Positions 1-64,000 of a stretch of 64,000 nucleotides of DNA are shown piece by piece. The stretch comes from an uncultured beta proteobacterium. Lineage in GTDB: Bacteria; Pseudomonadota; Gammaproteobacteria; Burkholderiales; Burkholderiaceae_C. The DNA lies in contig CAJAES010000036.1 of assembly GCA_903938815.1 (NCBI GenBank), positions 1-64,000 on the forward strand, in the 5' to 3' direction. The notes beneath the pieces are model-generated. The model searched no databases. It was not told the origin of the DNA and worked only from the letters and a program-made list of their open reading frames with translations. How positions within the stretch are numbered: position 1 is the first letter of the stretch; each line of letters begins with the position of its first letter. Position numbers and translations under genes: made by a program.

Positions 1-366
1 CAGGAAGCTGGGTGGCGCCAGGCGCACCAGCGCCGTGCTGGCCGGCAGCAGAACCACGTCGACCTCACCCTGCAGCACCCGCCACAGCGTGGCCAGGCGC
101 TCCGAGATCAGGTCCTGGTGGGGGCTGAAGGTGTCGTAGGGCAGGGTCTCCCAGTCCGGGAACTGCGCGACCCGCAGGCCAGGCTCGAAGAAGGGCAGTT
201 CATCGGCCAGGCGCTGGGCGTCGGCGGGTTCGGCCGCCACGATGGCGAGCAGCCGCCGCGCGTCGGCATGACGGCGTGCGAGGCGGGCGAGGAGCAGTGC
301 GTCGGCGCTGCCGGTGGGGCGCGGCAGCGTGAAACGCTTGCCCGGCGCGATGGTGGGAATCTGCAT
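1..366 (-). CDS. mfd: Mfd, transcription-repair coupling factor (N-terminal fragment)
   Basis: Partial gene: the first 122 codons, running off the left edge. Mfd removes RNA polymerase stalled at DNA lesions and recruits UvrA. The visible part is the N-terminal UvrB-like region: residues near 58-75 read [20 protein letters not shown] and are followed by [13 protein letters not shown], the hallmark of this region in Mfd and UvrB-like proteins. The start is the ATG complementary to 364-366. It lies back to back with ispDF, with only 28 bases between the two start codons, an order common in betaproteobacteria. The helicase and RNA-polymerase-binding domains lie outside the window. Confidence 0.9.
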
Positions 367-394
367 GGGATGGGTGAATTCTAGAATCGACTGC
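367..394. promoter_or_regulatory. Very short divergent mfd/ispDF start region with palindrome
   Basis: Only 28 bases separate the two divergent start codons. They hold a 10-base perfect palindrome ATTCTAGAAT (378-387), which reads as a -10-like TAGAAT on both strands. Because it is so close to both starts, the real promoters may lie inside the opposing genes. This is a weak call made from sequence alone. Confidence 0.3.
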
Positions 395-1561
395 ATGACT
401 TGCTACGCGCTGATCCCTTGCGCCGGTGTCGGCGCCCGATCGGGCGCGGCCGGACCGAAGCAATACGAGCCCCTGGCCGGCCTGCCGCTGGTGTCCCACA
501 CGCTGGATGCGCTGGCCGCCGTACCCCGGCTGGCGGCCACGCTGGTGGTGCTGGCGCCCGGTGATTCGGTGTTCGAGGCCCTGGTCCCGGCGCGGCCCGA
601 CCTCTGGCTAGCGCACACGGGCGGCGCCACCCGGGCGGCCACTGTTCGCGCCGGCCTGGTGGCCCTGCGGGCACGCGGCGCGGTCGACGACGACTGGGTG
701 CTCGTTCACGACGCCGCCCGCTGCCTGCTTCGCCCTGCGATGGTGGAGCGTCTGCTCGATGCCTGTGCCGACGACCCCGTGGGCGGCCTGCTGGCCCTGC
801 CGCTGGCCGACACGCTGAAGCAGGCCACGGACGGCCGCGTGGCGGCCACGGTCGACCGCGCGGGCAAGTGGGCAGCCCAGACGCCGCAGATGTTCCGGCT
901 GTCGTTGCTGGAGAGGGCGCTGGAAACCGCCGGGCCGGCCGTGACCGACGAATCCAGTGCCATCGAGGCCCTGGGTCTGGCGCCGCGCCTGGTGGAGGGC
1001 GGCATGGACAACTTCAAGATCACCTGGCCGGCGGACTTCGCGCTCGCGGCTGCCCTTCTGGAGACGCGCATGAACCCCACTTCGATCCGAATCGGCGAGG
1101 GCTGGGACACGCATGCGCTGGTGGCCGGCCGGCCGTTGGTGCTGGGCGGCATCACGATCCCGCACACCCACGGCCTGCTGGGCCACTCGGACGCCGATGC
1201 GCTGCTGCACGCGATCACCGATGCGCTGCTCGGCGCTGCCGGGCTCGGGGACATCGGCCGGCACTTCCCCGACACCGACCCCGCCTTCAAGGGCGCCGAC
1301 TCGGGCGTGCTGCTTCAGGAAGCGGCCCGTCGAGTGCGCGCTGCGGGCTGGGCGCCCATCAACGTGGACAGCACCATCGTGGCCCAGGCGCCGAAGATGG
1401 CGCCGCACATCGGCGCGATGCGGGAGCGCATCGCCGCCCTGCTGGGGCTGCCGGCCGATGCGGTGAACGTGAAGGCCAAGACTGCCGAGAAGATGGGGCC
1501 CGTGGGGGAGGGGCTCTCGATCGAGACCCGCGCCGTGTGCCTTCTGGCGCGGGCCCCCTGA
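395..1561 (+). CDS. ispDF: Bifunctional IspDF (CDP-ME synthase / MEcPP synthase)
   Basis: One 388-codon frame encodes two consecutive steps of the MEP isoprenoid pathway. Residues about 1-225 are IspD (MEP cytidylyltransferase): the nucleotide-binding segment CAGVGARSG followed by GPKQY is present. Residues about 228-388 are IspF (MEcPP synthase), with [30 protein letters not shown] and [14 protein letters not shown]. No stop separates them: ALLETR runs straight into [16 protein letters not shown], whose Met (1070) would be a normal ispF start. Beta- and gammaproteobacteria usually carry separate genes; true fusions are known in alpha- and epsilonproteobacteria. Start chosen at MTCYALIPC by alignment to IspD N-termini; in-frame upstream ATGs exist. 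Confidence 0.9.
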
Positions 1562-1577
1562 GGCCCTGACTGGCGGC

Positions 1578-1991
1578 TCAGGCCACCTGCACCTCGATGC
1601 GTCGCGGTTGCAGGTGCGCGGCCTTCGGGATGCGCACGTTCAGGACACCGTTCGAGAGTTCGGCGCTGATGCGGTCTGCATCGAGTTCCTTGCTCAACGT
1701 GAAGGCGCGCCTGTAGCGTGACAGCGGAACTTCGATGTGCGAGGCCGTCAGCTCGGCCGGCATCGGTGCCAGCAGTTCGGCTTCGATCAGCAACACATCT
1801 TCCTCCACCCGCAGTTGCAGCCGCTCGCGCGGCACACCGGGCAGGTCGGCCGACAAGGTGATGCCGGTGCTGTCCTCGATCACGTCCACGGGCGGGCGCA
1901 GCACGGCCGCATTCCGGTCGGCGGCAGTGGGAGTCGGGGTGTTGGCGGCGTTGGCGGCAGGGGTGGCCGCAGGGGTCGCGAGGTTGTTCAT
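1578..1991 (-). CDS. Hsp20/alpha-crystallin small heat-shock protein (second gene)
   Basis: A 137-residue small heat-shock chaperone that holds unfolding proteins in the cytoplasm. The alpha-crystallin domain spans about residues 35-137 (LRPPVDVIEDSTGITLSADL... LSRYRRAFTLSKELD). It ends in the RRIEVQ tail that carries the I-x-V anchoring motif. The Ala/Pro/Thr-rich N-terminus is low complexity. Start chosen at the ATG complementary to 1989-1991 because AGGAG lies six bases upstream. An alternative start at 2009 overlaps the stop of the upstream Hsp20 gene by four bases (ATGA) and would add six residues. It forms an operon with the neighbouring Hsp20. Confidence 0.88.
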   Translation of the reverse strand: MNNLATPAATPAANAANTPTPTAADRNAAVLRPPVDVIEDSTGITLSADLPGVPRERLQLRVEEDVLLIEAELLAPMPAELTASHIEVPLSRYRRAFTLSKELDADRISAELSNGVLNVRIPKAAHLQPRRIEVQVA

Positions 1992-2005
1992 GGAGCGCTC
2001 CTGGT

Positions 2006-2443
2006 TCATTGCACTTCGATGCGGCGCGGTTGCGCTGCGGCACGGCGCTGCACGCTGACGTGCAGCACGCCATCGCGGTACGAGGCCGACACGCCGTTCG
2101 GGTCGATGTCGTCCGGCAGATTCACGACGCGCCTGTAGCGGCCCGCAAAGCGTTCGTTGACGTGCACGGTGGTCCTGGCGTCGCTGCCCGGCAGGGAGGC
2201 CGCGCGTTCGCCGGCGATGCTGAGAACACCGCGGTCGAGACTCACCTCGATGCTGGCGGGGTCCATGCCGGGTGCGAACGCAACGACTTCCACCGAGTCG
2301 GGCGTGCTGCTCACGTTGACGGCCGGATAGCCGCCGCGACCTCGGCCGCGGATACCCGTTGCGGGGTCGAACGCCGTGCTCAGCTCGCGCTGGAGTCGAT
2401 CGAGATCGGTGAACATCTCTCTGGGAAACAGGCTTCGGTACAT
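2006..2443 (-). CDS. Hsp20/alpha-crystallin small heat-shock protein (first gene)
   Basis: A 145-residue Hsp20-family chaperone, beginning MYRSLFPREMFTDLDRLQRE, a typical N-terminus of bacterial class-A small heat-shock proteins. The alpha-crystallin domain covers about residues 40-145, with VVAFAPGMDPASIEVSLDRG and ERFAGRYRRVVNLPDDID, and ends in RRIEVQ like its neighbour. Start at 2443 is set by a GGAGAG ribosome site. The longer upstream extension is not Hsp20-like. Paired sHsps of this kind often act as hetero-oligomers; that is inferred here. A heat-shock-type promoter lies about 60 bases upstream. Confidence 0.9.
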   Translation of the reverse strand: MYRSLFPREMFTDLDRLQRELSTAFDPATGIRGRGRGGYPAVNVSSTPDSVEVVAFAPGMDPASIEVSLDRGVLSIAGERAASLPGSDARTTVHVNERFAGRYRRVVNLPDDIDPNGVSASYRDGVLHVSVQRRAAAQPRRIEVQ

Positions 2444-2502
2444 GCTGCGCTCTCCATTCCTGGGGTCATCGGGGAGGGCATCGTCAGCGCCCCATGCCCA
2501 TG

Positions 2503-2531
2503 AACTTGGGATGCGGTGCGCGGGTTTCAAG
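2503..2531 (-). promoter_or_regulatory. Candidate sigma-32 heat-shock promoter of the Hsp20 pair
   Basis: Read on the minus strand there is CTTGAAA (2525-2531), a 14-base spacer and CCCAAGTT (2503-2510). The first matches the sigma-32 -35 consensus exactly and the second matches CCCCATTT at six of eight positions. Predicted transcription start near 2496, leaving a leader of about 50 bases before the first Hsp20 start at 2443. Confidence 0.6.
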
Positions 2532-2614
2532 AGCGACTGGTTGCTGGCTGCCTGAAGGGCCGCGTGCCGCCGCCGGCCCTGCAGGGGCAGTTCCAGCCGT
2601 GCTGGCAGGTGAGG

Positions 2615-3940
2615 TCAGGGCGCCCGGCGCAGCCGCAGGTGCGCAATGAAGCCGCCGTCCTGCGCGTTGGACAGCTCCAGGTTGCCGCCCATGCGCTGCA
2701 TGGCCTTTTCCACGATGGCCAGGCCCAGGCCCGCGCCCGTGGCGGCGGTGCGGGCGGCGTCGCCGCGGAAGAAGGGCGTGGTCAGCTGCGGCAGCTTCGA
2801 CGGCGCCACGCCAGGCCCGCGGTCACGCACCGAGATGATCACCCACGGCCCCGTGCGGTTGTAGCTGACGCTGACCTCGGCGATGCCGGTTTCGTCGCCG
2901 CGACCGTAGCGCCGCGCGTTCTCGAAGAGGTTGGCGAAGACGCGCGAGAGCTCGGTCTCGTCGGCCAGCACCTTGAGGTCGATGGCCACGCGCGACTGGA
3001 TGCGGATCTGGGACGGGTCCCGGAACGCCGAGGCCTCGCGGTCGATCAGCTGAGCCACATGCACCGGGTGCAGCTGCGTCTCGCCCGGCCGCGCGTAGTC
3101 CATGAACTTGTCGATGATGGCGTCGAGCTGGTCGATGTCCATCACCATGTTGCCCTTGGCCTCCTCGTCGGCCACGCTCATCTCGGTTTCCAGCCGCAGG
3201 CGCGCCAGGGGCGTGCGCAGGTCGTGGCTGATGCCGGCCAGCATCACGGCGCGGTCTTCCTCGACCTTGGCGAGCTCGCGGGCCATGCGGTTGAAGCCCA
3301 TGTTGACCTCGCGAATCTCGCTGGTCAGCGTGTTCTCGTCCAGGCGCGAATCGAGGTCGCCTTCGCGGATGCGGCTGGCCGCGAACGAGAGCTGCTTCAG
3401 GGGCCGGTTGATGAGCCGTGCGATGCCGACCGAACCCAGCGCGGTGGCCAGCAGCGCGATGCCGATCCAGACGAACCAGGTGTAGCCCGCCATCTGCCCG
3501 GCCTGCGCTGACTCGGCCTGCAGCCAGTAGCCCTCGTCGTCGATCGTGAAGCCCACCCAGAGGCCAGGTTCACCGTTCACGCTGCGCGCGATCACGGTGC
3601 CTGGGCCCAGGCTGGTGCGCAGTTCCTGCCCCACGCGCTGGCTGAAACGGTCGATCTCGAAGGGCTCGTAGCGGTCGTTGCGTTCCTGCGGGGCCACGCG
3701 CACGGCGTCGTTGCCAAGGGACTTCATGAGCGTCACGCGCTGGATGTTGTCGGCCTGCTGCAGCGCGCTGCGCGACAAGCCCACCAGCCCCGCGATCTGC
3801 TGCGCCGTCTGCAGCGCACGCGGCTCGAACTCCAGTGCGCGCAGCGTCTGCACCCAGGCCACGATGCCGCCCGTCAGCAGGATGGCAAGGTAGAAGAAGG
3901 TGCGCCAGAAGAGGCTGAGGGCGACGGGCTGGCGCGACAT
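2615..3940 (-). CDS. envZ: EnvZ-like sensor histidine kinase
   Basis: A 441-residue inner-membrane sensor kinase of the OmpR/EnvZ type. Transmembrane helix 1 is near residues 10-30 and helix 2 near 150-175, enclosing a periplasmic sensing region of about 120 residues. A HAMP linker (about 176-230) precedes the dimerisation/phosphoacceptor helix with AGISHDLRTPLARL, phosphorylated His239. The ATP-binding domain has N box LFENARRYG, G1 box VRDRGPGV and G2 box GAGLGLAIV. It lies 11 bases downstream of ompR, so the two are co-transcribed. In Burkholderiales this pair (RisA/RisS in Bordetella) responds to envelope or osmotic conditions; the signal here is not known. Confidence 0.9.
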   Translation of the reverse strand: MSRQPVALSLFWRTFFYLAILLTGGIVAWVQTLRALEFEPRALQTAQQIAGLVGLSRSALQQADNIQRVTLMKSLGNDAVRVAPQERNDRYEPFEIDRFSQRVGQELRTSLGPGTVIARSVNGEPGLWVGFTIDDEGYWLQAESAQAGQMAGYTWFVWIGIALLATALGSVGIARLINRPLKQLSFAASRIREGDLDSRLDENTLTSEIREVNMGFNRMARELAKVEEDRAVMLAGISHDLRTPLARLRLETEMSVADEEAKGNMVMDIDQLDAIIDKFMDYARPGETQLHPVHVAQLIDREASAFRDPSQIRIQSRVAIDLKVLADETELSRVFANLFENARRYGRGDETGIAEVSVSYNRTGPWVIISVRDRGPGVAPSKLPQLTTPFFRGDAARTAATGAGLGLAIVEKAMQRMGGNLELSNAQDGGFIAHLRLRRAP

Positions 3941-3951
3941 TCAGGCGACGA

Positions 3952-4686
3952 TCAGTTGGCCCCGTCCGGCACGAAGACATAACCCACGCCCCAGACGGTC
4001 TGGATGTAGCGCGGCTGCGCGGGGTCGGGCTCGATCATCTTGCGAAGGCGAGAGATCTGGACGTCCAGGCTGCGGTCGAAGGGCTCGAACTCACGGCCGC
4101 GCGCCAGCTGCGCGAGCTTGTCCCGGCTGAGCGGCTGACGGGGGTGGCGCACCAGCGCCTTGAGCATCGAGAACTCGCCGGTGGTCAGCGCGATCTGCTC
4201 GCCATCCTTGGTCAGGCGGCGCAGCGAAAGGTCGAACTCGAACGGCCCGAAGGTCACGGTCTGCGCCTCCTTCGAGGGCGCGCCCGGCGCCTCGGGCGGC
4301 GGCCGGCGGCGCAGCACCGCATGGATGCGCGCCAGGAGTTCGCGCGGGTTGAAGGGCTTGGGCAGGTAGTCGTCCGCGCCCACTTCCAGGCCGACGATGC
4401 GGTCCACGTCTTCCACCTTGGCCGTCAGCATGATGATGGGGGTGACGTCGTTGGCTGCGCGCAGGCGGCGGCAGATCGACAGCCCGTCCTCGCCCGGCAG
4501 CATCAGGTCCAGCACGATCAGGTCGACGGTGTCGCGGGTGAGCACGCGGTTCAGCGCCTTGGCGTCCTCTGCCAGGAGAACCTCGAAGCCTTCCTGGGAG
4601 AGGTAGCGCCTCAGCAGGTCGCGGATGCGCGCGTCGTCGTCGACGACGACGATGCGGTCGGGGCGGCTGTGGGGAGCTGTGCTCAT
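3952..4686 (-). CDS. ompR: OmpR-family response regulator
   Basis: A 244-residue DNA-binding response regulator. The receiver domain (about 10-125) has the acidic pocket VVDDDAR, phosphoacceptor Asp60 in LIVLDLMLPG, and conserved Lys in LPKPF. The C-terminal winged helix (about 145-240) contains LTTGEFSMLKALVRHP and RSLDVQISRLRKMIEP, ending YIQTVWGVGYVFVPDG, which is closely OmpR-like. Start chosen at MSTAPHSRP; the long upstream reading frame is spurious. It is followed by its kinase gene after 11 bases. Two inverted TGTAACAG boxes upstream resemble OmpR-type sites and suggest autoregulation. Confidence 0.93.
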   Translation of the reverse strand: MSTAPHSRPDRIVVVDDDARIRDLLRRYLSQEGFEVLLAEDAKALNRVLTRDTVDLIVLDLMLPGEDGLSICRRLRAANDVTPIIMLTAKVEDVDRIVGLEVGADDYLPKPFNPRELLARIHAVLRRRPPPEAPGAPSKEAQTVTFGPFEFDLSLRRLTKDGEQIALTTGEFSMLKALVRHPRQPLSRDKLAQLARGREFEPFDRSLDVQISRLRKMIEPDPAQPRYIQTVWGVGYVFVPDGAN

Positions 4687-4702
4687 GTCGGGCTTTCGGA
4701 AA

Positions 4703-4768
4703 ATGTAACAGCCGCATTGTGGGGGTCTGGCGCCCCCGCATTCGGCACCGTCTGACGGTCTGTTACAT
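4703..4768. promoter_or_regulatory. Inverted ATGTAACAG / CTGTTACAT boxes upstream of ompR
   Basis: A perfect 9-base inverted repeat: ATGTAACAG at 4703-4711 and CTGTTACAT at 4760-4768, separated by 48 bases that include a small GGGGG/CCCCC hairpin (4721-4737). The core TGTAACA resembles half-sites bound by OmpR in enterobacteria. The repeat lies 17-82 bases upstream of ompR and also upstream of the divergent SIMPL gene, so it could regulate both. Confidence 0.5.
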
Positions 4769-4854
4769 GTCTTGCGCAAACCAATCGAAGCATCCTTTGT
4801 CAACCCGTGACATGGTTGGCGCGCTGCATGTATTCCCACCCTTGAGGACACCCG

Positions 4855-5577
4855 ATGCCCATTCGCACTTCCAGCCGCGCCGCACTCGCCATCTTTCCGG
4901 TGCTGTGGCTGATCGCCCAGCCGGCGGGCGCGCAGATGCTGCCCCCGCCCGAGAACGTCGTCAGCCTGAACGCGAGCGCCACGGTCGAAGTACCCCGCGA
5001 CTGGCTGAGCGTGACGCTGTCCACCAGCCGCGAGGGGCCCGAGGCGGCTGGCGTGCAGACCCAGCTGAAGCAGGCGCTGGACGCCGCGCTCGCCGAGGCA
5101 CGGAAAGTGGCACGCCCGGGCGAGCTCGAGGTGAGCGGTGGCAACTTCTCGCTGCACCCGCGTTACACGCCCAAGGGCGGCACCAACGGCTGGACGGGCA
5201 GCACCGAGCTGCTGGTGCAGGGGCGTGACATGACGGCCATCGCGCAACTCACAGGGCGGATCCAGACGCTGACGATCGCCCGCCTGAACTACTCGCTCTC
5301 CCGCGCCGCCCAGGAGCGTGTCGAGGCCGACGTCACGGCCCAGGCCGTGGCGCGATTCCGCACCAAGGCCGACCAGACCGCGCGGCTCTTCGGCTTCACC
5401 GGCTACCTGCTGCGCGAGGTTCAGCTGGGCGGCAACGAGCCCTCGGGCGGCTATGTCCCGATGGCGATGAAGGTGCGCAGCGCCGGCGCGCCCATGGCGG
5501 ACGAAGCCCTGCCGGTGGAAGCCGGCAAGGCCAGTGTCACGGTCTCCGTGAACGGCAGCATCCAGCTCACGAAGTAG
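4855..5577 (+). CDS. SIMPL-domain (DUF541) periplasmic protein
   Basis: A 240-residue exported protein. The Sec signal peptide is MPIRTSSRAALAIFPVLWLI then AQPAGA, with cleavage around residue 27. The rest is one SIMPL/DUF541 domain: VSLNASATVEVPRDWLSVTLSTSREG near the start and EAGKASVTVSVNGSIQL at the end are the two conserved edge strands of this family. SIMPL proteins are periplasmic or outer-membrane-associated oligomers linked to oxidative stress, but their biochemical role is poorly defined. It is transcribed divergently from ompR across a region with candidate OmpR boxes. A terminator hairpin follows the stop. Confidence 0.85.
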   Translation: MPIRTSSRAALAIFPVLWLIAQPAGAQMLPPPENVVSLNASATVEVPRDWLSVTLSTSREGPEAAGVQTQLKQALDAALAEARKVARPGELEVSGGNFSLHPRYTPKGGTNGWTGSTELLVQGRDMTAIAQLTGRIQTLTIARLNYSLSRAAQERVEADVTAQAVARFRTKADQTARLFGFTGYLLREVQLGGNEPSGGYVPMAMKVRSAGAPMADEALPVEAGKASVTVSVNGSIQLTK

Positions 5578-5583
5578 GCGGAA

Positions 5584-5610
5584 CCCGGCGTTCCCGAACG
5601 CCGGGACTGC
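5584..5610 (+). terminator. Terminator hairpin after the SIMPL gene
   Basis: Stem CCCGGCGTT (5584-5592), loop CCCG, stem AACGCCGGG (5597-5605). A short T run (TTTT) occurs only about ten bases further on, so efficiency is uncertain. It lies between the convergent SIMPL and bdhA genes and could serve both. Confidence 0.5.
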
Positions 5611-5670
5611 AGCAGTTTTCGAGGCTTGCCCGGCTCCCGGAGGGCCCGGCGCGCACGATGCCGATCGCGC

Positions 5671-6441
5671 CTACTGGGCGACCCAGCCGCCGTCCATGTT
5701 CCAGGCCACGCCACGCACCTGATCGGCGGCGCTCGAGCACAGGAAGACGGCCAGGCCGCCCAGCTGGTCCGGCGTGACGAACTGCAGCGAGGGCTGCTTC
5801 TCGCCGAGCAGGCGCTTCCTGGCTTCCTCGCCGTCGACACCGTCCTTCTCGGCCCGCGCGTCCACCTGCTTCTGCACCAGCGGCGTCAGCACCCAGCCGG
5901 GGCAGATGGCGTTGACGGTGATGCCCGTCGTGGCGGTTTCCAGGGCGCCGGCCTTCGTCAGGCCGACGATGCCGTGCTTGGCCGCCACGTAGGCGCTCTT
6001 TCCGGCCGATGCCACCAGCCCGTGGGCCGATGCGATGTTCAGGATCCGGCCCCAGCCGCGAGCGCGCATGCCCGGCAGCGCGTGGTGCATGGTGTGGAAG
6101 GCCGAGCTGAGATTGATCGCGATGATTGCGTCCCAGCGCTCGGCCGGGAAGTCCTCGATGTTCGCGACGAACTGGATCCCGGCGTTGTTGACGAGGATGT
6201 CCACGGCGCCGAATTCGGCCTCGCAGGCCGCCACCATGGCCGCTATCTCGGCCGGCTTGCTCATGTCGGCGCCGTGGTGGCTGACCTTCACGCCCAGCGC
6301 GGCGATCTCGGCCCGGGGGCCTTCGACGTCGCCGAAGCCGTTGAGCATGATGTCGGCGCCCTGGGCCGCCAGGGCCTTGGCGATACCGAGGCCGATGCCG
6401 CTCGTCGAACCCGTGACGAGGGCGGTCTTTCCTTTGAGCAT
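5671..6441 (-). CDS. bdhA: D-3-hydroxybutyrate dehydrogenase (SDR family)
   Basis: A 256-residue classical short-chain dehydrogenase that interconverts 3-hydroxybutyrate and acetoacetate with NAD, the step following depolymerisation of polyhydroxybutyrate. The Rossmann motif TGSTSGIG is at residues 10-17, NNAG follows at the end of strand 4, and the catalytic Ser, Tyr and Lys lie in NIASAHG and SAYVAAKHG. The C-terminal NMDGGWVAQ and INLSSAFHTMHHALPGM are typical of bacterial 3HB dehydrogenases rather than generic SDRs. A strong AGGAGG ribosome site precedes the ATG at 6441. The phaR gene elsewhere in the window supports an active PHB cycle in the organism. Confidence 0.88.
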   Translation of the reverse strand: MLKGKTALVTGSTSGIGLGIAKALAAQGADIMLNGFGDVEGPRAEIAALGVKVSHHGADMSKPAEIAAMVAACEAEFGAVDILVNNAGIQFVANIEDFPAERWDAIIAINLSSAFHTMHHALPGMRARGWGRILNIASAHGLVASAGKSAYVAAKHGIVGLTKAGALETATTGITVNAICPGWVLTPLVQKQVDARAEKDGVDGEEARKRLLGEKQPSLQFVTPDQLGGLAVFLCSSAADQVRGVAWNMDGGWVAQ

Positions 6442-6495
6442 GGGGAATCCTCCTGGATGTTGCTGGCATCATCATAGGAGACGGAGCCTGACAAG

Positions 6496-7371
6496 ATGAC
6501 CACCGAAGCCCAACCCCGCCTGCTGGATGTCCAGTGCCTGGACAGCCGCGGCCTGCACCGCATGGCCTATTGGGAGTGGGGCGACCCGCGCAACGAGCGG
6601 GTGCTGGTCTGCGTTCACGGGCTGTCGCGCCAGGGCCGGGATTTCGACACGCTCGCCCGTGACCTGGCGCAGGAGTACCGCGTCGTCTGCCCCGACGTCG
6701 TCGGCCGCGGCCGAAGCGACTGGCTGGCCGATCCCATGGGCTACTCCGTGCCCGCCTACGTGGCCGACATGGTGACCCTGCTCGCCCGGCTCGACGCCGG
6801 GCAGGTGGACTGGGTCGGCACGTCGATGGGCGGCCTGATCGGGCTGGGCGTGGCGAGCTTGCCGGGCAGCCCGCTGCGCAGGCTGGTCCTGAATGACGTC
6901 GGCCCCACCATCCAGTGGCAGGCGCTGCAGCGCATCGGCACCTATCTGGGCATGCCTGCGCACTGGCGCACGCTGGACGAGGCCGCCGATGCCCTGTGGG
7001 CCATCAGCCAGGGGTTCGGGCCGCACACCCGCGAGCAATGGCTCTCGCTGACCCGCCCGCAGCTCAAGCCGGACGGCGACGGCTTCCAGCCCCACTACGA
7101 CCCGGCCATCGCGGTGCCCTTCCGGGCGATCACGCCCGAGATCGCGGCGGCCGGCGAGGCCATGCTGTGGCAGAGCTGGGACCGCGTGCAATGCCCGGTG
7201 CTGCTGCTGCGCGGCGCCGAGTCGGATCTTCTGTCTGCCGAGACGGCCGACCGGATGATGCAGCGTGGCCCGCGCACGCGGTTGCAGGCCTTCGCGGGTG
7301 TGGGCCACGCGCCGATGCTGGTGCAGACCGAGCAGCGGCAGGCCGTGCGCGAGTTCCTGCTCGCGCCATGA
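6496..7371 (+). CDS. Alpha/beta-fold hydrolase
   Basis: A 291-residue cytoplasmic alpha/beta hydrolase of unknown substrate. VCVHGLSRQGRDF gives the oxyanion-hole HG motif, DVVGRGRSDW is the strand-5 turn, and GTSMGG holds the nucleophile Ser110. The acid and His are probably the Asp of LLLRGAESDLL and the His of GVGHAP. No signal peptide. The stop overlaps the relA start by four bases (ATGA), so the two are translationally coupled; pairing of this hydrolase with relA is common in Burkholderiales but unexplained. It is transcribed divergently from bdhA. Confidence 0.8.
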   Translation: MTTEAQPRLLDVQCLDSRGLHRMAYWEWGDPRNERVLVCVHGLSRQGRDFDTLARDLAQEYRVVCPDVVGRGRSDWLADPMGYSVPAYVADMVTLLARLDAGQVDWVGTSMGGLIGLGVASLPGSPLRRLVLNDVGPTIQWQALQRIGTYLGMPAHWRTLDEAADALWAISQGFGPHTREQWLSLTRPQLKPDGDGFQPHYDPAIAVPFRAITPEIAAAGEAMLWQSWDRVQCPVLLLRGAESDLLSAETADRMMQRGPRTRLQAFAGVGHAPMLVQTEQRQAVREFLLAP

Positions 7372-9596
7372 AGACCGGGGCGGCGTCGGTCCGGGAGGCG
7401 GCGCCGATCGTCGAGCTCTCGGGGGCCGACACGGCCCCCGCGCTGGGCGGTGAGGACGGCGAAGCCGCCCTCACGCGCGCCCGCGCCTTCGCGGAGCCGC
7501 TGCTCACCGGGCGCCTGCTGGACACCGGCGAAGAGGCCTTCGGCCATGCGCAGGGCGTGGCCGATCTGCTCGCCGCGATCGGCGCAGCGCCCAGCGTTCA
7601 GGCGGCGGCCTTTCTGGTCTACGCGGGCGACTGGCTCACGAAGCCGGAAGAGGTGGTGGGCAAGGCCTTCGGGCCTTCCTACGCTGCGCTGGTGGCCGGC
7701 ACGCGGCGCCTGGTCCAGGTGCAGCGCGCTGCGCGCGAGGCGCAGAGTTCGCAGGTCGATGCAGGCCAGCGGCAGCAGCAACTCGAGCGCGTGCGCAAGA
7801 TGCTGCTTGCGTTCTCGCGCGATCTGCGCGTGGTTCTGCTGCGGCTGGCCTCGCGCCTGCAGACGCTGCGCTGGTTTGCCGCCACCCGCACGCCGTGCCC
7901 CGACGCCCTGGCCGCCGAGGCGCTGCAGGTGTTCGCGCCGCTCGCCAACCGGCTCGGCATCTGGCAGGTGAAGTGGGAGATGGAGGACCTGGCCTTCCGT
8001 TTTCTGCAGCCCGAGGCCTATCGCGGCATCGCCGCCCTGCTCGACGAGAAGCGCACCGGGCGCGAGGCCGGCATGCAGGCGGTGCAGGTTGAGGTGCAGG
8101 CGCTGCTGGCCGATGCCGGGCTGCAGGCCGATGTCGTGGGCCGACCCAAGCATCTGTACAGCATCTGGAAGAAGATGCAGGGCAAGCAGCTGGACTTCGA
8201 CCGGATTTTCGACGTGCGCGCGCTTCGCGTGATCGTCGACGACGTGCCGGCCTGCTATGCGGCGCTGGCCCGCGTGCACGAGCGCTACCGGGCGCTGCCC
8301 GAGGAGTACGACGACTACATCGCGCGCCCCAAGCCCAACGGCTACCAGTCGCTGCACACGGTCGTCCTCGGGGACGACGGCCGCACACTCGAGGTGCAGA
8401 TCCGCACGCGGTCGATGCACGAGCACGCCGAGTTCGGCGTGGCGGCGCACTGGGCCTACAAGGAGGCGGGAACGCGCGGCTATGCCGGCGTCACGGCCGC
8501 CGGTGCGTTCGAGGAGCGCGTGGCAGAGGCGCGCAAGGCCGTGCTGCGCCAGCTTCTGGCCTGGGAGCGTGACCTCGCCGAGCCGGCAGCAGCCGACGCC
8601 GCCTTCGACGAGCGCATCTACGTCTTCACGCCTCAGGCCACCATCATCGAGCTGCCCGCGGGCGGCACGCCTGTGGACTTCGCCTACCACCTGCACAGCG
8701 AACTCGGGCACCGTTGCCGGGGCGCCCGCATCGACGGCGCCCTGGTTCCCCTGAACACGCCGCTGGCCAGCGGGCAGACAGTGGAGATCGTCAGCGCCAA
8801 GGAGGGTGGCCCTTCGCGCGACTGGCTCAACGTCGAACTGGGTTACCTGAAGAGCCCGCGCTCGCGCGCCAAGGTGCGCGCCTGGTTCAATGCCGAGCAG
8901 CAAGGGCAGACCATCGCGCGCGGCCGCGAACTCGTCGAAAAGCTGCTGCAGCGCGAAGGCCGCACGGCCATCAAGCTCGACGCGCTGGCCGACCAGTTGG
9001 GCTTCAAGGGCGCCGATGCACTGTTCGAGGTGGTGGGCAAGGACGAGTTCTCGCTGCGCCACATCGAGCAATTGCTGCGTCCGGCGGAACCCGCTGCCGA
9101 CGAGGACCTTGCCCCCGCGCTGCGCCGCTCCCGCAGTGCCGGTGGCGGCGTGCTGGTGGTGGGCGTCGACTCACTGATGACTTCGTTGGCGCGCTGTTGC
9201 CGCCCGGTGCCGCCGGATGTCATCGGCGGCTATGTCACGCGTGGCAAGGGCGTGGCCATCCATCGCCGGGACTGCAGCAACTTCCGCCACATGGCCGCCA
9301 CCGAACCGGGCCGGGTGATCGAAGTCGAGTGGGGCAGTTCCGACCGCGAGGCGGTGTACCCGCTGGATGTCTCGGTGGAGGCCGCTGACCGCCCCGGGCT
9401 GCTGCGCGACATCACCGAGGTGTTCGCCAAGGAGCGGCTCAACGTGACGGGTGTGCAGAGCCAGTCCTCGCACGACACGCGTGGCCGCACGGCGCGCATG
9501 ACCTTCACGGTGGAAGTGCCCGATGCGGCACGCCTGCAGTCGGCACTTTTGCAGGTGGCACGCATCCCGGGCATCCGTCACGCGAGAAGGCGCTGA
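7368..9596 (+). CDS. relA: RelA, (p)ppGpp synthetase
   Basis: A 742-residue long RSH enzyme that makes (p)ppGpp on ribosomes stalled with uncharged tRNA. The N-terminal hydrolase domain (about 20-190) is degenerate: the HD motif of SpoT is replaced by AAAFLVYAGDWL, so hydrolysis is not expected. The synthetase domain has RPKHLYSIWKKM, DVRALRVIV, and PNGYQSLHTVV. A TGS domain (IYVFTPQATIIELP), a zinc-finger/CC region with ARCCRPVPPD, and a C-terminal ACT domain (DRPGLLRDITEVFAKE) follow. Start ATG 7368 overlaps the previous stop. This loss of HD residues distinguishes it from SpoT/Rel. Confidence 0.94.
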   Translation: MKTGAASVREAAPIVELSGADTAPALGGEDGEAALTRARAFAEPLLTGRLLDTGEEAFGHAQGVADLLAAIGAAPSVQAAAFLVYAGDWLTKPEEVVGKAFGPSYAALVAGTRRLVQVQRAAREAQSSQVDAGQRQQQLERVRKMLLAFSRDLRVVLLRLASRLQTLRWFAATRTPCPDALAAEALQVFAPLANRLGIWQVKWEMEDLAFRFLQPEAYRGIAALLDEKRTGREAGMQAVQVEVQALLADAGLQADVVGRPKHLYSIWKKMQGKQLDFDRIFDVRALRVIVDDVPACYAALARVHERYRALPEEYDDYIARPKPNGYQSLHTVVLGDDGRTLEVQIRTRSMHEHAEFGVAAHWAYKEAGTRGYAGVTAAGAFEERVAEARKAVLRQLLAWERDLAEPAAADAAFDERIYVFTPQATIIELPAGGTPVDFAYHLHSELGHRCRGARIDGALVPLNTPLASGQTVEIVSAKEGGPSRDWLNVELGYLKSPRSRAKVRAWFNAEQQGQTIARGRELVEKLLQREGRTAIKLDALADQLGFKGADALFEVVGKDEFSLRHIEQLLRPAEPAADEDLAPALRRSRSAGGGVLVVGVDSLMTSLARCCRPVPPDVIGGYVTRGKGVAIHRRDCSNFRHMAATEPGRVIEVEWGSSDREAVYPLDVSVEAADRPGLLRDITEVFAKERLNVTGVQSQSSHDTRGRTARMTFTVEVPDAARLQSALLQVARIPGIRHARRR

Positions 9597-9621
9597 AGAA
9601 CCACATTTCATCGTGTATAGT
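9593..9621 (+). promoter_or_regulatory. Probable tRNA-Val promoter
   Basis: CTGAAG (9593-9598), overlapping the relA stop, a 17-base spacer, and TATAGT (9616-9621) lie just ahead of the tRNA. The -10 is close to consensus and the -35 is weak. The predicted start near 9628 is five bases before the mature tRNA. Confidence 0.5.
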
Positions 9622-9632
9622 CTTGGGCTCTT

Positions 9633-9709
9633 AGGCGCGTAGCTCAGCTGGTTAGAGCACCACCTTGACATGGTGGGGGTCGTTGGTTCGAGTCCAATCG
9701 CGCCTACCA
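9633..9709 (+). tRNA. tRNA-Val (anticodon GAC)
   Basis: A full cloverleaf of 77 nt. Acceptor stem AGGCGCG (9633-9639) pairs with CGCGCCT (9699-9705), followed by A and an encoded CCA (9707-9709). The D arm contains AGCTCAGCTGGTTAGAGC. Anticodon stem CCACC/GGTGG encloses TTGACAT with anticodon GAC, reading GUC Val codons. The T loop is TTCGAGT. It sits between relA and the terminator, and no integrase lies next to it. Confidence 0.96.
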
Positions 9710-9726
9710 AATCCGGTAGGAAGAAC

Positions 9727-9760
9727 AAGCACCTGGTGGCAACACCAGGTGCTTTTTTCT
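9727..9760 (+). terminator. Strong intrinsic terminator after tRNA-Val
   Basis: A 12-bp perfect stem, AAGCACCTGGTG (9727-9738) with CACCAGGTGCTT (9743-9754), GCAA tetraloop, followed by TTTTCT. It ends the tRNA transcript and isolates it from the transporter gene downstream. Confidence 0.9.
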
Positions 9761-9790
9761 TGGCCCGGCGGCCTTCGCTTCAGGCAAGCC

Positions 9791-9886
9791 TGCAGCCATC
9801 ACCGCAGCTATCACTCCAGCCGTCACTCCAGCCGTCACTCCAGCCGTCACTCCAGCCGTCACTCCAGCCATCACTCCAGCCAAGAG
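9791..9886. repeat. Tandem 12-bp repeat, about eight units
   Basis: Units of TCCAGCCGTCAC repeat without gaps from 9791. The first two units (TGCAGCCATCAC, CGCAGCTATCAC) and the last two are diverged; four central copies (9815-9862) are identical. The unit is a multiple of three, so a reading frame stays open through it (encoding SLQP repeats), but this lies before the likely start of the transporter gene. Its position between a terminator and a start codon suggests a leader-region minisatellite. Confidence 0.9.
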
Positions 9887-9942
9887 TCTCCCATGCGCGC
9901 CAGCGCACGGCGCCGCCAGTGAATCGGTGCGAGACTGGTCCG

Positions 9943-10644
9943 ATGCGATCCCTTCTCCGCCACACCGAACGCCACCGCACCGACCGCATAGGCTGGCTGC
10001 GCGCCGCAGTTCTGGGGGCCAACGACGGCATCGTTTCCACCGCCAGCCTGGTGGTGGGTGTCGCCGCGGCGCAGGGCAACCCCCAGAGCGTCCTGGTGGC
10101 GGGCGTGGCCGGGCTGGTCGCCGGCGCGATGTCCATGGCCGCCGGTGAATATGTCTCGGTCCACTCGCAGGCCGATACCGAGAACGCCGACCTTGCCCGC
10201 GAGCGGGCTGAGATCGAAGCCGATCCCGTCGCGGAGCAGCGCGAACTGGAGGCCATCTATGTGGCCCGCGGGCTGGAGTCCGGGCTGGCCCGACAGGTTG
10301 CCGCGCAACTGATGGCGCACGATGCACTGGGCGCGCACGCACGAGACGAACTCGGCATTTCCGAGGCCTTCGCAGCACGCCCGGTGCAGGCGGCGCTGGC
10401 GTCGGCCGGCAGCTTCGCGTTGGGCGCCGCGCTGCCCCTCGCGGTGGCCTGGCTGTCGCCTCAAGGCCAGTTGATCACCTGGGTGAGCGCCACGTCCCTG
10501 TTTTTCCTGGCCTTGCTGGGCGCGATATCCGCCAGGGCAGGGGGTGCGGCCATCGGCGTGGGCGCCTTGCGGGTGACGTTCTGGGGCGCACTCGCGATGG
10601 CGGTGACGGCAGGCATCGGCGCGCTCTTCGGCACCGTGGCCTGA
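9943..10644 (+). CDS. VIT1/CCC1-family iron/manganese transporter
   Basis: A 233-residue inner-membrane protein of the VIT1/CCC1 (DUF125) family, which in fungi and plants moves Fe2+ or Mn2+ into vacuoles and in bacteria is thought to export them. Typical family motifs are [19 protein letters not shown] in helix 1 and [21 protein letters not shown] in helix 2, followed by the acidic cytoplasmic metal-binding segment ([20 protein letters not shown]) and three C-terminal helices. Start chosen at [15 protein letters not shown]; the open frame continues upstream through the 12-bp repeats and the tRNA but has no family homology there. Confidence 0.85.
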
Positions 10645-10702
10645 GCCACCACAAGCAAGCTTCCTCCACAGCGCGCCAGACCCGTCACCAGGAGTTCCGA
10701 AC

Positions 10703-11107
10703 ATGACTGTCGTCGAATCCTGCCGTCGTTTCTGTGGTTGCACCCGCAGCCGGTCCCGCGATGCTGTGCGCAGTCTGGCTCGAAGCGTGGCCCCCCTTCA
10801 CTGCGTCGCATGGATGCAGGCCGTGCTGCTGGCTGGTGCAATGGCGATCGGGTTTTCCGCCCACGCCAGCGAAGGAGAACATCTCGCGAGCGACCAGGGT
10901 TGCTTCAACTGCCACTCGGCGAAGGCGCGCCATGCGCCCCCGCTTGGCCGCCTGATCGACGAGATGAAGCGCAAGGGCGATCAGGACGAGGAACTGCAGC
11001 ATGTATTGCGCGAGATCCGTGGCCAGAAGTCCATCCACTCGCACCAGATGATCAGCGACGAATCGGCACTGCTGGTCCTTCGCTGGCTTGCGCAGGGCGG
11101 CAAGTAG
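10703..11107 (+). CDS. Small c-type cytochrome (monoheme)
   Basis: A 134-residue periplasmic cytochrome c. The heme-binding CFNCH motif follows AHASEGEHLASDQG, and MISDESALLVLRWL supplies a plausible axial Met and the C-terminal helix of class I cytochromes. AGGAG eight bases before ATG 10703 supports this start, which gives an unusually long N-terminus: 37 mostly basic, Cys-containing residues before the real signal-peptide core QAVLLAGAMAIGFSAHA. An internal ATG at 10814 would give a normal signal peptide. Electron partner unknown. It stands alone between the transporter and the AI-2E permease. Confidence 0.75.
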   Translation: MTVVESCRRFCGCTRSRSRDAVRSLARSVAPLHCVAWMQAVLLAGAMAIGFSAHASEGEHLASDQGCFNCHSAKARHAPPLGRLIDEMKRKGDQDEELQHVLREIRGQKSIHSHQMISDESALLVLRWLAQGGK

Positions 11108-11239
11108 GGCAGTCAGGCCGCGGCGCCGCCACGACTCGAAGCCAGGTCACCCGCCTCGGCCCGAAAGCGTCGAACCCGCCGTTGGAAACTCTCGGGGCCG
11201 AATGGCTCAGACTCGAAACCCGCACCCTGGAGCCTCGCC

Positions 11240-12379
11240 ATGCAAGCCGACCCTGAAGTCGTCGAAGAACCCGTCTCGTTGCCCACGCCCATCAACGTGC
11301 GCAGTGTCTCGCTGGCGGTGCTGGCCCTGCTGGGCTGCGTTTTCGCATTGCAGTGGGCCAGCGATGTCTTCATCCCGCTGCTGCTGGGGGTGGTGCTCAG
11401 CTACGCGCTCTCGCCCGTGGTCGCGCAGTTGCACCGATGGCGGATTCCGCGAGCGCTGGGTGCCGCGCTCGTCCTGCTGGCTTCCGTGGGCGGTGTCGGC
11501 TCGATGCTTTACAGCGTCAGCGACGATGCGGCCGCGATGGTCGAATCCCTGCCCGCGGCCGCAGAGAAGCTGCGACAGGCGCTGAGGCCCACGCGTGGCG
11601 CGCCGCAGAGCGCCTTCGACAAGGTCCAGGAAGCAGCGGCCAAGCTCGAGCAGGCGGCGGAAGAGACCGGTGGTACCGTCGCGCAGATCCTCGCGAAGGG
11701 CGTGACCCGGGTGCAGATCGAGCGGCCCCGCCTGAACCTGAAGGACTACCTCTGGAGCAGCACCCTCGGGCTGGCCGCGATTGCAGGGCAGGCCGCGGCG
11801 GTGTTCTTCATTGCCTTCTTCCTGCTCAGTTCGGGGGACGGCTTCCGCCGCAAGGTCGTCAGGATCGCCGGGCCTACCTTTGCCCGCCGGCGCATCACGG
11901 TCCAGGTGCTCGACGAGATCACGGCGCAGATCCAGAGCTACCTGATGATCCAGGTGTTCACGAGCGCGCTCGTCGGCCTGGCCACCTGGGCCGTGCTCCT
12001 GTACCTCGGGCTCGAGCGTGCCGCAGTCTGGGGGCTCGTGGCAGCCGTGCTCAACCTGGTGCCCTATCTCGGCGCTCTGGCAACAGCCGGCGGACTGGCG
12101 CTCGTGGCCTTCCTGCAGTTCGGCACCTTCGGGATGGCGGCCCTGATCGGTGGCGTGTCGATGATGATCAACACGGTCGAAGGCAATCTGCTGACGCCCT
12201 GGCTCTCCGGCCGCGCGAGCCGGATGAACCCGGTCGTGATCTTCGTGGGCGTGCTGGCGTTCGGCTGGCTCTGGGGCCTTTGGGGGCTGCTGCTCGGCAC
12301 ACCGCTGATCATGGTGGCGAAATCCATCTGCGACCGCGTCGATGACCTCAAGCCCGTGGGCGATCTGCTGGGCGAGTGA
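11240..12379 (+). CDS. AI-2E family (PerM/TqsA) membrane permease
   Basis: A 379-residue polytopic membrane protein. Three N-terminal helices (for example LAVLALLGCVFALQWASDVF), a soluble loop of about 100 residues with coiled-coil character (SAFDKVQEAAAKLEQAAEET), and about five further helices fit the AI-2E transporter family. The conserved segment GLVAAVLNLVPYLGALATAG and the C-terminal NLLTPWLSGRASRMNPVVIF are hallmarks. Substrates in this family are mostly unknown, with TqsA linked to autoinducer-2 export and others to sodium/proton exchange. It converges on the SLC13 gene with 16 bases between the stops. Confidence 0.85.
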   Translation: MQADPEVVEEPVSLPTPINVRSVSLAVLALLGCVFALQWASDVFIPLLLGVVLSYALSPVVAQLHRWRIPRALGAALVLLASVGGVGSMLYSVSDDAAAMVESLPAAAEKLRQALRPTRGAPQSAFDKVQEAAAKLEQAAEETGGTVAQILAKGVTRVQIERPRLNLKDYLWSSTLGLAAIAGQAAAVFFIAFFLLSSGDGFRRKVVRIAGPTFARRRITVQVLDEITAQIQSYLMIQVFTSALVGLATWAVLLYLGLERAAVWGLVAAVLNLVPYLGALATAGGLALVAFLQFGTFGMAALIGGVSMMINTVEGNLLTPWLSGRASRMNPVVIFVGVLAFGWLWGLWGLLLGTPLIMVAKSICDRVDDLKPVGDLLGE

Positions 12380-12395
12380 TTCGCCCGGCAGGCCT

Positions 12396-14135
12396 TCAAT
12401 GCCGCGTGAACGGGAAGAAGATCGGCACCGCCACGAGTGCGACCATCTGGAACACCAACGCTATCGGCAGGCCCGCGCGGACGAAGTCCTTGAGCGTGTA
12501 TCGCCCCGGGGACATCACCATGAGGTTGGTCTGGTAACCGTAGGGTGTCATGAAGCTGCAACTGGCCCCGTACAGCACGGCCATGATGAAGGGCAGGGGG
12601 TCCAGACCCGTCTTCTGCGCAACGCCCAGCGCGATCGGGAATGCCAGCGCGGCCGCGGCGTTGTTGCTCATCAGCTCGGTCAGGATCCAGGTGACGACCA
12701 GTATCAGGGCCAGCGCGCCGTAGGGGCCGAAATTGTCCACCCCCAGCAGCATGTAGCCGGCCAGAAGCGTTGCGGCCCCGGTCTGCACCATGACTTCGGA
12801 GATCACGAGGGACGAAGCGATGATGACGATGATCTCGTAGGGCATGTTGCGCCGGAGATCGGCCACCTTCGCAAAGCCGAAGGCCAGGAAGGCCGCCAGC
12901 AGCACCAGCAGCACCTTGAGGAAATCGACCACTTCGAATGCCGCCAGCAGGATCGCGCCGACGAAGCCGATCATCGCGAACACGCCCTTGCGCGGATCGG
13001 TGAATTTCTGCACCTCGCGCCTGGAGACGATGACGAAATTGCGCTGCAGGTTGTTTCGCTTCTCGAAGTCCTTGCCCACCACCAGCACCAGCGTGTCGCC
13101 GATGTCGAGCGGCAGATTGGCGATCTGGCCGCGCAGGCGTTCGCTGCCACGGCGCACGGCGATGACGGCGGCGTCGAACTGCGAACGGAAGTCCACTTCC
13201 TTGATGGTGCGGCGCGCCAGCGGCGAGTTGGCCGCGACCACCACCTCGACCAGGTTGTCCAGCGGCAACTGGTAGTGTTGCCCGTGCGTCTCGAGCCCCT
13301 GGAATCGCAGCAGCAGGTCGAGTCGGGTCAGGTCGCCGGTGAAGACGAGAACGTCGCCCGCCTGCAGTGCCTGATCGGGCTGCACGGGCGCGATGATGTA
13401 GCCGTCGCGCACGATCTCGGCCACGAACAGGTGCGACAGCTGCCGCAGGCCGGCGCTTTCCACGGTGGAGCCGACCAACGGCGACCCTGGCATCACCGTG
13501 GCTTCGAGGAAGTAGTCCGAGAGTTCTTCGTCCGCGGGCGGCTGCTCCTTCAGGATGCGCGGATACAGAAGCACCATCGTGAGCCCGCAGGCCACCACGA
13601 TCATGATGCCGACCGGGAACAGGTCGAAGATCTGCAGCGGCGGCAGCTTCTGCCCGATGACGAGGCTGTTGACCAGCAGGTTGGTCGAGGTGCCTACCAG
13701 CGTGAGGATGCCGCCGAGCGACGCGGCAAAGCACATCGGCATCAGCAAGCGCGATGCCGCGTGCGTGCGCAGGGTACGCAGCGGCCCGATCAGCGAGGCC
13801 ACGACCGCCGTGTTGTTCAGGAAGGCGGAATACACCGCCGTCGCCACGTACAGCTTGGTCAGCGCCCAGCGGTAGTTGCCGCGCACCAGCTTGTCCGCCA
13901 TCACCTCGAGCAGCCGCGACTTGTCGAGCACCACCGACAGCAGCAGCAGCACGACCACCGTGACCAGGCCGTTGTTGGTGACTTGCGCCAGGCCCTTCTG
14001 CAGGCTGACGAAGTCGAGCAGCATGAAGGCGAAGGCCACGGCTGCGAACACCGTGGCCGGCGAGCGCCGGCCACGAAGCAGTTCGAAGATCAGCGCGGCC
14101 AGCCCCAGGAAGACGGCGGCCTGCTGGAGGGTCAT
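12396..14135 (-). CDS. SLC13-type permease with TrkA-C domains, likely sulfate uptake
   Basis: A 579-residue inner-membrane carrier. About six N-terminal helices, two central TrkA-C (RCK-C) soluble domains (about residues 200-370, for example [17 protein letters not shown]), and a second helical half match the divalent anion:Na+ symporter family. The [14 protein letters not shown] and [13 protein letters not shown] segments are the paired SNT-like substrate motifs. The start overlaps the cysNC stop by four bases (ATGA), placing it third in a cysD-cysNC-permease operon. That context makes sulfate the likely substrate, similar to SAC1/SLT-type transporters with RCK domains; this is inference. 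Confidence 0.82.
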
Positions 14136-16039
14136 GAAGGAATCATGCCCTTGGCACGGAGCATCGCGATCACCTGGTCGGCCGCTTCATCGGACGTCAG
14201 CTTCGTCGTGTCGATGCGGATCTCCGGGCTCTCCGGGGCCTCATACGGCGAATCGATGCCCGTGAAGTTGGAGAGTTCGCCGCGGCGAGCCTTCTTGTAC
14301 AGGCCCTTCACGTCCCGGGCTTCGGCCACGTCCAGCGGGGTGTCGACGTGCACCTCGATGAACTCTCCCTCGCCCACCAGGCTTCGTGCCAGCGCACGCT
14401 CGGAGCGGAAGGGGGAAATGAAGGCCGTCAGGACGATCAGGCCGGCGTCCACCATCAGGTGAGCTACCTCGCCCACGCGCCGAACGTTCTCGATGCGGTC
14501 GCCTTCGGTGAAGCCCAGGTCCTTGTTCAGGCCGTGCCGCACGTTGTCGCCGTCGAGCAGGTAGGAATGGCAACCCGCAGCGTAGAGCTTCTTCTCGACG
14601 AGGTTGGCGATGGTCGACTTGCCCGCACCCGACAGGCCGGTGAACCAAAGCACCACGGGCTTGTGGCCCATCAGCTTGGAGCGCGCTTCCTGGTTGACGT
14701 CCACTGCCTGCAGGTGGATGTTGTGCGCCCGGCGCAGCGCGAAGTGCAGCATGCCCGCGCCGACCGTGTTGTTGTTCATCCGGTCGATCAGGATGAAGCC
14801 GCCGGTGTCGCGGTTGAAACTGTACGGATCGAAGGCCACGGCACGGTCGAGCGCGATGTTGCACACGCCGATCTCGTTCAGTTCGAGCTTCTTCGCCGCC
14901 AGGTGCTCCATCGTGTTGACGTTCACCTTGTACTTCGGCTCGGTGATGGTCGCGTTCACCGTGCGGGTGCCGATCTTCATCAGGTACGGACGGCCCGGGA
15001 GCAGGGCATCGTCGGTCATCCAGACGATCGTGCACTCGAACTGGTCGGCCACCTCGGCCGGCGCGTCGGTGCAGGAGATCAGGTCGCCGCGCGAGATGTC
15101 CACCTCGTCGGCCAGGGTGATGGTGACCGATTCGCCGGCAACCGCCTGCGTGCGGTCGCCATCCAGAGCCACGATGCGCGCAACGGTCGATTCACGCCCC
15201 GAAGGCTGCACGCGGATGCGGTCGCCCGGCTTCACACGGCCGCTGGCGATGAGGCCGCAGAAGCCGCGGAAATCGAGGTTCGGCCGGTTGACCCACTGCA
15301 CCGGCAGTCGCAACGGGCCGGCCTGCAGACGGGTCTCGTCGATCTCGGTCGTCTCGAGGAACGCCATCAGCGTCGGCCCGTGGTACCAGCGCATGCGGTC
15401 GCTGCGCTCGACCATGTTGTCGCCCTTCAGGCCCGACAGCGGAATGCTCGTGATGTCGGCCAGCCCGATCTGGGCAGCGAACTCGCGGTACTGCTCGTCG
15501 ATGCGGCGGAAGGTGGCCTCGTCATAGTCGACCAGATCCATCTTGTTGATGGCCAGGACGACCTTGCGGATGCCGATCAGCGACACGAGGAAGCTGTGCC
15601 GGCGCGTCTGGGTCAGGACGCCCTTGCGGGCGTCGATCAGGATCACCGCGACGTCGGCTGTCGACGCACCGGTGATCATGTTGCGCGTGTACTGCTCGTG
15701 CCCCGGGGTGTCGGCGACGATGAACTTGCGCCGGTCGGTGCTGAAGAAGCGGTACGCGACGTCGATCGTGATGCCCTGCTCGCGCTCGGCGGCCAGGCCG
15801 TCGACGAGCAGCGCGAAGTCGATGTCGCCGCCCTGCGTGCCCCACTTCTTCGAGTCGGCCTCGATGGCGGCCAGCTGGTCCTCGAACAGCATCTTCGATT
15901 CGTACAGCAGGCGGCCGATGACCGTGCTCTTGCCGTCGTCGACGCTGCCGCAGGTGATGAATCTCAGCAGGCTCTTCTTTTCGTGCGCCAGGAGGTAGGC
16001 CTCGATGTCGCTGGCGATGAGGTCGGAAACGTGCGCCAT
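14132..16039 (-). CDS. cysNC: CysNC, ATP sulfurylase GTPase subunit fused to APS kinase
   Basis: A 635-residue bifunctional enzyme. Residues about 20-440 are CysN: GTPase P-loop GSVDDGKST, switch motifs [11 protein letters not shown] and INKMDLVD, then EF-Tu-like beta-barrel domains. Residues about 455-635 are APS kinase (CysC), with P-loop GLSGAGKST and [17 protein letters not shown]. With CysD it makes APS from sulfate and ATP and phosphorylates it to PAPS, the universal sulfate donor. The start is one base from the cysD stop. The fused kinase matters: organisms that reduce APS directly do not need PAPS for cysteine, so this set may serve sulfotransferases. Confidence 0.95.
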
Positions 16040-16040
16040 G

Positions 16041-16961
16041 TCAGAAGTACCCCTCTTGCTTCTTCTTCTCCATCGACGCCGCTGCGTCGTGGTCGATCAT
16101 TCGCCCCTGGCGCTCCGACGTGCGGGTCAGCAGCATTTCCTGGATGACGGACTTCAGCGTGTCGGCCTCCGACTCCACGGCACCCGACAGCGGGTAGCAG
16201 CCCAGGGTGCGGAAACGCACCTTCTTGAGCATCGGCACCTCGCCGGGGCGCAGCTTCATGCGGTCGTCGTCGACCATGATCAGGGTGCCATCGCGGTCCA
16301 CGACCGGACGTTCCGCAGCGAAGTACAGCGGCACGATGGGAATGTTCTCGAGGTGGATGTACTGCCAGACGTCCAGCTCGGTCCAGTTGCTGATCGGGAA
16401 CACGCGGATCGACTCGCCCTTGAGCTTGCGTCCGTTGTAGAGGTGCCAGAGCTCCGGCCGCTGCGCTTTCGGGTCCCAGCGGTGCTGCGCACTGCGAAAC
16501 GAGAAGATCCGTTCCTTGGCACGTGACTTTTCCTCGTCGCGGCGGGCGCCGCCGAACGCGGCGTCGAAGCCGTGGAGGTCCAGCGCCTGCTTCAGACCCT
16601 GCGTCTTCCACATGTCGGTGTGGATCTGCGAGCCGTGGTCGAAGGGGTTGATGCCGAGCGCCTTCGCCTCGGGGTTCTGGTACACCAGCAGTTCCATGCC
16701 GAGTTCGCGCGCCATGCGCTCCCGCAGGGCGTACATGTCCCGGAACTTCCAGGTGGTGTCCACGTGCAGCAGAGGGAAGGGCGGCGGCGCCGGGTAGAAC
16801 GCCTTCTTGGCCAGATGCAGCATCACGGCGCTGTCCTTGCCGATCGAATACAGCATGACCGGGCGTTCGGCCTCGGCCACCACCTCCCGCAGGATGTGGA
16901 TGCTCTCGGCTTCGAGCCGCTGAAGGTGGGTCAGGCGCGTCGGCGCCACGATTTCGCTCAT
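16041..16961 (-). CDS. cysD: CysD, ATP sulfurylase catalytic subunit
   Basis: A 306-residue PP-loop adenylyltransferase that forms APS from ATP and sulfate, driven by GTP hydrolysis in CysN. The PP-loop is [39 protein letters not shown] and [15 protein letters not shown] are family signatures, and the C-terminus EKKKQEGYF is typical. First gene of the cysD-cysNC-permease operon. No cysH, cysI or cysG lies nearby, so the operon looks dedicated to sulfate activation rather than reduction. Confidence 0.95.
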
Positions 16962-17204
16962 GGAATGGGTGTTCCGAGGTGCTGGAGGTGTTCCAGGGGG
17001 AATGGCAAGCTTCGTGCCAGGTCACGCAGACGGTGGTCCGGCAGGGCGGGAGTATCTCGCATCGGCCTGACCCGACACCCCACCGCGCTCCCCCTAACTC
17101 CGGTCAGATGCGCCGGAATTGGCGGTGATCGGCAATGTTATTCAAGCCAACGTCCCATCCGTTCCCAGGCAAAGATCCCCGCTCACTTCCCAGAAGGAGC
17201 CCCG
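16962..17204. other. Divergent intergenic region cysD / small protein
   Basis: 243 bases between the divergent cysD and 127-residue protein genes. It must hold promoters for both. I see no clear -35/-10 pair, no CysB-like palindrome that I would stand behind, and no RNA structure. Confidence 0.4.
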
Positions 17205-17588
17205 ATGACGACGATCACGACCTCAGCGAGTTCCGCGCCGTTCGCCGGTGTACGTCCGCAGCCTGCCAACCCCGAGGGGCGGCAGGCGGTGAAGGATCTG
17301 ACCGTGGCGCTGAAGAACGAGGATCTCGCGGCGGCGAAGACGGCCTACGCGCAGATGATCAGGAGCGCTCCCGAAGGCACGAACTGGAACACCAACGGCC
17401 CGGTCGCCGATGTGGGCCGGGCGCTGATCCAGGGGGACATCGTCGCGGCCAAGGAAATCGCCAGGGCTGCACTCCAGACGCTGAAGCCGGAACGCCCCGT
17501 GAACACCACCCCGGGTGAGCCTTCGGCCCCGAAGACGGTCTCTACCACAGGCGGAACAGCCGGCACCCTGCTGAACGTGGTGGCCTGA
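17205..17588 (+). CDS. Small uncharacterised protein (127 aa)
   Basis: Function not recognised. A 127-residue, Ala/Thr/Pro-rich protein with no signal peptide, starting MTTITTSASSAPFAG after an AAGGAG ribosome site. The central part, AVKDLTVALKNEDLAAAKTAYAQM and VADVGRALIQGDIVAAKEIARAALQTLK, is two copies of a helical pattern (LxxALxxxDxxxAKxxYxxm) seen in small uncharacterised proteobacterial proteins. The tail from about residue 95 is Pro/Thr/Gly-rich and probably disordered. It is divergent from cysD and 61 bases ahead of cysQ in the same direction. Confidence 0.6.
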   Translation: MTTITTSASSAPFAGVRPQPANPEGRQAVKDLTVALKNEDLAAAKTAYAQMIRSAPEGTNWNTNGPVADVGRALIQGDIVAAKEIARAALQTLKPERPVNTTPGEPSAPKTVSTTGGTAGTLLNVVA

Positions 17589-17649
17589 GCTCACATCGCG
17601 GCGGTTACAGTTCCCCCCGGGCCGGTTGCGGCCGCAGGAGGAACTTGAC

Positions 17650-18426
17650 GTGCAAGACTGGCAGAGCCATCGCGAAGCGTGGCTGAAGGAAATCGAGCGC
17701 ATCGTGCGTTCGGCGGGCGACCTCATCCTCGAGATCTACGCAACCGACTTCGCCGTCCGCGGCAAGGGCGACCAATCCCCGGTGACCGAGGCCGACGAGC
17801 GTGCCGAGGCCCTGATCCTGCCGGCCTTGAGAGCGCTGGCTCCCGAGATCCCCATCGTCGCCGAAGAGGCGGTCGCTGCCGGTTCGACCCCCGAGGTCGG
17901 CTCGCTGTTCTGGCTGGTGGACCCGCTCGACGGCACGAAGGAATTCATCAGCCGAAACGGCGAGTTCACGGTCAACGTGGCGCTGGTGCAGGACGGCGTG
18001 CCCGTGCTCGGCGTCGTGCTGGCGCCTGCGCTGGGCCGCCTGTTTGCCGGCGACGTGGGCCGCGGCGCCTGGCTGGAAGACGCCTCCGGACGGCGCCCCA
18101 TCCGTTGCCGTGCGGTGCCGGATGAGGGCCTGACCGTGGTTGCCAGCCGGTCGCACGGCGATGCCGCGGCACTGGACGCGTTCCTGGCCGGCCGAAAGGT
18201 GGCGGCGCTGGCCAATGCCGGCTCTTCCCTGAAGCTCTGCCTGATCGCCGCCGGCGAGGCGGACCTGTACCCGCGCCTGGGCCGGACCATGGAATGGGAC
18301 ATCGCAGCCGGCAACGCCGTGCTGCTGGCCGCCGGAGGCGCAGTGCGTGACCTCGCGGGGCAGACCCTGCGCTACGGCAAGCCGGGTTTCGACAATCCCC
18401 ACTTCGCGGCGTCGGGCGCCGCCTGA
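17650..18426 (+). CDS. cysQ: CysQ, 3'(2'),5'-bisphosphate nucleotidase
   Basis: A 258-residue Mg2+-dependent phosphatase of the inositol-monophosphatase superfamily. It hydrolyses PAP, the by-product of sulfotransferases and PAPS reductase, to AMP. The metal-binding signature FWLVDPLDGTKEFISRNGEF is clear, with upstream EE (IVAEEAV) and the second motif GRTMEWDIAAGNAVL. Start chosen at GTG 17650 because AGGAGGA lies seven bases upstream; an earlier TTG is open. Its closeness to the PAPS-forming cysD-cysNC operon and to a sulfotransferase gene fits a PAPS use-and-recycle loop. Confidence 0.93.
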   Translation: MQDWQSHREAWLKEIERIVRSAGDLILEIYATDFAVRGKGDQSPVTEADERAEALILPALRALAPEIPIVAEEAVAAGSTPEVGSLFWLVDPLDGTKEFISRNGEFTVNVALVQDGVPVLGVVLAPALGRLFAGDVGRGAWLEDASGRRPIRCRAVPDEGLTVVASRSHGDAAALDAFLAGRKVAALANAGSSLKLCLIAAGEADLYPRLGRTMEWDIAAGNAVLLAAGGAVRDLAGQTLRYGKPGFDNPHFAASGAA

Positions 18427-18587
18427 TCGCCCAGGCCCATTTCGCGAGTACCGCACGGAATTCCCCAACTCTTGGGGGCTGTCGGCATCGATCTTGCTCG
18501 GGCTTACCCTTACCATCGATCGCGCTCTCGCCGGTCGTTCACGTCCTGCGCACCGAGCGCTGACGTTTCATTGAAAAGGATCTGGTG

Positions 18588-21077
18588 ATGGCATTCCGGG
18601 GGCTGGCCGCAGCGGCTGCAATGGGCCTGGCAATAGTGCTGGCAGGCTGCGGTTCGGGCAGCGGGCGCTCCGGCACCGACCTCGCGGTCTCCGGCGTCGG
18701 CCCCATCGTGGCGGCGAATGGCGGCGATCGCCTGACATTCGTCATGACCGTCAGCAACCGCGGCGACTTCGACGCCAGCGACCTCCTGATCCGCAATGCG
18801 ACGCTGCAGTTGTCGCAGCCGGGCCTGCTCATCGTGTGCAGCGCAAGCGGCGGGGCCGTCTGCCCGGCCCAGACTGGCGCCTCGATGGAGGTCCCCTCGC
18901 TGCCTTCCGGCGGAAGCCTCGTCTTCGAGATCTCCGCCAACGCCAATGTCGGCGCCAGCGGCACGATCAGCAACACGATGGTCGTGTCCTCCGACACGGC
19001 GGACATCAACAGCGACAACAACAGCGCCACGGTGTCCGTCACGGTGGCCAGCAACGACGTCGGCGTCATGGGAACGGCGCCTCCCGGCCCGCTCGTCGAT
19101 GGGCCGGCCACGTTCACGATGGTGGTCAGCAACGCAGGCCCTGACACCGCTCAGGGCGTCTCCCTGGCCACCACGACGAGCCCCAACCTGACCCTGGTGC
19201 CGTCTGCCATCGCCTGCCTGGCCGAGGCGGGCGCGCAGGTTCCTGCCCTCCAGCCCGACAACACCCTGCTTTCGGCCGCCATTCCGGTGGGTGGCGTGCT
19301 CACCTGCACCATCCCCGTGACCGTGACCGCTGGCACCAACGGTGTCACCGCGGTCTCGATGACGGCCACCGCCATCGGCGATTCGCGGGCGAGCAACAAC
19401 ACCGCGACGGCGTCCGTGAGCGCTTCGCTCATCAACGACCTGAGTGTCGCGGGCACGGCAGCAGCACCTTCGGTGATCGGCGGCCAATCCTCGTCGTTCA
19501 CCATGGTCGTCGGCAACGCGGGGCCGTCGACGGCCTACGACGTCGCCCTGGCCAACACCCTCAGCACCGATCTGACGCTGTCGGGTGCGATCGTCTGCAC
19601 GCCCAGCGGTGGTGCGCTGGCTCCGGTCGCCACGGTCGACGGCGGCCTGGTCTCGCCTGCGATTCCCCCGGGCGGCGCGCTGAGCTGCTTCGTCCCTGTG
19701 ACCGTCGCTGCGGGCGCCAACGGCGTGGTCTTCAGCACATTCACTGCGACGGCAGTTGGCGAGCAGCGCCCCGCAGACAACACGGCTTCTGTGACGACGG
19801 TCGCGGTCACGTCGAACCTGGGCGTCTCGCACACCGGATCGGCTCAGGTGAGCGCGGGCACGCCCGCGACCTTCACCGCGCGGGTTGCCAACCCCGGCCC
19901 TGGAACCTCCAGCAATGTGCGTGTCACGTGGTCCTTCACCGCGCCGCCTGGCGTTGCATTCGACACGCCATCGTGCACCGCGCTGGGCGGAGCCACCTGC
20001 CCGGCGGTCCTGGGCCCCACCATGACCGTGCCCAGCCTCGGGGCAGGGCGGACCCTGGTCTTCACTTTCACCGCGACGCCTGAACTCGCCGCCCGCGGCG
20101 CCATCGTCAATGCGGTGGCAGTGACCTCGGACGAAGACACCGATCTGTCCAACAACTCGGCCAGTGCCACCACCTCGGTCGTGGACCCCCGCAACGGCAG
20201 CTACAAGGCGTATGCCGCCGACGGTCGGCAATACGACATGACGCTCGACTTCGACGCGGCGTCCTACACGATGAGCGGCAATGGCTCGACTGTGGTGCGG
20301 TCATTCGCGCCGGCGAGTGGCGGCTACACCGTGAGCGGCAACTCACGATTCCGCGCCGCGGCAGACATCCTCGTGGGCGGCCACGACTTCGGCGCAGGCG
20401 TTCTGCCCTACATCGCAGCACGCAGTTTCACGAGCGGGCTCACCGCGCTGGCCGGCTCCTACAACCTCGCGACGCGCATCGTGGGGGCCGACGGTGTCGC
20501 GCGGACCTTGCCCGGGACGGCCTTCATTTCCGGCAACACGCTGTCGATCTGCGAAAGCGAAACCGCCACCGTCTCGACCGTTCGCCTCTGCGCGGCAGGC
20601 GCACGCAAGGACTTTCTGAACCTCACGGTCAATGGCAATGTCGTCACCGGCACGGCAGGCAGCGGAGAGTCACTGACCTTCAGCGTCGCCAACAGCGGTG
20701 CGGCCAAGTTCCTTCTCAGCACGGGCTCGCCGGCATCCGGCGAACAGCGGCTTCGGGTCGGTGTCATCGACTCGACGGCCGGCCTGACCTTCGGCCCGCC
20801 CCAGCAAGGGGCCAGCACCACCGGCGACTGGGTCACGACAACCGTCGTCGACACCCTGCCGGTGGGTTACACGGCCGTTGGCACCAGCGGCACCGATACC
20901 GCATCGCTGGTGGCCGTGACGAACAGCGGGTCGGGTCCGTTCAGCATGCTGACCGGCACCAGCAGCACCTTCAACGGCAGCATCTTTCTGCTGCAGAGCT
21001 ATCCGCTGATGGTCGTCGTGGGGGGCGCCACCGCGTTCAGCCCTGCCAGCGGCCTGCTTCAGCTTGCACTGCCATGA
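18588..21077 (+). CDS. Large DUF11-repeat surface lipoprotein
   Basis: An 829-residue lipoprotein: signal peptide with lipobox LAGC, lipidated Cys21, followed by a Gly/Ser linker. Residues about 30-500 hold four tandem DUF11-type Ig-like beta domains of about 115 residues, each opening with a pattern like VTNRG/VSNAGP and closing with DxNxxNNxATxxV. The last 300 residues form a different beta-rich region (NGSYKAYAADGRQYDMTL onward) that I do not recognise. DUF11 proteins are cell-surface stalks or adhesins. GTG 18585 is an alternative start. It precedes the phosphatase-like and sulfotransferase genes in the same direction. Confidence 0.75.
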   Translation: MAFRGLAAAAAMGLAIVLAGCGSGSGRSGTDLAVSGVGPIVAANGGDRLTFVMTVSNRGDFDASDLLIRNATLQLSQPGLLIVCSASGGAVCPAQTGASMEVPSLPSGGSLVFEISANANVGASGTISNTMVVSSDTADINSDNNSATVSVTVASNDVGVMGTAPPGPLVDGPATFTMVVSNAGPDTAQGVSLATTTSPNLTLVPSAIACLAEAGAQVPALQPDNTLLSAAIPVGGVLTCTIPVTVTAGTNGVTAVSMTATAIGDSRASNNTATASVSASLINDLSVAGTAAAPSVIGGQSSSFTMVVGNAGPSTAYDVALANTLSTDLTLSGAIVCTPSGGALAPVATVDGGLVSPAIPPGGALSCFVPVTVAAGANGVVFSTFTATAVGEQRPADNTASVTTVAVTSNLGVSHTGSAQVSAGTPATFTARVANPGPGTSSNVRVTWSFTAPPGVAFDTPSCTALGGATCPAVLGPTMTVPSLGAGRTLVFTFTATPELAARGAIVNAVAVTSDEDTDLSNNSASATTSVVDPRNGSYKAYAADGRQYDMTLDFDAASYTMSGNGSTVVRSFAPASGGYTVSGNSRFRAAADILVGGHDFGAGVLPYIAARSFTSGLTALAGSYNLATRIVGADGVARTLPGTAFISGNTLSICESETATVSTVRLCAAGARKDFLNLTVNGNVVTGTAGSGESLTFSVANSGAAKFLLSTGSPASGEQRLRVGVIDSTAGLTFGPPQQGASTTGDWVTTTVVDTLPVGYTAVGTSGTDTASLVAVTNSGSGPFSMLTGTSSTFNGSIFLLQSYPLMVVVGGATAFSPASGLLQLALP

Positions 21078-21135
21078 GCCATCAACGCGCTGGCATCGTT
21101 CTTGCGCCGCACAGGCGTCGACTTCGGGAATCCGC

Positions 21136-21948
21136 ATGAGCTTCAACCATATCGTCTTCATCGTGATGGACAGCTGCCGCTACGACAGCTTCACGGCGGC
21201 CAAGACGCCGAACATTGATCGCCTGGGCCAAGCCGAGCGTCGCTATTCGTACGCGTCGTGGACGGCCCCTTCTCATCACGCCTTCGCGATGGGGATGCTG
21301 CCGCACTCGAGTCCGAAGGACGTGTTCGCGTCCGAGGTCTACAAGGACGAATACGCGCAGTGGCGTCACCGCACGGGCAACACGGAGATCGCCTTCAAGG
21401 AGTTCCTGCCGGATCTTTCGCTGCCCAAGGTGCTGCGCAAGATCGGATATCGCACGGTCGCCAAGGTCTCGATGCCCGTGTTGAACAAGAACACGCTCAT
21501 CAGCCGCGACTTCGACGACTACAAGCTGATGAAGCATCACAACGACTTCGCCGGAATGATCGAGGAAATGGAGTTCCCCGATGAGCCCCATTACTACTTT
21601 CTGAACCTCGGCGAGACGCACTACCCGTACATGCTCTCGGGTGCCGACCTTCCTCACATTTCAGGCTTGCACGGCGCACTGAAGTCGATGGACACCACCC
21701 CGGCCACGTCGGGCAAGCAGGGCTTCGACCCGGGACAGATGGAGATGCTGCGCCTGCAGCAGATCAAGTGCGTCGAGTACGTCGACAGCCAGATCGGCAA
21801 GCTCATGGAACTGACGCCGCCGAACACGCACTTCATCGTCACGGCCGATCACGGCGAACTGTTCGGCGAGGACGGCTACTTCGGCCACGGGCCCATCATG
21901 CACGAGAAGTGCTTCGAGGTGCCGTTCGTCGAGGGTCGTCTCGGCTGA
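21136..21948 (+). CDS. Sulfatase-like alkaline-phosphatase-superfamily protein
   Basis: A 270-residue single-domain member of the sulfatase/alkaline phosphatase superfamily. IVFIVMDSCRYDSF carries the first metal-binding Asp pair, TPNIDRLGQ is the conserved helix, and ADHGELFGEDGYFGHG holds the later metal Asp-His and His. At the nucleophile position it reads SWTAPSHHAFAMGML, so the residue is Thr rather than the Cys/Ser that sulfatases convert to formylglycine. It is therefore more likely a phosphodiester hydrolase or transferase than a sulfatase. No signal peptide, so probably cytoplasmic. It is compact compared with usual 400-500 residue relatives. Sulfotransferase gene follows after 23 bases. 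Confidence 0.72.
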   Translation: MSFNHIVFIVMDSCRYDSFTAAKTPNIDRLGQAERRYSYASWTAPSHHAFAMGMLPHSSPKDVFASEVYKDEYAQWRHRTGNTEIAFKEFLPDLSLPKVLRKIGYRTVAKVSMPVLNKNTLISRDFDDYKLMKHHNDFAGMIEEMEFPDEPHYYFLNLGETHYPYMLSGADLPHISGLHGALKSMDTTPATSGKQGFDPGQMEMLRLQQIKCVEYVDSQIGKLMELTPPNTHFIVTADHGELFGEDGYFGHGPIMHEKCFEVPFVEGRLG

Positions 21949-21971
21949 GGCTGGGCAAGCGCACTCGCAAG

Positions 21972-22886
21972 ATGGCTGCACCCCTGTTCCTGCTGGCCCC
22001 ACCGAGGTCTTACACCTCGTTGGTGAACGCCATGCTGGGCCAGCATCCGCAGGCCTTCGGCTTGCCGGAGCTGTGCCTGTTCAACGTCGAGAAGCTCATC
22101 GACCTCTGGCGCGGCTCCCAGCAGGGCGAGGTGGCCGAGAACGGCTCGATGGTCCGCCACGGGCTCATCCGTGCGCTGGCCGAGATCTACTGCGGCGAGC
22201 AGTCGTCGGCCACCAGCAACATGGCCCTGCGCTGGTGCTGCGCCCGCGAGCAGTGGACCACCGCGCAGGTGTTCCAGGAGATCGTGGCTCAGCTGGACCC
22301 GCTGGTCGCGGTCGAGAAGAGCCCGTCCTACACGATGTCGGTGCTGCGCATGCAGGCCATGTACCGCGCCTTCCCCGATGCCCGCTTCCTGCATCTCGTG
22401 CGGCACCCGGTCGCTCAGGCGAAGTCGGTCATGGCCATCAACGACGGCGCCTTCACGATCAAGGTCAACGCCTTCGAGATCGGCGAGGACTACGCGATGC
22501 TCGAGCCGCAGATCGCGTGGCACGACATCAACCTGAACATCCTCGACTTCCTCGATGAAGTGCCGGCGTCCCAGCAGCTGCGCATGCGCGGAGAGGACAT
22601 CATGGCCGATCCGCGACGCCATCTGGCCGAGATCGCCCGGTGGGCCGGCCTGCGCGACGACGAGGTCGCCGTGGACGACATGATGCATCCCGAGCGCTCG
22701 CCGTTCGCGTGTTTCGGCCCCATCAACGCGCTGTTCGGCAACGACCCCAACTTCCTGGCCGGGCCGGCGTTTCGCCCGCACAAGCCCAAGGTGCCTTCGC
22801 TGGAGGCCCCCGTGCCCTGGCGCAACGACGGCAAGGGCCTGTACCCGGAAGTCAAGGCCCTGGCCCGCGAGTTCGGATATGCATGA
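21972..22886 (+). CDS. PAPS-dependent sulfotransferase family protein
   Basis: A 304-residue cytoplasmic sulfotransferase. The 5'-phosphosulfate loop is LLAPPRSYTSLVNAML (residues 7-22, with Arg12-Ser13 and Thr15-Ser16), and the 3'-phosphate motif is FLHLVRHPVAQAKSV around Arg144. A catalytic-type EKSPSYTM segment lies between them. These place it in the Sulfotransfer_1/3 families that move sulfate from PAPS to a hydroxyl of a small molecule, lipid, sugar or tyrosine; the acceptor cannot be read from sequence. Start chosen at MAAPLFLL, although the ribosome site is weak. It sits in a run with the phosphatase-like gene before it and the export genes after it. Confidence 0.82.
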   Translation: MAAPLFLLAPPRSYTSLVNAMLGQHPQAFGLPELCLFNVEKLIDLWRGSQQGEVAENGSMVRHGLIRALAEIYCGEQSSATSNMALRWCCAREQWTTAQVFQEIVAQLDPLVAVEKSPSYTMSVLRMQAMYRAFPDARFLHLVRHPVAQAKSVMAINDGAFTIKVNAFEIGEDYAMLEPQIAWHDINLNILDFLDEVPASQQLRMRGEDIMADPRRHLAEIARWAGLRDDEVAVDDMMHPERSPFACFGPINALFGNDPNFLAGPAFRPHKPKVPSLEAPVPWRNDGKGLYPEVKALAREFGYA

Positions 22887-22916
22887 AGCCCACACAGAAG
22901 CGGCAGGAGTCTCGAC

Positions 22917-23333
22917 ATGAGTGAAGCCAGCCCGCCGGGGAACAGCCCCCGCAAGCGCATCACGCCGGTGCCGGAAAACCCGGTGACGCGTCGGCCGGAT
23001 CCATCGCTGCTGTCGCCGCATCAGCGCGCGCTGCGAGCCGCGGTGGTCGACGCCTTCAACGCGAAGAAGGCCCGCCGCTTCATGGAGCGGCACGTCAATC
23101 ACATCAGCGTCAATCGCGACATCGCCGACGGCATCAAGTTCCTGTTCGACGAGCACGGCCGGCCGCCGTCGAACGCGCCGCTGGAGGACATCGTCGACGA
23201 GCGACGCAAGGTGGAGTACCAGATCCGATGGTTCGAGGCTGCGTTGCTGGAACTGCGCAACCGCCTCGTCCGTGTGAAGGAAGTCGAGGACTACGCGCTC
23301 GAGATGCTGTCGCGCGCGGTCCCCGAAGAGTGA
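22917..23333 (+). CDS. Small unknown protein between sulfotransferase and export genes
   Basis: Function not recognised. 138 residues, no signal peptide and no membrane helix. The first 35 residues are Pro/Arg-rich and probably disordered; the rest is charged and helical, with RRFMERHVNHISVNRDIADGI and a C-terminal coiled-coil-like VEYQIRWFEAALLELRNRLV then RVKEVEDYALEML. It has two tyrosines, one in an acidic setting (VEDYALE). AGGAG eight bases before the start supports it. The stop overlaps a possible GTG start of the outer-membrane gene, so it belongs to the same transcript and could be a regulator, a chaperone or a cargo for the system. Confidence 0.6.
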   Translation: MSEASPPGNSPRKRITPVPENPVTRRPDPSLLSPHQRALRAAVVDAFNAKKARRFMERHVNHISVNRDIADGIKFLFDEHGRPPSNAPLEDIVDERRKVEYQIRWFEAALLELRNRLVRVKEVEDYALEMLSRAVPEE

Positions 23334-23344
23334 ATGACAAGATC

Positions 23345-24811
23345 ATGAGGATCAGACTTCTGGCGCTGGCAGCCGCCGCGTGTCTTTCGGCCTGCACGAT
23401 GGGCCCGGACTATCGCCGCCCCGACCTGCCGCTGCCGCCCGCCTGGCGCATGAGCATGCCCGACGCGGCCGACCTGGCCAATGCCGATTGGTGGAAGGCC
23501 TTCGGCGACCCGCAGCTCGACGCGCTGATCGAGACCGCGCTGCAGGCCAACAAGGACTTGCTGCTCGCGACGATGCGCGTGGAGCAGTACGACGCACGCC
23601 TGCAGGTGAGCAGCGCTGCCAAGTACCCTACCGTCGGGTACACCGTGGCCGGCCAGCGTGAGCGTCGCAGCCAGGAGCGCCCCAACGGTCTGAGGCCGGG
23701 CGACAGCCCCAGCCTGAACAACTACGAGATCAGCGGCAACTTCACCTGGGAACTCGACCTCTGGGGCCGTGTCCGGCGCGCCAACGAGGCTGCCCGGGCC
23801 GAACTCCTGAGCACCGAGGAAGCACGTCGAGGCGTGATGCTCTCGGTTGTTTCGGGCGTTGCCACCACCTATCTCAAGCTGGTCGAACTCGACGAACGCC
23901 TCGCCATCGCCCGCAAGGCCCTGAAAAATCGCCAGGATGCGCTCGAGCTGACCGACCAGCGCTTCAAGGGTGGGTCGGGTACGCGCATCGCCGTCGAGCA
24001 GGCGCGTGCCGCCGTCGAGACCGAGGCCGCCCGCATCCCGCCGATCGAACGCGACATCGGCGACCTCGAGAACGCCATGTCGGCGCTGCTCGGCACCAAC
24101 CCCGGCCCCGTCCAGCGCCGGCGCATCGAGTCGCTCGCGACGCCCCAGATGCCTCTGGGCGTTCCGGCCGATGTGCTGACGCGGCGCCCCGACATCATGG
24201 CGGCCGAGCAGGATCTGATCGCAGCCAACGCGCGCATCGGTGTCGCCAGGACGGCCTACTTCCCGGTGCTGTCTCTGAACGCGATCCTCGGCCTGGCCGC
24301 GGACGACGTGAAGTGGCTGTTCGCGGAGACCGCGCGCACCGGCAACTTCGGTGGCGGCCTTGCCGGCACGGTGTTCAGTGGCGGGCGCATCGAAGGCAAC
24401 ATCCGCGAGGCCGAGGCCTATCAGAAGGAAACGGTCGTGCGCTACGAGCGCGCGGTGATGGGGGCCCTGGTCGAGGTCGAATCCTCCCTGGTGGCGCGCA
24501 GCAAGACCGGCGAGCGTGAAGCCGTCGATGCCCGGCGCGTGCGCATCCAGCAGGAACTGGCCAGGCTCGTACGTCTGCGCTACGAGGGTGGCCAATCCAC
24601 GCTGACCGATGTGCTGGACGCGGAACTGAAGGTTCTGGACATGCAGGAGCAGCAGCTGCAGAGCAGGCGGGACACGCTGCTCTCGCTGGTCTCCGTCTAC
24701 AAGTCGATGGGTGGGGGATGGATGGTCGAGCGGGACAAGCGCCGTGAAGCGGCGAGCGGTGATCTGGCCGCGCAGGTCAGGTCGGAAACCGAGCTTGAGG
24801 CGAAACGATGA
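23345..24811 (+). CDS. NodT-family outer-membrane efflux lipoprotein
   Basis: A 488-residue TolC/OprM-type outer-membrane channel. Signal peptide MRIRLLALAAAACLSAC has lipobox LSAC, followed by TMGPDYRRPDLPLPPAWR, the diagnostic N-terminus of NodT-family lipoproteins. Two OEP repeats make the alpha-barrel and beta-barrel (WELDLWGRVRRANEAARAEL in the first; GVARTAYFPVLSLNAILG and FSGGRIEGNIREAEA in the second). It would provide the outer-membrane duct for the HlyD-fusion encoded next, whose start overlaps its stop by four bases. A GTG at 23330, overlapping the previous stop, is an alternative start adding five residues. Confidence 0.9.
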   Translation: MRIRLLALAAAACLSACTMGPDYRRPDLPLPPAWRMSMPDAADLANADWWKAFGDPQLDALIETALQANKDLLLATMRVEQYDARLQVSSAAKYPTVGYTVAGQRERRSQERPNGLRPGDSPSLNNYEISGNFTWELDLWGRVRRANEAARAELLSTEEARRGVMLSVVSGVATTYLKLVELDERLAIARKALKNRQDALELTDQRFKGGSGTRIAVEQARAAVETEAARIPPIERDIGDLENAMSALLGTNPGPVQRRRIESLATPQMPLGVPADVLTRRPDIMAAEQDLIAANARIGVARTAYFPVLSLNAILGLAADDVKWLFAETARTGNFGGGLAGTVFSGGRIEGNIREAEAYQKETVVRYERAVMGALVEVESSLVARSKTGEREAVDARRVRIQQELARLVRLRYEGGQSTLTDVLDAELKVLDMQEQQLQSRRDTLLSLVSVYKSMGGGWMVERDKRREAASGDLAAQVRSETELEAKR

Positions 24812-27249
24812 GTGAAGAAACCAAGAAGATCGTCCTCCCCGCGTATCTCACGCGGCGGTTCGAGGCGTTCAGGATCGTCAAGAACAACGAACACAGCTAC
24901 CTGATCCGCGACAAGATCCAGGGCAAGGTCTACGACTTCGACCCGTGGCAGTTCTTCATCCTCGAGGTCCTGCCCGGCTGCGAGACTCTGGAAAAGCTTC
25001 AGGTGGTGTTCAAGGACCGCTTCGACCGCGACCTGAGCCCGCGCGAACTGGACGAGTTCCTGGGCTCGCTGGCCGACCGCAAGCTGCTGGACGAATCCGC
25101 GACGAAGCATCCGCTGCTGGCGCCTTTCATGCGCCGCACCTACGCCGTGGAAGACGGCAAGGCCATTCCCCGGCCGGCGGCCGAGACGGCCTCCGTGACC
25201 GACAAGCCCGCAGCGCCGCCGCCAGCGGCGCCGGCCGGAACGCCGCCGCGCGACAAGGACTTGCCACCTGGGGTGCAGGACGCACTGGGCATGGATTGGC
25301 GCACCGCCGAGAACATGATCCCGCTGTTCGATCCGCGGCCCATGCTGCGGGTCCTGGCCCCCGTCCTGCGGCCGCTGAGGCACGGCATCTATGCCGTGCC
25401 GCTGCTGCTGCTCGCGGCGCTGCTGATCATCTTCGACTACAGCCACCTGATCGCGGCCGACCTGGCCAAGCTCACGCTGGACGTGACCCTGATCGAGCAC
25501 CTGCTGCTGATGTTCGTCACCATCCACGTGGCGACGAACTTCACCGCTGCGATGGTCGCCGATGCCTACAAGGTGGCGGTCGACAAGGTCGGCATCAAGC
25601 TCACGTTCGGCTTCATGCCGCGCTGGGTGCTGAAGATGACCGGCGCCGAGCGCCTGACGCGCATCCAGACCATGTGGCTGCACGGCGCCACGCTGCTCGT
25701 GCGCCTGGTGGTGTTCTCGATCGGCGTGCTGGTGTGGTTCAACACCCGGGACAGCCAGAACCAGCTGTCGGACTTCGGCATGATGCTGGCCTTCGGCTCG
25801 GCCGCGGGCCTGATCCTGGAGTCGGGCAACCCGCTGGTCAAGTCCAACTGCTACTACCTGATCTCGGCCTACCTGAACGAGGCGCACCTGCGCGGCAAGG
25901 CCTACGCCTCGCTGCTCAACAAGATGCGCGGTGGCGTCTACCGTGCGTCCGACAGCACCTTGCTGGCGCTGTACGCGCTCCTGTCGTCCACCTACGTCGT
26001 GGTCGTCATCCTGATCGTCGGCTGGATGATCGCGAAGTTCGTGCTGGGAGACCTGCGCCTGGGCGGCTCGGCAATGCTGCTGACGCTGGGTTTCGTGGCC
26101 TTCATGGTCTGGCGCAACTATGCCGGCCTCAAGAAGTTCGGCGAGACCTACGAGCGGCAGGTGCAGTTCGACCGCTGGCGCAACCGCACCTTGCCGGTCG
26201 AGGCCGTCGAGGGCGAGGTCAAGACCGTCCGCACGAACTACTGGAGCCGGGCGATCGTGGTCTGCCTGGTTCTTGCGCTGTTCGTGCCTTACCCGTATGA
26301 CGCGGGAGGGTCGTTCCTGACCTATCCCGCCCAGCGTCAGGTGCTGTCCACCGATCAACCGGGCCTGGTCGAGGAGGTGTTCTTCAGCGGCGGTGAATCG
26401 GTCAAGAAGGGCGTGCCCATCGCGCGGCTGTCCCACGCGGACTACCTGTCCGAGATCCGCGTCATCACGGCGCGCATCGACGAGCAGAAGGCAGTCCTGC
26501 GCAACCTGAAGACACTGCCGCGCCCCGAGGACGTCAAGCTCGCCCAGCAGGCCCTGGACGTGGAGCGGACCCGGGAGCGCTTCAGCGGCGAGCGGGTCCC
26601 CCGGCTGGACAAGCTGTACCGCATCGGGGCGGTCTCGCTGGAGGAACTCGACAGCGCCCGCAAGGAGCACATGACCGACCAGGCGCAGGTCTCCCAACGC
26701 GAAGCCGAGCTGGCGCGCGTCAAGGCGCCCATCACGGTCGATCAGATCGCAGCGGCCGAAGCCAAGCTCGCCAGCCTCGTCGAGGAGCGTTCGAGCCTGG
26801 AGAGCAAGGTTGCCCGCACCGAACTGCGCATGCCTTTCGACGGCAACATCCTGACGCTGCACCTGAAGGACAAGATCAACACGTTCCTGGAGAAGGGCGC
26901 GCCGCTGGCGGTGCTCGAGGACACGGGCTACGTGACCATCGAGATCGGCGTCTCTGAGGCCGACATCCGGTACGTGAAGATGGGTGCCCCGGTGCGCGCG
27001 CGCGCGGTGTCGTTCTTCGACGACCGCGAGTTCCAGGGCAAGGTGACCCTGATCGACCGCAACGTCACGACGCAGTCGACGGGCAATGTGATCAAGGTGA
27101 TCGCCACCATCGACAACCGCGAGGGTCTGCTCAAGACCGGCATGGCCGGCCGTGCAAAGATCGCTGGCGAAGATATGCCGGTCTGGAAGGCTTTCTCGCT
27201 GGGCATCGTGCGCTTCTTCGAGATCCAGGTCTGGTCGTGGCTGCCTTGA
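24808..27249 (+). CDS. PqqD-like / pseudo-M50 peptidase / HlyD adaptor fusion
   Basis: An 813-residue inner-membrane protein with three parts. Residues about 10-100 are a PqqD-like winged-helix domain (YLIRDKIQGKVYDFDPWQ, LDEFLGSLADRKLLDE). Residues about 190-480 are a multi-helix domain matching the M50 site-2-protease scaffold of the HlyD_M50 family. Residues about 500-810 are a HlyD-type periplasmic adaptor with split lipoyl domain (GLVEEVFFSGGESVKKG; RMPFDGNILTLHL), hairpin and beta-barrel. The protease site is lost: HExxH reads HVATN (239-243) and the third-ligand NPLLKFDGYY equivalent reads NPLVKSNCYY, with Asn347 for Asp. With the NodT lipoprotein it forms a trans-envelope pair, but no ABC, RND or MFS pump is encoded nearby. 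Confidence 0.82.
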   Translation: MSEETKKIVLPAYLTRRFEAFRIVKNNEHSYLIRDKIQGKVYDFDPWQFFILEVLPGCETLEKLQVVFKDRFDRDLSPRELDEFLGSLADRKLLDESATKHPLLAPFMRRTYAVEDGKAIPRPAAETASVTDKPAAPPPAAPAGTPPRDKDLPPGVQDALGMDWRTAENMIPLFDPRPMLRVLAPVLRPLRHGIYAVPLLLLAALLIIFDYSHLIAADLAKLTLDVTLIEHLLLMFVTIHVATNFTAAMVADAYKVAVDKVGIKLTFGFMPRWVLKMTGAERLTRIQTMWLHGATLLVRLVVFSIGVLVWFNTRDSQNQLSDFGMMLAFGSAAGLILESGNPLVKSNCYYLISAYLNEAHLRGKAYASLLNKMRGGVYRASDSTLLALYALLSSTYVVVVILIVGWMIAKFVLGDLRLGGSAMLLTLGFVAFMVWRNYAGLKKFGETYERQVQFDRWRNRTLPVEAVEGEVKTVRTNYWSRAIVVCLVLALFVPYPYDAGGSFLTYPAQRQVLSTDQPGLVEEVFFSGGESVKKGVPIARLSHADYLSEIRVITARIDEQKAVLRNLKTLPRPEDVKLAQQALDVERTRERFSGERVPRLDKLYRIGAVSLEELDSARKEHMTDQAQVSQREAELARVKAPITVDQIAAAEAKLASLVEERSSLESKVARTELRMPFDGNILTLHLKDKINTFLEKGAPLAVLEDTGYVTIEIGVSEADIRYVKMGAPVRARAVSFFDDREFQGKVTLIDRNVTTQSTGNVIKVIATIDNREGLLKTGMAGRAKIAGEDMPVWKAFSLGIVRFFEIQVWSWLP

Positions 27250-27419
27250 ACATCCGTGGCGGCAATGCCGGCGCTTCGGCGCCCGGCATCTCTGCGTTTC
27301 GCCGGCTCCGATCACTCCGCAAAGGCCGCTTCCGGACAGGTTCTGGCATCATTCCATTGATGTCTTGCGAGTCTCGATGTCGGGCAGTCGTGGCGTCCGT
27401 TCCCCGAGTTGGAGGTTCT

Positions 27420-28658
27420 ATGAGTCTGCAGTCGATTCAGCGCTTTTCCGGTCTCTGCACCGGCGCATTCAGGGCGTTCTTCGCCGTGTGGCTGGCGCTG
27501 GCAGCGTGCCTGGCTTCGGCGCAGGTGGAGCAGATCCCTGCGAACTTCACCACGTTGGCCAGCACGGCCGACCGCATGATCTCCTACCGATCGCAGAACC
27601 ACATGTGGCAGACGGCCGACGGCGCCACGCATGTGGTGATCAACCGCGGCCCCGGACTGTCCGGCCAGAGCCTGACACTGTTCTCCACCTTCGACGGCGG
27701 CTCGACCTGGGTCAACAGCGGCGTCAACCTTCCCAAGAGCAACGGTTCCTCCACTTCGGACGGCTACCTCGTCGACAACCGCCTGTTCATGACCTATGAC
27801 GTCGGTACCGGGATCATTCGTGCCGCCGAGTTGCAGTACGACGCAGCGTCCACGACCTGGACGTTGCAGAAGGTCGAGACGGTCTTCTCCTCGGGAACGA
27901 ACCTGGCCTTGACACCTGCCATGGCCGCTGATGCGCTGGGGCGCCGCTGGCTGACCTTCACGCACCAGGATACGGTGACGTTGAACTTCAGCATCAAGAT
28001 GATGGTGAAAGCGTCAGCCGACGCTGCCTGGGCCGACACGGGCCTGATCTTCGGCAACGTTGACAATGTCTCCAACGAGCGCAGCGGCCGCCCTGTGACA
28101 ACCCGCCGCGGGGTCGGCGTGGTCTACACGGTCAAGGCCGATACCTTCTGGGCTGAGCGCAACAACAAGTGGGCGCTGAACGCCAACTGGAACAAGCTGC
28201 CCGTCTACACGAAGCAGACCCCGTCTAACGACCCTTACGGCACGCATTTCAGCGCAATCGTCGATGCGGGTTCCAATGTCCATCTCGCTTCCGTCGATGG
28301 TGGCAAGGTCGTCTATTCCCGCTGGATGATCGACCAGAACACATGGACGACCCGCGTGCTCACCGATGACATCAAGGCGAGCTACCTGCAGGCGACGATC
28401 GTGGATGGAAAGCTGATGATCGTGACCAACAGTTACACCAATCTGAGCGTCTATCAGAGCACCGACAACGGCGCTTCATTTGTCCGGACACATGCACTGA
28501 CCCATCCCCCGCCGGTCGACTTGATCAACTATGACCGGCCGCGCCTGGAGACCCCCGGCATCTCCACCAGTCCGGTGCCCGTGCTGCAGCAGTATGTCGA
28601 TGGCAAGGTTCAGCGCGCGATGTTCTTCGCCGTACCCGTCAGTCCGACGCCACCCTGA
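27420..28658 (+). CDS. Secreted BNR/sialidase-like beta-propeller protein
   Basis: A 412-residue exported protein with a long signal peptide (hydrophobic core FFAVWLALAACLASA, cleavage near residue 35). The body looks like a six-bladed sialidase-superfamily propeller with Asp-box repeats (FSTFDGGSTW, YQSTDNGASF). I do not see the Arg triad of true sialidases with confidence, so catalysis is uncertain. GGAGG five bases before ATG 27420 supports the start. It is the last gene in the plus direction before a block of secreted proteins on the minus strand and ends six bases from the stop of the convergent propeller gene. Confidence 0.65.
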   Translation: MSLQSIQRFSGLCTGAFRAFFAVWLALAACLASAQVEQIPANFTTLASTADRMISYRSQNHMWQTADGATHVVINRGPGLSGQSLTLFSTFDGGSTWVNSGVNLPKSNGSSTSDGYLVDNRLFMTYDVGTGIIRAAELQYDAASTTWTLQKVETVFSSGTNLALTPAMAADALGRRWLTFTHQDTVTLNFSIKMMVKASADAAWADTGLIFGNVDNVSNERSGRPVTTRRGVGVVYTVKADTFWAERNNKWALNANWNKLPVYTKQTPSNDPYGTHFSAIVDAGSNVHLASVDGGKVVYSRWMIDQNTWTTRVLTDDIKASYLQATIVDGKLMIVTNSYTNLSVYQSTDNGASFVRTHALTHPPPVDLINYDRPRLETPGISTSPVPVLQQYVDGKVQRAMFFAVPVSPTPP

Positions 28659-28664
28659 TCAGAG

Positions 28665-29837
28665 TCATCGTGTCTGGACCGTGAGGGGCGTCTTCAGCAG
28701 ATTGAGCGCGAACCGGTTCGAACCATCCGATACCGTCACGTAGACGAATAGCCCCGACGGCGTGACCATCCACTCCGGTTCGGTGCGTGACAGGTTGCGC
28801 CGTGCCGGGTCGCTCAGCAGCAGTGGGGGCAGCCCCGTGGCCGCCATTTCCACCATCCAGATCTCGCTGTAGCCGATTCGTTGCGAGGCGAGCTGCATGA
28901 CGACGAAGGACCGTCCGTCGTAGACGACGGGCTCCGGCGAGAAGATCAACGGCCGGCGCGAGAAGTCGTTGGCCTTGATCTCGCGCGTGACCTGCCAGAT
29001 GCCGGCAACCTCGCGATAAAAGCGCAGGCAGCAGCCATCGACGACCGTCATCATCGCCAGCGCGCCTGCGAATTCCGGGGCGGGCCACAGCCAGACGTGG
29101 TCCTTGTGGCCAGCGTCCGTGGTGAGCGTCCGGAGCATGCCTGTGTCCACGTCGTAGAGCGTTGCCTGCCGCGTACCGCTCGAGTCGGGCAAGCCCAGGG
29201 TCAGTGTCCGGCTGCCTGCCAGCCACCGCGGCGCACCACCGGTGCCCGTGTCCACCACGCCCGGCACCACGGCTTCGGTTTCAGGACGGCCTGCTTCACG
29301 CCATGCGAGTTCGTAGTTGCCGGTGTTGCCGATGGTGTGCATGTAGACCAGGCGTGGCTCGGCGTCCGTCGCATCGTCCGACACCAGGGCCAGCCCGCGG
29401 TCCGTGCTGTCTGCAAGGTTAGAGCCACGCCAGGCTCCGTTGCTGAACCTGACGCGCGCCATGTAGGCGCGCCCTGCGGAGTCGGCGCGCGTGAAGTACA
29501 GCTCGCGTCCGCGTTGGCTGCCGCCCCATTCCGGGCCGTTCTTGAACGGCAGCCCCGGCAGGCTGATGACCACATTCTTGGAGACTATCGTGCCGAGGCA
29601 GCCTGCCGAGGCGATGCTGCCGTCGGGCGCCACCGGTGCGACCCTCAGGGCGCCAGCGCCGTCGAAGTAGGCCATCTGCTGGCTGTTGCGGTCGAACTCC
29701 GGGTCCGTTACCCGAGCGGAAGCCGGGCAGACCTCGGTCTCGTTCGGAACGAATTGCGCATGAGACTCCCGCGCCAGCATTGCAGCGACGAGAACGCTGG
29801 ACAAGGTCAGACTGTCCAAGGCCCGCTTGCTGATCAT
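28665..29837 (-). CDS. Secreted TolB/WD40-like beta-propeller protein
   Basis: A 390-residue exported protein. Start MISKRALDSLTLSSVLVAAM, with a GGAG ribosome site, gives a clear Sec signal peptide ending ESHA; an ATG nine codons upstream is open. The rest is made of TolB/WD40-like blades (DPEFDRNSQQMAYF, GPEWGGSQRGRELYFTRAD, EPEWMVTPSGLFVYVTV). It is a paralogue of the protein at 34815-36089: both have a GPEW blade, HVWLWPAPEFAGALAMMTV versus MFPAPEFGGDMAFFTV, and the same ending blade. Function unknown; such propellers bind carbohydrates, peptides or other proteins. Last gene of the minus-strand block. Confidence 0.65.
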   Translation of the reverse strand: MISKRALDSLTLSSVLVAAMLARESHAQFVPNETEVCPASARVTDPEFDRNSQQMAYFDGAGALRVAPVAPDGSIASAGCLGTIVSKNVVISLPGLPFKNGPEWGGSQRGRELYFTRADSAGRAYMARVRFSNGAWRGSNLADSTDRGLALVSDDATDAEPRLVYMHTIGNTGNYELAWREAGRPETEAVVPGVVDTGTGGAPRWLAGSRTLTLGLPDSSGTRQATLYDVDTGMLRTLTTDAGHKDHVWLWPAPEFAGALAMMTVVDGCCLRFYREVAGIWQVTREIKANDFSRRPLIFSPEPVVYDGRSFVVMQLASQRIGYSEIWMVEMAATGLPPLLLSDPARRNLSRTEPEWMVTPSGLFVYVTVSDGSNRFALNLLKTPLTVQTR

Positions 29838-29870
29838 CCGCCCGCTCCAAAAGCCGAATTGCATGGCAAA

Positions 29871-29892
29871 GCAGCCCGGGAGACCGGGCTGC
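29871..29892 (-). terminator. Terminator hairpin after the serine hydrolase lipoprotein gene
   Basis: Perfect 9-bp stem GCAGCCCGG (29871-29879) with CCGGGCTGC (29884-29892) and a GAGA loop. Read on the minus strand it is followed by TTTG, a short U run. It ends the transcript of the gene at 29973-30983 and sits only 34 bases before the start of the next gene, which must depend on read-through or a promoter inside this gap. Confidence 0.6.
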
Positions 29893-29972
29893 GTGTGTCA
29901 ATTCGATTGGAGCCGCCAGCCGCCCGACGCGGAACCCCACGATCGTGGGATGTCCCGCGCCGTGCCGGACCC

Positions 29973-30983
29973 TCAGGGCGCGGGGGTCGGTGCGCCGCTG
30001 GTGACCGCCACGCCTGTCACCCAGGCTTGGCGGATCAGGCGGCCACAACGCGCGGAGTTGTAGCCCGCATTGCTTTCCACGCCGTCCGAGCGCCTCGACA
30101 GGATGCCGTACAGCGTCTTGGTACGGTCGATCCAGGGGTAGAAGCCCAGCGCGCCAGCGCTGCTGAATGCATGGTCGCCAACGACCGGATCGTCTTCCAC
30201 CCAGTGGCCGAGCGAATAGTTCCAGCTCTCCGCGTCGATGGGCGTGGCCACCGCAGTGCCGCAGGTTGACGGGTTGGTGCAGACCTTGTTGGTGCCGAGC
30301 GCTGCACCCATCGCGAGTTCGCCGCGCAGGATCTTGCGCAGGAAAGAGGCGTAAGAAGAGGCGCTGCCCACCAGACCGCCTGCCAGTTGCGGTTGCGTGT
30401 AGAAGAGTCCGAAGTCGCCCAGCGTCGAATTCAGTTCCGTCGTGAGGGCGTCATTGCCCAGGGCGCCCAGGCCCATGGCCGCGACGGCATGCTGCTGCAT
30501 GTGGCCGCTGTCGTAAAAGAACTTGCCGATCGTGTTCTGGTTCAGTCCGTCGTTGCCGTCGAGGCAGCTTCCAACCGTGTCGGACACCTGGCAGAGCGGC
30601 AGGAAGAACATGCTGTAGCCGCTCGTGAAGTTCAGGTAGGGCACGTCGCTCGGCCGGACGCCCACTTTCTGCACCACGTAGGAGGAGTAGAGCCACTTGG
30701 AGGCGGATGCAATGCTGAACTGGGTCGTTGCGCCTGGCGCCCCGCTGCCAACGGATGAGCCCGCGCGCGGGCCGTTCGCATCACCGATCTCCCAGTAGAA
30801 CGACCCCAGCTTTCCCGTGTCGCAGTCCGGGTGCGTCGTCGCGGTGGTCGATGCTGCCGTGACGCGTTCGGAGTCCGTCGGGTCACTCGGAATTTCGCTG
30901 GAGGAGTTGCTGCCACCGCCGCACGAAGCCAGTACGAGCGTCGACAGCAGGGTCGCTGTGACTAGGGTTTGACGTTGGTTCAT
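29973..30983 (-). CDS. Serine beta-lactamase-like hydrolase, lipoprotein
   Basis: A 336-residue exported lipoprotein (MNQRQTLVTATLLSTLVLAS, lipid Cys21). It resembles class C beta-lactamase/DD-peptidase-like serine hydrolases: the active-site S-x-x-K is Ser93-Ala-Ser-Lys96 in FSIASASKWLYSSYV. Downstream conserved blocks are YLNFTSGYSMFFL, DSGHMQQHAVAAMGLG and ALGFYPWIDRTKTLYGILSRR. It may be an esterase or amidase; I see no evidence for beta-lactam hydrolysis. It is a clear paralogue of the gene at 33596-34597, sharing most of these blocks. Start moved inward from the longest frame to the lipoprotein signal. Confidence 0.78.
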   Translation of the reverse strand: MNQRQTLVTATLLSTLVLASCGGGSNSSSEIPSDPTDSERVTAASTTATTHPDCDTGKLGSFYWEIGDANGPRAGSSVGSGAPGATTQFSIASASKWLYSSYVVQKVGVRPSDVPYLNFTSGYSMFFLPLCQVSDTVGSCLDGNDGLNQNTIGKFFYDSGHMQQHAVAAMGLGALGNDALTTELNSTLGDFGLFYTQPQLAGGLVGSASSYASFLRKILRGELAMGAALGTNKVCTNPSTCGTAVATPIDAESWNYSLGHWVEDDPVVGDHAFSSAGALGFYPWIDRTKTLYGILSRRSDGVESNAGYNSARCGRLIRQAWVTGVAVTSGAPTPAP

Positions 30984-31258
30984 ATTGGCTGTTGACTCAT
31001 GGTGAAGTGGGCCCCCGGAACGATCCGTGCGCTTTGCAGTGCCGGGTCGCACATCTGGTGCAACCGGGTGTTCGCACACGATGAATGGTAGTGCTGGCCA
31101 GTGGCCGCAAGACGCCGTTTCTTCTGAAGCAGGACATTACCGCCTCGCAATCCTGCTTCACAGCCAGCATTGCGCCAGAAACAAACGACAGGGGCTGTCA
31201 GGCCGCAGACTGCCAGTTTCGGCTCGATCAGGCTGCGTACCGGAACGAGGATACCGGT

Positions 31259-32659
31259 TCAGGGCTCGCCGATGAAGAACGTCGATGACGTGGTGCCGCG
31301 AAAGACCACGCGCCGGGCGCCGGCATGGTTGGTGACGATCGGGTATTGGCCGGTCGGAGCGAGGCGAGCGGCATTGCTGGAGACGCGATATTTCCAGAGC
31401 TGCGAGCCGGTGGCGCTGGTGCTGACATCGATGGCCGCGACGTGCGGGCCGATGCCGACCGAGTTGCTCTTGTTCTGGGTACCGAATGTCACGACGACGG
31501 CGCCGCTGGGCGACGCGCTGATGGAAAGAGCCGTGACGGGTGAGTAGCCGGCATCCAGGCCCAGCACGGTACTGACGTTCACGGTCTGCTGCACCGCGCC
31601 AGTGCGCTCGGCCACCCTGAGCAGGTTTCCCCCTTGCCAGGGAAAGAACCAAAGGCCGCCCCTCGGATCCTGTGCCGCGCTCGACCCGAAGCGGCCGGTG
31701 AACTTCTTGACCCACGCCTGGGCGGGTGCGTTTCCGAGGTCGTCGACTCCGTAGAACAATCCGGTCGACTTGCCCCGAAGGCCGTCGAAGAAGACGCGCT
31801 GTCCAATCAGAAGCGGGCTCGCACTGGAGGGGCCGTCGAACGGGTGATTCCAGACCACCTTCAGCTTGCCGCGGCCGCCGCAGGCATCTGATTCGCAGAC
31901 GTCGATGGCGTACAGACGGCCGTTGTCAGGCATCCCGACCCCGGCGGCCAGCACGTACGCACGGTTGCCCTTGACCGCAGGGGTGTTGATCGTCGCGAAG
32001 AGCACTCCGGTGACGGGATCGACGATGGGCTGGTGCGACAGGAGCGCGCCGGTGGAGACATCCCATACGGAGAGTTCCGGTGTGCCGACGCCCGCGTCCG
32101 CCTTCGTGGCCAGCAGGATCATGCTGCTGGTGGCGCCGATGAGGACCGGGCTGATCGGCGTGCCGTCGTCGGGTTTGGCGGATTGCCACAGGATCGTTCC
32201 GGAAATCGGGTCGGCGCGATACATGCGCTTCTGGTCTGCAGCGATCACATGATTGGATTCGCTGATCATCGCGGCGGAATACCACGCCGTGGCGTCCAGC
32301 CGCCCGCCGTCATCCCACAGGCGATTGCCGTCGGCGTCGTAGACGGTCAGGTTCGATTTCAGCGCCGGGTCGGAGCTTCCTGTGCACGCGACCAGGCGTG
32401 TGTTGGACACACAGCCCAGCCCCCCGACGGCCCCGGAGCTGTTTCGATCCACGGCGACTTCCACCGCCACCGACGGGCTGACCTGTGCGACGTTGTCGGA
32501 CATGCGCGCATCGCAGTGCGCCATGCCGCATCCTGCGGCCGGCAGGATGAACGGGCCGGCCTGCGCCAGTGCCATCGCGGGTGCCGTCAAGGCCAGCATT
32601 GCGGCCATGAGGGAAACGATGCGCCGGGCGTGGCCGGATCTGGCAGGGGCGGCGTGCAT
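31259..32659 (-). CDS. Secreted PQQ-like beta-propeller protein
   Basis: A 466-residue exported protein with signal peptide ending APAMALAQ (about residue 33). The body has repeated PQQ/quinoprotein-like blades with alternating beta strands: LTVYDADGNRLW, MYRADPISGTILWQ, LSVWDVSTGALLSHQP, and LYAIDVCESDACGGRGKLKVVW. The PQQ cofactor-binding residues and the vicinal Cys pair of dehydrogenases are not obvious, so it may be a structural propeller like BamB. A CGMAHCDAR segment near the N-terminus could form a disulfide. It is in the minus-strand block, 41 bases after the esterase gene. Confidence 0.65.
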   Translation of the reverse strand: MHAAPARSGHARRIVSLMAAMLALTAPAMALAQAGPFILPAAGCGMAHCDARMSDNVAQVSPSVAVEVAVDRNSSGAVGGLGCVSNTRLVACTGSSDPALKSNLTVYDADGNRLWDDGGRLDATAWYSAAMISESNHVIAADQKRMYRADPISGTILWQSAKPDDGTPISPVLIGATSSMILLATKADAGVGTPELSVWDVSTGALLSHQPIVDPVTGVLFATINTPAVKGNRAYVLAAGVGMPDNGRLYAIDVCESDACGGRGKLKVVWNHPFDGPSSASPLLIGQRVFFDGLRGKSTGLFYGVDDLGNAPAQAWVKKFTGRFGSSAAQDPRGGLWFFPWQGGNLLRVAERTGAVQQTVNVSTVLGLDAGYSPVTALSISASPSGAVVVTFGTQNKSNSVGIGPHVAAIDVSTSATGSQLWKYRVSSNAARLAPTGQYPIVTNHAGARRVVFRGTTSSTFFIGEP

Positions 32660-32700
32660 GCGGTGGTGCTCCGTGGGGCTAGGCGTTCCGGACCGGTGGC

Positions 32701-33573
32701 TCAGCGACGATTGAGGCGGTCCAGCACGGTGCGTGAAAGCGGCGACTTCGCATCACCGATGGCCTGGTTCAAGCGGGCGTGTCCGAGGTCGATCCGTGTG
32801 ACGGCCGCTTCGTTGCCCGAGGCGCGGATGGCCTTCGCGAAGGCCTCGCTCTGTTCGACCGCATCGGTTCGCTTGCTGCCGACAAAGATGAAGAAGGGTG
32901 AGACCGTGCCTGGACCGGCCTTTGCGACCACCAGGGTGGGCGAGGCGGCCGCGTACACCGCGCGATCCGTTCCGAAAGCGTCCTCGCGGATCTTTTTCTG
33001 GCGGCCGACGAACCAGCCGTAGGGGTCGACGAGGAAGTTGAAGCTGGCGGTGTCAACCGGCACGATGGCCCTGAAGGTGTTCAAGGCCAGGCCCTGGCCC
33101 TTCAGGAACTGCGGGTCGGTTCCCAGCAGCGCGACCAGATGCGCTCCCGCAGAATGGCCGACGAGCACCATGCGGTCCGGGTCGCCCCCGTAGCGCCCGA
33201 TGTTGTCCTTGACCCATCGCGTTGCAGCGGCGAGGTCATGGAGAAAGGCCGGGTACCTGTTCTGCGGGGCGAGTCGATAGTTCACGCTCACGAAGAGGGC
33301 GCCGTTTTCAACATAGAGCGCCGCCATGCTCTTGCCCAGTCGCTTGTCGCCCCGGCCCCAGCCTCCGCCATGCACGTAGACCACCACGGGTCTCGGCGCT
33401 GCATTGGTGCCGGTGGAGGGGTGGTAGATGTCGAGTGTGTGGTCTTCGTCCCTGGACCCTGCGACGTAGGCAATGTCGGCAGCCACCTGCCCCTCATCCG
33501 CCGCCTGGGCGAACACCGGCAGCATGCACAGAGCGCTGATGAGCCATCTGGCCAGCGTGTCGATCCGTTTCAT
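32701..33573 (-). CDS. Secreted alpha/beta-hydrolase esterase
   Basis: A 290-residue exported esterase with signal peptide MKRIDTLARWLISALCMLP then VFAQA. It has the hormone-sensitive-lipase/BD-FAE pattern: oxyanion motif VVYVHGGGWGRGDKR, second motif FVSVNYRLAPQNRYP, nucleophile elbow VLVGHSAGAHLVALLG, and a late acid/His region with DLGHARLNQ. Relatives deacetylate or de-esterify carbohydrates, phenolics or kynurenine-like compounds. It is closely related to the leaderless esterase at 53931-54809 at the end of the polyketide operon, including the rare GHSAGAHLVALL and (V/I)DTA(S/A)(F/Y) stretches. Confidence 0.78.
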   Translation of the reverse strand: MKRIDTLARWLISALCMLPVFAQAADEGQVAADIAYVAGSRDEDHTLDIYHPSTGTNAAPRPVVVYVHGGGWGRGDKRLGKSMAALYVENGALFVSVNYRLAPQNRYPAFLHDLAAATRWVKDNIGRYGGDPDRMVLVGHSAGAHLVALLGTDPQFLKGQGLALNTFRAIVPVDTASFNFLVDPYGWFVGRQKKIREDAFGTDRAVYAAASPTLVVAKAGPGTVSPFFIFVGSKRTDAVEQSEAFAKAIRASGNEAAVTRIDLGHARLNQAIGDAKSPLSRTVLDRLNRR

Positions 33574-33595
33574 CGGGCATTCCTCGTTCGAACGA

Positions 33596-34597
33596 TCATT
33601 GCGGGACGCCTGTCTTCCAGGCGAGCCGGATCATCCTGCCACACTTGACCGACGCGTGGCCTTCATCCACCCCCGTGAACGCTTCCGTCTGACGCGCCAC
33701 GACGCCGTAGACGTTCCGATCCGTATCGACCCAGGGATAGAAGCCGAAGGACCCGGGGCTGCTGTAGGCGAAGTTGGAGGACGGTGTGGTCGCCGGGTCG
33801 TCCTCGATCCAGTGCCCGACGGAGTAGTGCCAGGCTTCCGGCACGGCGGCAATCTTGTAGGCAATGCAGCTGGCGCTCGGCATGGTGCACACCGGATTGG
33901 TGCCGAGTTGCGCCCCCAGCTTCAGAGGGGAGGCCGCGCCGACGAGCAGCCTGCGCAGGAATGCCGAGTAATCCCGCGCAGTCGTGCTGATTCCCCCGGC
34001 GATTCCGGGCTGAGCGTAGGTGATAGGGGGCTGAGTGCCCAGGATTGACGAGATCTCGACGCCGAGGCCGACGTTGTCCAAGGGGCCCAGCCCGATGTTG
34101 ATGGCGTGCTGCTGCATGTGCCCGCCGTCGTAATGGAACATCTTGGCCGTCGATTCCTTGCGATTGCGGCTGCCTGGCAGGCATTCGGCCACCGTCCCAT
34201 CGGTCGGGCAGTCACTGGTCCTGAAGTTGCTGTAGCCGCTGGTCAGGTTCAGGAACGGACGAGCCGACGCGGTATTGCCGAACCTCTCTATGGCGTAGGC
34301 AGCAAACACCCATTTCGAGGCGGACGCGACGCTCAGCACGGTGTCGGCCGTGATCGTGACGGTCGACCCCCGCGGGGTGACGCTGCCGGATACGAGCGTT
34401 CCTTCCCGCCGCCCGATCTCCCAGTAGAACGGACCCAGCACCCGAGCCCCGCAAAGCAGGTTGGTACTGGCTGTCCGGGTGGCTGCCGCAGCGCGCTCCG
34501 CATCGGTCGGTTGGGCCTGCGCCAGACCCGCCAACGAAACCCCGGCATGAATGACCAAGGCAGGGACTGCCATCCGGAGGATTCGACTGCGCGCCAT
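33596..34597 (-). CDS. Secreted serine beta-lactamase-like hydrolase
   Basis: A 333-residue exported serine hydrolase, paralogue of the gene at 29973-30983. Start chosen at MARSRILRMAVPALVIHAGV (GGAG nine bases upstream), giving a signal peptide ending AGLAQA; a longer start at 34615 adds six residues. Unlike its paralogue it is not a lipoprotein. The S-x-x-K motif is SASK in LSVASASKWVFAAY, followed by FLNLTSGYSNF, YDGGHMQQHAINIGLG and SFGFYPWVDTDRNVYGVVARQ. First gene of the minus-strand block, divergent from the propeller gene at 34815. Substrate unknown. Confidence 0.76.
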   Translation of the reverse strand: MARSRILRMAVPALVIHAGVSLAGLAQAQPTDAERAAAATRTASTNLLCGARVLGPFYWEIGRREGTLVSGSVTPRGSTVTITADTVLSVASASKWVFAAYAIERFGNTASARPFLNLTSGYSNFRTSDCPTDGTVAECLPGSRNRKESTAKMFHYDGGHMQQHAINIGLGPLDNVGLGVEISSILGTQPPITYAQPGIAGGISTTARDYSAFLRRLLVGAASPLKLGAQLGTNPVCTMPSASCIAYKIAAVPEAWHYSVGHWIEDDPATTPSSNFAYSSPGSFGFYPWVDTDRNVYGVVARQTEAFTGVDEGHASVKCGRMIRLAWKTGVPQ

Positions 34598-34814
34598 CTT
34601 CGAGTGCTCCATCACATTTCAGCAAACACATAGATCGAATCACCGGGGCCGGATTCTATCGATGCCCGCGTTCCCGCACACCCCCAAGATCGAATGTTGG
34701 AGTCTTCAAGAACTGCTTGTTTGTGGGGTGTGCGTCGTCAATTGGCCCACCTAGACTGCGCACGTCTCCACGCGACGCAATGCGTGGTCCTTGGTCCACG
34801 CTGTGAGTTTTCCG

Positions 34815-36089
34815 ATGTGGATTTCCCGGTCGCCTTCGAGGTTTCAGGTGCGTATTCAACATCGACTTGCACCATGGTTGTGCGCGGCCCTGCTGGCTGT
34901 GACGATGCCGGCGCCTGCTGCTCCAGCGACCGAGGTCCTGGTGACCACGTCCCGCTTCGGTGACATGGAGTTCGATTGGGGGCGAGACGGCGTCCATTGC
35001 CCCAGTTGCAATGGCGGTGACGGAAACGCCCGATTCAATTGGGTCGATCGCCAAGGCCGACTTTGGATCAGCTACATCGACCACAACACCGGTTTCTTCT
35101 ATCCACCCAATGGCCGGGCGGTATTGGTCGATTCAAACGCTGCGTATTACTCCGACTATGGCAACGGGCCCGAGTGGGTTTTCTCCCAGCACGGTTCGCA
35201 ACTCATCTACACGCGGTACGAGCCGGGCCAGGCGCCGTCGGACGCCACTGCCGGCATCGGTCTGGCGAAGTTCGTCAACGGCGCCTGGACCGCCGACTTT
35301 CTGGACGCCAACCGGGGACGCATCACGCCCGGACCCACTCAGTCCGTCGGCGATGCGGATCCGCTCGTCACCTACGCCAGCGCGCTGGACAGCCGGGTTT
35401 ACTGGCGCAAGCTGGGCAACCCCGTTCAGGCCGAACAACAGGCGCCTTGGCGCAGCACCGGGCTGAGCGTGCGGTGGGTTCCGAACTCCGGCAAGCTCGC
35501 GTTCGTGAACGGTGCGGACCATGAGGACGGCACGCGCTATCAGCAGGTCTTCCTGTTCGACACGCAGAGTGGCTCGGTCGAGCAACTGACCTTCGACCCG
35601 ACCGAAAAGCGGGGGGTATTCATGTTCCCTGCGCCCGAGTTCGGCGGCGACATGGCCTTCTTCACGGTGGCCGCGCGAACCGAACTGCGCATCTTCCGCC
35701 ATGCGCTTGGTTCCGACGGGCGGCGCCGGTGGACCTTGGTCAACACGATCACGGCTCCTGCGAAGGTGCCCTACATCGCGACCCCGGAACCCTTCTTCCA
35801 CAGGAACAAGACCTATATCTACATGACGCTCAGCACCAGCAAGGGCGCGAGCGACGTGACCGTGCCGACGCAACTCGCCATCACGGGCATCGATCCCCAG
35901 AAACCGACGTTTCGACGACTGACGACCGAGCAGTCTCCTCAGCGGCTACGCCAGGATCCGGAGTACTACATCACAGCAGCCGGTCCGTTCCTGTACTACT
36001 CCCGCGCCGTTCCCGGTACGGCAACCGCGGGGCCGGTGAACGAGGGCGTGTTCCGGGTGGATCTCGGGTTGGGGCCCCCCAACCCCTGA
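34815..36089 (+). CDS. Secreted TolB/WD40-like beta-propeller protein
   Basis: A 424-residue exported protein. The start at MWISRSPSRF gives a signal peptide with core LAPWLCAALLAVTMPAPA. Propeller blades follow: ARFNWVDRQGRLWISYID, NGPEWVFSQHGSQLIYTRYE, VRWVPNSGKLAFVNGADHEDG, and DPEYYITAAGPFLYYSRA. A CPSC pair (HCPSCNGG) near residue 68 could be a disulfide or metal site. It is a paralogue of the protein at 28665-29837. It is divergent from the serine-hydrolase block and lies directly upstream of the polyketide operon, from which a hairpin and about 260 bases separate it. Confidence 0.65.
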   Translation: MWISRSPSRFQVRIQHRLAPWLCAALLAVTMPAPAAPATEVLVTTSRFGDMEFDWGRDGVHCPSCNGGDGNARFNWVDRQGRLWISYIDHNTGFFYPPNGRAVLVDSNAAYYSDYGNGPEWVFSQHGSQLIYTRYEPGQAPSDATAGIGLAKFVNGAWTADFLDANRGRITPGPTQSVGDADPLVTYASALDSRVYWRKLGNPVQAEQQAPWRSTGLSVRWVPNSGKLAFVNGADHEDGTRYQQVFLFDTQSGSVEQLTFDPTEKRGVFMFPAPEFGGDMAFFTVAARTELRIFRHALGSDGRRRWTLVNTITAPAKVPYIATPEPFFHRNKTYIYMTLSTSKGASDVTVPTQLAITGIDPQKPTFRRLTTEQSPQRLRQDPEYYITAAGPFLYYSRAVPGTATAGPVNEGVFRVDLGLGPPNP

Positions 36090-36348
36090 AGAGCGCAGCG
36101 GCGCCCGTTGGCACTGCCCTTGCTTTGCCTTGATCAGTCGCTCCACAGCCCCGAAAACGGGGTTTCCCTTCCTACGACGTCATGGCGGTCCTCGCCGATT
36201 CGTGCGGTGTTCCCGAATCTTGCCGCAAACACCCCTTTTCGGTGGTTTTAGGGGCGGTACATAGGGGCTGTGGGGCGCGAAAACTCATGCTACCGTCCCC
36301 GCTGAGGGTCTTTACCCCCACCTTTCGATCATTTCTTGCGCCGGTGCC
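36090..36348. promoter_or_regulatory. Leader region of the polyketide operon
   Basis: 259 bases without a gene. It begins with a terminator-like hairpin CCCCG-AAAA-CGGGG (36149-36162) followed by TTT, ending the upstream propeller gene. The rest is AT-richer than the neighbouring genes, with an imperfect inverted pair CCCCTTTTCGG / TTTTAGGGG near 36230. The promoter for the 18.5 kb operon must be here, but I cannot point to a convincing -35/-10. The start at 36349 has no strong ribosome site. Confidence 0.5.
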
Positions 36349-39300
36349 ATGACTTCATTCATCCAGTTCGTCTTCACTCCCGCTGGATTGGGGGATGTCA
36401 CGCTCGCCATATCGGCCAGTCGGGCCGGAGCGGTCGGGGTGTACAACGCCGAACTCGACCATGACCCGCGCGAGATCCTCGTCAGGCTCGACGCACTGGC
36501 CCGCCAGGCTCGCGGCGAATACGGCATCAAGCTCGACGCGATCGATGCCGCCGTTTCGGCCCGTCTGCCCCATTTCGCTGCGCGCGGCCTGCGCTGGCTG
36601 ATCCTCGACCGCTCGCTGTGCACCGCGCATGCGCCTCTGACGGACGCACTGCGCCAGGCTGGCGTGCGCGTGCTGGCCGAAGTCCATTCGCACGAACCGC
36701 TTCCGGCGGCAGATCTGGCCCGCCTCGACGGCGTGATGGTCAAGGGCAACGAGGCCGGTGGCTTCGTCGGCGAGGACGCCAGCTTCATCCTGCTGCAGAA
36801 GTGGCTCAAGCAGGCCACGGTGCCGCTGTACCTTCGCGGCGGCCTGACGCCCCACGTGGCGGCCGCCTGCCACGCCGTCGGTGTGGCCGGCGGCGTGCTC
36901 GAATCCCAGCTTCTTCTGCTCGATGAAGTCAGGCTGCCCGACGCCCTTCGCACCGTCATCGGCAATCTGGCCGGCAGCGAGACGGTTGCTGTCGGCGACG
37001 GCGAGCGGGGCGAGTATTTCCGCATCCTGGTCCGGCCCGGCCACACCGCTGCCCGCGCGCTCGTTGCCGAGGGCGATGGCCTGGGGCGCGAGGATCTGCG
37101 AGCGCGGGTCGAGGGGCGCCTCGGCTGGTCCGACCCGACCAAGGGCGTCCTGCCCATCGGCCAGGAAGTCGCCTTCGCGGCGCCTTGGCGCAAGCGATAC
37201 GTGCACCTCGGCGCGGTGCTGGCCGCGGTGGATCACGCCGTGGCCCATCACGCCGCAGCGGCGGCGCGTCAGCCGACGGTGATCGAGGGCGGGCAACTGG
37301 CCCGCACGCTCGGCGTGCGCTACCCGATCGTCCAGGGCCCGATGACGCGCGTGTCGGACACCGCGGAGTTCGCGCTGGCCGTGGCAGAAGGCGGAGCCTT
37401 GCCGATGGTGGCCTTCGCCATGCTGAAGGGCGCCCCGCTGGAAGCCCTGCTGGAGCGCACCGACAAGCTGCTCGGCGAGCGGCCCTGGGGCATCGGCCTG
37501 CTGGGTTTCGCGCCGCAGGAACTGCTGGACGAACAACTCGCGATCGCGGCGCGTTTCAAGCCGGACTACGCCATCATCGCCGGCGGGCGGCCCGACCAGG
37601 CCGTCCACCTCGAGCGGGCCGGGGTGCCCACCTTCCTGCATGTGCCGGCTTCCAGCCTCATCGGCACCTTCCTGACCGAAGGTGCGCGCCGCTTCATCTT
37701 CGAGGGCCGCGAGTGCGGCGGTCACATCGGGCCGTTGAGCAGCTTCGTGCTGTGGAGCTCGATGGTCGACCGCCTCATCGACGAGCTGGCCACCGGCAAG
37801 GTGCCGGCGGCCGAAGTCCAGTTGCTCTTCGCCGGCGGCATCCATGACGCGCTGTCGTCGGCGATGGTGCAGGTCCTGGCCGCGCCGCTGGTCGAACTGG
37901 GCGTGCAGGTGGGCGTTCTGATGGGCAGCGCCTATCTGTTCACGAAGGAAATCGTCGAGTCCGGCGCCATCGTGCCGCAGTACCAGCAGGAAGTCCTGGA
38001 CTGCGTGCACACGGTGAACCTGGAGTCGGGGCCGGGCCACGCCAGCCGCTGCGCGTATACCCCGTTCGCCGAGGGCTTCTTCCGGCAGCGCCAGGAAATG
38101 AAGCGCGACGGCGTGCCGGGCGACGAGAGCCGGCGTGTGCTCGACGACCTCATCCTCGGCCGCCTGCGCATTGCCTCGAAGGGGAGCAAGCGCGACGGCC
38201 TGAACGCGCCGCTGCAGAAACTCGACGCCGCGCAGCAGCGGGAAGAGGGCATGTACATGCTCGGCCAGGTGGTGACGCTGCGCGATGCCCTGACCGACAT
38301 CCAGGCCCTTCACACCGAAGTCACCCAGGGTGCGGCCGATCTGCTCGAGCGCTTCGCGGATGAACCGTCCGTCGTCGCCGCCTTGCCTGCCGCTGCCCCG
38401 GCGGACATCGCGATCGTCGGCATGTCCTGCGTGCTGCCCAAGTCCAAGGACCTGCGCGAGTACTGGGAAAACATCCTCGCCCGCGTGGACGCGATCACCG
38501 AGATCCCGCTGCACCGCTGGGATTGGCGCCTGTACTTCGACGCCGACCGCACCGCCAAGGACAAGGTCTACTCCAAGTGGGGCGGTTTCCTCGACGATCT
38601 GGTCTTCGATCCCACCCAATACGGCATGCCGCCCAAGTCCATCGAGTCGGTCGATCCGATGCAGATGATGGGCCTCGAGGTCGCTCGTCGCACGCTGGTG
38701 GACGCCGGCTACGGCGACCGTGAATTCGATCGCGAGAATGCATCGGTCTTCATCGGTGCCAGCGGTGGTGCGGGCGACTTCGGCCTGCAGTACGGCCTGC
38801 GTTCGGAAATGCCCCGTTTCAACGGGCAACTGCCGGCCGACGTGGCCGAGCGACTGCCCGAGTGGACCGAGGATTCCTTCGCCGGCATCCTGCCCAACGT
38901 CGTGGCCGGGCGCATCGCCAACCGCCTCAACTTCGGCGGCGTCAACGTGGCCGTCGACGCCGCCTGCGCCTCGTCGCTCGCGGCCGTCTATCAGGGCGTG
39001 GCCGAACTCGTGGCGGGCCGCAGCAACTTCGTCATTGCCGGTGGCGTGGACACCGTCCAGGGGCCGTTCGGCTACCTGTGCTTCAGCAAGACGCAGGCCC
39101 TGTCCCCGCGCGGCCGCTGCTCCACCTTCGACGCCGCCGGTGACGGTATCGCCATCAGCGAAGGCATCGCGATGGTCGCGATGAAGCGCCTGGCGGACGC
39201 AGAGCGCGACGGCGACCGGATCTATGCGGTGATCAAGGGCGTGGGCGCCAGCAGCGACGGCAAGGCCAAGGGCCTGACCGCACCGCTGCCCGCCGGCCAG

Positions 39301-42300
39301 TTGCGCGCCATGCGGCGCGCCTATCAGATGGCCGGTTTCGGCCCCTCGACCGTGGGCCTGTTCGAGGCGCACGGCACGGGCACCGTGGTCGGCGACACCG
39401 CCGAACTCGAGAGCACCACGCGACTGATGAAGGAGGAGGGCGCTGCGCCCCGCCAGGCCGTGATCGGCTCGGTCAAGACGAACATCGGCCACACCAAGGC
39501 CAGCGCAGGCGTGGCCGCGATGGTCAAGGCGGCGCTCGCGCTACACCATCGTGTGCTGCCCCCGCACCGCAACTTGACGGTCCCGAACCGAGTGCTCGCG
39601 GACGCCGACGCGCCGCTGTACCTGCTCGACGAGGCCATGCCCTGGATCGCCCGCGAGGACCGGCCGCGCCGCGCCGCCTGCAGCGCCTTCGGCTTCGGCG
39701 GCACCAACTTCCACGCCGTGATGGAAGAGTACGCCGGCGAATACCGCGAATGGTTGCGCCCACCCGCCAGCGATGTCTGGACGGCCGAACTGCTGGTCTG
39801 GAGCGAAGCCGATCGCGGCGCGTTGCTCGGCCGCGTGCAGGCGCTGAGTGCACGCCTGGAGGGCCTGGACGCGTTGGCGCTGCGCGACCTCGCCGCGAGC
39901 CTGACCGCCCGCTGGCGCCGCCGCGGCGAGACCCTGGCCATCGTCGCCAAGGGCATCGACGACCTGCGTGCCAAGCTGGCCGCTGCGGCGTCGTTCCTGG
40001 ACGGCAAGGCAGGCAGCCTGCCGCCTGGCGTGTTCCACGGCACTGCGACGCAGGCCGCTGGCAAGGTGGCGCTGCTGTTCTCGGGCCAGGGCTCGCAATA
40101 CCCCGGCATGGCACGTGAGGCGGGCCTGCACTTCGAGCCGGTGGCGCAGGCTCTGGCTCTGGCCGACGCTGCGCTGAGCGGTCCGTTCGCCGAGCGCTTC
40201 GGCGCCGGTACCCGCCTGTCGCAGTTCGTGTACCCGCGTGGCGCCTACGACGAGGAATCGAAGCTTGCGGCCCGCAAGCGGCTCACCAGCACCGACATCG
40301 CGCAGCCCGCGCTGGGTGCGGTCGAGGTCGGCCTGCTGGGGCTGATGCAGTCGCTCGGCCTGCAGGCCGACATGGCGGCAGGCCACAGCTACGGCGAGTT
40401 CGTCGCGCTGTTCGCTGCCGGTGCCATCGACTTCGACGCACTGATGCAGTTGTCTGCGGCACGTGGGCGGTTCATCGTCGACGCCGCAGCCGATGCCGGG
40501 GCGGAGCTCGGCACCATGGCGGCCGTGAACGCGCCGCGCAAGGTCGTCGAGGACGCCATTGCCGACATCGACCAGGTCATCATCGCCAACCACAACGCAC
40601 CGCTGCAGAGCATCATCTCCGGCACCCGGGACGGCGTGAAAGCCGCGACGGCCCGGCTGGCGCAGGTGGGTGTCGAGGTGACGGAGATTCCGGTTGCCGC
40701 CGCGTTCCACTCGAACCTCGTCAAGCCGGCCCAGCAGGCGCTGAGCGACATGATCGAGGCCACCCCGTGGCAGCCGACCCGCATGCCGGTCTACTCCAAC
40801 ACCACGGCGCGCCCGCACGCAGCCGATGTGGCGCGAGTCAAGAAGCAGATGGCCGAACATCTGGTGCGGCCGGTGGAGTTCGTCGCCGAGATCGAGGCGA
40901 TGCACAAGGATGGTGCGCGGATCTTCATCGAGATCGGGCCCAAGGCCGTGCTCGCACGCCTGACCACCCGCATCCTTGAAGGGCAGCCGCACTCGGCGAT
41001 CGCCATCGACGACGGCAGCGGCCTGGCCGGCCTGCTGGCTGGCGTGGCCCAGATCCTCTGCGCCGGCGTCAACCTCGACCTGGCGCGGCTGTTCGCCCGC
41101 CGCGACTGCCGCATCGGGGACCCGGCGGAGCCCGCCGGCCTGCTGCGCACCCAGACCATTCCGAAGAACGCCTGGCTGCTCAATGGCAGCGTGGCCCGCC
41201 GCGCCGCCGAACCCGTACGCCAGGTGGGCGTGACGCTCGAGCAGGCGAACGAGCGAGCCGCAGAGCAGGCTTCACAGGCGGCAGCCGTTGCCGCCGCCTC
41301 CGTGGCTGCCGCACCCGTGCAGGCGGTCACGCAGGCCGTGGCGCCAGTGGCATCGCTGCCCGCGCGCGTCGCGGCCGAGCCAGGACAATCCGTGCAGATC
41401 AATCAATCGTGGAGAAGGAGCCGTCCAATGGATGAACGACGACCCGGGCCGGGCATGGCGGACTCCGTCATGTCCCAGTACTTTGACACCATGCGGCAGT
41501 TCCTGGAGACCCAGGAACGCGTGATGTCGTCCTACCTCGGCGAGGGCGGCGCAGCGCGGCCCGTCCAGCGTGCACGGCCGATGGCCATGCCGATGGCCTT
41601 GCCGCGGATGTCCGAAGCCGTGCCGGTCGCACCGGTGATCGCACCGCCCGTGGCGGTGGCGGTTCCTGCGCCCGCGCCGGTGGCCGCACCCGTGCCGGCA
41701 CCCGTCGCGAAAGCGCCCGAGGCCGCGGCACCCGTCAAGGTGGCTGCGCCCGCAGCAGCGCCCACACCTGCACCGGTGGCCAAGGCTGCCGAGCCGGCGC
41801 CCGCCGGTGAAGCCCTCAGCCGCGAGAAGCTGGTCGACATGCTCCTGACGATCGTCGAGGAGAAGACCGGCTACCCGCGCGACATGGTCGGGCTGGACCA
41901 GAACCTCGAGGCCGATCTCGGCATCGACTCGATCAAGCGCATCGAGGTCGTGGGGGCCATGCTGCAGTTGCTGCCGGCCGCCCACCGCGAAGCGCTGACC
42001 GAGAGCCGCAGCAAGCTGAATACCCAGCCCACGCTGAACGGCATGGTCGACCTGATCGCGCAAGCCAAGGTGGGGGCGGTCGCCGTCCCTTTTGATTTGG
42101 CCGGGGTGGGAGCAAAGGCTGAGCGCATCAGCCACCCGCCCCGGCTGATCATGCGCCCGCTGCCCGAGCCGATCGCATCCGATGCGGCTCGGTCTCTGGC
42201 GGCGGGCCGTTTCATCCTGACCCGGGACAGCCTGGGCGTCGCGGACGCCCTGGCCGGGCTGCTGCGGGCCCGCAAGGCGGAAGTCGTCCTGCTGGCACCC

Positions 42301-44637
42301 GAGTTGCCCGGTGATGAAACCGCAATCATGCAAGCCTGCCGCAGCTCCGAACTGGCCGCACCGGTGGCGGGCTTCGTCCATCTGGCTGCCCTGGGCATGC
42401 CTGCGCTGGCGGCGGATGCCGGCCCCGCGCAATGGCGCGCTGCCCTGGATGCCAACGAGAAGAGTCTCTTTCTCTTCGTTCGTGAACTGAGCACTGCCTT
42501 CGTCGAGGGCGCCCATGTGGTGGCCGCGTGCGGCCTGGGCGGCCTGTTCGGTCGCGAAGGCACGGCTGCGCCCGAGCTGAGCCTGGTCTCGGGTGCCGTC
42601 GGTGCGCTGAAGTCCCTGCGCGAGGAGCGCGAGGGTCTGCGTGTGAAGGCTGTAGATCTCGACACCCGGCGCACTGCGGCCGAGATGGCCGCGGACCTGC
42701 TGTCGGAGATCGAGCTCGAAGGCGGCCGCCAGGAAGTGGGTTACCCCGAGGGTCGCCGCACGATATTCCGGTCGGTTGCCGAGACGGTCAGCACCGATGC
42801 CGACCGCGAGGCGGCCCTGTCGAATCTGGTGGTCCTGGCCACCGGCGGCGCCCGCGGCATCACGGCCGAGGTGCTGCGCGAACTGGCGCGCCCCGGCAAC
42901 ACGCTGGCGCTGACCGGCCGCAGCGCGCTGGTGGCCGAAGAGCCTGTTGAACTCGCCGCGCTCCCCGATGCGGACAGCCTGCGCAAGCACTTCGTGGCGC
43001 AGGTTCGCGGCGGCGTGCTGAAGCTCACGCCCGGCGAGATCCAGCGCCGGGTGCAGCAGTCGCTCGACCAGCGGGAGATGCGGGCCAACGTGGCCGACCT
43101 TCGTGCCGGCGGCGCGACGGTGGAGTACCACGCGGTCGACGTCACCGACGAGGCCGCGATCAGCGCCCTGGTGGCCGATCTGCGCCAGCGCCACGGGCGC
43201 ATCGACGGCGTGGTGCACGGTGCCGGCGTCATCGAGGACAAGCGCCTGGCCGACAAGAAGAGCGACAGCTGGTCGCGGGTGGTCGACACCAAGGTCATCG
43301 GCCTGCTGCTTCTGCAAAAGCACCTCGACCCCGCCACGCTCAAGTTCTTCACCGTCTTCAGCTCGGTGGCCGGGCGTTACGGCAACAGCGGGCAATCCGA
43401 TTACGCCACCGCGAACGAATTGATGAATCGCCTGTGCATGTCGCTGCAAGCCCGCTGGGGTGAGCGCGTGGCGGTCAGCGCCCTGTGCTGGGGCCCCTGG
43501 GGCGCCACCAAGTTCGGCGCTGGCATGGTGACGGCCGAAACCGAGGCCAAGTTCGCCGAGAAGGGCGTGTACCTCGTCTCCGCCGAACTCGGGCGTCGGC
43601 TGTTCCGCCAGGAAATCACCCGTCGTGCCGGTACCGGCGTCGAAGTGGTGTGCGGCGAAGCGCCCTGGGAATCACGGGAAGCCGAATTGGGCGCCATCCA
43701 CCGCGCTGTCGCGCCTGAAGCCCCGGATCTCGGCGCACTCGTGGGCCGCAGCGCCGTCACGTCGCGTCCGACCGGCGAGCGCATCGTCCCGGTGCGCCTG
43801 GACCCGGCGCGGCATCTCTACCTGCACGAGCACGCGCTCGACGGCAAGCTGGTGCTGCCAGCCGCCGCCGCGCTCGAGATCATGGCCGAGGCAGCCCGTG
43901 CGCTGTGGCCGGGTTGGAGAGTCGTCGAGGTCCGCGAGCACAAACTCATGAAGGGCATCGAGGTCGATCCTGCGGGCCGTGACATGCAGGTCTTCCTGAG
44001 CCCTCCGCCCTACGGCAGCAGCGAGGGTTTCGAGGTCAGCGCCGCGCTCCAGAGCGATCTGGGCAACGGCCGCGCCATGACCCACTATCGCTGCGTCGTC
44101 CGGCTGGAGCACGCGATCCCGGCAGCGATGCCCGCCGCTCGCGGAGACCACGGCGACAAGGCGTTGAGCGTCCAGAAGGCCTACGGCGAATGGCTGTTCC
44201 ACGGCCCGCGCTTCCAGGTCATCGAGCACATCGAAGGCCTGTCCCGCGCAGGGTCGGGGGCCCGCGTGCGTTCGACCACGCCCACGGCGTGGCTCGGCGC
44301 CTCGGCTACCGACGAACCCGGCTGGCTGTTCGATCCGGCGCTGCTGGACGCTGCCGCGCAGATGGCCTGGTTGTGGTCGCGCGCCTACCGGGACGAATCG
44401 GCCCTGCCCACGCGCTTCGGCCGCGTGGTCCGTTACCGCGACAAGCTGCCCCAACGCATGCACATGGAATACGAACGCATCGAGGTCGATGACCCCACGC
44501 TGATCCGCGGCAACGTCACCTTCTTCGACGAGCAGGGCGAGCCCGTGATGGCGATCGAGGAACTCGACAGCGTGGCAAGCGCCGCACTGAACCGCCTGGG
44601 TGGCACGGCGCGTGCCGCCGAGAGTGCCTCGGCATGA
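36349..44637 (+). CDS. PUFA-synthase-like iterative PKS: NPD-NPD-KS-AT-ACP-KR-DH
   Basis: 2762 residues. About 1-300: nitropropane-dioxygenase-like barrel, degenerate (EAGGF at 135-139). About 315-600: second NPD/PfaD-like flavin barrel with ECGGHIG and catalytic-type His459; PfaD-like domains act as enoyl reductases. KS 685-1130 with Cys873, His1008, His1048. AT about 1230-1570 with GHSYGE (Ser1347) and His1454. Helix motif 1703-1733, Ala/Pro linker, one ACP with LGIDSIKR (Ser1861). KR about 2150-2440 with TGGARGIT and Tyr2352. DH 2475-2745 with H-x3-G-x4-P (His2495) and DAAAQ (Asp2667). The set can elongate and process acyl chains, as in secondary-lipid (Pfa/HglE-like) synthases. Only one ACP, unlike PUFA synthases with five to nine. 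Overlaps the next gene by four bases. Confidence 0.88.
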   Translation: MTSFIQFVFTPAGLGDVTLAISASRAGAVGVYNAELDHDPREILVRLDALARQARGEYGIKLDAIDAAVSARLPHFAARGLRWLILDRSLCTAHAPLTDALRQAGVRVLAEVHSHEPLPAADLARLDGVMVKGNEAGGFVGEDASFILLQKWLKQATVPLYLRGGLTPHVAAACHAVGVAGGVLESQLLLLDEVRLPDALRTVIGNLAGSETVAVGDGERGEYFRILVRPGHTAARALVAEGDGLGREDLRARVEGRLGWSDPTKGVLPIGQEVAFAAPWRKRYVHLGAVLAAVDHAVAHHAAAAARQPTVIEGGQLARTLGVRYPIVQGPMTRVSDTAEFALAVAEGGALPMVAFAMLKGAPLEALLERTDKLLGERPWGIGLLGFAPQELLDEQLAIAARFKPDYAIIAGGRPDQAVHLERAGVPTFLHVPASSLIGTFLTEGARRFIFEGRECGGHIGPLSSFVLWSSMVDRLIDELATGKVPAAEVQLLFAGGIHDALSSAMVQVLAAPLVELGVQVGVLMGSAYLFTKEIVESGAIVPQYQQEVLDCVHTVNLESGPGHASRCAYTPFAEGFFRQRQEMKRDGVPGDESRRVLDDLILGRLRIASKGSKRDGLNAPLQKLDAAQQREEGMYMLGQVVTLRDALTDIQALHTEVTQGAADLLERFADEPSVVAALPAAAPADIAIVGMSCVLPKSKDLREYWENILARVDAITEIPLHRWDWRLYFDADRTAKDKVYSKWGGFLDDLVFDPTQYGMPPKSIESVDPMQMMGLEVARRTLVDAGYGDREFDRENASVFIGASGGAGDFGLQYGLRSEMPRFNGQLPADVAERLPEWTEDSFAGILPNVVAGRIANRLNFGGVNVAVDAACASSLAAVYQGVAELVAGRSNFVIAGGVDTVQGPFGYLCFSKTQALSPRGRCSTFDAAGDGIAISEGIAMVAMKRLADAERDGDRIYAVIKGVGASSDGKAKGLTAPLPAGQLRAMRRAYQMAGFGPSTVGLFEAHGTGTVVGDTAELESTTRLMKEEGAAPRQAVIGSVKTNIGHTKASAGVAAMVKAALALHHRVLPPHRNLTVPNRVLADADAPLYLLDEAMPWIAREDRPRRAACSAFGFGGTNFHAVMEEYAGEYREWLRPPASDVWTAELLVWSEADRGALLGRVQALSARLEGLDALALRDLAASLTARWRRRGETLAIVAKGIDDLRAKLAAAASFLDGKAGSLPPGVFHGTATQAAGKVALLFSGQGSQYPGMAREAGLHFEPVAQALALADAALSGPFAERFGAGTRLSQFVYPRGAYDEESKLAARKRLTSTDIAQPALGAVEVGLLGLMQSLGLQADMAAGHSYGEFVALFAAGAIDFDALMQLSAARGRFIVDAAADAGAELGTMAAVNAPRKVVEDAIADIDQVIIANHNAPLQSIISGTRDGVKAATARLAQVGVEVTEIPVAAAFHSNLVKPAQQALSDMIEATPWQPTRMPVYSNTTARPHAADVARVKKQMAEHLVRPVEFVAEIEAMHKDGARIFIEIGPKAVLARLTTRILEGQPHSAIAIDDGSGLAGLLAGVAQILCAGVNLDLARLFARRDCRIGDPAEPAGLLRTQTIPKNAWLLNGSVARRAAEPVRQVGVTLEQANERAAEQASQAAAVAAASVAAAPVQAVTQAVAPVASLPARVAAEPGQSVQINQSWRRSRPMDERRPGPGMADSVMSQYFDTMRQFLETQERVMSSYLGEGGAARPVQRARPMAMPMALPRMSEAVPVAPVIAPPVAVAVPAPAPVAAPVPAPVAKAPEAAAPVKVAAPAAAPTPAPVAKAAEPAPAGEALSREKLVDMLLTIVEEKTGYPRDMVGLDQNLEADLGIDSIKRIEVVGAMLQLLPAAHREALTESRSKLNTQPTLNGMVDLIAQAKVGAVAVPFDLAGVGAKAERISHPPRLIMRPLPEPIASDAARSLAAGRFILTRDSLGVADALAGLLRARKAEVVLLAPELPGDETAIMQACRSSELAAPVAGFVHLAALGMPALAADAGPAQWRAALDANEKSLFLFVRELSTAFVEGAHVVAACGLGGLFGREGTAAPELSLVSGAVGALKSLREEREGLRVKAVDLDTRRTAAEMAADLLSEIELEGGRQEVGYPEGRRTIFRSVAETVSTDADREAALSNLVVLATGGARGITAEVLRELARPGNTLALTGRSALVAEEPVELAALPDADSLRKHFVAQVRGGVLKLTPGEIQRRVQQSLDQREMRANVADLRAGGATVEYHAVDVTDEAAISALVADLRQRHGRIDGVVHGAGVIEDKRLADKKSDSWSRVVDTKVIGLLLLQKHLDPATLKFFTVFSSVAGRYGNSGQSDYATANELMNRLCMSLQARWGERVAVSALCWGPWGATKFGAGMVTAETEAKFAEKGVYLVSAELGRRLFRQEITRRAGTGVEVVCGEAPWESREAELGAIHRAVAPEAPDLGALVGRSAVTSRPTGERIVPVRLDPARHLYLHEHALDGKLVLPAAAALEIMAEAARALWPGWRVVEVREHKLMKGIEVDPAGRDMQVFLSPPPYGSSEGFEVSAALQSDLGNGRAMTHYRCVVRLEHAIPAAMPAARGDHGDKALSVQKAYGEWLFHGPRFQVIEHIEGLSRAGSGARVRSTTPTAWLGASATDEPGWLFDPALLDAAAQMAWLWSRAYRDESALPTRFGRVVRYRDKLPQRMHMEYERIEVDDPTLIRGNVTFFDEQGEPVMAIEELDSVASAALNRLGGTARAAESASA
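41411..41430 (+). promoter_or_regulatory. Internal ribosome site and in-frame ATG within the PKS
   Basis: Within the PKS gene, GGAGAAGGAG (41411-41420) lies seven bases before an in-frame ATG (41428-41430, residue 1694, MDERRPGPGMADSVM). This is a better ribosome site than that of the gene's own start. It falls exactly in the linker between AT and the helix-ACP-KR-DH half, so a separate protein of about 1069 residues may be made, or two genes have fused here. Confidence 0.55.
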
Positions 44638-47600
44638 GCCCGGCAAGGAAACTCGAGACCGGCGCGCCGACGACCCGTACCGCACCACAGGCACCCGCGC
44701 CCATCGCCATCATCGGCATGGCGTGCATCTTCCCGCAGGCGCCGGATCTGGGCGCCTTCTGGAACAACATCATCGGCGCCGTCGATGCCGTGGGCGAGCC
44801 CGTGGCCTCCTGGGACGCGCAGCGCTACCTCGATTCGGGCCGCATCAAGACGCAGTTCGGCGGCTACCTGAAGGATCTCTACCGCTTCGATCCGCGCGAG
44901 TTCGGCATCATGCCGAATTCGATGGACGGAGGTGAGCCGGACCAGTTTCTCGCCCTGAAGGTCGCCCGCGACGCCCTCGCGGACGCCGGCTATCTCGGCC
45001 CGGAGTTCGATCACACCGACACCGGGGTGATCCTCGGCCACAGCACCTACCTGCATCGCGGTCAGGTGACCGTGATCCAGACCGACATCGTCGTCGACCA
45101 GACGCTCGAGGTCATCCGGGCGGCCATGCCGCACCTGGACGAGGACGCGCTGGCGCAGGTCCGCGACATGCTTCGCAAGAAGCTGCCGCCGATGAACTCC
45201 GACACGGCGCCGGGCCTGGTGCCCAACGTGATGACCGGGCGCATCGCGAACCGCCTGAATCTGCGCGGGCCGAACTACCTGGTCGACGCGGCGTGTTCGT
45301 CTTCTCTGCTGGCCGTTGGCTCCGCGATAGACGAACTGCGCGCCGGGCGCAGCCGCATGATGCTGGCCGGCGGCGTCAATGCATCCCTGCCCGCCGATGT
45401 CACGACGATCTTCACGCAGCTCGGCGCCCTGAGCGCGCGCGGGAAGGTGCGGCCGTTCGAAGCCGGCAGCGACGGCACCCTGCTCGGCGAGGGGTTGGGC
45501 GTGGTCGTGCTCAAGCGGCTCGACGACGCGCTCGCGGACGGCGACCGCATCTATGCTGTTCTGCGTGGTGTCGGGCAGTCCAGCGACGGCCGGGGCACCG
45601 GCCTGCTGGCGCCCAGCCACGACGGCGAGACGCTGGCCATCCGCCGCGCCTATGCCGCCAGCGGTGTCGACCCGGCCAGCATCGGCCTGATCGAGGCCCA
45701 CGGCACCGGTATTCCTCTGGGCGACCGCACCGAGATCGCTTCGCTGAAGTCGGTGTTCGGCGAGCGCAGTGCGCCCATCGGCACCAAGGCGCTCGGCTCG
45801 GTCAAGTCGATGATCAGCCATTGCATTCCGGCTGCCGGCATCGCGAGCCTGATCAAGATGTCGCTGTCGCTGCACCACCGCGTGCTGCCGCCGACGCTGT
45901 GCGATCAGGTCAACCCCGAACTGGGCATCGACAAGACCCCGTTCTTCATCAACACGCAGACGGCGCCCTGGCCGGCACGCCTGGACGCACCGCGCCGCGC
46001 GGCCGTGAATGCCTTCGGCTTCGGTGGCACCAACTCGCATGCCATCGTCGAGCAGGCGCCTGCTGCCGCCAAGCGTCCGCTGTCGCTCAACGACTGGCCT
46101 TCGGAGCTTTGCGTACTCTCCGCCGACAGCGTCGAGGCGCTGTCCGGCAAGCTCGGCGAGCTGGCTGCGGCACTGGCCCGCCACCCGGAGTGGCGTCTGG
46201 CCGAAGTGGCCAAGGCGCTGCTGGCCGCCGATGCGTCGGGCGAACACCGCATGGCGATCGTCGCCAAGGACCCGGCAGGCCTGGCCAAGAGCATCAGGCA
46301 GGCGCTGACCCGCCTGGGCGAGGCGCGCGAGTCCGACGGCGGCGCGTGGTCCACGCGCGGCGGGGTGGCCTACAGCGCCCGGCGCGTCGAGGGCAAGCTG
46401 GCCTTCCTGTTCCCGGGCGAGGGCTCGCAGTACCCGACCATGTTCGCCGACCTTGCGCAGTGCTTCGACGAGGTTCAGCACTGGCTCGATTTCTGGCACG
46501 GTCTGTACGACCTCCCGGTCGGTCAGACGCGCACCGACATCGTGTTCCCGAGCTGCGAGATCGGCGCCGAGCAGCGCAAGCAGCTCGAGCAGCGCATGCA
46601 CGACATGGACGTCGGCTCGGAGTCGGTGTTCATCGGCGGCATGGCCATGAACGAGCTCCTCGTCGCGATGGGCGTCACGCCCGATGTGATGATGGGCCAC
46701 AGCTCCGGCGAGTCTGCCGCGCTGGGCGCGTCGGGCGCCAACCCGGCCGACACGCCGCAGGAGCGCGCGGCCTGCATCAGCCTGCACTACGCCGTCTACG
46801 AAGAACTCCTGAAGGCCGGAAAGATCACGACGGGCGCCTTGCTCGCCGTAGGCGCCTTGCCGCCGGCCACGGTGGAGGAGCAGATCGCCGCGGTGGGCCA
46901 GGACGTCGTCGTGGCGATGGACAACTGCGGCAACCAGATGGTGCTGTACGGGCAGCCCGACGGCATTGCGCGCGTGCAGAAGGCGCTGACGACGCTCGGC
47001 GGCATCTGCCTGCCGCTGCCGTTCGACCGGGGTTATCACACGCCTGCCTTCGCGGCTGTCAGCAAGGCGTTTCTGCAGTACTACAAGGACGTCAAGCTCG
47101 GCCGCCCCAAGGTGCCGCTGTATTCCTGCGCGTCGGTCGGCCTGTTTCCCGAGACGCCCGCTGCCGTGCGCCAGCTCGCTGCGGCGCAGTGGTCGCAGAA
47201 GGTGCGCTTTCGCGAGACCGTGCTGAAGATGCACGACGACGGCGTTCGGGTCTTCATCGAGGTGGGCCCGTCGGCCAACCTGACGGCATTCGTCAACGAC
47301 ATCCTGATCGACCGCGACTATGTCGCCGCGGCCACCAACGTGCGCCGCAAGGGCGGTGTGGAGCAGTTCCTGGGCGTGCTCGGGCAGCTCTACCTGGTGG
47401 GTCGCCCGCCAGCGCTGGACCGCCTGTTCTCTCGCCGCGCCATCGCTGCGCTGGATCTGCAAGGCGGTGTCGTGCAGCCGAAGGGCGTGTTGCTCGACAA
47501 CACCATGCCCATGGTGCGCCTGACGGAGGCCGACCGCAGCCTGCTGCGTGGGCTCATGCCGGCGGCTGCGGCGTTCACTGCCACGGAACCGTCCGCACGG

Positions 47601-49511
47601 ATGGAACCTGCCGCGCCTGCAGCGGCCGAGGCCATGCCAGACGGCTCTGACATCGAGTCTCCCGAGGCCGCTGCCCAGGCGCGCGTCATGGCCGACTACT
47701 TCGACGTCATGCGCGGATTCCTGGATCAGCAGCGCAGCGTCGTCGAGAGCTGGCCCGTCGAGGCGGATGGCGAAATCGCCTCCGCGGGCGGCGGCTCTCC
47801 GACCTCGACCTGGCCGTCCACGCACACGGTCGACCATCGCACGCCGCTGCTCGACGAGATCGTCTCGCTCGGCGGCGGGCGGGTGCACGCCAGGTGCCGC
47901 GTCAGCCTGATCAACGACCGTTTCATCCGCGACCACGTCATGTCGGGCCCGGTTTCTGGCACCGATCCCACACTGTTCGGGCTTTCCTGCGTGCCGTTCA
48001 CCGTCAGCCTCGAGGTGATGGCCGAAGCCTGCACGCTGCTGGCCGGCCGGCACGATGTCCATGTGATCCAGAACGTCAAGGCGTTCGACTGGGTGACGCT
48101 CGACGACGAGGCGCTCGAATTCGAGGTGCACGCCGAGGTGCTGGACGCTGCGCTGGGCCTCTATGCCGCACGCGTTGTCACGCCGCGCGGAACGGCCCTG
48201 TCGGCGGAGTTCGTCTTCGAGGCCGATTGGCGCCTGTCCGGAGTGCCCGAGCTTGCCGAGCGCAGGGAGTCCTGCCTGAACTCCCCGAACCTCTACGCCA
48301 CCGGCATGTTCCACGGGCCCGTGTTCCAGAGCATGAGCTATGTCGAGGCCTGGGACGACAGCGGTATCGACGTGCAACTCACGGGCTGCACGCTGGACGG
48401 CTTCTTCGCCGAAGGCCAGCGACCCCAACTGGTGCTGAACCCGGTGTTGCTGGACGCCATGGGGCAGGTCGTCGCGTGCTGGCTGGTGCAGTACGTCGGC
48501 ACCTCGTTCCATGCGTTCCCGTCCACGATCGACCGGCTGGAACTCTACGAGGCCTGCCCAGCAGACCGCCAAGGCATCGTCCTGCGCATGCGTCAGCGCC
48601 CGAGTGACGGCGTCTCGACGGACATCACCGCACCGCGTGCGTGGCAGTTCGACTGCGTCGATGCCGAAGGCCGCGTGCTGATGCGCGGTCACGACCTCGT
48701 GAACCTGTTCTTCGTGGCCCCCCCGGCGTACCACGAATTCCGCTGCGACCCGCTCGGCGGTTGGCTGGGCCGCCCGTCGGCAGTGGTGCTGGCGCCCGAA
48801 GTGCAGCTCTGGGAAGTGCCGCTGATGACGGAGGAGTTCTGCTCGCAGTCGGGTGCGATCTGCCTTCGCATCATGGCGCACGCGCTGCTCGCGGCCTCGG
48901 AGCGCGCCGAGTGGCGGGCCCTGGCTGCAACGCCGCTGCGGCGCCGTCGCGAATGGCTCTTCGGCCGCGCCGCGCTCAAGGAAGCGACGCGCGCCTGGGT
49001 GCAGGGCATGACCGGCCAGTGGCTCTACCCGACCGACATCGTGGTTCGCCACGACGCGCAGGGCGCGCCATCGGTGGACGGCTGGTGGTGCGAACACGTG
49101 ATCCCGGCCCCGCGCGTGTCACTTTCTCATGACAGCCGCGCCTGCCTGGCCGCGGTGGCGCCGTCAGACCTGCCCGTGGGGGTGGATTTCGAGGCCTTCG
49201 GGCGCGTACGCCAGCCGGAACTCATCGTCGACAGCCTGGCGCCGTCCGAGCGTGGGTTGGTCCAGGGCTTGCATGGCGTTGCACTGGAAGAACGCGTGTT
49301 GCGTTTGTGGTGCGCCAAGGAAGCGGCAGCCAAATGTCTCGGAATCGGCCTCCAGGGCCAGCCCGAAGCCTTCCGTGTCATAGCAGCAGACGAAGGGTTC
49401 GAGACATTGGTCGTGGAACACGAGTTAGGGACAGTGGAAACCCGCTTGGCGCGCCAGGAGAGCACGATAATTGCGCTGGCCGTGATGGGCGGCGTTGAGG
49501 TTGATGGATGA
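44634..49511 (+). CDS. PUFA-synthase-like PKS: KS-AT-DH-phosphopantetheinyl transferase
   Basis: 1625 residues. KS about 22-470 with intact triad: Cys221 (DAACSSS), His356 (HGTG), His396 (SMISH), so it is not an obvious chain-length factor. AT about 580-950 with FPGEGSQYP, GHSSGE (Ser690) and RGYHTPAF. A helix motif (VMADYFDVMRGFLDQQ, about 1018-1041) matches that of the first PKS. DH-type double hotdog about 1060-1370 with His1101 (RDHVMSG) and DAMGQ (Asp1274); about 12 extra residues separate the His from the conserved Pro. C-terminal Sfp-type PPTase about 1390-1625: VSLSHD, GVDFEAF (Asp1518, Glu1520), WCAKEAAAK. It can therefore activate the ACPs of the system itself. Coupled at both ends by ATGA overlaps. 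Confidence 0.87.
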   Translation: MSPARKLETGAPTTRTAPQAPAPIAIIGMACIFPQAPDLGAFWNNIIGAVDAVGEPVASWDAQRYLDSGRIKTQFGGYLKDLYRFDPREFGIMPNSMDGGEPDQFLALKVARDALADAGYLGPEFDHTDTGVILGHSTYLHRGQVTVIQTDIVVDQTLEVIRAAMPHLDEDALAQVRDMLRKKLPPMNSDTAPGLVPNVMTGRIANRLNLRGPNYLVDAACSSSLLAVGSAIDELRAGRSRMMLAGGVNASLPADVTTIFTQLGALSARGKVRPFEAGSDGTLLGEGLGVVVLKRLDDALADGDRIYAVLRGVGQSSDGRGTGLLAPSHDGETLAIRRAYAASGVDPASIGLIEAHGTGIPLGDRTEIASLKSVFGERSAPIGTKALGSVKSMISHCIPAAGIASLIKMSLSLHHRVLPPTLCDQVNPELGIDKTPFFINTQTAPWPARLDAPRRAAVNAFGFGGTNSHAIVEQAPAAAKRPLSLNDWPSELCVLSADSVEALSGKLGELAAALARHPEWRLAEVAKALLAADASGEHRMAIVAKDPAGLAKSIRQALTRLGEARESDGGAWSTRGGVAYSARRVEGKLAFLFPGEGSQYPTMFADLAQCFDEVQHWLDFWHGLYDLPVGQTRTDIVFPSCEIGAEQRKQLEQRMHDMDVGSESVFIGGMAMNELLVAMGVTPDVMMGHSSGESAALGASGANPADTPQERAACISLHYAVYEELLKAGKITTGALLAVGALPPATVEEQIAAVGQDVVVAMDNCGNQMVLYGQPDGIARVQKALTTLGGICLPLPFDRGYHTPAFAAVSKAFLQYYKDVKLGRPKVPLYSCASVGLFPETPAAVRQLAAAQWSQKVRFRETVLKMHDDGVRVFIEVGPSANLTAFVNDILIDRDYVAAATNVRRKGGVEQFLGVLGQLYLVGRPPALDRLFSRRAIAALDLQGGVVQPKGVLLDNTMPMVRLTEADRSLLRGLMPAAAAFTATEPSARMEPAAPAAAEAMPDGSDIESPEAAAQARVMADYFDVMRGFLDQQRSVVESWPVEADGEIASAGGGSPTSTWPSTHTVDHRTPLLDEIVSLGGGRVHARCRVSLINDRFIRDHVMSGPVSGTDPTLFGLSCVPFTVSLEVMAEACTLLAGRHDVHVIQNVKAFDWVTLDDEALEFEVHAEVLDAALGLYAARVVTPRGTALSAEFVFEADWRLSGVPELAERRESCLNSPNLYATGMFHGPVFQSMSYVEAWDDSGIDVQLTGCTLDGFFAEGQRPQLVLNPVLLDAMGQVVACWLVQYVGTSFHAFPSTIDRLELYEACPADRQGIVLRMRQRPSDGVSTDITAPRAWQFDCVDAEGRVLMRGHDLVNLFFVAPPAYHEFRCDPLGGWLGRPSAVVLAPEVQLWEVPLMTEEFCSQSGAICLRIMAHALLAASERAEWRALAATPLRRRREWLFGRAALKEATRAWVQGMTGQWLYPTDIVVRHDAQGAPSVDGWWCEHVIPAPRVSLSHDSRACLAAVAPSDLPVGVDFEAFGRVRQPELIVDSLAPSERGLVQGLHGVALEERVLRLWCAKEAAAKCLGIGLQGQPEAFRVIAADEGFETLVVEHELGTVETRLARQESTIIALAVMGGVEVDG

Positions 49512-49810
49512 GCAATTTGAAGAAGGACACCACGATCGATACCGTGGTCGCGATCGTCGAAGATCTGACCCAGGACTGGGGTATCGAACTGGAGGTGCCC
49601 TGTGGCGCCCACACGCGAGTCGTCGCGGACCTGGAGTTCGCTTCGGTCGACATCATCCAGCTGTGCGTGGCGCTCGAGCAGTGCTACGGGCGTCGTTTCG
49701 GTTTCCAGGATCTCCTGATGAAGGACGGCAGCTACGTGGGCGATCTCTCGCTCGGCCAGCTCGCCGCGTTCGTCGATGCCAAGCTCAAGACTGAAGGAAT
49801 GACGCAATGA
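49508..49810 (+). CDS. Discrete acyl carrier protein
   Basis: A 100-residue acidic four-helix carrier protein. DLEFASVDIIQLCVALEQ is the ACP signature with Ser46 as the phosphopantetheine site, in the place of the usual D-S-L. Its start overlaps the PPTase-bearing gene and its stop overlaps the following phosphodiesterase-like gene, both by ATGA. The large PKS has only one internal ACP, so this free carrier may hold the starter, shuttle the finished chain to the hydrolases, or act as the cognate carrier of the second KS-AT protein. Confidence 0.85.
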   Translation: MSNLKKDTTIDTVVAIVEDLTQDWGIELEVPCGAHTRVVADLEFASVDIIQLCVALEQCYGRRFGFQDLLMKDGSYVGDLSLGQLAAFVDAKLKTEGMTQ

Positions 49811-51405
49811 CCGTGAAGACCCTTTTCATTGGCATGGATGGTGCCACCTTCACCGTCCTGAACGACCTGATCAAGCCGGGCGAGGGCGGCCCCGTGATGC
49901 CCTTCCTGGCGCGCATCTTCGCCGATGGCGTGCGTGCCAAGCTGCGCTCCACGCCGAACCCCCTGACGCCCCCGGCCTGGGTGTCGCTGATGACCGGGCG
50001 CGGCCCGGGCCACCACGGCGTGTTCGACTTCATCCGTGCCGAGGAGCGTGGCGACGAAGTCTTCTTCACGCTCTACGACTCGCGCGACTGCCGCGTCGAG
50101 ACGATCTGGTCCATTGCCAGCCGGCAGGGCAAGAAGGTCGCGGCGCTGAACTTCCCGTTCACCGCGCCCCCGCCGAAAGATCTCAACGGCTTCATCGTGC
50201 CGGGCTTCATCCCCTGGCGCCATCTGCGCCGCAATTCGTATCCGTCCGACGTGTACGACCGCATGAAGACCATTCCCGGCTTCAACGCGCAGGAGCTGGC
50301 CTGGGATTTCGAGCAGGAAAAGCAGTCCGGCAACGAACTCAGCGATGCCGACCGCGAACAGTGGATCAGCTACCACCTGCCGCGCGAGAAGCAGTGGTTC
50401 CGCGTGGCCGAGCACCTGATGAGCGAGGAAGCGCCCGAGCTGATGGCCGTGCTGTTCGACGGCGTCGACAAACTGCAGCACCAGGCATGGCCGTACGTCG
50501 ATCCGGCGCTGCAGCAAGGTGAGCTCAGCGGCTTCCACAAGCGCATGCGCGAGCTGTCGCTGGGGTATTTCCGCCAGCTCGACGGCTTCATCGAGAGCTT
50601 GGTCACGGCCGCTGGCCCCGACGTGCAGGTGTTCTTCGCTTCCGACCACGGCTTCACGGCCTCGACCGAGGTGGTGCGCATCAACGCCTTCCTGGCCGAG
50701 AAGGGCTACGTTCACTTCCGTGAACTGCCGGAAGGCGATGCCGGCGAACGCCGCGACAACAGCTACTTCGCCTACCTCGACTGGCAGAAGACGACGGCCT
50801 ATTGCCGCACGCCCTCGTGCAACGGCATCACGATCCGCGTGGCCCGCGCCCCCGGCGAGACCGGCATCGACCCGTCGGAATACGAATCCTTCCGTGCCCG
50901 CCTCATCGCCGACCTCGAATCCCTGGTCGACCCGGAAAACGGCGAACGGATCATTGCCGAGATCCACAAGCGCGAAGACGTGTTCCCCGGTTCGGCCATG
51001 AAGGAAGCCCCCGACCTGCTCCTGGTGCTGCGCGATTTCGGCTTCGTGTCGGTCAAGAACGTGCTGCCCGTCGTCGAGAAGCGCAACTACCCGATCGGCA
51101 CCCACCACCCGGACGGCGTGTTCCTGGCCTACGGCCCGGGCATCGAGTCCGGCAAGATGCTGGGCCGCCGCCACATCACCGATGTCGCGTCCACCATCCT
51201 GTACAGCCTCGGGCTGGACGTCCCGTCCGACTTCGAGGGCGTGGTGCCGCCGGCGATGTTCACTGCCGACCACAAGGCCGCACATCCCATCAAGATCGGC
51301 GCGCCGACCGTGCGAAACCAGCAGGACGGCGTGATCGAGGCGATGGACGAGGACGAGAAGAAGCAGATCATGGAACAGCTGCAGATGCTCGGGTACATGG
51401 AGTAA
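49807..51405 (+). CDS. Type I phosphodiesterase/nucleotide pyrophosphatase-like protein
   Basis: A 532-residue alkaline-phosphatase-superfamily enzyme of the phosphodiesterase/NPP kind (PF01663-like). Metal and catalytic positions: TLFIGMDGATF (first Asp), NPLTPPAWVSLMTGRGPGHHG (Thr nucleophile region), FDGVDKLQHQ (Asp, His), FASDHGFTAS (Asp-His) and GTHHPDGVFLAYGPG (His). No signal peptide, so it acts in the cytoplasm. AP enzymes of this shape can cleave or transfer phospho-head-groups, which would suit tailoring of a lipid product. It overlaps the ACP gene by four bases and the next gene follows after five. Confidence 0.8.
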   Translation: MTVKTLFIGMDGATFTVLNDLIKPGEGGPVMPFLARIFADGVRAKLRSTPNPLTPPAWVSLMTGRGPGHHGVFDFIRAEERGDEVFFTLYDSRDCRVETIWSIASRQGKKVAALNFPFTAPPPKDLNGFIVPGFIPWRHLRRNSYPSDVYDRMKTIPGFNAQELAWDFEQEKQSGNELSDADREQWISYHLPREKQWFRVAEHLMSEEAPELMAVLFDGVDKLQHQAWPYVDPALQQGELSGFHKRMRELSLGYFRQLDGFIESLVTAAGPDVQVFFASDHGFTASTEVVRINAFLAEKGYVHFRELPEGDAGERRDNSYFAYLDWQKTTAYCRTPSCNGITIRVARAPGETGIDPSEYESFRARLIADLESLVDPENGERIIAEIHKREDVFPGSAMKEAPDLLLVLRDFGFVSVKNVLPVVEKRNYPIGTHHPDGVFLAYGPGIESGKMLGRRHITDVASTILYSLGLDVPSDFEGVVPPAMFTADHKAAHPIKIGAPTVRNQQDGVIEAMDEDEKKQIMEQLQMLGYME

Positions 51406-51410
51406 GACGG

Positions 51411-52472
51411 ATGCCCGTGGCGATCGTCAATGGTGTCAGGCTGAATTACGTCCAGATCGACGACGGCGAGGGCGATGGCGCCGACCGCGAAGATCTGGTG
51501 ATGGTTCATGGCCTGGCCACGAACCTGGCGTTCTGGTACCTTCAGTACGCGCCGGTCGCGGCCAAGCGCTTTCGCGTCACCTTGTTCGATCTTCGCGGGC
51601 ACGGGCGCTCCGAGATGCCCAAGTCCGACTATTCGCCTGCCCACATGGCGCGCGACATGGCGGGCCTGATGGATCACCTGGGCATCGGCAAGGCCCACTT
51701 CCTGGCCCACAGCTTCGGCGGCGTGGTCACGATGAACTTCGCCTGCCAGCACCCGGACCGTGTTCGCAGCCTGGTGCTGGCCGACAGCCACATCTCCGCC
51801 GTTCGGCACGTCGAGACCCGACGGGAGTGGGCCTACGGCGAAAACCTCCAGGGAATCCTGGACCGCCACGGACTGGACCTCGACACCCGCGACCCCTATT
51901 TCGGATACCGCCTCCTGACCCGCGTCGCCGAGTGGCAGACGCGCGGCCTGGCGGTGCCCCCGGAGATGGCCGAAGTGGTGAGCCCTCTGATGGGCAAGAC
52001 GGGTTCGCGCACGGCCGCGCAGTGGCTGCACCTCATGAGTTCCACGTCGGCATCCGCCGAGATGATGGGCGACGACGGCCTCAGCCTGGAGCGCCTGCGG
52101 AAGTTCCGCTTCCCGATCCTGGCCATGTATGGCGACAACTCCCAGGCGCGCCTCACTGGCAGCGAGTTGCTGGAGGTCTGGCCGCACGCCGAGTTCCAGC
52201 GCGTTCGCGACGCCGGGCACTTCTTTCCCACCTCGCGGCCCGAAGAGGTGCTCCTCGGGTGCGAGCGGCTCTGGGGCGGCGAATACGCTGCCCATGCCAG
52301 GCGCCACCGCAGCGGTGAGGCCGGGAAGCGGTTCTTCCGCAGCGACCGTGTCTACGCCACGGCGGGCAACTGGTACTTCACCACCCGCGAGACGCATCGC
52401 GTCGGCCCGTTTCCCTGCCGTGACGAGGCGCGCGCCGAACTCGCGAGCTTCATCCTGTCCGTTCAGCCCTGA
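51411..52472 (+). CDS. Alpha/beta hydrolase with C-terminal DUF6316-like tail
   Basis: A 353-residue alpha/beta hydrolase, no signal peptide. MVHGLATNLAFWYLQY is the oxyanion region, LFDLRGHGRSEMP the strand-5 motif, AHSFGGVVTM the nucleophile elbow, and DAGHFFPTSRP the catalytic His. Residues about 310-353, FFRSDRVYATAGNWYFTTRE then THRVGPFPCRDEARAELASFI, form a small extra domain like DUF6316, found in proteobacterial proteins of unknown function. In this operon it is the best candidate for the thioesterase or acyl transferase that releases the chain, since neither PKS carries a thioesterase domain. Start at 51411, five bases after the preceding stop. Confidence 0.78.
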   Translation: MPVAIVNGVRLNYVQIDDGEGDGADREDLVMVHGLATNLAFWYLQYAPVAAKRFRVTLFDLRGHGRSEMPKSDYSPAHMARDMAGLMDHLGIGKAHFLAHSFGGVVTMNFACQHPDRVRSLVLADSHISAVRHVETRREWAYGENLQGILDRHGLDLDTRDPYFGYRLLTRVAEWQTRGLAVPPEMAEVVSPLMGKTGSRTAAQWLHLMSSTSASAEMMGDDGLSLERLRKFRFPILAMYGDNSQARLTGSELLEVWPHAEFQRVRDAGHFFPTSRPEEVLLGCERLWGGEYAAHARRHRSGEAGKRFFRSDRVYATAGNWYFTTRETHRVGPFPCRDEARAELASFILSVQP

Positions 52473-52474
52473 CG

Positions 52475-53923
52475 ATGCCCCCAGCGAACCGACTCGGCGT
52501 CCACAGGGGGCTGGGCCAGAAGGACTTCAAGCTGGTCGCCTACGGCGGCTTCGGCGATGGTCACAACTCCTACGCGCACTCGATGGCGTGGTTCAACGAC
52601 CGCCTGTACGTCACGACGATGCGTGGCGCGTTCGCGCTGATGCGTTCGCGCCTGTCGCTCGGCCTCGACACCTGGCCGGTCGAAGGGCCGCCGGACCCCT
52701 TCGAGATCGATCTCGCCGCCGAGATCTGGGCCTACGACCCCCGCACCGACATCTGGGAGCGCGCCTTCAAGGCCCCCAGCATCATCGGCAGCCACGGCAA
52801 GCCGATCCCGCGCGACATCAGCTACCGCAGCATCGCGGTGCACCGCGAATCCCCCGGCGGCCCGCCCGTGCTGTATGTCAGCACCTGGTCGCCGGCGCGC
52901 GGTCCCGGCCCGGTGATCATGCGTTCGGAAGACGGCCGCAAGTTCGAGGTCACCTGCGAGCCCGGCCTCACCGGCCTGCCGGTCACGACCATCCGCTCGC
53001 TGATCTCGTTCAAGGGGCGGCTCTACACCACGCCCGCAGGCTCGCGGGGCGGCAACACCAACATCTCGGGCCACGTGGTGGTCTACGAGAGCCGCGACCC
53101 CGCCACCGGCAACTGGGAGCCCGTGAGCGACCTCGGCTTCGGTGACCACACCAACAAGTCGCTGCACGAGATGTGCGCCTGGGGCGACTACCTCTATGCC
53201 GGCACGCTGAACCTGGAAGGCTTCCAGCTCTGGCGCAGCCGCTGCGAGGGCGAGGCCCCTTACGAGTGGGAGAAGGTCATGGAGAGCGGCGCCTATCGCG
53301 GCAAGCTCAACCAGGGCGTTCTCAGCATGATGCCGTTCAAGGGCCACCTGTACATCGGCACCGGGATCCAGGGTGGCGGCATCGACCGCGCCAACAATGT
53401 CGGCCCCGCCGCGGCCGAACTGATCCGGCTGCACGAGGACATGACCTGGGACCTCATCGTGGGCGAGCCGCGCGACACCCCGGTGGGCCGCAAGGACCCG
53501 CTGTCGGGCCGCATGACCGGCTTCGACAACTTCTTCAACGGCTACTTCTGGCGCATGTGCGTGCACGACGGCTGGCTGTACATGGGCACCTTCGAGTGGA
53601 GTTCGGTGCTTGGCTATGTCAAGCACAGCCGCTGGCCCGGCGCGTTTTCCAACATGCTGGCCTACGTCACCCCCAAGGCGCTGTTCGAGAACCAGTCGGG
53701 CTTCGACCTGTACCGCAGCTTCGACGGCGAGAACTGGGTTCCCGTCACGGTCAACGGCATGGGCAACCCCTACAACATGGGCCTGCGGGTGCTCGAGTCC
53801 ACGCCCTACGGCATGTTCATCGGTACCGCCAACCCATGGGGCCCGCGCATCATGCCCCTTGACAGCGACCACTACGTGTTCAACCCGCGAGGAGGCTGCG
53901 AGGTCTTCCGCGGCAGCCTCTAG
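52475..53923 (+). CDS. Cytosolic beta-propeller protein of the polyketide operon
   Basis: Function not recognised. 482 residues without signal peptide or membrane helix, rich in Gly, Trp and Tyr. Repeating blades have patterns such as MAWFNDRLYVTTMRGAFAL, LISFKGRLYTTPAGSRGG, CAWGDYLYAGTLNLEGFQLW, MPFKGHLYIGTGIQGGG and CVHDGWLYMGTFEWSS, the look of a seven-bladed propeller of kelch/Asp-box type (LYRSFDGENW). It is conserved in spacing within the operon (two bases after the hydrolase stop, seven before the esterase). It could be a scaffold or a tailoring enzyme. Confidence 0.7.
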   Translation: MPPANRLGVHRGLGQKDFKLVAYGGFGDGHNSYAHSMAWFNDRLYVTTMRGAFALMRSRLSLGLDTWPVEGPPDPFEIDLAAEIWAYDPRTDIWERAFKAPSIIGSHGKPIPRDISYRSIAVHRESPGGPPVLYVSTWSPARGPGPVIMRSEDGRKFEVTCEPGLTGLPVTTIRSLISFKGRLYTTPAGSRGGNTNISGHVVVYESRDPATGNWEPVSDLGFGDHTNKSLHEMCAWGDYLYAGTLNLEGFQLWRSRCEGEAPYEWEKVMESGAYRGKLNQGVLSMMPFKGHLYIGTGIQGGGIDRANNVGPAAAELIRLHEDMTWDLIVGEPRDTPVGRKDPLSGRMTGFDNFFNGYFWRMCVHDGWLYMGTFEWSSVLGYVKHSRWPGAFSNMLAYVTPKALFENQSGFDLYRSFDGENWVPVTVNGMGNPYNMGLRVLESTPYGMFIGTANPWGPRIMPLDSDHYVFNPRGGCEVFRGSL

Positions 53924-53930
53924 ACCGCGC

Positions 53931-54809
53931 ATGCGACGCCCTGGCCTGCTGGCCGCGTTCCTGGCCGCCCGTTTCGGCGCCGGCGACGGCGACGAGCCCG
54001 CTGCGCAGGACGACGACGAAGGCAGCGGCGGCCCGCAGTTCGACCCGCCCGAGGGCATCGGCGTCGAGCGCGACCTGGCCTACGGCGAGCACCCGGCGCA
54101 GCGGCTGGATGTCTACCGGCCGAGGACCGCGCCCAACGGCGGCGTGATCGTTCTGGTGCACGGTGGCGGCTGGCGGCGAGGCGACAAGGCCGGCCAACGC
54201 CTGGTGCGCAACAAGGTGTCGCACTGGGTGGGGCGCGGCTGGATCCTCGCGTCCATCAACTACCGGCTGCTGCCGGATGCCGGCCCCGTGGTGCAGGCCG
54301 ATGACGTGGCACGTGCGCTGGGCTTCATTCAGGACCGCTGCGCTGCATGGGGCGCAGACGCCGCCAGCTGCGTGCTGATGGGCCATTCGGCCGGTGCCCA
54401 CCTGGTGGCGCTCCTTGCCGCAGACGGCGCCATCGCCGGGCGCCAGGGCGCCAGGCCCTGGATGTCCACCATCGCCATCGACACGGCCGCCTACGACCTC
54501 GTTGCATTGATGCAGGCCCGGCATTTCGGCCTGTACGACGAGGCATTCGGCGCCGACTCGCAGTACTGGCGGGAGGCCTCGCCGATGCATCGCCTCCAGG
54601 CGCCGCCGGCCGCGCCGCTGCTGATGGTGTGTTCCTCCCGCCGCGACGATGCCTGCGGGCCGGCCCAGGCCTTCGCCGGGCGCATCCAGGCGCTGGGTGG
54701 CCAGGCGAGGGTGCTCCCGGTGGACCTCGGGCACTTCGAGATCAACCGGCAACTCGGGCTGGACCCCGCCTACACCGCGGCCGTGGACGCGTTCCTGGCC
54801 GGCGACTGA
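53931..54809 (+). CDS. Alpha/beta-hydrolase esterase of the polyketide operon
   Basis: A 292-residue HSL/BD-FAE-type esterase, last gene of the operon. VLVHGGGWRRGDKAGQ, LASINYRLLPDAGPV, VLMGHSAGAHLVALLA and DLGHFEINRQL are the oxyanion, strand, nucleophile and His motifs. The first 45 residues are a short hydrophobic stretch (RRPGLLAAFLAARFGAG) followed by an acidic linker; this is not a good signal peptide but could associate with membrane. It is a near relative of the secreted esterase at 32701-33573, linking the two flanks of the locus. Confidence 0.78.
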   Translation: MRRPGLLAAFLAARFGAGDGDEPAAQDDDEGSGGPQFDPPEGIGVERDLAYGEHPAQRLDVYRPRTAPNGGVIVLVHGGGWRRGDKAGQRLVRNKVSHWVGRGWILASINYRLLPDAGPVVQADDVARALGFIQDRCAAWGADAASCVLMGHSAGAHLVALLAADGAIAGRQGARPWMSTIAIDTAAYDLVALMQARHFGLYDEAFGADSQYWREASPMHRLQAPPAAPLLMVCSSRRDDACGPAQAFAGRIQALGGQARVLPVDLGHFEINRQLGLDPAYTAAVDAFLAGD

Positions 54810-54881
54810 GCGGGAAACTCCCCAAGGTAGGCCGGGCCCGCGCGGCCTAGAATGATTTCTTTCGAACCAGGAGCGTCACGC

Positions 54882-55388
54882 ATGCCGTCCCACCGGAACG
54901 TCCCGCCCAAGGGGGACGAGGCCACCGCCGATGCGGGACCGCGTACGCTCAAGAAGTACCCCAACCGACGCCTCTACGACACGCGCACCAGCAGCTACAT
55001 CACGCTGGCGGACGTCAAGCGGATGGTGCTGGCCGGCGAGGTCTTCGAGGTGCGCGATGCCAAGACCAGCGAGGACCTGACCCGCAGCATCCTCCTGCAG
55101 ATCATCCTCGAGGAGGAATCGGGCGGCGTGCCCATGTTCTCCTCCACGATGCTCGCCAACATCATCCGCTTCTACGGCCATTCGATGCAGGGCGCCATGG
55201 GCAGCATGCTCGAGCGCAACCTCCAGGCCTTCGCCGAGGTGCAGAGCCAGCTCGTCACCGGGCAGGCCCCGTTGATGCAGAACCTGATGGGCAGCTACCT
55301 GGAGCAGTCGCGGACGATGTTCGAGAAGATGCAGGAACAGATGACGCAGGCCGGCGCCATCTTCCCGGGTTTCCCGCCGAAACTCTGA
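54882..55388 (+). CDS. phaR: PhaR, polyhydroxyalkanoate synthesis repressor
   Basis: A 168-residue DNA- and PHB-binding regulator controlling phasin and PHB genes. The conserved N-terminal domain [20 protein letters not shown] and [18 protein letters not shown] is diagnostic, followed by the PHB-accumulation regulatory domain ([18 protein letters not shown]) and a C-terminal amphipathic helix ([17 protein letters not shown]). Start at MPSHRNVPP is set by AGGAG seven bases upstream. phaR followed by rimO is a common order in Burkholderiales. Confidence 0.92.
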
Positions 55389-55428
55389 ATCTCCCGGCGC
55401 GGCGCCGGCGATGGGCGAAAATACCGGG

Positions 55429-56793
55429 ATGTCAGAACACATCCCCACCGTTGGTTTCGTCTCGCTCGGCTGCCCGAAGGCGCTGACCGACTCCGAGCTG
55501 ATCCTCACCCAGCTCCGCGCCGAAGGCTACGAGACCTCCAAGACGTACGCCGGGGCCGACCTGGTCATCGTCAACACCTGCGGCTTCATCGACGATGCCG
55601 TCAAGGAAAGCCTCGACACCATCGGCGAAGCCCTGGCCGCCAATGGCAAGGTCATCGTCACCGGTTGCCTCGGTGCGAAGGCGGGGGAGGGCGGCGGCAA
55701 CCTCGTGCGCCAGATCCACCCGAAGGTGCTCGCCGTCACCGGCCCGCACGCCACGCAGGAGGTGATGGACGCCGTGCACCTGCACGTGCCCAAGCCGCAC
55801 GACCCCTTCATCGACCTGGTGCCCGCCTACGGCGTCAAGCTCACGCCCCGGCACTATGCCTACCTGAAGATCAGCGAAGGCTGCAACCACCGCTGCAGCT
55901 TCTGCATCATCCCGAGCATGCGCGGCGACCTGGTCTCGCGCCCCATCGGCGATGTGCTGAACGAGGCTCGCGCGCTGTTCGAGTCGGGCGTGAAGGAACT
56001 GCTCGTCATCAGCCAGGACACCAGCGCCTACGGCGTCGACGTGAAGTACCGCACCGGCTTCTTCGACGGACAGCCTGTCAAGACGCGCATGCTCGACCTC
56101 TGCGAGCGCCTGGGCCAGATCGCCGAGCCCTACGGCGCCTGGGTTCGGCTGCACTACGTCTACCCGTACCCGCACGTCGACGACGTGGTGCCCCTGATGG
56201 CCTCCGGGCGTGTGCTGCCCTACCTCGACGTGCCCTTCCAGCACGCTCACCCCGATGTGCTGCGCCGCATGAAGCGGCCCGCCAGCGGCGAGCGAAACCT
56301 CGAACGCCTGGTGCGCTGGCGCGAGATCTGCCCCGAGATCGTCGTTCGCTCGACCTTCATCGCCGGCTTCCCCGGCGAGACGGAAGCCGAGTTCGAGACC
56401 CTGCTCGATTTCCTGCGCGAAGCCCGCATCGACCGCGCAGGCTGCTTCGCCTATTCGCCCGTGGAAGGCGCTGCCGCGAACGAGCTTCCCGGGCTGCTGC
56501 CGCAGGCCGAACGCGAGGCTCGCCGCGCTCGCTTCATGGAGGTGGCCGAGGCCGTCTCCATCGCCAAGCTTCGGGAGCGCGTGGGCGCGACGATGCAGGT
56601 GCTGGTCGATTCGGCGCCGGCGCTGGGCCGCAAGGGCGGTGTCGGGCGCAGCTATGCCGATGCGCCGGAGATCGATGGCACGGTGCGCCTGCTGCCGCCG
56701 GAAAAGGCATCGAAGACCTTGAAGGTCGGCGAGTTCACGCGGGCGCGCATCGTCGCCGCCGAAGGGCATGACCTGGTCGGCGTGCCGATCTGA
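55429..56793 (+). CDS. rimO: RimO, ribosomal protein S12 methylthiotransferase
   Basis: A 454-residue radical-SAM enzyme that methylthiolates Asp89 of ribosomal protein S12. The N-terminal MTTase domain has three cluster Cys (SLGCPKA, NTCGFID, TGCLGA), the radical-SAM site is [15 protein letters not shown], and a TRAM domain closes the protein ([20 protein letters not shown]). An additional upstream ATG at 55411 is in frame; [17 protein letters not shown] matches family N-termini. Confidence 0.95.
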
Positions 56794-56803
56794 GGAGCAG
56801 GGT

Positions 56804-57964
56804 TTGAGCGAGCATTCCACCACCGGCCTGATCCACCACCCCTACGTGCCGCCCGCGGGCTTCGAGGCACCGCAGGTGGGGGTGCACAAGGCATCGACCG
56901 TGATCTTCCCGAACGTCGCGGCGATGCGCGCCCGGGACTGGCGCTACAAGAACGGCTACACCTACGGCCTGCACGGCACGCCCACCACCTTCACGCTGGA
57001 AGAGCGCATCGCGCACCTCGAAGGCGGGCTGCAGTGCGTCCTGGCGCCCAGCGGCCTGTCGGCCATCGCGCTGGTGGACCTGGCGCTGCTGCAGCAGGGC
57101 GACGAGGTCCTGATCCCAGCCAACGCCTACGGCCCCGGCAAGGACTTCGCAAAGCACGAACTCGCCCGCTACGGCGTCTCGCACCGGCTCTACGACCCGC
57201 AGGACCCGGCCTCGCTGGCGGCCCAGATCACGCCCGCCACCCGGCTGGTCTGGCTGGAGGCTCCGGGCTCGGTGACCATGGAGTTCCCCGACCTGAAAGG
57301 TCTGGTGGCCGTGGCCCGGGCCCATGGCGTGACCACAGCGCTGGACAACACCTGGGGTGCCGGCATCGCCTTCGACGGTTTCGCGCTGGGTTGCGACATC
57401 GTCATGCATGCCCTGACCAAGTTCCCGTCCGGCGGGGGCGATGTGCTCATGGGCTCGGTGACCACGCGCGACGAGGCGCTGCACCTGAAGATCAAGATGG
57501 CGCACTCGCGCCTGGGCCTGGGCGTGGCGGCGAACGACGCCGAACTGGTGCTGCGTTCCCTGCCCAGCACCGCGCTGCGCTACCACGCGCACGACCGCAC
57601 GGCGCGCGCTCTCGCGGTCTGGCTCCAGGGCCGGCAAGAGATCAGCCGCGTGCTGCACCCCGCGCTGCCGGGGTCGCCGGGCCACGCGCACTGGCAATCC
57701 ACCTGCAGTGCCGCAGCCGGCTTGTTTTCGGTGATGGTGGATGCCCGCTACGGCGGCGCGCAGGTGGACGCCTTCGTCGATGCGCTGAAGCTGTTCAAGC
57801 TCGGGTACTCGTGGGGCGGGCCGGTCAGTCTGGTCGTGCCCTATGACCTGCCTTCGATGCGCAGCCCGGCGCCGTATGCCGGCACGCTGGTGCGTCTTTC
57901 CATCGGCCTGGAGGCCGAGGCCGACCTTCGGGCCGACCTAGAGCAGGCGCTCTCAGTGCTTTGA
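56804..57964 (+). CDS. metC: Cystathionine beta-lyase (MetC-type)
   Basis: A 386-residue PLP enzyme of the Cys/Met metabolism family. It cleaves cystathionine to homocysteine, pyruvate and ammonia in methionine synthesis. The PLP Lys is in [19 protein letters not shown], the cofactor-ring region is [12 protein letters not shown], and the phosphate-binding and Tyr residues are in [19 protein letters not shown]. Start chosen at TTG 56804 because GAGGAG lies six bases before it; no ATG fits. The stop end overlaps the convergent smpB gene by 12 bases. Confidence 0.88.
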
Positions 57965-58414
57965 CGAGACCTTGTGCCGCATCAGGCGGCCCTTCTCGCG
58001 TTCCCAGTCCTTGGCCTTCTCGTGCTCGCGCTTGTCGTGCTGGGCCTTGCCCTTGGCGAGCGCGATCTCGGCCTTCACGAGGCCGCCCTTGTAGTGCAGG
58101 TCCAGCGGCACGAGCGTGAAGCCCTTCTGCTCGATCTTGCCGATGAGGCGCCGGATCTCTTCCTTGCGCATCAGCAGCTTCTTCGTGCGGTCGGGCTCCG
58201 GCAGCACATGGCTGGACGCGGCCCGCAAGGCGTTGATGCGCAGTCCGATCAGGTGCAGTTCGCCGTCGCGGATGACGACGTAGCCATCCGTCAGCTGCAC
58301 CTGCCCGGCGCGGATGGCCTTGACCTCCCAGCCCTGCAGGACGAGGCCGGCCTCGTACCGCTCCTCGATGTGGTACTCGTGTCTTGCGCGGCGGTTTTCG
58401 GCGATGGGCTGCAT
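57953..58414 (-). CDS. smpB: SmpB, SsrA (tmRNA)-binding protein
   Basis: A 153-residue RNA-binding protein of the trans-translation system that rescues stalled ribosomes with tm[23 protein letters not shown] and [20 protein letters not shown] are the OB-fold core, [20 protein letters not shown] the conserved central loop, and the C-terminal basic tail ([16 protein letters not shown]) enters the decoding centre. Start ATG complementary to 58412-58414. It overlaps the metC stop and is divergent from ratA with 41 bases between starts. Confidence 0.95.
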
Positions 58415-58455
58415 GTGAAGGGAACCTGGGGGCGGACCCCTACAATTCCAGCATT

Positions 58456-58908
58456 GTGAAGCACGTGAAGAAGTCGGTCCTGCTCTGGTACTCGCCGCAG
58501 GAGATGTATGACCTGGTGACCGGTATCGAACAGTACCCGGCCTTCCTGCCTTGGTGCGACCGCGCCGAGGTGCTGGAGCGCCACGACACTGGCATGACCG
58601 CTCGCCTGGGCCTGCACTACATGGGGGTGCGCCACGCATTCACCACCCGCAACGAGCATGTCGGCTCGCAGTCGGTGGTGGTGCGGCTCGTGGACGGCCC
58701 GTTCTCGCTGCTCGACGGCACCTGGCTGTTCCATCCGCTCGGCCGGCCCGGCAGCGAGGCCGAGGCCTGCAAGATCGAATTCGACCTGCGCTATGCCTTT
58801 GCCAGCCCGGCGCTGGAGGCTGTCGTCAGCCCCGTGTTCGACCGGGTCGCCAACACCTTCGTCGATTGCTTCGTCAAGCGCGCCGAGCAGGTCCATGGTC
58901 CGCGTTGA
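58456..58908 (+). CDS. ratA: RatA-type START-domain (coenzyme Q-binding/toxin) protein
   Basis: A 150-residue SRPBCC/START-like protein ([51 protein letters not shown]). E. coli RatA was described as a ribosome-association toxin and its homologues as Coq10-like lipid chaperones. GTG 58456 is the likely start; it lies only ten bases after a TACAAT (58441-58446), so the transcript may be nearly leaderless. It overlaps rnfH by 14 bases. Divergent smpB-ratA-rnfH is a widespread arrangement. Confidence 0.88.
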
Positions 58909-59194
58909 GGTCGTGTATTGCCCCTCGCCGGGCGTCATCGACCTGACACCGCTGGAACTGCCGGACGGCAGCACCGTGGCCGATGCCGTGCGGGCCAGCG
59001 GCGTGCTGCAGCGGCATGCGCTGGCGCCTGAGTCGGTGGATGCCGGGATCTGGTTTCGCGCCTGCCCGCCCGAGGCGCCCCTGCGCGAGCGCGACCGTGT
59101 GGAGATCTACCGCCCGCTCACGGTCGACCCGAAGGAGGCGCGCCGCCTGCGCTACCGCCGGCGGACGCCGGTCAGCGGCAGTCCGCCGCGATGA
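58895..59194 (+). CDS. rnfH: RnfH/RatB ubiquitin-fold family protein
   Basis: A 99-residue beta-grasp protein ([60 protein letters not shown]). RnfH/RatB proteins are ubiquitin-like and consistently lie beside ratA; their role is unclear. Start ATG 58895 lies inside the end of ratA. Its last 23 bases overlap the convergent DUF4124 gene. Confidence 0.88.
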   Translation: MVRVEVVYCPSPGVIDLTPLELPDGSTVADAVRASGVLQRHALAPESVDAGIWFRACPPEAPLRERDRVEIYRPLTVDPKEARRLRYRRRTPVSGSPPR

Positions 59195-59684
59195 CGTCGC
59201 GTGCGCGCCGGGTCTCGCTGGCGCGCTGCTTGTCGTCGAGGATCTCCCGCTCGCCCTTGTCGTTGTAGCGGGCGATGCGTTGACCGGTATCCAGCGCCGC
59301 CAGGTGGGAACGCGCGCTCTTGCAGTTCTCGGCGCGCTGCGCGTTCAACCGGTCGGTGTCTGCCTTGACGCGGGCGGCCTGCTCCTGGTCGGCGGCCTGC
59401 TTGCGAGCCTGGAGTTCCTTGTCCACCTGCGGCTTGGCGGGGGTTTCCAGCGGGCCGGAGGCCGCGGGTGCCGGTGCGGGCCGCGCGATGGCGGCCGGGT
59501 CGGGCCGCTGGAGGATGTTCTGTTGCGGCACGTCGCGCGGCGGCGGCAGGTCGCTCACGGTGATCTGGCCGTTCTTGTCGCGCCACTTCCACTGGGCGGT
59601 GGCGGGCGCCGACAGCGTGGCGATCAGCAAGCCGCAGAGCAACGCGGCGAAGGGGCGGCTCGGGAGAAGGCGGCTCGAAATCAT
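59172..59684 (-). CDS. DUF4124-domain exported protein
   Basis: A 170-residue exported protein. Signal peptide SRPFAALLCGLLIATLSAPA with cleavage after ATA, then the DUF4124 motif QWKWRDKNGQITVSDLPPPR at the mature N-terminus. It is followed by a Pro/Ala linker and a charged helical segment (DKELQARKQAADQEQAARVK) with a C-terminal Cys (ENCKSARSHL, IAADCR) that may form a disulfide. DUF4124 is a small WxDxxGxxxxSD-type domain of unknown function, common in Burkholderiales. Start moved inward to the signal peptide Met. Confidence 0.8.
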   Translation of the reverse strand: MISSRLLPSRPFAALLCGLLIATLSAPATAQWKWRDKNGQITVSDLPPPRDVPQQNILQRPDPAAIARPAPAPAASGPLETPAKPQVDKELQARKQAADQEQAARVKADTDRLNAQRAENCKSARSHLAALDTGQRIARYNDKGEREILDDKQRASETRRARDVIAADCR

Positions 59685-59762
59685 CGTTCCAGTGTATGCC
59701 GCGACCGGCGCCCCTGACCTGTGCAATCCTTCACGGTGAGCGGTGCGGGCAGTAACCGTCCG

Positions 59763-59768
59763 TATAAT
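59763..59768 (+). promoter_or_regulatory. guaB -10 element
   Basis: A perfect TATAAT at 59763-59768, 27 bases before the guaB start. The -35 region is poor. The leader would be about 20 nt with a GGAG ribosome site. Confidence 0.55.
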
Positions 59769-59794
59769 CGCGCTTTGCGTCTGGAGCCTTCCGA

Positions 59795-61256
<1,462 letters not shown>

Positions 61257-61267
<11 letters not shown>

Positions 61268-62540
61268 TTCCGGGCTGCCCGACGTGAAGGTGCCCGCAGC
61301 GCCCGGCCGTCGGGCTGCGGCCATGCCCTTCATCATGATCGTGGTGCTGATCGACATGCTGTCGATCGGCCTGATCGTGCCCGTGCTGCCGGCGCTGGTG
61401 GGGCAGTTCGCTGCCGATCCCACCGAGCAGACCTACTGGTACGGTGTCGTGACGTTCTCGTTCGCACTGGCGAGTTTCTTCGGCGCGCCCCTGCTCGGTG
61501 CCTTGTCCGACCGTTTCGGGCGGCGGCCGGTGCTCCTCATCGGCTTCTGCGGCCTGGCGCTGAACTTCTTCGCCACGGCCATGGCCAGCGCGCTGTGGAT
61601 GTTGATCGCGTCGCGTGTGGTCGGCGGCGTCACGCAGGCCAACGCCGCCGTCGCGAATGCCTACGTGGCCGACATCACGCCGCCCGAGGAGCGCGCCCGC
61701 CGCTTCGGCCTGCTGGGTGCGATGTTCGGCATCGGCTTCATCCTCGGGCCGGTCATGGGCGGCATCCTCGGCGGCATCGACCTCCGCCTGCCGTTCTTCG
61801 TGGCGGGCGGCCTGACGCTGGTGAATTTCGTCTACGGTGTGTTCGTGCTGCCCGAGTCCCTGCCGGTCGAGAAGCGGCGCGCCGTCACCTGGCGCGCAGC
61901 CAACCCCCTGCTGTCGCTGAAGGCCCTGACGCAACTGCGTGGCATCGGCCCGCTGGTGGTGGTGCTGGCGCTCAGTGCGCTGGCTCAGTTCACGCTCTAC
62001 ACCACCTGGGTGCTGCACAACAGCTTCAAGTTCGGCTGGGGGCCTACCGAGAACGGCTGGTCGCTGTTCGTCATCGGCGTGGTGTCGGCGGTAGTGCAGG
62101 GCGGCCTGATGGGCCGCCTGCTCAAGCACTTCCCGGCCTGGCGCCTGGCGCTCATGGGGCTGGCCTCCTCCACGCTGGCCTACATCGGCTGGGGTGCCGC
62201 CACGGCCGGCTGGGTGATGTTCGTCGTGATCATCGCCAACGTGCTGGGCAACACCATCTCGGCGGCGATGAACAGCATCGTCTCCGGGGCAGCCGATGCC
62301 TCCGAGCAGGGCCGCACCATGGGTTCGCTGAGCTCGCTCAACAGCCTGATGGCCGTGGCTGCGCCGCTGATGGCGACGCCGTTGCTCGGCCTTGTCTCGC
62401 ACCTGCCGCGCGGCGACTGGCGCCTGGGCGCGCCGATGTTTTTCTGTGCCTTCCTCCAAGGCCTGGCCCTGTTGCTTGCCTGGATGCACTTCCGGCGCAG
62501 CGGCATCGCGCGCCAGGCTCATCCGCTTCCTGCCGCCTGA
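61257..62540 (+). CDS. MFS drug/metabolite permease (TCR/Tet-like)
   Basis: A 427-residue, 12-helix major facilitator. The motif-A loop [14 protein letters not shown] and the motif-C-like [16 protein letters not shown] in helix 5 identify a DHA1-type antiporter close to TCR/Tet exporters; the substrate is unknown. GTG start at 61257 overlaps the guaB stop by 11 bases, so it is co-translated with guaB, and guaA follows seven bases after its stop. An exporter wedged between guaB and guaA may move purine-related compounds; that is inference. Confidence 0.85.
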
Positions 62541-62547
62541 ACCCGTC

Positions 62548-64000
<1,453 letters not shown>

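Follow-up and report, generated by a model that had tools for sequence, protein, structure and literature searches.

What does the seven-gene operon at 36349..54809 make, and which other genes belong with it? Within the window, i.e., the whole stretch of 64,000 nucleotides that was analyzed, the original prediction had seen a packed, PUFA-synthase-like operon with unusual accessory genes. An ORF check of the sequence found all seven frames (ORF1 to ORF7) uninterrupted from ATG to stop, joined by three 4-base overlaps and by gaps of 5, 2, and 7 bases. Because the same gene set recurs in other phyla, this arrangement is not due to chance: the operon is real and conserved, and the phosphodiesterase, the propeller, and their neighbors were confirmed to lie in one operon with the synthase. 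Its genes, and one upstream neighbor, are as follows:

36349..44637, + strand: ORF1, iterative type I synthase, NPDa-NPDb-KS-AT-ACP-KR-DH, 2762 aa (Pfam, NCBIfam, motifs)
44634..49511, + strand: ORF2, second synthase, KS-AT-DH-PPTase, 1625 aa (Pfam, motifs)
49508..49810, + strand: ORF3, free acyl carrier protein, 100 aa (conserved Ser motif in homologues)
49807..51405, + strand: ORF4, AlkP-superfamily phosphodiesterase, 532 aa (PF01663)
51411..52472, + strand: ORF5, alpha/beta hydrolase, candidate thioesterase/acyl hydrolase, 353 aa (NCBIfam/sequence matches)
52475..53923, + strand: ORF6, WD40/YncE-like beta-propeller, probably seven-bladed, family without a name, 482 aa (predicted structure)
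53931..54809, + strand: ORF7, alpha/beta esterase, 292 aa (alpha/beta hydrolase match; chiefly in Burkholderiales-type loci)
34791..36089, + strand: 432-aa protein, no Pfam match, found again close to the cluster in several Burkholderiales loci; may or may not belong to it

We began with the synthase. In ORF1, Pfam and NCBIfam placed a FabK/NMO-type domain at residues 317-611, KS at 686-1126, AT at 1243-1544, a single ACP at 1832-1873, KR at 2162-2384, and DH at 2471-2742. Residues 1-310, not listed as an NPD by either database, resemble a second, diverged NPD (NPDa) with GNEAGGF and the His lost, while NPDb retains ECGGHIG. The KS Cys-His-His, the AT GHSxG, and the DH HxxxGxxxxP and DxxxQ motifs are all present. 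ORF2 consists of KS (23-470), AT (591-898), DH (Pfam, 1222-1351; HxxxG motif near residue 1100), and PPTase (1514-1594), and its KS retains the Cys and is therefore not a chain-length factor. The reductase had been called PfaD-like; this did not hold, as its solved relatives are FabK/NMO types and PfaD is absent among the nine matches. By sequence, ORF1 and ORF2 together constitute an iterative type I synthase of the Ars (Type P-like) kind, whose domains are KS, AT, ACP, KR, DH, ER, and PPTase.

The N-terminal doubled NPD, the few ACPs, and the fused PPTase had been put forward as a novel set, but they already occur in the Type P cluster (Ars phenolic-lipid type) on a Beijerinckia indica plasmid, which encodes the same NPD-NPD-KS-AT-ACP-KR protein plus a separate DH-PPTase protein. 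ORF1 matches the former at 32% for NPDa (against its N-terminus), 51% for NPDb, and 43% for KS-AT, with ACP and KR also in common, and the C-terminal part of ORF2 matches the latter at 29% and 32%; this likeness was tested on the Beijerinckia cluster, not on the Azotobacter vinelandii arsABCD sequence. In contrast to Type P, ORF1 carries its own DH and ORF2 an additional KS-AT, and the window cluster has neither of the two chalcone/stilbene-synthase-like genes found in Beijerinckia; a search for type III PKS with PF02797 across the whole genome of the window came back empty (the control was positive in 3 of 14 genomes). A free ACP, the phosphodiesterase, the propeller, a sulfotransferase, and an exporter come in addition. 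A plasmid cluster of Streptomyces sp. NBC_01243 repeats the order NPD-fused synthase, KS-AT-DH-PPTase, ACP, alpha/beta hydrolase, but a glycosyltransferase and a methyltransferase follow, and neither phosphodiesterase nor propeller lies in the stretch read; the record states no product. Pfa omega-3 PUFA synthases share the KS-AT-ACP-KR order and the iterative logic with ORF1. They have an unfused reductase, tandem ACPs, and KS-CLF (PMC3098273, available part), whereas the window synthase has one ACP, no CLF, a fused reductase, and different KS clades. The fused, doubled reductase thus has a precedent; it is the set of partners that looks new.

A KS tree had been proposed as a check. Both KS domains fell in clades apart from PfaA-type and PfaC-type KS, the PfaA rows being identified by architecture and family score and not by characterized species. 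KS1 shares one well-supported clade with the Ars-type (Type P) synthase but sits in its own sub-clade with a different gene order, and in these trees, whose rows include no HglE or enediyne KS, the two KS domains were not both inside a characterized clade with the same gene order. The split between NPD-fused and unfused synthases had support of 100/99 in the third tree (40 rows picked by hand, L117 and PfaC left out). The first tree omits KS matches shorter than 380 residues and the partial KS1 of loci L029-L063, whose KS2 were limited to a chosen 15; in it, one NPD-fused row (L117) fell outside the NPD-fused clade. From the second tree, FabF and five long PfaC-type rows were removed.

Downstream of the synthase, the free ACP, the AlkP-superfamily enzyme, the alpha/beta hydrolase, and the propeller are, by sequence, co-operonic with it. 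ORF3 has no Pfam or NCBIfam match; its aligned homologues conserve a Ser in a DLxFASVDII-like motif. In ORF4, the Asp and His residues expected at the metal sites, which we take to be those of the AlkP superfamily, are invariant in alignments; sequence searches gave no convincing solved relative, and the protein is a member of a phosphodiesterase family so far uncharacterized. ORF5 has a nucleophile-type Ser motif, its best solved relatives are of enol-lactonase/esterase types, and none of the 53 PDB matches it has at 1e-10 is named as a CurM thioesterase. ORF6, which has no Pfam or NCBIfam family and no visible signal or TM segment, was modeled as a confident beta-propeller (pLDDT 91, pTM 0.92) whose structural matches are generic (WD40/YncE/Kelch-like), with no single family standing out and no function indicated; the propeller family has 945 homologues at E<=0.001.

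The gene inventory of the original prediction stood for these seven genes but overlooked a second operon (21136-27249), 9 kb upstream of the ORF1 operon in the same window, so the functional unit probably reaches far upstream of 36349..54809. This operon, and the PAPS supply genes that lie beyond it, read:

21136..21948, + strand: second AlkP-fold hydrolase, 270 aa (PF00884; STM4013-like, under the family cut-off)
21972..22886, + strand: PAPS-type sulfotransferase, 304 aa (PF13469; nearest solved relatives OLS and CurM sulfotransferases)
22917..23333, + strand: 138-aa conserved small protein, function not assigned (conservation in loci)
23345..24811, + strand: NodT/TolC-family outer-membrane efflux lipoprotein (Pfam, NCBIfam)
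24808..27249, + strand: membrane-anchored HlyD-type periplasmic adaptor with a multi-TM part, 813 aa (Pfam, NCBIfam)
16041..16961, - strand: CysD, sulfate adenylyltransferase small subunit (Pfam, NCBIfam)
14132..16039, - strand: CysNC, sulfate adenylyltransferase/APS kinase, PAPS supply (Pfam, NCBIfam)

The genes between the two operons look unrelated. The sole PDB matches of the sulfotransferase at E<=1e-5 are 4gox (1.7e-17) and 4gbm, CurM (6.7e-16), and R12, S13, R144, and S152, presumably the PAPS site, are invariant in 11 alignment rows; CurM and OLS share a His in an NFLxH stretch, and the window enzyme lacks a His at this position. The sulfotransferases of OLS (Synechococcus) and CurM (curacin) belong to the same family and act on a chain held by a carrier protein. 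In the window, by contrast, the enzyme is a stand-alone protein whose gene is grouped with those of an exporter, and no OLS-type fused thioesterase was seen with it. The second AlkP-fold hydrolase lacks the CxPxR sulfatase motif. Of a tripartite exporter, the outer-membrane factor and the periplasmic adaptor were found; the adaptor has its own membrane part, and no inner-membrane pump was recognized with it among the genes scanned. It scored above the Pfam HlyD cut-offs and below the NCBIfam RND_mfp cut-off, lacks an HExxH motif, and gave a weak DevB match (32.5 bits vs. a cut-off of 129). Heterocyst glycolipids are exported by DevBCA-TolC, and the HglE system behind them likewise uses a secondary-lipid synthase; unlike that system, the window has no glycosyltransferase among the genes scanned and no ABC pump was identified.

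We then turned to the distribution of these genes. The phosphodiesterase, the sulfotransferase, and the HlyD adaptor occur in an identical 9 of 81 same-genus genomes and, at the thresholds used, in none of the remaining 72; since the nine carriers may be one lineage, these do not count as nine independent events. Among 22 cluster genomes reached via named loci (six of which also belong to the 81-genome set), the sulfotransferase was found in 20, in 15 of them on the ORF1 contig, the HlyD adaptor in 21, and the propeller in all 22; the sulfotransferase is missing in G057 and G062, the adaptor in G042. The non-member genome G063 lacks all three. ORF2-ORF6 synteny extends over loci of Pseudomonadota, Thermodesulfobacteriota, Nitrospirota, and Planctomycetota, and in G049, G444, G207, and G061 a gap of 31-56 bases separates the propeller match from the sulfotransferase match. 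Sister clusters in G512, G739, and G780 have the synthase, the phosphodiesterase, and a propeller match and no sulfotransferase or adaptor at 1e-40; sulfation is therefore not universal in clusters of the wider type. The sulfotransferase occurs without an adaptor match in G430 and G444, and G144 has adaptor and propeller without the sulfotransferase. No free ACP stands beside the phosphodiesterase gene in 5 of 34 loci (L031, L032, L033, L046, L057), although L033 and L046 have one elsewhere. cysD/cysNC were seen near the cluster in 6 of 34 loci (in the stretches read, with upstream stretches of 19 genomes) and in the window, a nearness that may be chance because CysNC is also a housekeeping gene. 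In 72,556 plasmid records, the phosphodiesterase had no match at 1e-40. The PAPS-type sulfotransferase, the second AlkP-fold enzyme, the outer-membrane factor, and the HlyD adaptor make up another gene set, one that accompanies the synthase operon.

We give roughly even odds (about 0.5) to a long-chain lipid that the locus would build, sulfate, and export. In this pathway, the ORF2 PPTase would charge the ACPs, and KS1/AT1 would add malonyl units to the growing chain. Most cycles would end in full reduction by KR, DH, and the FabK-like NPDb and leave a chain that is largely saturated and at least C20 long, on the precedent of ArsA, whose chains are C22-26 or C23-C25 (available parts of PMC3098273 and PMC4824345); NPDa may pair structurally with NPDb. 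KS2/AT2 would carry out a further extension or a transfer step and deliver the chain to the free ACP, much as PfaB is a terminal acyltransferase (PMC12895367, available part). A hydroxyl on the carrier-bound chain would then be sulfated by the sulfotransferase with PAPS as donor. Release of the chain, or the processing of a phospho-headgroup, may fall to ORF5 and/or ORF4; no step in the pathway yet accounts for the phosphodiesterase. The propeller is most likely a docking scaffold, in keeping with its gene adjoining that of the sulfotransferase in four other genomes, and the sulfated amphiphile would reach the cell surface via the HlyD adaptor and the outer-membrane channel. We infer the product and the roles of phosphodiesterase and propeller. 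Slightly more tentative is the broader view that this is an undescribed class of envelope lipid in several phyla, i.e., a carrier-bound sulfated long chain that an Ars-related megasynthase builds with the help of another condensing protein, that a free ACP, the sulfotransferase, an AlkP enzyme, and the propeller as scaffold complete in trans, and that leaves the cell through an exporter of its own.

The main rival to a sulfated, exported lipid makes sulfate a leaving group that is not in the product: following OLS/CurM logic in trans, a beta-hydroxyl would be sulfated and ORF5 would release the chain with loss of CO2 and sulfate as a long-chain terminal alkene. To our knowledge, alkene pathways lack AlkP enzymes, and the grouping of the sulfotransferase with export genes is not obviously needed by one. 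We regard this outcome as unlikely, despite OLS and CurM being the nearest solved relatives of the sulfotransferase and a free ACP and a hydrolase with a nucleophile-type Ser motif being co-operonic, since the relatives of ORF5 and the missing NFLxH-stretch His speak against it, and ORF5-like hydrolases also stand beside the phosphodiesterase in L113 and L115 (G512, G739), genomes without such a sulfotransferase. OLS itself provides the precedent for sulfotransferase-thioesterase terminal-alkene chemistry (PMC3903477, available part). A sulfated glyco- or phospholipid, in which the sulfotransferase acts on a sugar or phospho-headgroup on the chain that the two AlkP enzymes process, would account for the presence of both beside it; we find it less probable still, as no glycosyltransferase was found among the Pfam-scanned window genes (from 6.9 kb to 54.8 kb) and the sulfotransferase has its closest relatives among enzymes acting on acyl-ACP.

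It is improbable that chance alone made neighbors of two independent systems, the sulfation/export operon and the synthase operon, in this lineage: the 9 kb of other genes between them and the synthase clusters without sulfotransferase (G512, G739, G780) fit such a reading, but the identical 9/81 distribution, the co-localization in other phyla, and the propeller-sulfotransferase adjacency in four genomes do not. Least credible of all is a true omega-3 type PUFA synthase. Whole ORF1 does pass the NCBIfam PfaA model TIGR02813 (1067 vs. 1010 bits), but its KS-AT stretch alone falls below the cut-off, there is a single ACP and no CLF, and KS lies outside the PfaA-type clade. A PUFA product is unlikely because Pfam lists only PKS-type dehydratases (PS-DH) and no FabA-type dehydratase/isomerase in ORF1 or ORF2. 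Dehydratase type, ACP number, and KS clade led us to reject this product, and what stood of the PUFA-synthase-like label is an iterative synthase of the Pfa/Ars superfamily.

A new lipid, as first suggested, remains plausible as an undescribed one: no description of the gene set or its product was found in the titles and opening lines of abstracts from the literature searched, of which most subscription journals are not part. The available part of PMC13291983 does not mention Rubrivivax, Pseudomonas, phosphodiesterase, or phosphatase, and the available text of PMC3098273, figures such as Figure 1 aside, does not mention Rubrivivax, phosphodiesterase, or hydrolase. Among Pfa/Ars-like secondary-lipid synthases, the product is known for 6 of 20 types (PMC3098273, available part). 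To these the cluster adds a directly testable predicted function, sulfation and export, and it ties an uncharacterized phosphodiesterase family and a propeller family without Pfam match to a pathway. The cluster is present in the genome of a culture-collection strain, Rubrivivax gelatinosus DSM 1709, as well as in pseudomonads and in MAGs of environmentally important lineages, labeled Desulfobulbaceae, Nitrospira, and Candidatus Brocadia.

The seven-gene layout originally predicted for the synthase operon (window 36349-54809, + strand) was borne out: 7/7 ORFs were open with ATG starts, and neighbouring ORFs overlapped by 4 bases in three cases and were separated by 5, 2 and 7 bases in the others. 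Pfam and NCBIfam assigned KS, AT, ACP, KR, DH and FabK-type reductase domains to ORF1 and KS, AT, DH and PPTase domains to ORF2, and the KS, AT and DH domains of the two proteins all had the expected active-site motifs. Of the two ORF1 reductase domains, NPDb retained the GGH motif, and NPDa carried GGF. Motif counts in 20 upstream stretches gave one ACP motif per ORF1 in 16, two in one and three in Nevskia; two stretches stopped short of the ACP. The predicted structure of the propeller (ORF6) was confident, and its structural matches were generic.

We then used the phosphodiesterase (ORF4) as a query against genome contigs, which returned 35 loci. Identity was 60-82% in 34 of these, the highest conservation of any accessory protein of the loci, and alignments showed the expected metal-ligand residues to be invariant; a role in headgroup processing is our guess. 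The 35th locus (L063, 26% identity) was not a cluster member, and its genome was the only one of 23 searched in which the NPD part of ORF1 was not found. ORF2 lay upstream of ORF4 in 33/34 loci, the remaining contig beginning within ORF4. An ORF5-like hydrolase was present in 33/34 and the propeller in 30/34, some contigs being truncated; in L036 and L058 the propeller was absent at the locus and present elsewhere in the same genomes, and none was seen in the available stretch of the Symplocastrum locus. Besides Symplocastrum, locus labels comprised Rubrivivax and other Burkholderiales, Pseudomonas, Nitrosomonas, Chromatiales, Nevskia, Spongiibacteraceae, Desulfobulbaceae, Nitrospira, Candidatus Brocadia and one "Verrucomicrobia" record, although MAG labels may be wrong. 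One Candidatus Brocadia genome (L080, L081) apparently holds two NPD-fused synthases. In L067, L070 and L036, the free ACP did not adjoin the phosphodiesterase gene and was sited elsewhere, near a methyltransferase gene.

To place the synthase, KS trees were built that left out HglE and enediyne synthases. In a 96-row tree, NPD-fused KS1 (35 rows), PfaA-type KS (25), KS2 (24) and PfaC-type KS (12) each formed one side of a branch, with SH-aLRT values of 86, 99, 96 and 100, respectively. A 40-row tree gave 100/99, 100/99 and 100/100 for NPD-fused KS1, PfaA-type KS and KS2, and in an earlier 93-row tree one long NPD-fused row fell outside its group. The plasmid cluster of Beijerinckia indica ATCC 9039, listed with Azotobacter vinelandii as Type P, the Ars phenolic-lipid synthase type, by Shulse and Allen 2011 (PMC3098273), fell within the NPD-fused clade, in a sub-clade separate from that of the window. 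Since this cluster has the same N-terminal architecture, as well as a DH-PPTase protein, the fused, doubled reductase is a trait of the branch and not, as first proposed, a peculiarity of the operon. The Beijerinckia cluster differs in carrying two chalcone/stilbene-synthase-like genes; PF02797 had no match in the window's genome, which therefore has no type III PKS partner. The fused tandem NPD is also reminiscent of thraustochytrid synthases, in which ERb and ERc form a heterodimer and one of the two partners is unstable on its own (PMC13311796).

Comparison of flanks revealed that, in other phyla, the cluster is accompanied by genes encoding an AlkP-fold hydrolase and a sulfotransferase, a small protein, and two export components, namely an outer-membrane efflux protein and an HlyD-type adaptor. 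The same set forms a second operon in the window, with sulfate-activation-type genes nearby:

21136-27249, + strand: second operon, same gene set as the flanks in other phyla
14132-16961, strand opposite to the second operon: cysD-cysNC

Among 81 same-genus genomes, phosphodiesterase, sulfotransferase and adaptor each occurred in nine, and these were the identical nine; the corresponding 1/C(81,9), ~4e-12, ignores shared ancestry and is unfit as a P value. Phosphodiesterase and sulfotransferase shared a contig in 7/9 carriers, ~21-28 kb apart. In 22 cluster genomes reached via named loci, six of which belong to the genus set (same coordinates), we found the sulfotransferase in 20, the adaptor in 21 and the propeller in all 22. 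Propeller and sulfotransferase matches lay 31-56 bases apart in four genomes (G049, G444, G207 and G061), and in G061 the adaptor adjoined both, which ties the window's two operons together. On a short contig of G207 (C105, 10-4116; L101), a single propeller match is surrounded by three sulfotransferase matches. The sulfotransferase occurred without an adaptor match in G430 and G444, and the adaptor without a sulfotransferase in G144. Three sister clusters (G512, G739 and G780) had synthase, phosphodiesterase and a propeller match, with sulfotransferase and adaptor not found at the thresholds used; sulfation may be an elaboration of one branch. No inner-membrane pump for the exporter was recognised. 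Assimilation requires cysDNC regardless, so its proximity may be chance. Adjoining cysNC is a CitMHS/TrkA-C anion permease (12396-14135, - strand), possibly a sulfate importer.

What might be sulfated? ArsA provides phenolic lipids with their C22-26 (or C23-C25) chains, which it can hand from its own ACP straight to partner enzymes (PMC3098273, PMC4824345, PMC6274091); by analogy, the window synthase would be expected to build a long, largely reduced chain. The KS of ORF2 looks active and its AT is also retained, for which PfaB offers a precedent as terminal acyltransferase (PMC12895367). The sulfotransferase had two significant PDB relatives, OLS and CurM, which sulfate beta-hydroxyacyl chains ahead of decarboxylative release (PMC3903477), making acyl-ACP our leading guess for its substrate. 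From such an intermediate, the sulfate could be lost to give an alkene, as the OLS and CurM precedent would have it, or be retained in an exported sulfolipid. We favour the sulfolipid, since export genes and a second AlkP enzyme are present and no OLS-type thioesterase was seen. Overall, the locus is a widespread and new form of Ars-type secondary-lipid synthase, for which we predict sulfation and export.

Several further genes surround the two operons. Between them (27237-36089) lie secreted or lipoprotein-like genes at 27237 (+), 28665 (-), 29973 (-), 31259 (-), 33596 (-) and 34791 (+), together with an esterase similar to ORF7, the operon's last gene, at 32701 (-); the families of the 33596 and 34791 genes recur close to the cluster in other Burkholderiales loci. 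Between cysD and the AlkP-fold gene sits the gene of an 830-aa protein (18585-21077), which contains DUF11 repeats and starts like a lipoprotein. Located 3' of the synthase operon (54852-57964) are three genes resembling, by eye, PhaR, RimO and cystathionine lyase; the same trio follows the operon in six other loci (L033, L034, L035, L037, L038 and L046), so the genomic site is a common one within the Rubrivivax/Burkholderiales group.
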